Shown piece after piece: positions 1 to 25,186 of a DNA stretch of 25,186 nt. The stretch's first letter is position 1. Every line of letters begins with the position of its first letter. The translations under genes and the position numbers were made by a program. The stretch covers positions 1 through 25,186 of the forward strand of contig JBFMHD010000011.1 in the NCBI GenBank assembly GCA_040752395.1. Direction: 5' to 3'. The notes below the pieces were generated by a model. That model was not told the origin of the DNA and made no database searches. It saw only the letters and a program-made list of their open reading frames with translations. Source of the DNA: JBFMHD01 sp040752395 [NCBI: Candidatus Hydrogenedentota bacterium]. Lineage in GTDB: Bacteria > JBFMHD01.

Positions 1-36
1 TATCAAGTCTTCACTCATTATTTCCGTAATCTTCAT
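1..36 (-). CDS. ptsN: PtsN-like PTS IIA protein, N-terminal 12 codons only (partial)
   Basis: The coding strand reads ATG at 36 and gives MKITEIMSEDLI before the window ends. A strong Shine-Dalgarno AGAGGAGG precedes the start by about seven bases. Fructose/nitrogen PTS IIA proteins (PtsN family) typically begin with a similar peptide (M-K-x-S-E-I-L-x-x-E-x-I). In many bacteria the order rpoN, hpf, ptsN is conserved, and this gene follows hpf on the same strand. The family carries a phosphorylatable histidine and signals carbon/nitrogen status, but that region lies outside the window. The call rests on twelve residues plus context. Confidence 0.6.
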   Translation of the reverse strand, partial: MKITEIMSEDLI

Positions 37-43
37 AAAGAAT

Positions 44-188
44 CCTCCTCTGAAAAACATTGTAATTATAATGATATCAAGTAGAAGCAAGAAGCAAGAT
101 AACGGAAGAAGTGAGAAGTATCAGGAGAGGCTACAGGCTACGGACTACAGCTGGCTGGAGCCAAAAGCCCGGAGTCTGAAGGCTGGAG
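44..188 (-). repeat. Word-repeat leader unit in the hpf-ptsN spacer
   Basis: The spacer starts on the plus strand with CCTCCTCTGAAAAAC (44-58), whose complement supplies the ptsN ribosome binding site. It continues with an AT-rich piece (TTGTAATTATAATGATATCAA), then a GAAGCAAGAAGCAAGATAAC purine-rich word, a GGCTACAGGCTACGGACTAC word, the palindromic AGCTGGCTGGAGCC piece, and GCCCGGAGTCTGAAGG. The same blocks in the same order recur in the spacers upstream of rpoC and rplK and, in shorter form, elsewhere. No gene is visible in it. Confidence 0.85.
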
Positions 189-743
189 TCAGTCAGCTTC
201 AATCAATCCAAAATTACCATCTCCCCTTTTATACATAACACTCATACCTTCTGTCTGTGCGTTGATAAATACGAGAAATTGCTGATTAGAATTCTGTAAT
301 TCAATCATAGCGTCTTCAGGAAACATCGGTTTCAATGAATAATTATTATTTTTAATTATTCTTGTAGATTTAGATTCATCTTCTTCTTTAATATCTATTT
401 CTCTTATTGGTTCTATTCTTTCTTCTTCTCCACGATGTTTAATCTTTTTTACCCTTTTATCTTTCATTTTTTCATTTTCTTTTTTCAATTTGTTTTCGAT
501 TATATCTACAAGTAAATCGATAGCCGAATACATACCGTCTGTTGAAATTTCTTTACAATAAATTTTAGTTATTCTGGTTTTTAAATGTGCTTCAGCAATA
601 TTAGACTGTTTTATTCTGCTCAGAGTTATAGTAGTATTAATTATCTGGGGTATGAATCTATCGAGTCTTGCAAACTTTTTTTCAATATAATTAGTTAATG
701 ATTTTGTAACCCGTAGATTTCTGCCTGTAATTTTAATATTCAT
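189..743 (-). CDS. hpf: Ribosome hibernation promoting factor, long form
   Basis: The 184-residue protein has the S30AE (HPF/YfiA) fold at residues 1-95, opening with MNIKITGRNLRVT and the helix segment YIEKKFARLDRF. A charged linker rich in E, K and D follows at about 96-128. The C-terminal dimerisation domain runs from about 137 to 184 and includes KPMFPEDAMIEL, FLVFINAQTEG and YKRGDGNFGLIE. That two-domain layout defines long HPF, which pairs 70S ribosomes into inactive 100S dimers in resting cells. The start ATG at 743 has AGAGGAG nine bases upstream; an out-of-frame ATG four bases earlier is ignored. It lies between rpoN and the ptsN start, the classical rpoN neighbourhood. The stop TGA runs into the word-repeat spacer. 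Confidence 0.95.
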   Translation of the reverse strand: MNIKITGRNLRVTKSLTNYIEKKFARLDRFIPQIINTTITLSRIKQSNIAEAHLKTRITKIYCKEISTDGMYSAIDLLVDIIENKLKKENEKMKDKRVKKIKHRGEEERIEPIREIDIKEEDESKSTRIIKNNNYSLKPMFPEDAMIELQNSNQQFLVFINAQTEGMSVMYKRGDGNFGLIEAD

Positions 744-750
744 GCATGAT

Positions 751-879
751 CACTCCTCTGAAAGCAAGAAGCAAGATAACGGAAGAAGTGAGAGGTATCA
801 GGACAGGCTACAGGCTACGTACTACAGCCGGCTGGAGCAAAAAGCCCGGAGCCTGAAGCCCGAAGAGGCCGTGGTCTGC
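751..879 (-). repeat. Word-repeat leader unit in the rpoN-hpf spacer
   Basis: On the plus strand the spacer reads CTCCTCTGAAAGCAAGAAGC, then the ATAACGGAAGAAGTGAG word, TATCAGGACAGG, the GGCTACAGGCTACG word, the palindrome CAGCCGGCTG, and AAGCCCGGAGCCTGAAGCCC. It is a shortened copy: the AT-rich TTGTAACTCTAATAAT block seen in other copies is missing, so the Shine-Dalgarno end joins the AAGCAAGAAGC word directly. The proximal end provides the hpf ribosome binding site. No promoter of the sigma-54 GG/GC type was recognised. Confidence 0.85.
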
Positions 880-2298
880 CTACTCATATACTTTACGTTT
901 ATGTGATGGTAGAATTTGTAGTTGTTCTCTATATTTTGTTACTGTGCGCCGCGCAAGATTAAATCCGTGTCGTTTTAAAATATTGACAATCTTCTGGTCT
1001 GAGAACGGATGTTTTACGCTTTCTCTTGCAATAATATCTTTTATCACAGCCTTTATAGATTTTGATGATGCATCAATACCTTCATCTGTATGGATACTGG
1101 ATGAAAAAAAATATTTTAATAAAAAAACACCTTTTGTGGTCTGTACATACTTATTTGCAGTAACTCTGGAAACAGTTGATGGGTGCATTTCTATATCTTC
1201 AGCTATCTGTCTTAAAGTCAATGGTTTTAATGCCCTAACACCATCTACTAAAAAATCCTTTTGCATTTTAAAAATACTCTCAGTGACTTTATAAATAGTA
1301 GTATTTCTCTGGTGAATAGTTTTTATAAGCCATAAAGAACGCCCAAGTTTTTCTTTAAGATAACCTTTTAATTCTTTTGAGATATTTTTTGATTTCAGCA
1401 TATTAACATATTTATTGTTTATATTTAAATTAGGAATCCACTCACTATTAACCATTACCATAAGTTCTCCATCAAGGATCTGAACACTCACATCTGGGAT
1501 AACGTAAGTAATTTCCTGTGATAGAAATTGTCTTCCCGGTCTTGGCTCAAGTTTCGAGATCTTATTTATAGCTTCTTTAAGAGCATCCATTCGTATTTTT
1601 AACGCTGTAGCTATCCGAGGCAGCCTGTTTTTTTCGAGGTCTGAGAGGTGATTTTCAACTATCCGGTATGCCCAGGAATCAACCTCACCTATATTTTTCA
1701 ATTGTATCAATAAACACTCTCGCAAATTAGAAGCTCCAACACCTACGGGCTCAAATGTTTTAATCAATTCATGTATCTCGATAAGTTTTTCTATCTTAAC
1801 GCCTATGCTCTTTGCAAGAGGTTCGTAATCACCTCTGAAATAACCGTCATCATCAATAGCACTAATTATAGCCTCACCTGCTTTAAATTCTACCGGGTCA
1901 TCTGTTGCTATTCTTAACTGCCACATTAAATGTTCGGATAAACTTTCACTTTTTGTTAAAGCCTGCTCGAAAAATACTATGTCTTTGTCCTCTCTTTCAC
2001 TGCGAACGTATGTATCATTCCAGCCTGATGATTCAAAAATTCTCTCCCATTCTTGTTCAGGGTCACCAACCTCAGTTGCTATCTCATCCTGTTTTTTATC
2101 AGTTACGATTCTGTCTTCTTCAATAATTTCATCATCTATAACCGGGTTTTCTTCTAATTCGTCTTTTAGATAGTCCATCAGCTCCATAGAAGTCATCTGC
2201 AATATTTTTAAAGCCTGATGCATCAATGGTGTTATTACAAGCTGTTGCCTGAGATCAAGCCTCTGAATATTATCTAATTTTTGCATGCTTTTAGGCAT
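880..2298 (-). CDS. rpoN: RNA polymerase sigma-54 factor (RpoN)
   Basis: The 472-residue protein matches sigma-54 over its whole length. Region I is glutamine/leucine rich (QRLDLRQQLVITPLMHQALK, about 12-31), followed by ELEENPVIDDE and an acidic region II. The core-binding domain follows, with the FEPVGVGASNLRECL segment. The helix-turn-helix segment LRQIAEDIEMHPSTVSRV lies near residue 370, and the RpoN box ARRTVTKYRE lies at 449-458, so both -12 and -24 recognition elements are intact. Sigma-54 directs polymerase to promoters opened by AAA+ activators; no activator is present here. The gene starts 21 bases after the rpoC stop with GAGG as ribosome binding site, so it is probably co-transcribed with core polymerase genes. 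An in-frame ATG at codon 5 is an alternative start. Confidence 0.97.
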   Translation of the reverse strand: MPKSMQKLDNIQRLDLRQQLVITPLMHQALKILQMTSMELMDYLKDELEENPVIDDEIIEEDRIVTDKKQDEIATEVGDPEQEWERIFESSGWNDTYVRSEREDKDIVFFEQALTKSESLSEHLMWQLRIATDDPVEFKAGEAIISAIDDDGYFRGDYEPLAKSIGVKIEKLIEIHELIKTFEPVGVGASNLRECLLIQLKNIGEVDSWAYRIVENHLSDLEKNRLPRIATALKIRMDALKEAINKISKLEPRPGRQFLSQEITYVIPDVSVQILDGELMVMVNSEWIPNLNINNKYVNMLKSKNISKELKGYLKEKLGRSLWLIKTIHQRNTTIYKVTESIFKMQKDFLVDGVRALKPLTLRQIAEDIEMHPSTVSRVTANKYVQTTKGVFLLKYFFSSSIHTDEGIDASSKSIKAVIKDIIARESVKHPFSDQKIVNILKRHGFNLARRTVTKYREQLQILPSHKRKVYE

Positions 2299-2319
2299 AT
2301 ATACCTCAAATCAAGGTAC

Positions 2320-5300
2320 TTATTCAACTTTTACGGTTTTTGCTTCAGCTTTCTTTTCTTCTTCTTTTTTCTTTTCTTCTAAAATTTTCTCCACTTCTTC
2401 TTTTCCCTCAAATTCAAAATCCACATCTCTGTATCCTCTAAACCCTGTACCGGCAGGTATAAGATGTCCTATGATAACGTTTTCTTTTAAGCCAAAAAGC
2501 TCATCTTTTTTACCTTTAATAGCGGCCTCGGTTAAAGCCCAGGGTGTTTCCTGAAAACTGGCAGCACTTATAAAAGATTCAGAATGTTTGCTAACATTTG
2601 TTATGCCTTTTAATAAAATCTCATATTTTGCCGGCTTTGCTTTTTTCTCTTTCTTTACTCGTTCATTCTCCTGTTTCAATACATAGCTATCCACTTCCTC
2701 TCCTTCAATAAATCTTGTATTTCCGGGATCAGTAATCCTTACTTTTCTCATCATCTGTTTAACAATAACCTCAATATGTTTATCATTAATATAAACACCT
2801 TGTTGTTTATAAACATCCTGAATTTCTTTTACGATGTATCTCTGTACAGCCATTTCACCCTGTACTTTTAACATAGTATGTAAATCTATTGGGCCATCAG
2901 TGAGTGGGTCGCCTGCTTCGACATAATCACCTTCATTAACAATCAATTGTTTCTCCATTGGAATTTTATATTCTCTGGTCTCATCAATTTCCTTGTTAAC
3001 AATTTTTATAGTTCGTTTGAGGCTAAAATCATCTGGTACTTCTACCTCACCTTCTATCTCAGTTACGATAGCTGGGTCAGTTTTTGGTTTTCTAACCTCA
3101 AAGAGCTCTTCAACTCGTGGTAACCCTGTTACTATATCCTGGGTTATGCCTCTCTGCCTGCCTGCGCCCTCTCCTCTGCGGCCAAATTTAAAAAAGTCAG
3201 AGAACTGTTTTGTTAATAATTCGTTCTCTTCGACCCTTAATTTTTCTTTAGCTGTATTGATTAGTTTATGTTCGATAGTTTCGATTTCATCAAGTTTTGA
3301 TATATTGGGAACATTATACTCGGAGTATTCAAAATCATATTTATGTTTTTTAATTGAATCCTTATCCTCAACTCTTTTTATATCAAGTTCCTGAAGTCTA
3401 TTTTCTAAATCTTTATGTATTTTTTCATAATCTTTGAAAGTTGTAGGATTCATAACATTTGTCTTTGAGATAAGCTTTATAATGCTCTTTTTAATTTTTG
3501 AAACCTTTTTTATGGTACCGGTTGTTGTTCCTGTATATCTTAGATATGGTAATGGGTACTTCTCCATATCTTCAACAATCCGAAGAATAGTTATTCTGTT
3601 ATCACCGCTCTTTGTTTTATAGGTTCTTATAAAATATGCTCTTCCCTTAATATCAGAGACCACGTTCTCACTGAGTTTTGTTCCGAGATCAACCTCTTCA
3701 CCGTCTTTTATCTTTACTTCTCCTCGTAATAGAAAGTCTTTACCCTTCCAGACAATAATCGTTCCCTGCTCAGTTTCTCTGCCTTGCTGCACTTCGGGTC
3801 GAATAACACTGTATTCGTTGTGTTCTTTCTGAAGTTGAACATTATATACTTCAATCATTCCATTTATTTTGGTGAAGATAGGTTTATAATTTGGATTTTC
3901 TCCAATAATTTGACTAATCTTAACATCGTTCCCTATCTTTATTCTTAATTCTGAGCCTATAAACATCATCGCTTCCACAAGTCTCTGTCTCTGAATAATA
4001 CCCGAGATCGGTTCCTCACTCTCACTTATTAAAAGAATAACTCTTTTATCTTCTTTTTCTTCTATCTCAACTTTTGAACAAAAATTCGTTTTGAAGTCTC
4101 TGTAAGCTATAGTACTACCTTTATCGATCTCTTTACCAATCTCAATATTTTTCTCAAAGGTAATCGGTATTCTAAAAGCATAGTTCTGTCCTTTTGATTG
4201 TATCAGTACAGTATCGAGATGGAACTGAGCTACTTTTCCATTATAGGGAGATATGTAATCTATCCTCACAACGGGTTTATCAATGTCAACTCTATCTCCA
4301 TTTTTAACAAGTATCTTCACTTTCATATTACTATCAAGTCCTTGTTCATAGGTTCTTCCTTTTGAAGTCAAAAAATTTATCTGTTTATTATCAATAGTAA
4401 TTCTACCAATTCTTTTACCGAGTATATAATCTTCTCCTACAACCGGTTCGCTACCATCCTTTTGTTTTTTTGTTACTGGCATTTTAGTAATTCTTCCATT
4501 AAACAAGGCTCTGACAAAATTATCTTCAACACTTGCCACACCGCCGACGTGAAACGTACGCAAAGTTAATTGTGTACCCGGCTCGCCTATGGATTGGGCT
4601 GCTATAATTCCTACAGCTTCACCTGCTTCAATCATTCTACCCGTACCTAAATCTCTACCATAACATTTTGAACATATACCTCTTGGTGATTCACAGGTTA
4701 AGACAGACCTGGTTTTAATCTCTTCTACGCCAGCATTACTTATTTTTAGGGTTTTTTCCTCATCTATCAATTCACCTGCTTTAACTATCACTTCATTTGT
4801 TATTATATCAATCACATCTTCAAGCGCAACCCTGCCCGCTATCTTATCAAAAAAAGACTCATCTTCAGTTTTTAAATCTCTGATAGATATTGTTAATCCT
4901 TTGAGTGTTCCACAATCTTCTTCTATTACAATAATATCTTGAGCGACGTCTACAAGTCTTCTTGTAAGATAGCCGGCATTTGCTGTTTTTAATGCGGTAT
5001 CGGTTAATCCTTTTCTTGAGCCACTTGTTGATTGATAAAACTCATAGACAGATAAGCCTTCACGAAAATTTGAGATAATCGGGATCTCTTTTACCTTACC
5101 ACTCGGATCAGCCATCAATCCTCTCATCCCTGCAAGCTGTTTTATCTGATCCTTACCACCTCGCGCGCCTGAGATAGCCATAATATAGATGGGATTAAAC
5201 CCGCTATAGGAAATCTCCATTTCATCTAACATGAGTCTTGAGACCTCTTTAGTAGTATGTTCCCAGATGTTTACAAGCTTGTCATATCGTTCACCATCAC

Positions 5301-7242
5301 TTATTATCCCCTTTTTATATTGCTCATTGACTTTGAAAACCTCATCATTGGCTCTCCTGATTAAATCGTTCTTTAATTTTGGTACTAACATATCAGTTAC
5401 ACCAAGAGATATCCCTGATTTTGTTGAATAATAAAACCCTAAATCCTTTATCGCATCAGCAACCTTCACCGTCTCATCAGCGCCATATTCCAGAAATATG
5501 TCATAAATAAGTTTATTTAAATCTGCTTTCCCAAATAATTTATTTTGAAAGCTATATCCTTGCGGTAAAATATTATTGAACACTATACGACCAACAGTAG
5601 TCTTTATTAATTTACCATCCAGTTTTACTGAGATAGGAGCATGGATTGAAATTATATCTTCGTCTAATGCTCTTAATGCTTCATTCTTACTTGCAAAAAT
5701 TTTGTTAGTGCCTTTACTGCCTGTTTTTTCTTTGGTAAGATAATATATCCCAAGCACAATATCCTGGGTTGGTCCGATTATTGGTTTTCCATTGGCTGGA
5801 GATAAAATGTTGTGTCTCGATAACATCAGGAGTTCTGCTTCCATTATGGCTTCTTTAGATAAGGGAACATGAACAGCCATCTGGTCACCATCAAAATCAG
5901 CATTAAAAGCGACACAAACTAAAGGATGTAATCGTATAGCTTTACCTTCAATTAAAATCGGTTGAAATGATTGGATACCCAGTCTGTGAAGCGTAGGGGC
6001 TCTGTTTAAAAGTACCGGATGCTCTTTAATCACCTCATCAAGCGCATCCCACACCTCATCCTTCTCCTGGTCAATATATCTTTTAGCACTTTTTATATTA
6101 CTCACTATGTCTTTTGCAACCAGTCTATGCATAACAAAAGGTGTGAATAATTCAAGTGCCATCTTTTTAGGTAACCCACACGCAGAAAGCGGTAATTCGG
6201 GTCCAACAACTATAACAGATCGGCCTGAATAATCCACACGTTTACCCAGAAGGTTCTGCCTGAATCTACCCTGTTTACCTCTTAACATATCAGTTAATGA
6301 TTTTAACGGCCTGTTAGCTGAACCAAGAACTTTCCTGCCTCTCCGACCATTGTCAAACAATGCATCAACTGCTTCCTGTAACATTCTCATCTCATTTCTT
6401 ATAATTATTTTCGGGGCCTTTAATTCCTTTAGCCGTTTTAATCTATTATTTCTGTTTATCACTCTTCGATACAAATCATTCAGATCAGACGTGGCAAATC
6501 TACCACCATCAAGCTGTACCATAGGCCTTAAATCAGGTGGTATCACAGGAATAACATCAAGTACCATCCATTCGGGTTTATTCCCACTTTCAAGAAAAGC
6601 CTTTATAAGTGCAAGTCTTTTAGAAAGCGACGGTGCTTTTTGTTTAGAGGAGCTCTTTTCAATTTCATCTAAAAGTTCCTTCTTTTCTTTTTCTAAATCA
6701 ATCTTTTTTAAAACCTCTTTAATACCCTCAGCACCGATACCAACAACAATATTATCACCCCATTCATTCTTCTTTTCTTCGTATTCCTCTATTGAAATCA
6801 AAGATTTAACAGGTTTATCCGTAATTTGAGACTCAATAACAATATATTTTTCAAAATATACAACACGTTCAAGTTCTTTAGCAGGTATGTCAAGTAGTAT
6901 GCCTATTCTTGATGTTGTACCTTTGAGATACCATATATGCGTAACCGGGGCGACAAGTTTAATATGTCCCATCCTTTCCCTTCGCACTTTGGAATGTGTT
7001 ACCTCTACTCCGCAACGTTCACATCTTACACCTCTATATCTTATAGTTTTAAGACTGCCGCAGGAACATTCCCAGTCTTTTATACACCCGAAAATCTTTT
7101 CACAAAATAATCCGTCCCTTTCAGGTTTAAGTGTTCTGTAATTAATTGTTTCTGGTTTTTTAACCTCGCCATTAGACCAGGTAATAATCTTTTCTGGCGA
7201 GGCAAGTTTTATACTGATAGCCGCTACATTTCTTGGCTCCAT
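2320..7242 (-). CDS. rpoC: DNA-directed RNA polymerase subunit beta-prime with large trigger-loop insertion
   Basis: The start chosen is ATG at 7242 ([13 protein letters not shown]), preceded by AGAGGAGG, giving 1640 residues; an upstream in-frame extension into the repeat is unlikely. Seen in order: the zinc ribbon with Cys59, 61, 74 and 77; lid/rudder and clamp segments; [20 protein letters not shown]; the catalytic NADFDGD motif at 447-453; the second zinc site Cys777, 850, 857 and 860; and the bridge helix/trigger-loop start [19 protein letters not shown]. The trigger loop resumes only at 1366 ([17 protein letters not shown]), so about 465 residues are inserted. The C-terminus ends in a lysine/glutamate-rich tail. 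The subunit holds the active-site Mg of RNA polymerase. It lies 216 bases after a pseudogene that separates it from rpoB, and directly precedes rpoN. Confidence 0.98.
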
Positions 7243-7248
7243 TTTTAA

Positions 7249-7458
7249 ACCTCCTCTGAAAAACTTTGTAACTATAATAATATCAAGTAGAAGCAAGAAG
7301 CAAGATAACGGAAGAAGTGAGAGGTATCAGGACGGGCTACAGGCTACGGAGTACAGCCGGCTGGAGCCAAAAGCCCGGAGCCTGCTGAAAAGTCTTGAGT
7401 CTTGAGTCTTGAGTCCTGTTTTGACTCACGACTTGCGACTTGTGACTCACGACTCTTT
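7249..7458 (-). repeat. Word-repeat leader unit in front of rpoC, with hairpin
   Basis: This spacer carries the full block series: CCTCCTCTGAAAAAC; TTTGTAACTATAATAATATC; the AGAAGCAAGAAGCAAG word; the GGCTACAGGCTACGG word; CAGCCGGCTG; AAGCCCGGAGCCTG; and then a tandem CTTGAGT word. The last word forms an inverted repeat at 7405-7433: AGTCTTGAGTC, loop CTGTTTT, GACTCACGACT, with 10 of 11 pairs matching. The far end runs into TATCATCTTTAGTTTTTCAT, which is shared with the spacers on both sides of rplL and here encodes the last residues of the nucleotidyltransferase remnant. Confidence 0.85.
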
Positions 7459-7698
7459 TTATATCATCTTTAGTTTTTCATGCTTTGTGTAGAGCGCAAA
7501 AACCCAAAAACGCAATAACCCAATAACCCAAGAACCCAAATCTACTTCCTCTTTTATAGCCATAGAAATTTTACCATAATATCTAAAAAACTCTCTATCC
7601 TCAAGACATGAACCAAATAAAAGCACCTTTTTTGTACCAAATTCTTTACTAGTCTCTATAATCTTAGCCAATTCATTTTCAAAAGTTTTCTTATTCAT
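7459..7698 (-). pseudogene. Internally deleted nucleotidyltransferase-domain remnant
   Basis: A 79-codon frame starts six bases after the rpoB stop. Its N-terminus (MNKKTFENELAKIIE, then KVLLFGSCLED) resembles the start of minimal nucleotidyltransferase-domain proteins, which have a GS motif followed by a D-x-D metal site. Here the frame passes straight from LFGSCLED to REFFRYYGKISMAIKEEVDL, which looks like the region normally downstream of the D-x-D strand. The metal-binding aspartates are therefore missing, apparently through an in-frame deletion. The last 25 residues or so (GSWVIGLLRFWVFALY onward) are encoded by AATAACCC-type word repeats and the TATCATCTTTAG block. It interrupts the usual tight rpoB-rpoC junction. 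Family assignment is by recognition only; it is probably non-functional. Confidence 0.55.
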
Positions 7699-7704
7699 TA
7701 TTCA

Positions 7705-10700
7705 TTATCTCTTTCCTTTAATAACAGATTTTGCTTTACTTAAAACATCCTGTTGTTCTTCAACATTTTTTATGTCTATCTCATCGCCCTCCTCATTATA
7801 GACCTGGATATCAAGTGCTAATCCCTGAAGCTCTCTAACAAGGACATTGAAACTTTCTGGTATACCTGGTGGAGATGCATTCTGACCCTTAACTAGAGCC
7901 TGATATATATTTGCTCTGCCTGAGACATCATCGCTTTTTACAGTAAGCAACTCCTGTAAAGTATAAGAGGCGCCATAAGCTTCGAGCGCCCAGACCTCCA
8001 TCTCACCCATTCTTTGACCACCGAACTGTGATTTCCCACCAAGCGGCTGTTGTGTCACAAGAGAATAAGGTCCTGTACTCCTGGCATGCATTTTATCATC
8101 AATAAGATGATTGAGTTTCATTATATACATAATGCCAACAGTAACTTTATTTTCAAATGGTTCACCGGTTTTTCCATCATAAAGAATAACTTTGCCATCA
8201 GGCGGTAGACCCGCATTAGCCAGATGAAACCTTGTCTCGTTTTCAGTAGCTCCATTAAATGGCGGACAAGAAGCATAAAATTCTAATTTAGATGCGGCCC
8301 AACCAAGATGTGTCTCAAATATCTGTCCTATGTTCATTCTTGAGGGAACACTTAAGGGATTCAAAACAACATCAACAGGTGTACCGTCTTCAAGATATGG
8401 CATATCCTCTACTGGTAATATTATAGAGATAACTCCTTTGTTTCCATGTCTACCCGCTATTTTGTCGCCAACTGATATTTTTTTCTTGGTTGCTAAAAAT
8501 ACTTTTACAAGCTCCTCTATGCCTGGCCCGAGTTCACCACCACCATCCTCTCTTGAGAATCTCTTAATGTCAATTACTATGCCACCTGAACCATGTGGTA
8601 CCCTCAAACTCGTATCTTTAACATTCTTTGCTTTCTCTCCAAATATAGAATGTAACAATTTGAACTCAGGTGAAACATCACTCTCGCCCTTTGGCGTAAC
8701 TTTACCGACAAGGATGTCACCTGGTTTAACCCGTGTCCCTAATTTAACAATACCATCCTCATTCAGGGCCTCTAAAGCCTGTTCACTTATACCCGGGATA
8801 TCTTTTGTTATGTTTTCTCGGCCAAGCTTGGTATCCCTTACTTCGATCTCAAATTTCTCAATATGTACCGAGGTATAAACATCATCCCTTACCAGTCTCT
8901 CACTTAAAACAATAGCATCTTCAAAATTGAAGCCATGCCATGGCATAAATGCTACAAAAACATCTCGTCCAAGCGCTAATTCACCGTGTGACGTACCCGG
9001 GCCATCAGCTATAGGCTCACCCTTCTCAACCTTCTCACCGTCAATAACTATGGGTTTATAATTAATAGCAGTGTTCTGATTAGATCGTTTAAACTTAGGA
9101 AGCTCATATCTATGATCGAATCCATTTTTATCCCTGATTATTATCTCATCAGCACTGGTCTTAACAACTGTTCCACTTTCACTCGCAACAATAACAGCAC
9201 CGGAATCTATGGCAATTTTTCTTTCTATACCCGTACCTACAATTGCTGGTTCACATTTAAGTAGAGGTACTGCCTGTCTCTGCATATTTGAACCCATCAA
9301 TGCTCTATTCGCATCATCATGTTCAAGAAATGGTATCAAGGCAGTAGAAACACTGACTATCTGTTTAGGTGACAGATCTATGAAATCTACTTCTTCAGGT
9401 AAAACATAAATATATTCTTCGCCTGACTCACCATATCTAACAAGTATTTTATCCTCAACAAATTTACCCTGTGAATCCACCTCTGTTGTGGCCTGAGCTA
9501 TCTTATACCCGTCTTCTTCAGCAGCATTTAAATAAACCACCTCATTTGTCACTTTTCCATTTATTACTCTTCTATATGGTGTTTCTAAAAAACCGTAATT
9601 ATTAGGTTTTGCATACGTTGAAAGCGATACAATTAACCCAATGTTTGGGCCTTCAGGCGTTTCTATGGGGCAAATCCTGCCATAATGTGTCCGATGAACA
9701 TCTCGGACATCGAACATAGCTCTTTCCCGCTGAAGCCCACCTGGCCCTAAAGCTGAAAGTCTTCTTTTATGGGTTAGCGCAGCTAATGGATTTGTTTGAT
9801 CCATAAATTGTGATAATTGACTCGTACCGAAAAATTCCCTTAATGCTGCAGTAATTGGCTTGATATTAATCAGACTCTGTGGTGTGGCTGTATCCTGATC
9901 CAGAATACTCAATTTATCTCTAACTGACCTCTCCATCTTCATAAATGCTGTTCTTAGATGACTTTGCAATAACTCACCAACGCTCCGTATCCGTCGATTG
10001 CCAAGATGGTCTGTATCATCAGATTTTCCTTGTGTCTGTTCTAGTTTGAATAACATTTTTATAACTTCTATTACATCTTCTTTGGTCAATAGTCTGTCAC
10101 TCTCTCTTTCATTGGTTATCCCGAGCCGCTTGTTCAGTTTATATCGTCCAACAGTTCCAAGGTCATAATATTTTGGATCTTTAAATCTTCTGTTAAACTC
10201 TGTCCGTACAATATCATCAGGTCCTAAATCACCAGGTCTAAATACTTCAAATACAACTCGTAATGCCTCCATTACTGACATTGAGGTATCCCGTAATAAG
10301 GTCTCTAATACAGGTTTATACTCATCACCACCTAAAAAAATGTGTAGTTTTGTAATACTACGTTTCTGTAAATCTTCAAGTATCTCACCTGTTATGGGTG
10401 CCAATCTCAACTTTTCAATATACACTATCTCTTCTTTATTTTCTTCGTTTTTTGCTTTTTGTAGCAATGTTACAAGCTCATCATTTAAAATTAATCTCTT
10501 TCCCATAATCTGCTGTGAAATTAAAGGGTCTATTTCATGTCCTTGTTGTGGAAGCTCATATTCCTGAATCGGGCAAAAACATTTCAATACATCTACATCT
10601 GAATCAAAACCCCAGGTTCTTAAAAAAGTAAACGCAGATATCTTCTTTTTTTTATCAAGTTTGACATAAAGAGCACCGCTTACGTCAAACTCAAATTCCA

Positions 10701-11259
10701 CCCATGATCCACGATACGGGTTTACTCTTGCTGAATATAATTTTCTGCCCTGTGGATGACGTTTTCCATCGTCATCATCAAAATTTAAACCGGGTGAGCG
10801 GTGTAATTGTGATACGATAACACGCTCAGCACCATTAACTATAAACGTTGCATCCTTTGTCATTAAAGGTATATCACCAAAATAAACCTCCTGCTCTTTA
10901 ATCTCGCCTGTTCGCTTGTTTATAAGTCTTATCCTGACTTTAAGAGGCGCAGAATAAGTAGTATCTCTATCCCGTGCTTCCTGTTCACTGAATTTAGGTT
11001 CACCAAGAATATAATACATAAACTCAAGAACAATCCCCTCTTCTTCCTCCTCTTCAGTCTTTCTTGCTTTAGAATAATCTATAGGAAAAATTTCATTGAA
11101 TAATTCCTGTAAACCATAATTCTTTCTTTCGTCGGGATCAACGTTTCTCTGAAGAAACCATTCATAAGATTCAATCTGCATTTCTATGAGAAAAGGTGGT
11201 TCATATTGTTCAGGAATTTTTGAAAAAGATATACGGTCTATCTTGTTTAGTTTGCCCAT
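7705..11259 (-). CDS. rpoB: DNA-directed RNA polymerase subunit beta
   Basis: The 1184-residue protein is collinear with bacterial RpoB and has the short form without the large lineage-specific inserts of enterobacteria. Visible features are the lobe/protrusion region with [20 protein letters not shown] (about 127-146), the rifampicin-binding region at about 480-510 ([19 protein letters not shown], then [14 protein letters not shown]), [16 protein letters not shown], the catalytic-site segments [12 protein letters not shown] and [10 protein letters not shown], and the C-terminal clamp piece [20 protein letters not shown]. The positions where resistance substitutions usually occur carry the sensitive residues (Asp487, His497, Ser502). 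The start ATG at 11259 has AGAGGAG supplied by the leader repeat. The gene lies downstream of rplL and, past the remnant, upstream of rpoC. Confidence 0.98.
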
Positions 11260-11265
11260 ATAATT

Positions 11266-11517
11266 ACTCCTCTGAAAAACTTCGCAACTCTAATAATTCG
11301 GGGTACAGGCTACAGGCTACGGACTACAGCCGGCTGGAGCCCCCTATGAAAAGTCTTGAGTCTTGAGTCCTGTTTTGACTCACGACTTGCGACTCACGAC
11401 TCTTTTCATATCATCTTTAGTTTTTCATACTTTGTGCCTTTATGCCTTCCACTCCTGTCTTCTGTCTTCTGGCTCCTGTCTCCTATCTGCCTTTGTGCCT
11501 TTGTGCCTCTTGCTTCT
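11266..11517 (-). repeat. Word-repeat leader unit between rplL and rpoB
   Basis: This part of the 344-base rplL-rpoB gap holds ACTCCTCTGAAAAAC at the rpoB side, CGCAACTCTAATAATTCGGG, the GGTACAGGCTACAGGCTAC word, CAGCCGGCTG, the CTTGAGT hairpin (11359-11387, loop CTGTTTT), TATCATCTTTAGTTTTTCAT, and then runs of CCTGTCTTCTGTCTTCTGG and TTTGTGCCTTTGTGCC words ending in TCTTGCTTCT. The purine-rich GAAGCAAGATAACGG block is absent. The stretch 11359-11516 is nearly identical to 12119-12278 on the other side of rplL. No reading frame in it looks like a gene. Confidence 0.85.
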
Positions 11518-11603
11518 ATAATAATATATTATTAAAAACATAATATTGGATCAAGCCAAATTCCAAATCCCTAATAATTGTCTTTAAAATTTTAACGACC
11601 TTA
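11518..11603 (-). promoter_or_regulatory. AT-rich remainder of the rplL-rpoB gap, possible rpoBC promoter
   Basis: Non-repetitive AT-rich sequence downstream of rplL. It contains the 16-base perfect palindrome TAATAATATATTATTA at 11519-11534. On the coding strand TTGATC is followed after 17 bases by TAATAT, a weak match to a sigma-70 type promoter that would transcribe rpoB separately. No convincing terminator was seen. The match is only partial and AT-rich sequence produces such matches by chance. Confidence 0.25.
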
Positions 11604-11987
11604 TTATTTAATTTCAACAGTAGCACCTACTGCTTCGAGTTTGGTCTTTATCTCCTCAGCCTTTTCTTTTGAGACCTTTGAAACTATTACCGCGGGAATA
11701 TTATCAACAAGCGTTTTTGATTCTTTTAAATCCTTGTTAATAATGGTTTTCACTTCCTTTACAACCTGAATCTTTTTATCGCCAACAGCAGTCATAATAA
11801 CATCAAACTCGGTCTTTTCTTCTTTAACAGCTTGCGCTGATGAATCGGCTTGGGCGACCTGCGCTACTGTAACAGGCGCTTGAGCAGATACCCCAAGCTC
11901 TTTCTCAAGTTCTTTTACTAATTCTGAAATTTCAAGAATAGTAGCACTTTTAATAAAATTTTTAACTTCTTCTTTTGTTATAGCCAT
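11604..11987 (-). CDS. rplL: 50S ribosomal protein L7/L12
   Basis: The start chosen is ATG at 11987 (MAITKEEVKNFIKS), which has AGGAGG six bases upstream; this gives 127 residues, normal for the family. The N-terminal dimerisation part (1-31, ILEISELVKELEKELGV) is followed by an alanine/valine/glutamine hinge (about 32-58) and the C-terminal domain starting at EKTEFDVIMTAVGDKKIQVV. The usual glycine-rich GLGLKEAK motif reads NKDLKESKTLVDN, a conservative variant. L7/L12 forms the ribosomal stalk with L10 and recruits translation GTPases. Repetitive spacers of over 300 bases flank it on both sides, which is unusual since rplJ and rplL normally sit close together. Confidence 0.97.
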   Translation of the reverse strand: MAITKEEVKNFIKSATILEISELVKELEKELGVSAQAPVTVAQVAQADSSAQAVKEEKTEFDVIMTAVGDKKIQVVKEVKTIINKDLKESKTLVDNIPAVIVSKVSKEKAEEIKTKLEAVGATVEIK

Positions 11988-11988
11988 A

Positions 11989-12300
11989 AGTCCTCCTATA
12001 AAAAGAAGCAAGAAGCAAGAAGCAAGATAACGGAAGAAGTGAGAGGTGTCAGGACGGGGTACAGGCTATAGGCTACGGACTACAGCCGGCTGGAGCCCGA
12101 AGCCCGGAGCCTGCTGAAAAGTCTTGAGTCCTGTTTTGACTCACGACTTGCGACTTGTGACTCTTTTCATATCATCTTTAGTTTTTCATACGTTGTGCCT
12201 TTATGCCTTCCCCTCCTGTCTTCTGTCTTCTGGCTCCTGTCTCCTATCTGCCTTTGTGCCTTTGTGCCTCTTGCTTCTTTCGTTATCTTGCAGCTACATA
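11989..12300 (-). repeat. Composite repeat element between rplJ and rplL with inverted terminal words
   Basis: The 313-base gap has no gene. From the rplL side it holds tandem GAAGCAAGAAGCAAG, ATAACGGAAGAAGTGAGAGG, the GGCTATAGGCTACGG word, CAGCCGGCTG, AGCCCGGAGCCTG, a 12-base-arm hairpin at 12119-12149 (11 of 12 pairs, loop CTGTTTT), TATCATCTTTAGTTTTTCAT, CTGTCTTCTGTCTTCTGG and TTTGTGCCTTTGTGCC words. The two ends carry an inverted pair: 12022-12039 (GCAAGATAACGGAAGAAG) and 12274-12291 (CTTCTTTCGTTATCTTGC), matching at 17 of 18 positions. The layout resembles a small non-autonomous element or a recombined double unit. The far edge abuts the rplJ stop. Confidence 0.8.
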
Positions 12301-12810
12301 TCATCTTCTCTGAATTGCATTTAAAAGAGATAATAGATTTCTTACAGACGCTGTTAGAACATTGACTAATCCCTGAGCGGGCCAACTTAATAAATATAAA
12401 AGCCTGAGTATAAGTTCCTCTCTGCCTGGCAACCTGGCAATTTGTTCAACGCCGTCTCTTTCTACAATCAAACCTTCTATAATACCGCCCTTGATCTTGA
12501 GCTTAGGTACCCTTTTAGAAAACTCATAAACAAGTTTTGCTGTCATTACAGGGTCCTCCTGACTATAAGCAATCCCAACTGGCCCTTTTAAGAATTTTTC
12601 ATAATCTTTTAAGCCGAGGTTAGAAATAGCTATTTTTGCTAATCTATTCTTTATAATCCTGAAGTTAACCCTGTTTAATCTTATTTCTTTTCTTAATTGA
12701 TACATTTCAGAAACAGTTAATCCTTGATTTTCTGCAAAAACTATTGATTTAGCATCCTTTATTTCATCTTTTAACCATCTTACAAATTCTTCTTTCTCTT
12801 TTCTTAACAT
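12301..12810 (-). CDS. rplJ: 50S ribosomal protein L10
   Basis: The 169-residue protein fits L10 (usual length 160-180). The N-terminal rRNA-binding domain is visible as AKSIVFAENQGLTVSEMYQL, LRKEIRLNRVNFRIIKNRL and LKGPVGIAYSQEDPV. The GGIIEGLIVERDGVEQIARL segment and PGREELILRLLYLLSWPAQG mark the family's second half, and the C-terminal helix (VRNLLSLLNAIQ) binds L7/L12 dimers. The start ATG at 12810 follows GAGGGAACCAGG. The gap to rplA is 61 bases and filled with a repeat word, so the structured L10 autoregulatory leader found in some bacteria was not seen. Confidence 0.96.
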   Translation of the reverse strand: MLRKEKEEFVRWLKDEIKDAKSIVFAENQGLTVSEMYQLRKEIRLNRVNFRIIKNRLAKIAISNLGLKDYEKFLKGPVGIAYSQEDPVMTAKLVYEFSKRVPKLKIKGGIIEGLIVERDGVEQIARLPGREELILRLLYLLSWPAQGLVNVLTASVRNLLSLLNAIQRR

Positions 12811-12871
12811 GAACCTGGTTCCCTCTTTCCTTGCTTTTTTCGTTATCTCTCTTTATCTTGCTTCTATCCTA
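12811..12871 (+). repeat. Short inverted copy of the AAGCAAGATAAC word before rplJ
   Basis: The whole rplA-rplJ gap consists of CTTTCCTTGCTTTTTTCGTT, ATCTCTCTTTATCTTGCTTC and a few more bases. This is the complement of the GAAGCAAGATAACGAAAGAAG word that fills other spacers. Its orientation relative to the downstream gene is opposite to the main leader units. Confidence 0.6.
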
Positions 12872-13573
12872 TTAGGCTACCTTCTTTAATTCAGAGACTT
12901 TTATTTTTACAGCCGGCCCCATAGTTGAACATAATGTAATACTTTTAATATAAGCACCTTTTACAGTCGCGGGTTTCATTCTTAATACTGTTTCTAAAGT
13001 CGTAATAAGATTGTCTTGTAATTTATCTTCAGTAAATGAAGCTTTACCTATTGGTAAATGGATATTCGAAAATTTGTCAACATTTATCTCTATTTTACCA
13101 GCTTTAAACTCTTTTACAGCTTCTTTAATTTCAAAAGTAACTGTGCCTGTTTTAGGATTTGGCATAAGTCCTCGAGGTCCTAAAATCTTCCCAAGTTTTC
13201 CTACTTCTTTCATCATATCAGGCGGGGCTATCGCAACATCAAAATCAGTCCAGCCCTCTTTCATTATCTTTTCAATCAAATCCTCAGCCCCTACATAATC
13301 AGCACCTGATTCTTTTGCTTCTTTCTCCTTTTCGCCTTTAGCAAAAACAATTACTCTTATCTTTTTCCCTATACCATGCGGTAATGAAACAGTCCCTCTG
13401 ATTTTTTGTTCTGATTTAGTTGGGTCAAGATTCATATTCATTGCCAATTCAATGGTTTCATCAAATTTTGCTGTTGCCAAACTTTTTGTCAGTTTTAGCG
13501 CTTCCTCTATCTCATACTCTTTGTCTTTTTTATATTTTGTAATTAATTCCCTGTATCGTTTTCCTCGCTTCAT
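12872..13573 (-). CDS. rplA: 50S ribosomal protein L1
   Basis: Of two possible starts, ATG at 13573 (MKRGKRYRELI) is preferred over the GTG nine bases upstream because GAGGTG then lies at normal spacing; this gives 233 residues, typical for L1. Recognisable parts are DETIELAMNMNLDPTKSEQK, IRGTVSLPHGIGKKIRVIVF, the domain II segment EGWTDFDVAIAPPDMM, LGKILGPRGLMPNPKTGTVT, KAGKIEINVDKFSNIHLPIG, and a closing STMGPAVKIKV. L1 binds 23S rRNA at the E-site stalk and often represses its own operon. It is separated from rplK by the methyltransferase/endonuclease insertion, although the rplK-rplA pair is normally contiguous. Confidence 0.97.
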   Translation of the reverse strand: MKRGKRYRELITKYKKDKEYEIEEALKLTKSLATAKFDETIELAMNMNLDPTKSEQKIRGTVSLPHGIGKKIRVIVFAKGEKEKEAKESGADYVGAEDLIEKIMKEGWTDFDVAIAPPDMMKEVGKLGKILGPRGLMPNPKTGTVTFEIKEAVKEFKAGKIEINVDKFSNIHLPIGKASFTEDKLQDNLITTLETVLRMKPATVKGAYIKSITLCSTMGPAVKIKVSELKKVA

Positions 13574-13593
13574 TGCTATCACCTCTTATCTAC

Positions 13594-13776
13594 CTATAAC
13601 AGTTTGTATTCATGAAGCACAGCACTAATTTTTCCTACCGCAGCTATCGTCCTTGCTTTGCCTATACAACTATTTAAGTTACTAACCAATCCTGTGTCTA
13701 TAAAAATTAGTGTTTGGTTTGCGTGAGTGCTGTAAGACACGAACCTTTTATGCTGTGTTATATGAAATTGTACCAT
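13594..13776 (-). pseudogene. 60-codon reading frame in frame behind the endonuclease gene, possible remnant
   Basis: This frame lies two sense codons after the TGA of the preceding gene, in the same frame, and ends with ISAVLHEYKLL just before rplA. The piece GKARTIAAVGKISAVLHEY looks like real protein rather than translated spacer. No product is recognised and no Shine-Dalgarno sequence precedes its ATG. It may be the C-terminus of a restriction enzyme cut off by a TGA, the remnant of a third gene of the insertion, or chance. The same DNA contains an inverted repeat (13623-13633 and 13702-13712). Confidence 0.3.
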
Positions 13777-13782
13777 AACTTT

Positions 13783-14286
13783 TCACACTTTCCTTAGACT
13801 TTCAAATAATTTTTTTAGCAAGAGAGCAGTCAAAACTGTTTTTTCTAATTTGCAAACGGTTCTATACATTTTTGCTGAGTCTTTTATCCATACAACACCA
13901 TCAAGAACAGCTATTCTTATAGCATTCCCTTTTTTTCCTATACTTGTTGCTTTAGGCTCTTCAATAGATTCAATTATTGCCTTAAATCCTAAAGAGCGAA
14001 CTCTACCAACTATTCTAATGACGGTTTTGGGATTATACTTAACAAACATTTCATTCTTTCGTAGAAATGCTACATAGTGGTCATCAATTGGGAATTTAGG
14101 CAACTTCAACAAATTTTTAATCAATAAAATATTATCGCCTGATTTATAAACTTCTTCCAATTCTTTCTTTATCTCAATAGGAACAGCTCGCCATGTTTCT
14201 TCTGTTGTTGAATAAATATTATGAAGGTTATCTAAATAGCCAGGCGAATTGGCTATTTGAATACTTTTTCTTACCCATTCGTTCAT
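13783..14286 (-). CDS. Putative type II restriction endonuclease, probably internally deleted
   Basis: The gene overlaps the methyltransferase stop by four bases (ATGA), the usual coupling of restriction-modification pairs. Its 167 residues begin MNEWVRKSIQIANSPGYLDN. They include KFPIDDHYVAFLRKNE (about 64-79), NPKTVIRIVGRVRSLGFK and EEPKATSIGKKGNAIR. They then jump to AVLDGVVWIKDSAKMYR and TVLTALLLKKLFESLRKV. The first and last thirds resemble N- and C-terminal parts of some type II endonucleases, as far as can be judged by recognition. No PD-(D/E)xK catalytic motif is visible in between, and the length is short for such enzymes. An internal in-frame deletion of the catalytic core is therefore suspected. 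An alternative is a small endonuclease of unrecognised fold. Its target site cannot be predicted. Confidence 0.5.
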   Translation of the reverse strand: MNEWVRKSIQIANSPGYLDNLHNIYSTTEETWRAVPIEIKKELEEVYKSGDNILLIKNLLKLPKFPIDDHYVAFLRKNEMFVKYNPKTVIRIVGRVRSLGFKAIIESIEEPKATSIGKKGNAIRIAVLDGVVWIKDSAKMYRTVCKLEKTVLTALLLKKLFESLRKV

Positions 14287-15437
14287 TTGTTTTCTTCCTG
14301 TATTTTATATAGTACGAAAGCAGATAGGTTATTAATTGACAAAAGTTTTTTCTGTGCCACATCTATCGCTATTTTAGAATTATCAATTCCAATCCATCGT
14401 CTACCCAGTTTTTCTGCAGCAATTAAAGTCGTTCCAGAACCAACAAAACAGTCTAAAATCAAGTCATCTGGTTTTGAGGATGTTTCTATAATAACCTTAA
14501 GCATCTCCAGATTTTTTTCAGTTGGATAAGAAGGATAAGGATGGTCTTTGAATTCCCAAACATCTTGTCTTTTCTTGCCTTTTTTGACTGCTTCTTCTGC
14601 ATAGTATATTCTTCTGGGATTACCACTTGAAGACCACTCAATTAACCCTTGTTCATCTAATTTATCTAATTCTTCTGGAGGATATTGCCAATGGCTACCC
14701 TTTGGGGGTTTGCGTCCTTTCCACTCTTTTCCTGTTGGTCCATTTAAAGTCTCTCCAGGAGCATGGAGAGGGAGGGTGGTATAATATCTACCATCTTTAT
14801 CAAGCTTTGGGAATAGAGTTTTAATCTGGTTTTCTGTAAATTTCTCTCGCTGGTCGTTCCAGAGATATTTATGAGTCTTTGAATAAAAAAGAATTGAATC
14901 TGTCATATTTCCATAAGCCTTTCTCTTGAAGCTCTTTGGATTGCATTTTATTTTTGTTATGTTATTAATAAATCGTTCTTGTCCAAAAATTTCATCCATC
15001 AGAACTTTCAAATAATGACACATCTTCCAATCAATATGAACATATATTGAACCATCATTCGATAATATTTCCTTGAGAAGAATTATTCTTTTTCTCAAAA
15101 ATTCAATATATTCTGCTCCTACAAGTCTATCGTTGTATGCGGTATCATCTTGTCTACTCTTACTTACTGTTCGTGAAATTCCACTTTTGAAATCCTGGTT
15201 TGTCCCAAATGGAGGGTCTATATATACCAGTCGGATTTTCCCTTTGATGTTTGTGTCTTTTATTAAAGCTTCTAACATTTGTAAATTATCTCCCCAGATT
15301 AGCATATTGCACCACCCATCAAGCCTACTCTTACCAAAACTTTTGATTTCTTTGAGAGTAATAGCAGATGTAATGGTAATAACTCTTTTCAAATCTTCTT
15401 TATCCTTATATTGTAATGCTGTACTGTTGTTTGCCAT
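14283..15437 (-). CDS. Site-specific DNA methyltransferase, N6-adenine/N4-cytosine type, beta class
   Basis: The 384-residue protein has motif IV (IDPPFGTNQDF; DPPF at 74-77) ahead of motif X (YPTEKNLEML, about 304-313) and motif I (LDCFVGSGTT, 328-337, binding S-adenosylmethionine). That order is the beta class. HIDWKMCHYLKVLMDEIFG is a conserved segment of this family. DPPF more often goes with adenine-N6 or cytosine-N4 methylation; the base and site cannot be told from sequence alone. The middle (about 160-290) should contain target recognition. The start ATG at 15437 has AGAGGAAATAAG upstream and lies 58 bases after the rplK stop. The gene and its partner replace the normal short rplK-rplA junction, so they are presumably transcribed with the ribosomal operon. 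Confidence 0.9.
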   Translation of the reverse strand: MANNSTALQYKDKEDLKRVITITSAITLKEIKSFGKSRLDGWCNMLIWGDNLQMLEALIKDTNIKGKIRLVYIDPPFGTNQDFKSGISRTVSKSRQDDTAYNDRLVGAEYIEFLRKRIILLKEILSNDGSIYVHIDWKMCHYLKVLMDEIFGQERFINNITKIKCNPKSFKRKAYGNMTDSILFYSKTHKYLWNDQREKFTENQIKTLFPKLDKDGRYYTTLPLHAPGETLNGPTGKEWKGRKPPKGSHWQYPPEELDKLDEQGLIEWSSSGNPRRIYYAEEAVKKGKKRQDVWEFKDHPYPSYPTEKNLEMLKVIIETSSKPDDLILDCFVGSGTTLIAAEKLGRRWIGIDNSKIAIDVAQKKLLSINNLSAFVLYKIQEENK

Positions 15438-15495
15438 CTTATTTCCTCTGTCTTCAATCCAAGATATAGCAGAATTTCAGATAACTGATGAATTA

Positions 15496-15924
15496 CTAAA
15501 CCTCTACCTCGACTCCCATGCTTTTTGCGGTTCCTGCAATCATACTTGCGGCTTTTTCAATATCAAAAGCATTCAAGTCTTTCATCTTCTGCTCTGCAAT
15601 CTCATATAAATCCTTTTTACTAATTTTCCCTACCTTTGTTCTATTAGGTTCTCCTGATCCTTTCTCAATTTTAAGTTTCTGTCTGATTAAAACAGCAGCG
15701 GGCGGTGTTTTTAACTCAAAAGTAAATGATTTATCTTTATATACTGTTATAATTACAGGTATCACTGTCTCTCCTTTATCTTTTGTTGCTTCATTAAAAG
15801 CTTTACAGAACTGCATTATATTTATGCCCTTCTGACCTAACGCCGGGCCGATAGGTGGTGCTGGTGTTGCTTTTGCCGCAGGTATTTGCAATTTTATATA
15901 GCTGTCAATATCTTTAGATACCAT
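15496..15924 (-). CDS. rplK: 50S ribosomal protein L11
   Basis: The 142-residue protein is a complete L11. The N-terminal domain carries [20 protein letters not shown] and [19 protein letters not shown]; the C-terminal rRNA-binding domain has [18 protein letters not shown] and [20 protein letters not shown], and ends with [15 protein letters not shown]11 sits at the GTPase-associated centre and is needed for stringent-factor signalling. The start ATG at 15924 has AGAGGAG from the leader repeat. nusG lies upstream and the modification gene downstream, where L1 is expected. Confidence 0.98.
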
Positions 15925-15928
15925 AAAT

Positions 15929-16002
15929 ACTCCTCTGAAAAACGCTGTAACTCTAATAATTCGGGGTACAGGCTACGGGCTACGGACTACAGCCGGCTGG
16001 AG
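15929..16002 (-). repeat. First (gene-proximal) leader unit before rplK
   Basis: CTCCTCTGAAAAACGCTGTA and CTCTAATAATTCGGGGTACA lead into the GGCTACGGGCTACGGACTAC word and CAGCCGGCTGGAGCC. It belongs to the short class lacking the GAAGCAAGATAAC block, like the units before rpoB and ftsA. It provides the rplK ribosome binding site. Confidence 0.85.
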
Positions 16003-16172
16003 CCTCCTCCTCTGAAAAACATTGTAACTCTAATAATATCAAATAGAAGCAAGAGGCAAGAAGCAAGATAACGGAAGAAGTGAGAGGTATCAGGACGGGC
16101 TACAGGCGTAGGCTGCTGAAAAGTCTTGAGTCCTGTTTTGACTTATGACTCGCGACTTGTGGTCCACGACTG
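16003..16172 (-). repeat. Second, tandem leader unit between nusG and rplK
   Basis: Directly behind the first unit a second copy begins with TCCTCCTCTGAAAAAC, here not next to any start codon. It goes on with ATTGTAACTCTAATAATATC, the AGAAGCAAGAGGCAAGAAGC word, ATAACGGAAGAAGTGAGAGG, a truncated GGCTACAGGC word and the CTTGAGT hairpin (16121-16151, loop CTGTTTT, arms less perfect than in other copies). It ends next to the nusG stop. It is of the long class. Confidence 0.85.
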
Positions 16173-16175
16173 ATT

Positions 16176-16712
16176 TTACACTTTTTCTACTTGTAAAAAA
16201 TCAAGTTCAACAGGTGTTGCACGACCAAAAATAGTCATCATTACCTTTAATTTATTTCTGTCTAACTCGACTGCTTCTACCGAACCTATAAAATCCTTGA
16301 AGGGACCATCTATAACTTTGACTTTGTCACCCGATGCGTACCTTACCTTTGGTTTTGGTTTTGGTCTGCCATCAATTAATCCTGCATTTTTTAATGTTTC
16401 TTTAACTTCATCTTCATCTAAAGCCGTAGGTTTGATACCAGGACCTACAAAATTAGTTACACCTGGTGTATTTCTTACAACTGCCCAGGATTCATCATCC
16501 ATCTCCATCTCAACAAGAACATATCCTGGGAAAAATTTTTTTTCAGTTATTACTTTCTCGCCATCTCTCATCTCTGCTATCTCTTCTGTTGGTATAAGAA
16601 TTCTAAATATCTTATCCTCCATCCCGAGCGATTGAATCCTTCGTTCAAGATTAGACTTAACTTTATTCTCATAACCAGCATAGGTATGAATAACGTACCA
16701 TTTTTTTAACAT
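16176..16712 (-). CDS. nusG: Transcription termination/antitermination factor NusG
   Basis: The 178-residue protein has the NGN domain (WYVIHTYAGYENKVKSNLER; FFPGYVLVEMEMDDESWAVV; NTPGVTNFVGPG) and the C-terminal KOW domain (SGDKVKVIDGPFKDFIGSVE, then a segment with FGRATPVELDFLQVEKV). NusG binds the RNA polymerase clamp and links it to Rho or the ribosome. The length is standard and no domain insertion is seen. The start ATG at 16712 has AAGGTG upstream. It lies 26 bases after secE, the universal bacterial arrangement. Confidence 0.98.
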   Translation of the reverse strand: MLKKWYVIHTYAGYENKVKSNLERRIQSLGMEDKIFRILIPTEEIAEMRDGEKVITEKKFFPGYVLVEMEMDDESWAVVRNTPGVTNFVGPGIKPTALDEDEVKETLKNAGLIDGRPKPKPKVRYASGDKVKVIDGPFKDFIGSVEAVELDRNKLKVMMTIFGRATPVELDFLQVEKV

Positions 16713-16738
16713 CTTAACACCTTCTTTCGTAACCTTCC

Positions 16739-16966
16739 TTATGCTAAAAATCTAAAAATAATCTCTAAAAGAGAAGCTATCGCCCAATCAAGAAGACCGA
16801 TATAAACTAATCCTATGGCGAACAGGGTCAATAATATCACAATCGTAGCACTCTTTATCTCATCTTTTGATGGCCACGTCACTTTACCTTCAGGATATTT
16901 TACCTCAACCCATACTTCTTTTAAAAATTGTTTTGCTTTATAATAATACTCTTTGACCTTGTTCAC
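16739..16966 (-). CDS. secE: Preprotein translocase subunit SecE
   Basis: The 75-residue protein has the SecE amphipathic segment (AKQFLKEVWVEVKYPEGKVT), the signature WPSKDEIKSATIVIL, and one membrane span at about 40-70 (TLFAIGLVYIGLLDWAIASL). SecE clamps SecY in the inner-membrane export channel. The start codon is GTG at 16966, chosen because GGAG lies six bases upstream and the family's charged N-terminus follows (MNKVKEYYYKA). It sits between tRNA-Trp and nusG as in many bacteria. Confidence 0.95.
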   Translation of the reverse strand: MNKVKEYYYKAKQFLKEVWVEVKYPEGKVTWPSKDEIKSATIVILLTLFAIGLVYIGLLDWAIASLLEIIFRFLA

Positions 16967-17069
16967 TCTGTGCTCCAGTTGTCGCTATGCTCCATTGTGT
17001 ACTCTTTTTCACCAGTTCGGTAGAAAAATTTGCCTGTTTAAAGGTAATCCTTCAATCCTTCGGTTATAG

Positions 17070-17095
17070 GTGGCAGCAAGAAGCAAGAGGCAAGA
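17070..17095 (-). repeat. Isolated GCAAGAAGCAAGAGGCAAG word upstream of secE
   Basis: A single short stretch of the purine-rich word seen in the leader units, inside the 188-base gap between secE and tRNA-Trp, without the other blocks. The rest of that gap shows no gene. Confidence 0.6.
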
Positions 17096-17154
17096 TAAAA
17101 AAACCAACCAAAGACTTGAAAGGATACGGTTCAAATCCCTTAACTTTTACTTTA

Positions 17155-17227
17155 CAGGCCCGGAGGGATTTGAACCCCCAACCCGCGGTTTTGGAGACCG
17201 CTGCTCTACCAGTTGAGCCACGAGCCT
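17155..17227 (-). tRNA. trnW: tRNA-Trp (CCA anticodon)
   Basis: The coding strand folds into a full cloverleaf of 73 bases. The acceptor AGGCTCG pairs with CGGGCCT (one G-U pair) and is followed by discriminator G. The D arm contains GGCTCAACTGGTAGAGC, the anticodon arm CGGTCTCCAAAACCG has anticodon CCA, and the T arm is GTTGGGGGTTCAAATCCC. The 3' CCA is not encoded. Its place between rpmG and secE matches the conserved arrangement in many bacteria. Confidence 0.95.
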
Positions 17228-17238
17228 TTATTTTGCAG

Positions 17239-17258
17239 TGAAATGCTTTAGCATTTCA
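17239..17258 (-). other. Perfect hairpin upstream of tRNA-Trp
   Basis: TGAAATGC and GCATTTCA form an 8-base perfect stem around a four-base loop (TTTA on the plus strand). It lies 11 bases before the tRNA 5' end and lacks a following T-run, so it is not a typical terminator. A role in processing the rpmG/tRNA transcript is possible. Confidence 0.6.
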
Positions 17259-17270
17259 TCATAATATATC

Positions 17271-17290
17271 GTGTCGCACTGACGCGACAC
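17271..17290 (-). other. GC-rich hairpin between rpmG and tRNA-Trp
   Basis: GTGTCGC and GCGACAC form a 7-base perfect stem with a 6-base loop, about 40 bases after the rpmG stop. No T-run follows on either strand. A weaker CCTCC/GGAGG stem lies just before it at 17310-17325. Confidence 0.6.
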
Positions 17291-17328
17291 ATACATCTCA
17301 AAACAAGAGCCTCCACGGATGGAGGAGC

Positions 17329-17478
17329 TTATCGGGTCTCTTTATGAACCGTATGTTTTTTACACCTCGGACAATATTTCTTTAACTCGATCCTCTCAGA
17401 ATCTTTAGTCTTGTTTTTCATACTTGAATAATTTCTCTCTTTACATTCAGTACATTCTAAAGTTATAATTACTCTCAT
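17329..17478 (-). CDS. rpmG: 50S ribosomal protein L33
   Basis: A 49-residue protein starting at ATG 17478 reads [20 protein letters not shown], then [20 protein letters not shown] and KHTVHKETR. Two Cys pairs (CTEC and CPRC) show the zinc-binding form of L33. L33 is a small protein of the large ribosomal subunit. AAGGTAAG lies about ten bases upstream as a modest ribosome binding site. It is the first gene of the rpmG, tRNA-Trp, secE, nusG run. Confidence 0.95.
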
Positions 17479-17667
17479 ATCAGCTACTTACCTTAACACA
17501 TAAAATACTTCCCAATTTTCAATCTTTAATTTGCCATTTTAAGATTTGTAAAGAATATTCTCTAATATATTAATATTGTCTATAACAATAAATAGTAATC
17601 CTAATGATATATAAAATAGAATGATTTTTCTTTTTAATTACTAATTACTACTTTTCTCAGGCTTTTA

Positions 17668-17696
17668 AATATTTTAAAATTCTATAAATTTGTCAA
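17668..17696 (-). promoter_or_regulatory. Candidate sigma-70 type promoter for the rpmG-secE-nusG operon
   Basis: On the coding strand a perfect -35 box TTGACA (17696-17691) is followed after 17 bases by AATATT (17673-17668), which matches four of six bases of TATAAT. It lies about 190 bases upstream of rpmG in the only long non-repetitive gap of the window. A second, weaker pair (TAGACA, 17 bases, AATATT) lies closer to rpmG at about 17557-17585. The 411-base gap holds no gene. Confidence 0.45.
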
Positions 17697-17753
17697 GTCT
17701 TTTTATAGAGGTCTCTTTTAAAACCTCATTTTTTAAAGACAGCTCTAAAGTCT

Positions 17754-17779
17754 AAAGAACGGGTCTTGTGACCCTCTTT
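17754..17779 (-). terminator. Candidate terminator behind ftsZ
   Basis: On the coding strand AAAGA-GGGTC, loop ACAA, GACCC, a two-base bulge and TCTTT form a stem of about ten pairs, 111 bases after the ftsZ stop. Only a short T-run (TTCTTTAGACTTT) follows, so efficiency is uncertain. The near-symmetrical outer arms would also fold on the other strand. Confidence 0.4.
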
Positions 17780-17889
17780 ACATTATATTGATTATATTGA
17801 AAATACAAAAAATAAAAGATGTAGTGAGCATCTTTAGATGCGACAAACTAAGTTTAAAAGAGACATCTTATAGAAAAATCTTTGATTTG

Positions 17890-19107
17890 CTACTCTGCCT
17901 TTACCTGTTCCTGACGCCTCATAAAAGCAGGTACTTCCCAATCATCACTTGCATATCCGCTTAAACCAGTTTCAGAAGGAGTGATTACGGTCTGCCTCTG
18001 TTCAGATTGAACTGTCGAGGCTGCCCTGATCGCCGGTCTATGAATAACAAAATCAGTTTTTGCAACTTTTTGTTTCTCTAAAACCTTTTGAGTACCAATT
18101 ACTGTTGGGAATTGATGTACTGTTTTCTTTACTGCATGGGCTTCACGTGAAATACCTGTGGCAATAACCGTTATCTTTACAGTGTTCGTATAGTTTTCAT
18201 CTATTACCTGACCCCAGAATATGTTTGCATCTTCGCTTGCAGAATCAGTTATGATAGATAAAGCTTCATTGAGTTCATTAAGAGTAAGTTCTTTACCACC
18301 GGTGACATGAACAAGGATACCTTTTGCACCTTCAATAGATATATCTTCAAGTAAAGGACTTGCTATGGCCTGTTGTGCTGCTGTGACAGCTTTATTATCA
18401 CCTGTAGCCTGACCGATACCCATTAATGCATCACCCATCTCAAACATAACTGAGCGAACATCATTGAAATCCGCATTAACTATACCTTCAGCAAGTATTA
18501 TATCACTTATACCCTGTACACCTTGTCTTAATACATCATCAGCAAGCCTGAATGCATCAATAATCGATGTATTCACGTCTACAACTGATAAAAGCCTCTG
18601 ATTTGGAATCGTGATAAGAGTATCCACTTTTTCTCTTAAAACTCGTATCCCTTCTTCAGCCTGCCTTGATCTTCTTGCACCTTCAAAATTAAATGGTCTT
18701 GTAACAACTGCTACTGTTAAAGCGCCCATCTCTTTTGCAATTTCTGCTACTATTGGTGCTGCGCCGGTACCGGTTCCGCCCCCCATTCCGGCTGTTATAA
18801 ATACCATATGTGCGCCTTCAAGAGCAGCACTTAATTGCTCCCTGTCCTCAGAAGCAGCCATACGACCTATCTCAGGATTACCACCTGCTCCTAAACCTTT
18901 GGTTATTCTTTTCCCTATCTGAATTTTAATCGGGGCCTGGTTACTTTTTAAAACCTGAAGGTCAGTATTCGTAGCTATAAACTCTACGCCTCCAACCTTC
19001 GCTTCAATCATACGGGTAATGGCGTTACCGCCAGCTCCACCTACTCCTATAACTTTAATCTTCGTTACAGGAGTATCATCGTCGTGAAATTCAAATCTGT
19101 GTGTCAT
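17890..19107 (-). CDS. ftsZ: Cell division protein FtsZ
   Basis: The 405-residue protein is a complete bacterial tubulin homologue. The nucleotide-binding start is [19 protein letters not shown]; the tubulin signature [10 protein letters not shown] starts at 109, and the T7 loop [11 protein letters not shown] completes the GTPase site of the neighbouring subunit. A variable linker (about 320-385) precedes the C-terminal peptide [13 protein letters not shown] (388-400), which binds FtsA. FtsZ polymerises at mid-cell into the division ring. The start ATG at 19107 has AAGGAGGT eight bases upstream. It follows ftsA after 110 bases of non-repetitive sequence and is the last gene of the division cluster. 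Confidence 0.99.
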
Positions 19108-19217
19108 GTAGTGCTACCTCCTTAATTGCAAATTTTATCGTGTAATATACTACAATGCATTCATCTGCTACACTTATGCTCTTATAAGGTAATGAGGCAC
19201 AGGTGTATGGCTGTAGT

Positions 19218-20456
19218 TTAAAAGAATTCTGTAAACCATTCCTTCATTCTGTTTGTTATACTCCTGAATAGATCACCTCCTTCGAATCTTGTTTTACCCG
19301 GCATCTTATCTCTGTTTTGTAATGCATACTGGCATAAACCGACTCCTGTAGCAAACGCCGGGCTATTAACTGCATCGACTAAACCACTCACGCCTTTTGG
19401 TAACCCACAACGTATAGGTAAATCTAAAATTTTTTCAGCTAATTGTGGTGTGCCCTGCATCGCAGATGCACCACCTGTTATCACCATCCCAGCTGCTAAC
19501 ATATCCTCATAGCCAGATTGCTTTATCACCCTGTTTATTAATTCGAAAATTTCAGCCATTCTCGGCTGTATTATTTCTACTAATACTTTTCTTGGAAGCT
19601 TTCTCGTACTTCTACCACCTATACCCGGTACCTCAATATTTTCTTCTGCTGATACAATGTCCTCAATCGCACAACCATACTCTTTTTTTATCTTTTCAGC
19701 TTGATCAGGCGGAGTCCGAAGTCCTACTGAAATGTCTTTTGTTACATGACCCCCACCTATTGTAAGAACTTCGGTATGCCATATAGCACCATTTAAAAAT
19801 AAACAGATATCCGTGGTGCCGCCACCAATGTCAACCATTGCAACGCCTAACTCCTTCTCATCATTTGTTAAAACAGCAGAACCAGAAGCAAGCGGGTCAA
19901 GAACTATATCCTCAACCCCAAACCCCGCACGGGTAATACTCTTTATTATATTCTGTACTAAACTAACAGCAGCTGTTACAATGTGTACCTCAGCCTCTAA
20001 TCTCACACCTGTCATACCAACCGGGTTCTGTATGCCTTCCTGGTCATCAATTATAAACTCTTTCGGTAAGACGTGAATCACTTCTCTATCAAGAGGAATA
20101 GAGATGGCTTTTGCTGCATCTATTACTCTCTCAACATCTGCTGAAACTATTTCGCGGTCAGGTCTGCTTACCGCTATAACACCACGACTGTTTAATCCTT
20201 TTATATGTCCTCCTGCAATACCCGCATAAACAGACTCAACCTCTACACCGGCCATTAGTTCTGCTTCTTCTATTGCTCGAGTTATTGATTTAACAGTACT
20301 CTCTAAACTTACAACCACTCCCTTGCGTAACCCTTCAGAAGGCGCTACTCCAACACCTATTATCTCGGCCTCTCCATCACTACCTTGTTCTGCAATAATT
20401 GCGCATACCTTGGTTGTTCCTATATCAAGCCCTACTACAAAATCTCTTTCTGCCAA
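19218..20456 (-). CDS. ftsA: Cell division protein FtsA
   Basis: The 412-residue actin-like ATPase begins MAERDFVVGLDIGTTKVCAI (phosphate 1 motif). The SHS2-type 1C domain has VESVYAGIAGGHIKGLNSRG, and phosphate 2 is VDIGGGTTDICLFL. The adenosine region is visible as AAGMVITGGASAMQG. The C-terminal amphipathic helix FRSITNRMKEWFTEFF is the membrane-targeting sequence that ties FtsZ filaments to the membrane. The start codon is TTG at 20456, supported by AGAGGAG eight bases upstream; no ATG is available nearby. It precedes ftsZ. Confidence 0.98.
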   Translation of the reverse strand: MAERDFVVGLDIGTTKVCAIIAEQGSDGEAEIIGVGVAPSEGLRKGVVVSLESTVKSITRAIEEAELMAGVEVESVYAGIAGGHIKGLNSRGVIAVSRPDREIVSADVERVIDAAKAISIPLDREVIHVLPKEFIIDDQEGIQNPVGMTGVRLEAEVHIVTAAVSLVQNIIKSITRAGFGVEDIVLDPLASGSAVLTNDEKELGVAMVDIGGGTTDICLFLNGAIWHTEVLTIGGGHVTKDISVGLRTPPDQAEKIKKEYGCAIEDIVSAEENIEVPGIGGRSTRKLPRKVLVEIIQPRMAEIFELINRVIKQSGYEDMLAAGMVITGGASAMQGTPQLAEKILDLPIRCGLPKGVSGLVDAVNSPAFATGVGLCQYALQNRDKMPGKTRFEGGDLFRSITNRMKEWFTEFF

Positions 20457-20463
20457 AAGTAAA

Positions 20464-20580
20464 TCTCCTCTGAAAAACTTCGCAACCCTAATAATTTGGG
20501 CTACAGGCTACAGCCAACTGGAGCCTGGAACCCAAAGCTCAAAGCCAACATATCATCTACATTTTGCTTCTACATATCAT
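20464..20580 (-). repeat. Word-repeat leader unit before ftsA
   Basis: TCTCCTCTGAAAAACTTCGC, then AACCCTAATAATTTGGGC, a short CTACAGGCTACAGCC word, AACTGGAGCCTGGAACCC, and TATCATCT words. It is of the short class without the GAAGCAAGATAAC block and is more degenerate than the copies in the ribosomal operon. It supplies the ftsA ribosome binding site. Confidence 0.8.
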
Positions 20581-20715
20581 CTCTTTCTTATAAGTTTACA
20601 TAATTAATCATTTTTCAAAAATCTTGTAAAGAAATTTTTTTCTTTTTTTACCCCCACCAATTAATATAGTAGTGAGGGGTTTCAGCTTCGATTGAGGGCA
20701 CCTTTAGGGTGCTTA
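20581..20715 (-). promoter_or_regulatory. AT-rich gap between ftsQ and the ftsA leader, with hairpins and a possible promoter
   Basis: Non-repetitive sequence behind ftsQ. The hairpin GCACC-TTTAG-GGTGC lies at 20698-20712, just after the ftsQ stop. Arms ACCCCCAC (20650-20657) and GTGAGGGGT (20672-20680) could pair with one bulge. On the coding strand TTTACA lies downstream of these, followed after 17 bases by TTAATT, a weak promoter match for ftsA-ftsZ. None is strong evidence. Confidence 0.3.
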
Positions 20716-21537
20716 CTACTTTACTATCAATTCTTCAAAACGTAAATCTATGTACTCTGTAACATTTTTATCTGCTAATAATAAATCTATATTTGCTACC
20801 AACCTTTTTAAACATCTCTCAAGCTTAGCCAGAGAAATAATAATTTTTGTTACAGGCTTTTTTGTATAAAGCAATACTCTGTCATCATCAGTAAAAGCTA
20901 TCTCCGATATGATAGATTTTGTTGTGTCATTTAATTTGGCTTCAAATTCTGATATAAAAATTTTATATCCTTCTGGTAAATCATTACTTTTTAATCTAAA
21001 ATTTTTATCTCCTTCAATTCTTATTACTGGTAATGATGGATACCCTATCTCTTTATATAGTGTGAATAAAACACCGTTTTTGTCAACAAACATCATCCCC
21101 TTTGATATTACCAGATAATAATATGGTTCCCTCTCTTTTATTTCTATAACAATCCTGTTGAATAGTTCCTTTCTTACAACAACATTCTCTATCCTTCTGT
21201 CCTTAAGTATTCTATTCTTTACAAGTCGTGGCTCGATTCTAAAAATATTTTCCTGTATTCTGATACCACTTTTCTGTTTAAAATAATTGTCGTCTATATA
21301 TTTGTTCCCTTCTATAACAATCTCTCTTACTACAAAAGATGGGTTATCATATAAAAAATCCCATAATTCTATCACTGAAAAAATTAACAACTCAAAAAGA
21401 AGAATTAATGCTCCTATTCTTACCCCCTTCATTATAGCCCATCCCCAGCGTATATGGTCAGTTAAAACTTCTCTCTTCTTGGTTTTAAAATTACTAAGTC
21501 TTGTTTTATTTTCTGGCTTTATTTTCTTCCAGAGCAT
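20716..21537 (-). CDS. ftsQ: Cell division protein FtsQ
   Basis: The start ATG at 21537 is preferred to a TTG two codons upstream because AAGGAT then sits at usable spacing; this gives 273 residues. A basic cytoplasmic N-terminus (about 35 residues) is followed by one membrane span (VRIGALILLFELLIFSVIEL) and then a POTRA domain (FVVREIVIEGNKYIDDNYFK up to IEIKEREPYYYLV). The beta domain follows, with MFVDKNGVLFTLYKE and YPSLPVIRIEG. FtsQ connects early and late divisome proteins. The gene overlaps the end of ddl by 32 bases, indicating translational coupling. The primary sequence of FtsQ is weakly conserved, so the call leans on topology and position between ddl and ftsA. Confidence 0.93.
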   Translation of the reverse strand: MLWKKIKPENKTRLSNFKTKKREVLTDHIRWGWAIMKGVRIGALILLFELLIFSVIELWDFLYDNPSFVVREIVIEGNKYIDDNYFKQKSGIRIQENIFRIEPRLVKNRILKDRRIENVVVRKELFNRIVIEIKEREPYYYLVISKGMMFVDKNGVLFTLYKEIGYPSLPVIRIEGDKNFRLKSNDLPEGYKIFISEFEAKLNDTTKSIISEIAFTDDDRVLLYTKKPVTKIIISLAKLERCLKRLVANIDLLLADKNVTEYIDLRFEELIVK

Positions 21538-22438
21538 ACTCAACTATCCTTGAAACTAAATCCTTAAAACTTATCCCTGCCTTTAATGCTGCTTTTGGTA
21601 ATAAACTTGTTTCTGTAAATCCTGGTATTGTGTTAATCTCAAGAAATAACGGTTTTTTATTGTCAGTCAGTATTAAATCTATCCGTCCCATACCCCGACA
21701 TTCAAGTATCTCATAAATCTTCTTAGAATAAAAATATATCTCTCTTTCAACATCTTTGTCTATTACTGCTGGTACTTTGTATTCTGTAAATCCTTTTGTA
21801 TATTTAGCTTCGTAATTAAAAAAGTCTTTAAGCGGAACAATCTCAATAATAGGTAATAATAATGGTTCTCTATTACCTATCACTCCTACGGTAAGTTCCC
21901 TTCCTTTATAATATTTTTCTATTATTAAAACATTGTCATATTTTATTGAGTCTTTTACAATCTCCTGTAATTCGATAAAATTATATGCGATACCCATACC
22001 TATGCTCGAGCCTTCTTCCCAGGGTTTTACTATTACAGGATATTCCAAATCCTGATAATCAAAGATGTCATCTCTTTCTCTATAAACAACATACTCAGGT
22101 GTCGGTATATCATTAGCAACAAAAATCTCTTTTGTAATCAGCTTATTTAATCCTATAGCGCTTCCAAGAACGCCTGCACCTGCGTATGGTATCCCCAGAC
22201 ATTCAAATATAGCCTGCGGTTTTCCATCCTCTCCAATTCTTCCGTGTAAAGCTATAAACGCGACATCAGGTTTAAACTTCGTAACGGCATCTAATATCTC
22301 TTTTATAATATCTTCTTTTAAATCGAGCTCAAGGACCTCGAAACCTGCTTCTCTTAATCCGCTGGCTATCGCTGTACCTGAGCGTAATGAAACCTCTCTT
22401 TCACGTGATAACCCACCTTTGATTACAAGCACACGCAT
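21506..22438 (-). CDS. ddl: D-alanine--D-alanine ligase
   Basis: The 310-residue ATP-grasp enzyme makes the D-Ala-D-Ala dipeptide of peptidoglycan precursors. Seen: GGLSREREVSLRSG (first D-Ala site glutamate), ALHGRIGEDGKPQAI, the ATP-grasp lysine segment YPVIVKPWEEGSSIGMG, the omega loop with FNYEAKYTKGFTEY, and the metal site FLEINTIPGFTETSLLPKAA. The omega-loop tyrosine fits a D-Ala-D-Ala ligase rather than a D-Ala-D-lactate enzyme of vancomycin-resistance type. The start ATG at 22438 has GAGGGAG eight bases upstream. It follows murC across a repeat spacer where murB would often be found. Confidence 0.97.
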   Translation of the reverse strand: MRVLVIKGGLSREREVSLRSGTAIASGLREAGFEVLELDLKEDIIKEILDAVTKFKPDVAFIALHGRIGEDGKPQAIFECLGIPYAGAGVLGSAIGLNKLITKEIFVANDIPTPEYVVYRERDDIFDYQDLEYPVIVKPWEEGSSIGMGIAYNFIELQEIVKDSIKYDNVLIIEKYYKGRELTVGVIGNREPLLLPIIEIVPLKDFFNYEAKYTKGFTEYKVPAVIDKDVEREIYFYSKKIYEILECRGMGRIDLILTDNKKPLFLEINTIPGFTETSLLPKAALKAGISFKDLVSRIVEYALEENKARK

Positions 22439-22444
22439 CGTTGA

Positions 22445-22604
22445 GACTCCCTCGAAAAAAGTAAGAAGTAAGAAGTGGGAAGTGAGAAGTATCGGGACGG
22501 GCTACGGGCTACGGCCGGCTGGAGCCTGAGTCCCGTAGAATGTAGTCTGCAATCTGAAGCCTGTAGTCTGTATCCTGAAGCCAACTTATCATTTTATGCT
22601 TCCT
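22445..22604 (-). repeat. Degenerate word-repeat spacer between murC and ddl
   Basis: GACTCCCTCGAAAAAAGTAA resembles a worn version of the leader-unit end. Then come tandem GAAGTAAGAAGTGGGAAGTG, TATCGGGACGGGCTACGGG, CGGCCGGCTGGAGCC, and repeated GTAGTCTGCAATCTGAAGCC words. It continues into the 3' end of murC. No gene is seen. Confidence 0.75.
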
Positions 22605-24020
22605 TCATTCATTTTGCAATCCCCAATTTCCAATCTTCAATTTACAATTCGACATGCGCAGCGTGTCGGCTATTAATGGTACTAATTGCGCAATGCTTCC
22701 TGCTCCCAAGCACAATACAATATCACCCTCTTTTACTATCTCTTTGATTCTACTACATACTTCTTCAAAATCTTTTACTAATATAATTTTATCTTTATTT
22801 TTAAACTCTCTGTAAATCCAGAAAGGAGAGACACTATAAATATTGGTTTCATCTGCGGGATAGATATCCATGAGCATCGTCAAGTCAAAATTATCTTCCA
22901 GCACTTCTGTGAATTCTTTATAAAGATAATAAGTTCTTGAAAATCGATGAGGTTGAAATACCGCTATCAATCGTCTGGGATTCAATTTTTTTGCGCTCTG
23001 TGCTGTAAATTTTATTTCTGTAGGATGATGACCATAATCATCAATAATTTTTACTCCGTTAATATCTCCTGCTAATTGAAATCTTCTTTTAACACCGCTG
23101 TATTCTTTGATGGACTTTTCAATAACCCTATCTTTGATCCCGAGTAATAGCCCGACCGATGCAGCTGCTAATGAATTTAAAAGATATTGTCTGCCCGGAA
23201 CGTTTATTCTGAATTTACCCACCACTTTATTTTTATATCTAATCTTGAAATTTGAACCATTAGAGTCTTCTTCTATGTCAAAAGCTTTTACATCCGCCTC
23301 ATCAGAATCGATACCATAGGTTATGACCCTCCTGTTTATTTGAGGTAGTATCTCTCTAATATGAGGGTCGTCATAACAGACAACAGAGAACCCATAAAAA
23401 GGAATCCTGTTAATAAAATCTTTAAATACAGTAACAATATTTTTAAAATCAGTATAAAAATCAAGATGGTCATTATCTATATTTGTTACCACAGCTATCT
23501 CTGGTGTTAATCTCATAAAAGAACCATCAGATTCATCAGCTTCAACAACTATGTACTCGCCCCTTCCAAGTCTCGCATTTGTACCACTACTATGAACAAG
23601 ACCGCCCACAATAACTGTTGGGTCATAACCTGCTTCAGTTAATATCAGTCCTAAGATCGATGTTGTTGTTGTTTTACCATGGGTGCCTGCGACTGCTATG
23701 CCCCTTTTCATTCTCATAAGTTCGAAAAGCATCTCGGCTCTATGTAATAACGGTATCTTCCTGTTTCTTGCTTCAATTATCTCAGGATTATCGTCTTTTA
23801 TAGCGGAAGAGAAAACTATCGCATCAACCTCTCCTATATTCTCTTTTTTATGTCCAATAAATATCGTGGTTCCTAAATCTGCAAGCCGTTTCGTTATCTC
23901 GCTCTCTTTAATATCAGAACCTGTAACCTTAAACTTTAGCTGAAGCAATATCTCAGCTATGCCGCTCATCCCACTACCACCTATGCCAATAAGATGAATT
24001 CTATACTTTTTACGTAACAT
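22605..24020 (-). CDS. murC: UDP-N-acetylmuramate--L-alanine ligase (MurC)
   Basis: The 471-residue protein adds L-alanine to UDP-MurNAc. The Rossmann start is HLIGIGGSGMSGIAEILL, the P-loop is AGTHGKTTTT (111-120), and further motifs are VVEADESDGSF, TNIDNDHLDFY, the Mur ligase segment VKRRFQLAGDINGVKIIDDY plus GHHPTEI, and FQPHRFSRT. The protein should end near GAGSIAQLVPLIADTLR; the final fifteen or so residues (SNCKLKIGNWGLQNE) are translated from a TTCAATTTACAATTC-type word repeat and look like read-through into spacer. The start ATG at 24020 lies inside the end of murG, an 11-base overlap. Confidence 0.98.
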   Translation of the reverse strand: MLRKKYRIHLIGIGGSGMSGIAEILLQLKFKVTGSDIKESEITKRLADLGTTIFIGHKKENIGEVDAIVFSSAIKDDNPEIIEARNRKIPLLHRAEMLFELMRMKRGIAVAGTHGKTTTTSILGLILTEAGYDPTVIVGGLVHSSGTNARLGRGEYIVVEADESDGSFMRLTPEIAVVTNIDNDHLDFYTDFKNIVTVFKDFINRIPFYGFSVVCYDDPHIREILPQINRRVITYGIDSDEADVKAFDIEEDSNGSNFKIRYKNKVVGKFRINVPGRQYLLNSLAAASVGLLLGIKDRVIEKSIKEYSGVKRRFQLAGDINGVKIIDDYGHHPTEIKFTAQSAKKLNPRRLIAVFQPHRFSRTYYLYKEFTEVLEDNFDLTMLMDIYPADETNIYSVSPFWIYREFKNKDKIILVKDFEEVCSRIKEIVKEGDIVLCLGAGSIAQLVPLIADTLRMSNCKLKIGNWGLQNE

Positions 24021-25104
24021 AACTCTCGGAGATTACCCCTTTCATTATTATTTCCACAATTTTATTCGAAGCATCTTTATGTGTATCTACTTTCTTTAAA
24101 GATTTGATCTCATCTCTTTTGTTGTATAATTCATTAATCTTTTCTAATAAAATTTCTCTTTTTAAATCTTTTTCTTCAATTACAACACCAAGCCCATTTT
24201 CTTCTGCACTTCTTGCATTATATAATTGATGATTATCAGCTGAAATTTTTAACGGTATGTATATTGAATATATTCCCAGGGATATAAGTTCTGAGACTGT
24301 AAGTGCCCCTGCCCTTGATATCGCTATATCACTGCTTCCATAAGCATCATGCATATTCCATATAAAGGGATAGACTTTTATATTAGAAAAAGAGGATGTC
24401 TTCTCTTTAATAACCTCGTAGTCTCCTTCGCCTGTTATCCAGATAACCTCTATATCACTTTTAAAATCAGGTACTATATCAATAAAAGTTTGATTGATTA
24501 TCCTCGAACCCTGACTTCCACCAAATACTAAAATTACAAACGAACTTTTCAGAATACCAAATTTTTCTCGGGATCTCTCCCTATCACCTGAAAATATGCC
24601 GTCCCTTAATGGATTACCTGTATAAAATACCTTATAAGGTGGAAAATACTTCTTTGCCTCATTAAAACCAATAAAAACCAGATCAGCAAAATAACCACCA
24701 ACCCTGTTTGCTAATCCTGCATAAGAATTTTGCTCCTGGATGGCAAGAGGTATCCTTTTTAATCCACAGGCAATATATACTGGTAACGAGACATAACCCC
24801 CTGTTCCAATCACAATCCGTGGTTTTAAAATATTTAAATGTTTTATTGCAGAGGCTATTCCTTTATAAATCTCTTTTATAACTTTTAAATTTTCCAGATA
24901 CTTTCCTCGTTTATAGGAAGCAGAGTATATCGCGTGAAATGGGTATCCCTCACGTTTAACCCACTCTTCTTCTTTCGAACCTTCTCTTCCTAAAAAATGT
25001 AAACCCCACATTGGTAAACTCTTCTTTAATAAAGAAGCTAAAGTAAGCGCCGGTATTATATGTCCACCTGTGCCACCACAGGTAAAAACTATGTTCTGCA
25101 TCAT
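24010..25104 (-). CDS. murG: UDP-N-acetylglucosamine--undecaprenyl-PP-MurNAc-pentapeptide transferase (MurG)
   Basis: The 364-residue GT28 glycosyltransferase makes lipid II at the inner face of the membrane. Motifs: the N-terminal glycine loop FTCGGTGGHIIPALTLAS, IGTGGYVSLPVYIACGL, AIQEQNSYAGLANRVGGYFA, the second glycine loop VFGGSQGSRIIN, and the donor-binding AISRAGALTVSELISLG. Two ATG codons are adjacent at 25104 and 25101; GAGG lies five and eight bases upstream respectively, so either may be used. It overlaps murC and follows the FtsW-like end by 34 bases. Confidence 0.98.
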   Translation of the reverse strand: MMQNIVFTCGGTGGHIIPALTLASLLKKSLPMWGLHFLGREGSKEEEWVKREGYPFHAIYSASYKRGKYLENLKVIKEIYKGIASAIKHLNILKPRIVIGTGGYVSLPVYIACGLKRIPLAIQEQNSYAGLANRVGGYFADLVFIGFNEAKKYFPPYKVFYTGNPLRDGIFSGDRERSREKFGILKSSFVILVFGGSQGSRIINQTFIDIVPDFKSDIEVIWITGEGDYEVIKEKTSSFSNIKVYPFIWNMHDAYGSSDIAISRAGALTVSELISLGIYSIYIPLKISADNHQLYNARSAEENGLGVVIEEKDLKREILLEKINELYNKRDEIKSLKKVDTHKDASNKIVEIIMKGVISESYVT

Positions 25105-25110
25105 TTTATC

Positions 25111-25137
25111 CTCTATCTTGCTTCTTTCGTTATCTTA
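25111..25137 (+). repeat. Isolated inverted copy of the AAGATAACGAAAGAAGCAAG word
   Basis: The ftsW-murG gap contains CTATCTTGCTTCTTTCGTTA, complement of the purine-rich leader word, opposite in orientation to the main units relative to its downstream gene, like the copy before rplJ. Confidence 0.6.
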
Positions 25138-25138
25138 A

Positions 25139-25186
25139 TTACAATTGTCTCGAGATGTTCAATATTATCCCTGTCGCAATAAAAGC
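25139..25186 (-). CDS. ftsW: FtsW-like lipid II polymerase, last 15 codons (partial)
   Basis: The coding strand reads AFIATGIILNISRQL and then TAA (25141-25139). Many FtsW/RodA-family proteins end in a similar peptide (A-x-G-I-I-L-N-I-S-R). ftsW upstream of murG is the usual order in the division cluster, so FtsW is more likely than RodA. FtsW polymerises septal peptidoglycan strands. Only the end lies within the window. Confidence 0.7.
   Translation of the reverse strand, partial: AFIATGIILNISRQL

Follow-up and report, generated by a model that had tools for sequence, protein, structure and literature searches.

The window, that is, the whole 25,186-nucleotide stretch of DNA analysed here, appears to carry a family of operon spacers in which the 3' translation-initiation cassette and the spacer were copied jointly from one leader to another, a reading to which we give about an even chance. 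The family is seen in dispersed repeats with a modular order and common junctions, in a Shine-Dalgarno sequence (SD) at the 3' edge, in a tandem arrangement before rplK, in a 7-bp periodicity and in its placement in the gaps between genes. In the mechanism that we propose, spacer elements made up largely of degenerate 7-bp repeats, partly in inverted pairs, would fill many of the long gaps between co-directional essential genes; the 3' module, ATTATTAGAGTTACAAAGTTTTTCAGAGGAG, would serve as a translation-initiation cassette composed of a short A/U-rich stretch, U5 and then the SD; and cassette and spacer would be copied between leaders through duplication or recombination. Because the unit ends in an SD, a gene could remain expressed with a copy immediately in front of its start codon, and this would hold even for the rpoB-rpoC gap. 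Judged from the DNA alone, the copying would have gone by recombination, the gaps would be transcribed through, the SDs would be used, and the role of the cassette would be translational and not that of a promoter.

The repeated string and its cassette

The 11-nucleotide string CTCCTCTGAAA has seven exact copies in the whole 25-kb window, all on the plus strand, each beginning at the left-hand coordinate of a cassette or of the hpf string in Table 1, and the original prediction had placed them correctly to within 2 bases. At up to one mismatch there were eight matches against 0.63 expected, a number reached in none of 100 shuffles; the eighth, at 1830, lies within rpoN. As predicted, six of the seven copies precede ptsN, hpf, rpoC, rpoB, rplK and ftsA, where the 3' end of the reverse complement, TTTCAGAGGAG, lies 5-9 nucleotides from the start, and the seventh (16007) belongs to the same rplK leader, 77 bp upstream of the copy at 15930. 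The probability of at least six of seven copies at starts is 1.6e-8 under a simple null that ignores SD selection, in which copies are thrown onto the gene strand of the non-coding DNA with 20 starts and an SD distance of 4-10. In the 11-mer control the count was five ORFs in the window (the truncated ptsN being left out) against two at most in each of 98 other loci, many of which fall short of the window in length. A pooled set of loci (L001-L080), in which the commonest 11-mer before possible starts was found at 11 of 1083 ORFs, holds the same genes from related genomes and was for that reason left out as a control. Near-matches are less telling, since GTTTTTCAGAGGAG at up to three mismatches gave nine matches against 3.6 expected and 2 of 100 shuffles get there.

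Pfam identifies hpf, rpoB, rplK, ftsA and rpoC; ptsN has 12 codons inside the window, and its name, taken from the original prediction, is putative. All cassette-specific evidence was gathered in this single 25-kb window, whose identified genes are all on the minus strand, so that gene orientation and DNA strand are inseparable for the string. The claim that the repeat always keeps the same orientation held for the string, with all copies on one strand and all identified genes on the minus strand, but not for the whole repeat, which is not one-directional because the unit arm GCAAGATAACGRAAGAAG occurs five times on the plus strand and four times on the minus strand.

Six copies extend to a 31-nucleotide cassette in which 23 of 31 positions are invariant, the last 14 nucleotides being the same in all six. 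The AT-rich block upstream of the string, correctly described as missing at hpf, is present in six copies, including that at 16007. The cassettes score 35-42 bits against 6 bits at the next site, with a matrix that favours its own training sites; standing so far above any other site, they are more than an SD context, and an SD context without the adjoining block, which the original prediction had named as an outcome that would count against it, failed in this comparison. Similarity ends at GAGGAG, or at GAGGAGG in three A-type copies. An A-type junction between unit and cassette is common to ptsN, rpoC and the distal rplK copy, and the junction CCCG/AATTATTAG with its SD is common to rpoB and proximal rplK, with a diverged form, CCCA/AATTATTAG, at ftsA. 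The ptsN and rpoC leaders are 93% identical over 138 nucleotides and those of rpoB and proximal rplK 92% over 86 nucleotides, the ftsA leader having diverged (69%). Before rplK stand two tandem units, A-type then B-type, with the B unit flanked by two cassette copies and the outer SD stranded. Junctions common to two or three unrelated genes, together with the tandem rplK units, indicate that the SD was probably copied along with the spacer. These junctions, the edge at GAGGAG and the tandem rplK units make a unit that brings its own ribosome binding site the best supported of the three readings originally offered.

Related modules also lie upstream of rplL and ddl, with other SDs and no TTTCAGAGGAG. 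The SD of rplL is ATAGGAGG, and the CTTTTTTCGAGGGAG at the end of the ddl unit may be a decayed cassette. The neighbouring core genes nusG, rplA, rplJ and ftsZ are without the cassette. In folding predictions nothing indicated that the cassette holds the SD accessible: the SD window had a mean probability of being unpaired of 0.16-0.73 for the six string genes and 0.28-0.80 for ten others, without separation. This result weighs against the proposed mechanism, as do the lack of covariation in the GC-rich module, the other SDs of rplL and ddl and, among the findings below, the ordinary lengths of most compared gaps, the weak lag-7 signal at ftsA, the stricter array count and the terminator-like site in the rpoN-hpf gap.

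Table 1. Coordinates of the cassettes, upstream units and related arms in the window
Feature	Position	Strand
ptsN cassette, 31-nt AT block + SD, A-type	45..75	-
ptsN upstream unit: GC-rich inverted-repeat module, pyrimidine heptamer array	76..190	-
hpf SD string TTTCAGAGGAG, without AT block	753..763	-
hpf upstream unit: GC-rich module, pyrimidine array	764..879	-
rpoC cassette, A-type	7251..7281	-
rpoB-rpoC gap unit: GAGTC/GACTC heptamer pair, GC-rich module, pyrimidine array	7282..7478	-
rpoB cassette, B-type, without pyrimidine array	11267..11297	-
rplL-rpoB gap unit; 159 nt (11359-11517) 97% identical to 12120-12278 in rplJ-rplL gap	11298..11517	-
rplJ-rplL gap unit, without TTTCAGAGGAG; 25-nt inverted repeats (12022-12046 / 12267-12291), 88% complementary, 220 nt apart	12003..12291	-
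Opposite-orientation arm upstream of rplJ, 3 mismatches	12834..12851	-
rplK proximal cassette, B-type	15930..15960	-
GC-rich module, B-type, separating the proximal and distal rplK cassettes	15961..16006	-
rplK distal cassette, SD stranded 77 bp upstream of proximal	16007..16037	-
A-type upstream unit of distal rplK copy, GC-rich module partly missing	16038..16165	-
Opposite-orientation arm upstream of nusG, 3 mismatches	16721..16738	-
ftsA cassette, B-type, diverged; start codon TTG	20465..20495	-
ftsA diverged GC-rich module	20496..20545	-
ddl diverged unit, ending in CTTTTTTCGAGGGAG	22451..22582	-
Opposite-orientation arm upstream of murG, 2 mismatches	25121..25138	-

The spacer unit and its distribution

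A larger, modular intergenic unit of 100-300 nucleotides, mostly of 7-bp periodicity, has the cassette as its 3' end. Modules were found in 8 of the 12 gaps longer than 100 bp (8 of 13 with the corrected rpmG) and were absent from the ftsZ-rpmG gap. The eight gaps with units had lag-7 z values of 2.2-11.2, compared with 1.4 for ftsZ-rpmG and no more than 1.1 for four stretches of coding sequence; many period-7 repeats were listed in the unit-bearing gaps, most of which have a second peak at 14, and in the ftsA gap the lag-7 signal is weak, with lag 13 above it. Arrays of 7 bp take up 420 of 3837 non-coding bases against 29 of 21349 coding bases, and by a stricter criterion an array is present in 5 of 11 window gaps. 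The heptamer runs are about 2-5 units long and many are degenerate; much of the similarity lies in a collinear unit common to the loci. The original prediction had missed that its block forms the 3' edge of such a heptamer spacer family, with rplL and ddl included.

The rpoB-rpoC gap measures 462 bp here against 40-133 bp in 16 of 17 loci, by rough estimates that, being alignment-based, overestimate the comparison gaps. The rplL-rpoB (344 against 81-327 in 11 of 12 loci), rplJ-rplL (313 against 171-429 in 9 loci) and ftsQ-ftsA gaps (259 against 10-250 in 17 loci) are, by the same overestimating method, not exceptional in length. An open frame in the rpoB-rpoC gap was considered as a nucleotidyltransferase, for which no support was found. 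Terminator-like hairpins lie in ftsZ-rpmG (one), rpmG-trnW (two) and the unit-bearing rpoN-hpf gap (two, overlapping); their totals (10 against 8.4 in shuffles, sd 3.3; 6 against 3.8, sd 1.9) are near the shuffle numbers and decide little.

In an unrelated genome (G006), 33 of 133 co-directional gaps carry 7-bp arrays, as do 3 of 25 convergent gaps and none of the 22 divergent ones (co-directional against other gaps, Fisher p 0.006); heptamer spacers are present there, and the shared SD cassette is absent. The arms have no purine/pyrimidine asymmetry in that genome (0.50 vs 0.52), the window values being 0.57 (n=3) vs 0.36 (n=5). No close relative was reached by protein searches with RpoB (7 genomes, and 198 from the phylum to which G001 belongs, 188 with a match), RpoC (32 genomes, 30 with a match) or FtsA (genome contigs, best 80 matches, and 297 genomes from the G006 phylum, 293 with a match). 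Among the matches listed, the best long ones were 59% for RpoB, 61% for RpoC and 62% for FtsA, and shorter pieces reached 64-69% for RpoB and 63-70% for RpoC. In viral contigs the cassette core had one match, coding-like by eye and read as chance, three other unit patterns had none, and RpoB found no relative; the rplK leader, the sole query against plasmids, gave no match.

Alternative explanations

The unit might carry a promoter, either in the AT block, with TATAAT, TATAGT or TAGAGT as a -10-like element, or in the array, and would then be a duplicated or mobile promoter plus ribosome binding site from which every core gene would be transcribed separately. TATAAT in the ptsN copy and TATAGT in the rpoC copy stand at the same columns, the rplL unit has a gene-strand sigma-70-like site matching 9 of 12 positions (12052-12024) within its pyrimidine array, and additional promoters would naturally be expected in long gaps. 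We nonetheless think this unlikely. Other copies have the hexamer in decayed form, as TAGAGT and TAGGGT, and the upstream sequences of A- and B-type copies differ, so that there is no common -35. Scans of 1-8000 and 10500-25186, in a list complete but for one weak site, placed no consensus sigma-70 promoter on the six AT blocks, and the totals of promoter-like sites are near those of shuffles (61 against 46.6, sd 6.7; 24 against 27.3, sd 6.0). Arrays are absent from the 22 divergent gaps of G006. Antisense 9-of-12 sites do, however, recur in the GAGTC module (plus strand, 7440, 11387 and 12148). Still less probable is a shared regulatory leader, in which a protein or small RNA would bind the 31 nucleotides in mRNAs and coordinate rpoB, rpoC, rplK, hpf, ptsN and ftsA. 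The cassette is common to transcription, translation and division genes, and the six long copies all agree in its last 14 nucleotides, but the distal rplK relic is as intact as the others, so that this conservation may reflect recent copying; nusG, rplA, rplJ and ftsZ lack the cassette. There is no covariation in the GC-rich module and no Rfam match at the gathering score except tRNA (tRNA-Trp), results on which a regulon or riboswitch was also rejected. For a leader of this kind, also put forward in the original prediction, the positive support comes down to the gene list, the blocks having no consensus promoter and no covariation being seen.

A MITE-like non-autonomous element, moved by a transposase and preferring ribosome binding sites for insertion, would agree with the dispersed modules, with the one arm found in both orientations, with the 159 nucleotides at 97% common to two gaps and with the inverted repeats of the rplJ-rplL copy. 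Such inverted ends, however, occur in that copy only; copies of the unit differ through internal gaps and their ends are not clean, no transposase was found among the 20 scanned window proteins, and no target-site duplication was apparent by eye in the leaders, the repeat flanking the rplK unit being the cassette itself. We consider such an element quite doubtful, and the earlier suggestion of a mobile unit targeting ribosome binding sites is likewise doubtful, given the modules before rplL and ddl without TTTCAGAGGAG and the want of a visible target-site duplication. That chance alone, through a common SD context, produced the copies is exceedingly improbable: AGGAGG-like SDs do precede several other window genes, but these genes have different SD contexts, the adjoining block stands 29 bits over the next site, and an 11-mer precedes more than two ORFs in none of the 98 other loci.

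If the cassette was indeed copied with its spacer, dispersed DNA would spread with a translation signal on board for whichever gene it lands in front of, and so gain entry into essential operons. This would offer a concrete route of persistence for heptameric spacers, which are known in several bacterial groups and poorly explained, and recombination between leaders could alter or homogenise the expression of several core genes together. A bolder and rather unlikely extension is a self-spreading intra-operon spacer with its own ribosome binding site, for which the SD would be the recombination seam: leaders with GGAG would accept the unit, and the new SD would replace the old. The rpoB-rpoC junction would then have been colonised without loss of function and the translation signals of core operons rewritten.

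Comparison with known systems

Putative mobile promoters (Matus-Garcia 2012) are reportedly homologous sequences of 50-100 nucleotides upstream of unrelated genes, defined by their promoter content. The window resembles them in its homologous leaders before unrelated genes (rpoB/rplK, ptsN/rpoC); they carry a promoter, whereas no consensus sigma-70 site was detected in the cassette. Our search of the open-licence literature, which is weak evidence of absence, found no description of a repeat with an SD edge.

Small interspersed repeats of the pneumococcus (BOX, RUP and SPRITE) are able to insert into one another, and BOX is modular with a variable number of modules (PMC3049150). According to the available part of that source they have terminal inverted repeats, and BOX and RUP also have target-site duplications; an SD at the edge of the element goes unmentioned there (PMC3049150). 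MITE-type inverted ends are confined in the window to the rplJ-rplL copy. BrickBuilt of Porphyromonas gingivalis is, like the window family, dispersed, tandem-repeat-containing and near genes, but has 23-nucleotide units within a MITE, as described in the portion available (PMC4596501).

Heptameric repeats come closer. The TAACTGA direct repeats of marine Beggiatoaceae, for which a translational role is proposed, are likewise heptamers directly before start codons, some at ribosomal-protein genes; as far as the available text goes, they overlap the expected position of the ribosome binding site and canonical SDs are rare beside them, while the window unit contains the SD (PMC4679880). Tandem TAACTGA does not occur on either strand of the window, nor does tandem GGGNATC or GGGGAYT occur in it. 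The GGGNATC repeats of Xanthomonas and Nostoc share with the window 7-bp units and an intergenic location; the accessible sections of the source describe them as favouring aligned ORFs, mostly transcribed and often less than 50 bp from starts or stops, with strand asymmetry (PMC4692102). They form simple arrays of a G4-forming consensus heptamer, whereas the window has degenerate heptamers in inverted pairs, and in this comparison the long collinear unit common to loci and the SD at its 3' edge belong to the window only (PMC4692102). Heptamer spacers are an already known class, of which the family in the window looks like an unusual variant.

Results

The Shine-Dalgarno string and its cassette

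The string CTCCTCTGAAA (in the sense of the genes, TTTCAGAGGAG) has seven exact occurrences in the window, all on the plus strand. The original prediction that it is dispersed before start codons was borne out, with six of the seven copies lying 5-9 nt upstream of ptsN, hpf, rpoC, rpoB, rplK and ftsA and the seventh further upstream as a second copy in the rplK leader. GAGGAG is followed by G in the A-type copies, of which there are three (leaders with a pyrimidine array upstream), by T in rpoB, the proximal rplK copy and hpf, and by A in ftsA; since this base varies among copies, the common sequence ends with GAGGAG or GAGGAGG. In six copies the string is preceded by an AT block, and in the resulting cassette 23 of 31 positions are invariant, a count confined to the 25-kb window. 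A weight matrix scored the six AT blocks at 35-42 bits and the rest of the window at no more than 6.1; the matrix was built from those same sites and favours them, though the gap is still large. Among 99 sequences (the window and comparison loci L001-L098), the window alone has an 11-mer common to more than two ORF leaders (five ORFs, leaving out the truncated ptsN).

The uniform orientation of the string, also part of the prediction, holds for all copies and nevertheless says less than it appears to, because every identified gene is on the minus strand. The arm GCAAGATAACGRAAGAAG occurs five times on the plus strand and four times on the minus strand. In the rplJ-rplL gap, arms of both orientations pair up as an inverted repeat of 25 nt (88% complementary), and each of the remaining three minus-strand arms stands a short distance upstream of a gene: rplJ (3 mismatches), nusG (3) and murG (2).

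Structure of the spacer unit

Alignment of nine upstream regions gave the order of the larger unit in the sense direction, that is, a GAGTC/GACTC heptamer pair, a GC-rich module centred on AGCCGGCT (found at 8 places in the window), the pyrimidine array, the AT block and TTTTTCAGAGGAG. The internal parts that are missing differ from copy to copy. The pyrimidine array is present in ptsN, rpoC and the distal rplK copy; in the B-type leaders, without the array (rpoB, proximal rplK, ftsA), the GC-rich module abuts AATTATTAG directly; and at hpf the array is joined to TCAGAGGAG with no AT block. At rplL and ddl the upstream unit is found with another SD (ATAGGAGG; CGAGGGAG), and these two may represent products of additional deletions.

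Between ptsN and rpoC, the leaders match at 93% over 138 nt. The junction of GC-rich module and cassette is common to rpoB and rplK (92% over 86 nt), with a diverged form at ftsA (69%), and the junction and SD shared by these three genes are best explained by copying of an SD-including unit. The rplK gene has a B-type unit downstream of an A-type leader, which leaves the outer SD stranded.

Coordinates and placement of features in the window
Feature	Position	Strand	Remarks
Proximal rplK cassette	15930	-
Distal rplK cassette (seventh string copy)	16007	-
Pyrimidine array			CACTTCTTCCGTTATCTTGCTTCTTGCTTC; between GC-rich module and AT block
79-aa open frame	7459-7698	-	rpoB-rpoC gap
8-bp-period array	7497-7540
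8-bp-period array	11488-11508
8-bp-period array	12249-12269
rpoC	2320-7242	-	RpoC by Pfam
Restriction-modification pair	13783-15437	-	between rplK and rplA
Division cluster and rpmG to rplK	15496-25104	-

Periodicity and length of the gaps

In the eight unit-bearing gaps the lag-7 identity excess reached z values of 2.2 to 11.2, most of them with an excess at lag 14 also; the weakest was ftsA, where lag 13 was higher. For ftsZ-rpmG, the ninth region, z was 1.4; each of four 600-nt coding stretches stayed at or below 1.1 at lag 7, although coding DNA reached 3.5 at lag 6. Modules are present in 8 of the 13 gaps longer than 100 bp and absent from R-rplA, trnW-secE (which has only a short 7-bp run), ftsZ-rpmG, ftsA-ftsZ and rpmG-trnW (101 bp); by a stricter array criterion, 5 of 11 window gaps hold a 7-bp array. 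Gene content suggests that ftsZ-rpmG is a transcription-unit boundary, at which terminator-like sites are not decisive. Arrays of 8-bp period (CAAAAACC and TGCCTTTG types) adjoin the 7-bp arrays at three places.

The rpoB-rpoC gap is 462 bp in the window versus 40-133 nt in 16 of 17 other loci; the remaining locus gave 752, probably because its rpoC is truncated at the end of the contig. None of the other gaps is clearly lengthened: rplL-rpoB is 344 versus 81-327 in 11 of 12 loci (the exception, 1260, is again the contig with the truncated rpoC), rplJ-rplL is 313 versus 171-429 in 9 loci, and ftsQ-ftsA is 259 versus 10-250 in 17. All lengths from other loci are alignment-based estimates counted from the first residue aligned, which tends to make them too long. 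A 79-aa frame lies upstream of, and runs into, the repeat unit of the rpoB-rpoC gap; it may be a gene remnant, and DUF5751 (E 0.13) was its sole Pfam match.

Neighbouring genes

RpoC has 1640 aa versus about 1365-1480 aa in the complete-looking frames of relatives, and some 400 residues (about 920-1360) are unmatched in most relatives compared. The ribosomal-protein cluster holds a restriction-modification pair, in which an N6/N4 DNA methylase accompanies a Tsp45I-like endonuclease ORF of 167 aa; the best-matching stretch of this ORF covers positions 1-113 of a 260-position profile, and another stretch matched as well. From murG to ftsZ the division cluster directly joins rpmG-tRNA-Trp-secE-nusG-rplK on one strand, so that two clusters are united.

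Comparison with other genomes

Among 61 sequences scored, non-coding lag-7 excess was highest in the window (0.092), followed by loci L043 (0.073), L003 and L052 (both 0.062) and L039 (0.037). L043, like L107-L126, comes from G006, an unrelated groundwater MAG titled Deltaproteobacteria, in whose division cluster many gaps hold heptamer arrays, several as inverted pairs. In 20 stretches of G006 (about 307 kb of 2.3 Mb), arrays were found in 33 of 133 co-directional gaps, in 3 of 25 convergent gaps and in none of the 22 divergent ones (Fisher p 0.006, co-directional versus the rest); the corresponding counts for 79 other loci were 5 of 344, 2 of 78 and 0 of 78. Genes in both sets were crude ORF calls. 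A shared SD cassette was absent from G006 among the 11-mers before possible starts of 280 ORFs, the commonest of which preceded 4 ORFs and were A-rich plain SDs. Heptamer spacers thus occur there without the cassette, so the two are separable. As judged from one 25-kb window, it is the cassette, not the heptamer spacer, that is peculiar to this DNA.

Discussion

Across a long intra-operon spacer, translation of the downstream gene would no longer be coupled to that of the upstream gene, so that each downstream gene would need its own SD. A unit ending in an SD could stand in front of any start codon, and the gene would stay expressed. Copying may have proceeded by recombination between leaders that already shared modules, with the SD as common sequence at the edge. 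The unit may also act as a promoter: the AT blocks have no consensus promoter site, but the array of the rplL unit holds one 9/12 site. As to RNA structure, folding gave no sign of an especially open SD, and covariation was not found in the unit alignment.

Heptameric intergenic repeats are an already established class. Those of Xanthomonas and Nostoc are described (PMC4692102) as lying between aligned ORFs, near starts or stops. In Beggiatoaceae (PMC4679880), TAACTGA heptamers stand directly before starts, with SDs rare alongside; that paper also cites a survey by Mrazek and colleagues, in which most genomes had heptamers as their most frequent category of repeat and polymerase slippage was proposed. 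What the window has in common with this class is the period and the location outside genes; it differs in having a long collinear unit common to several loci, with the SD as the edge of that unit.
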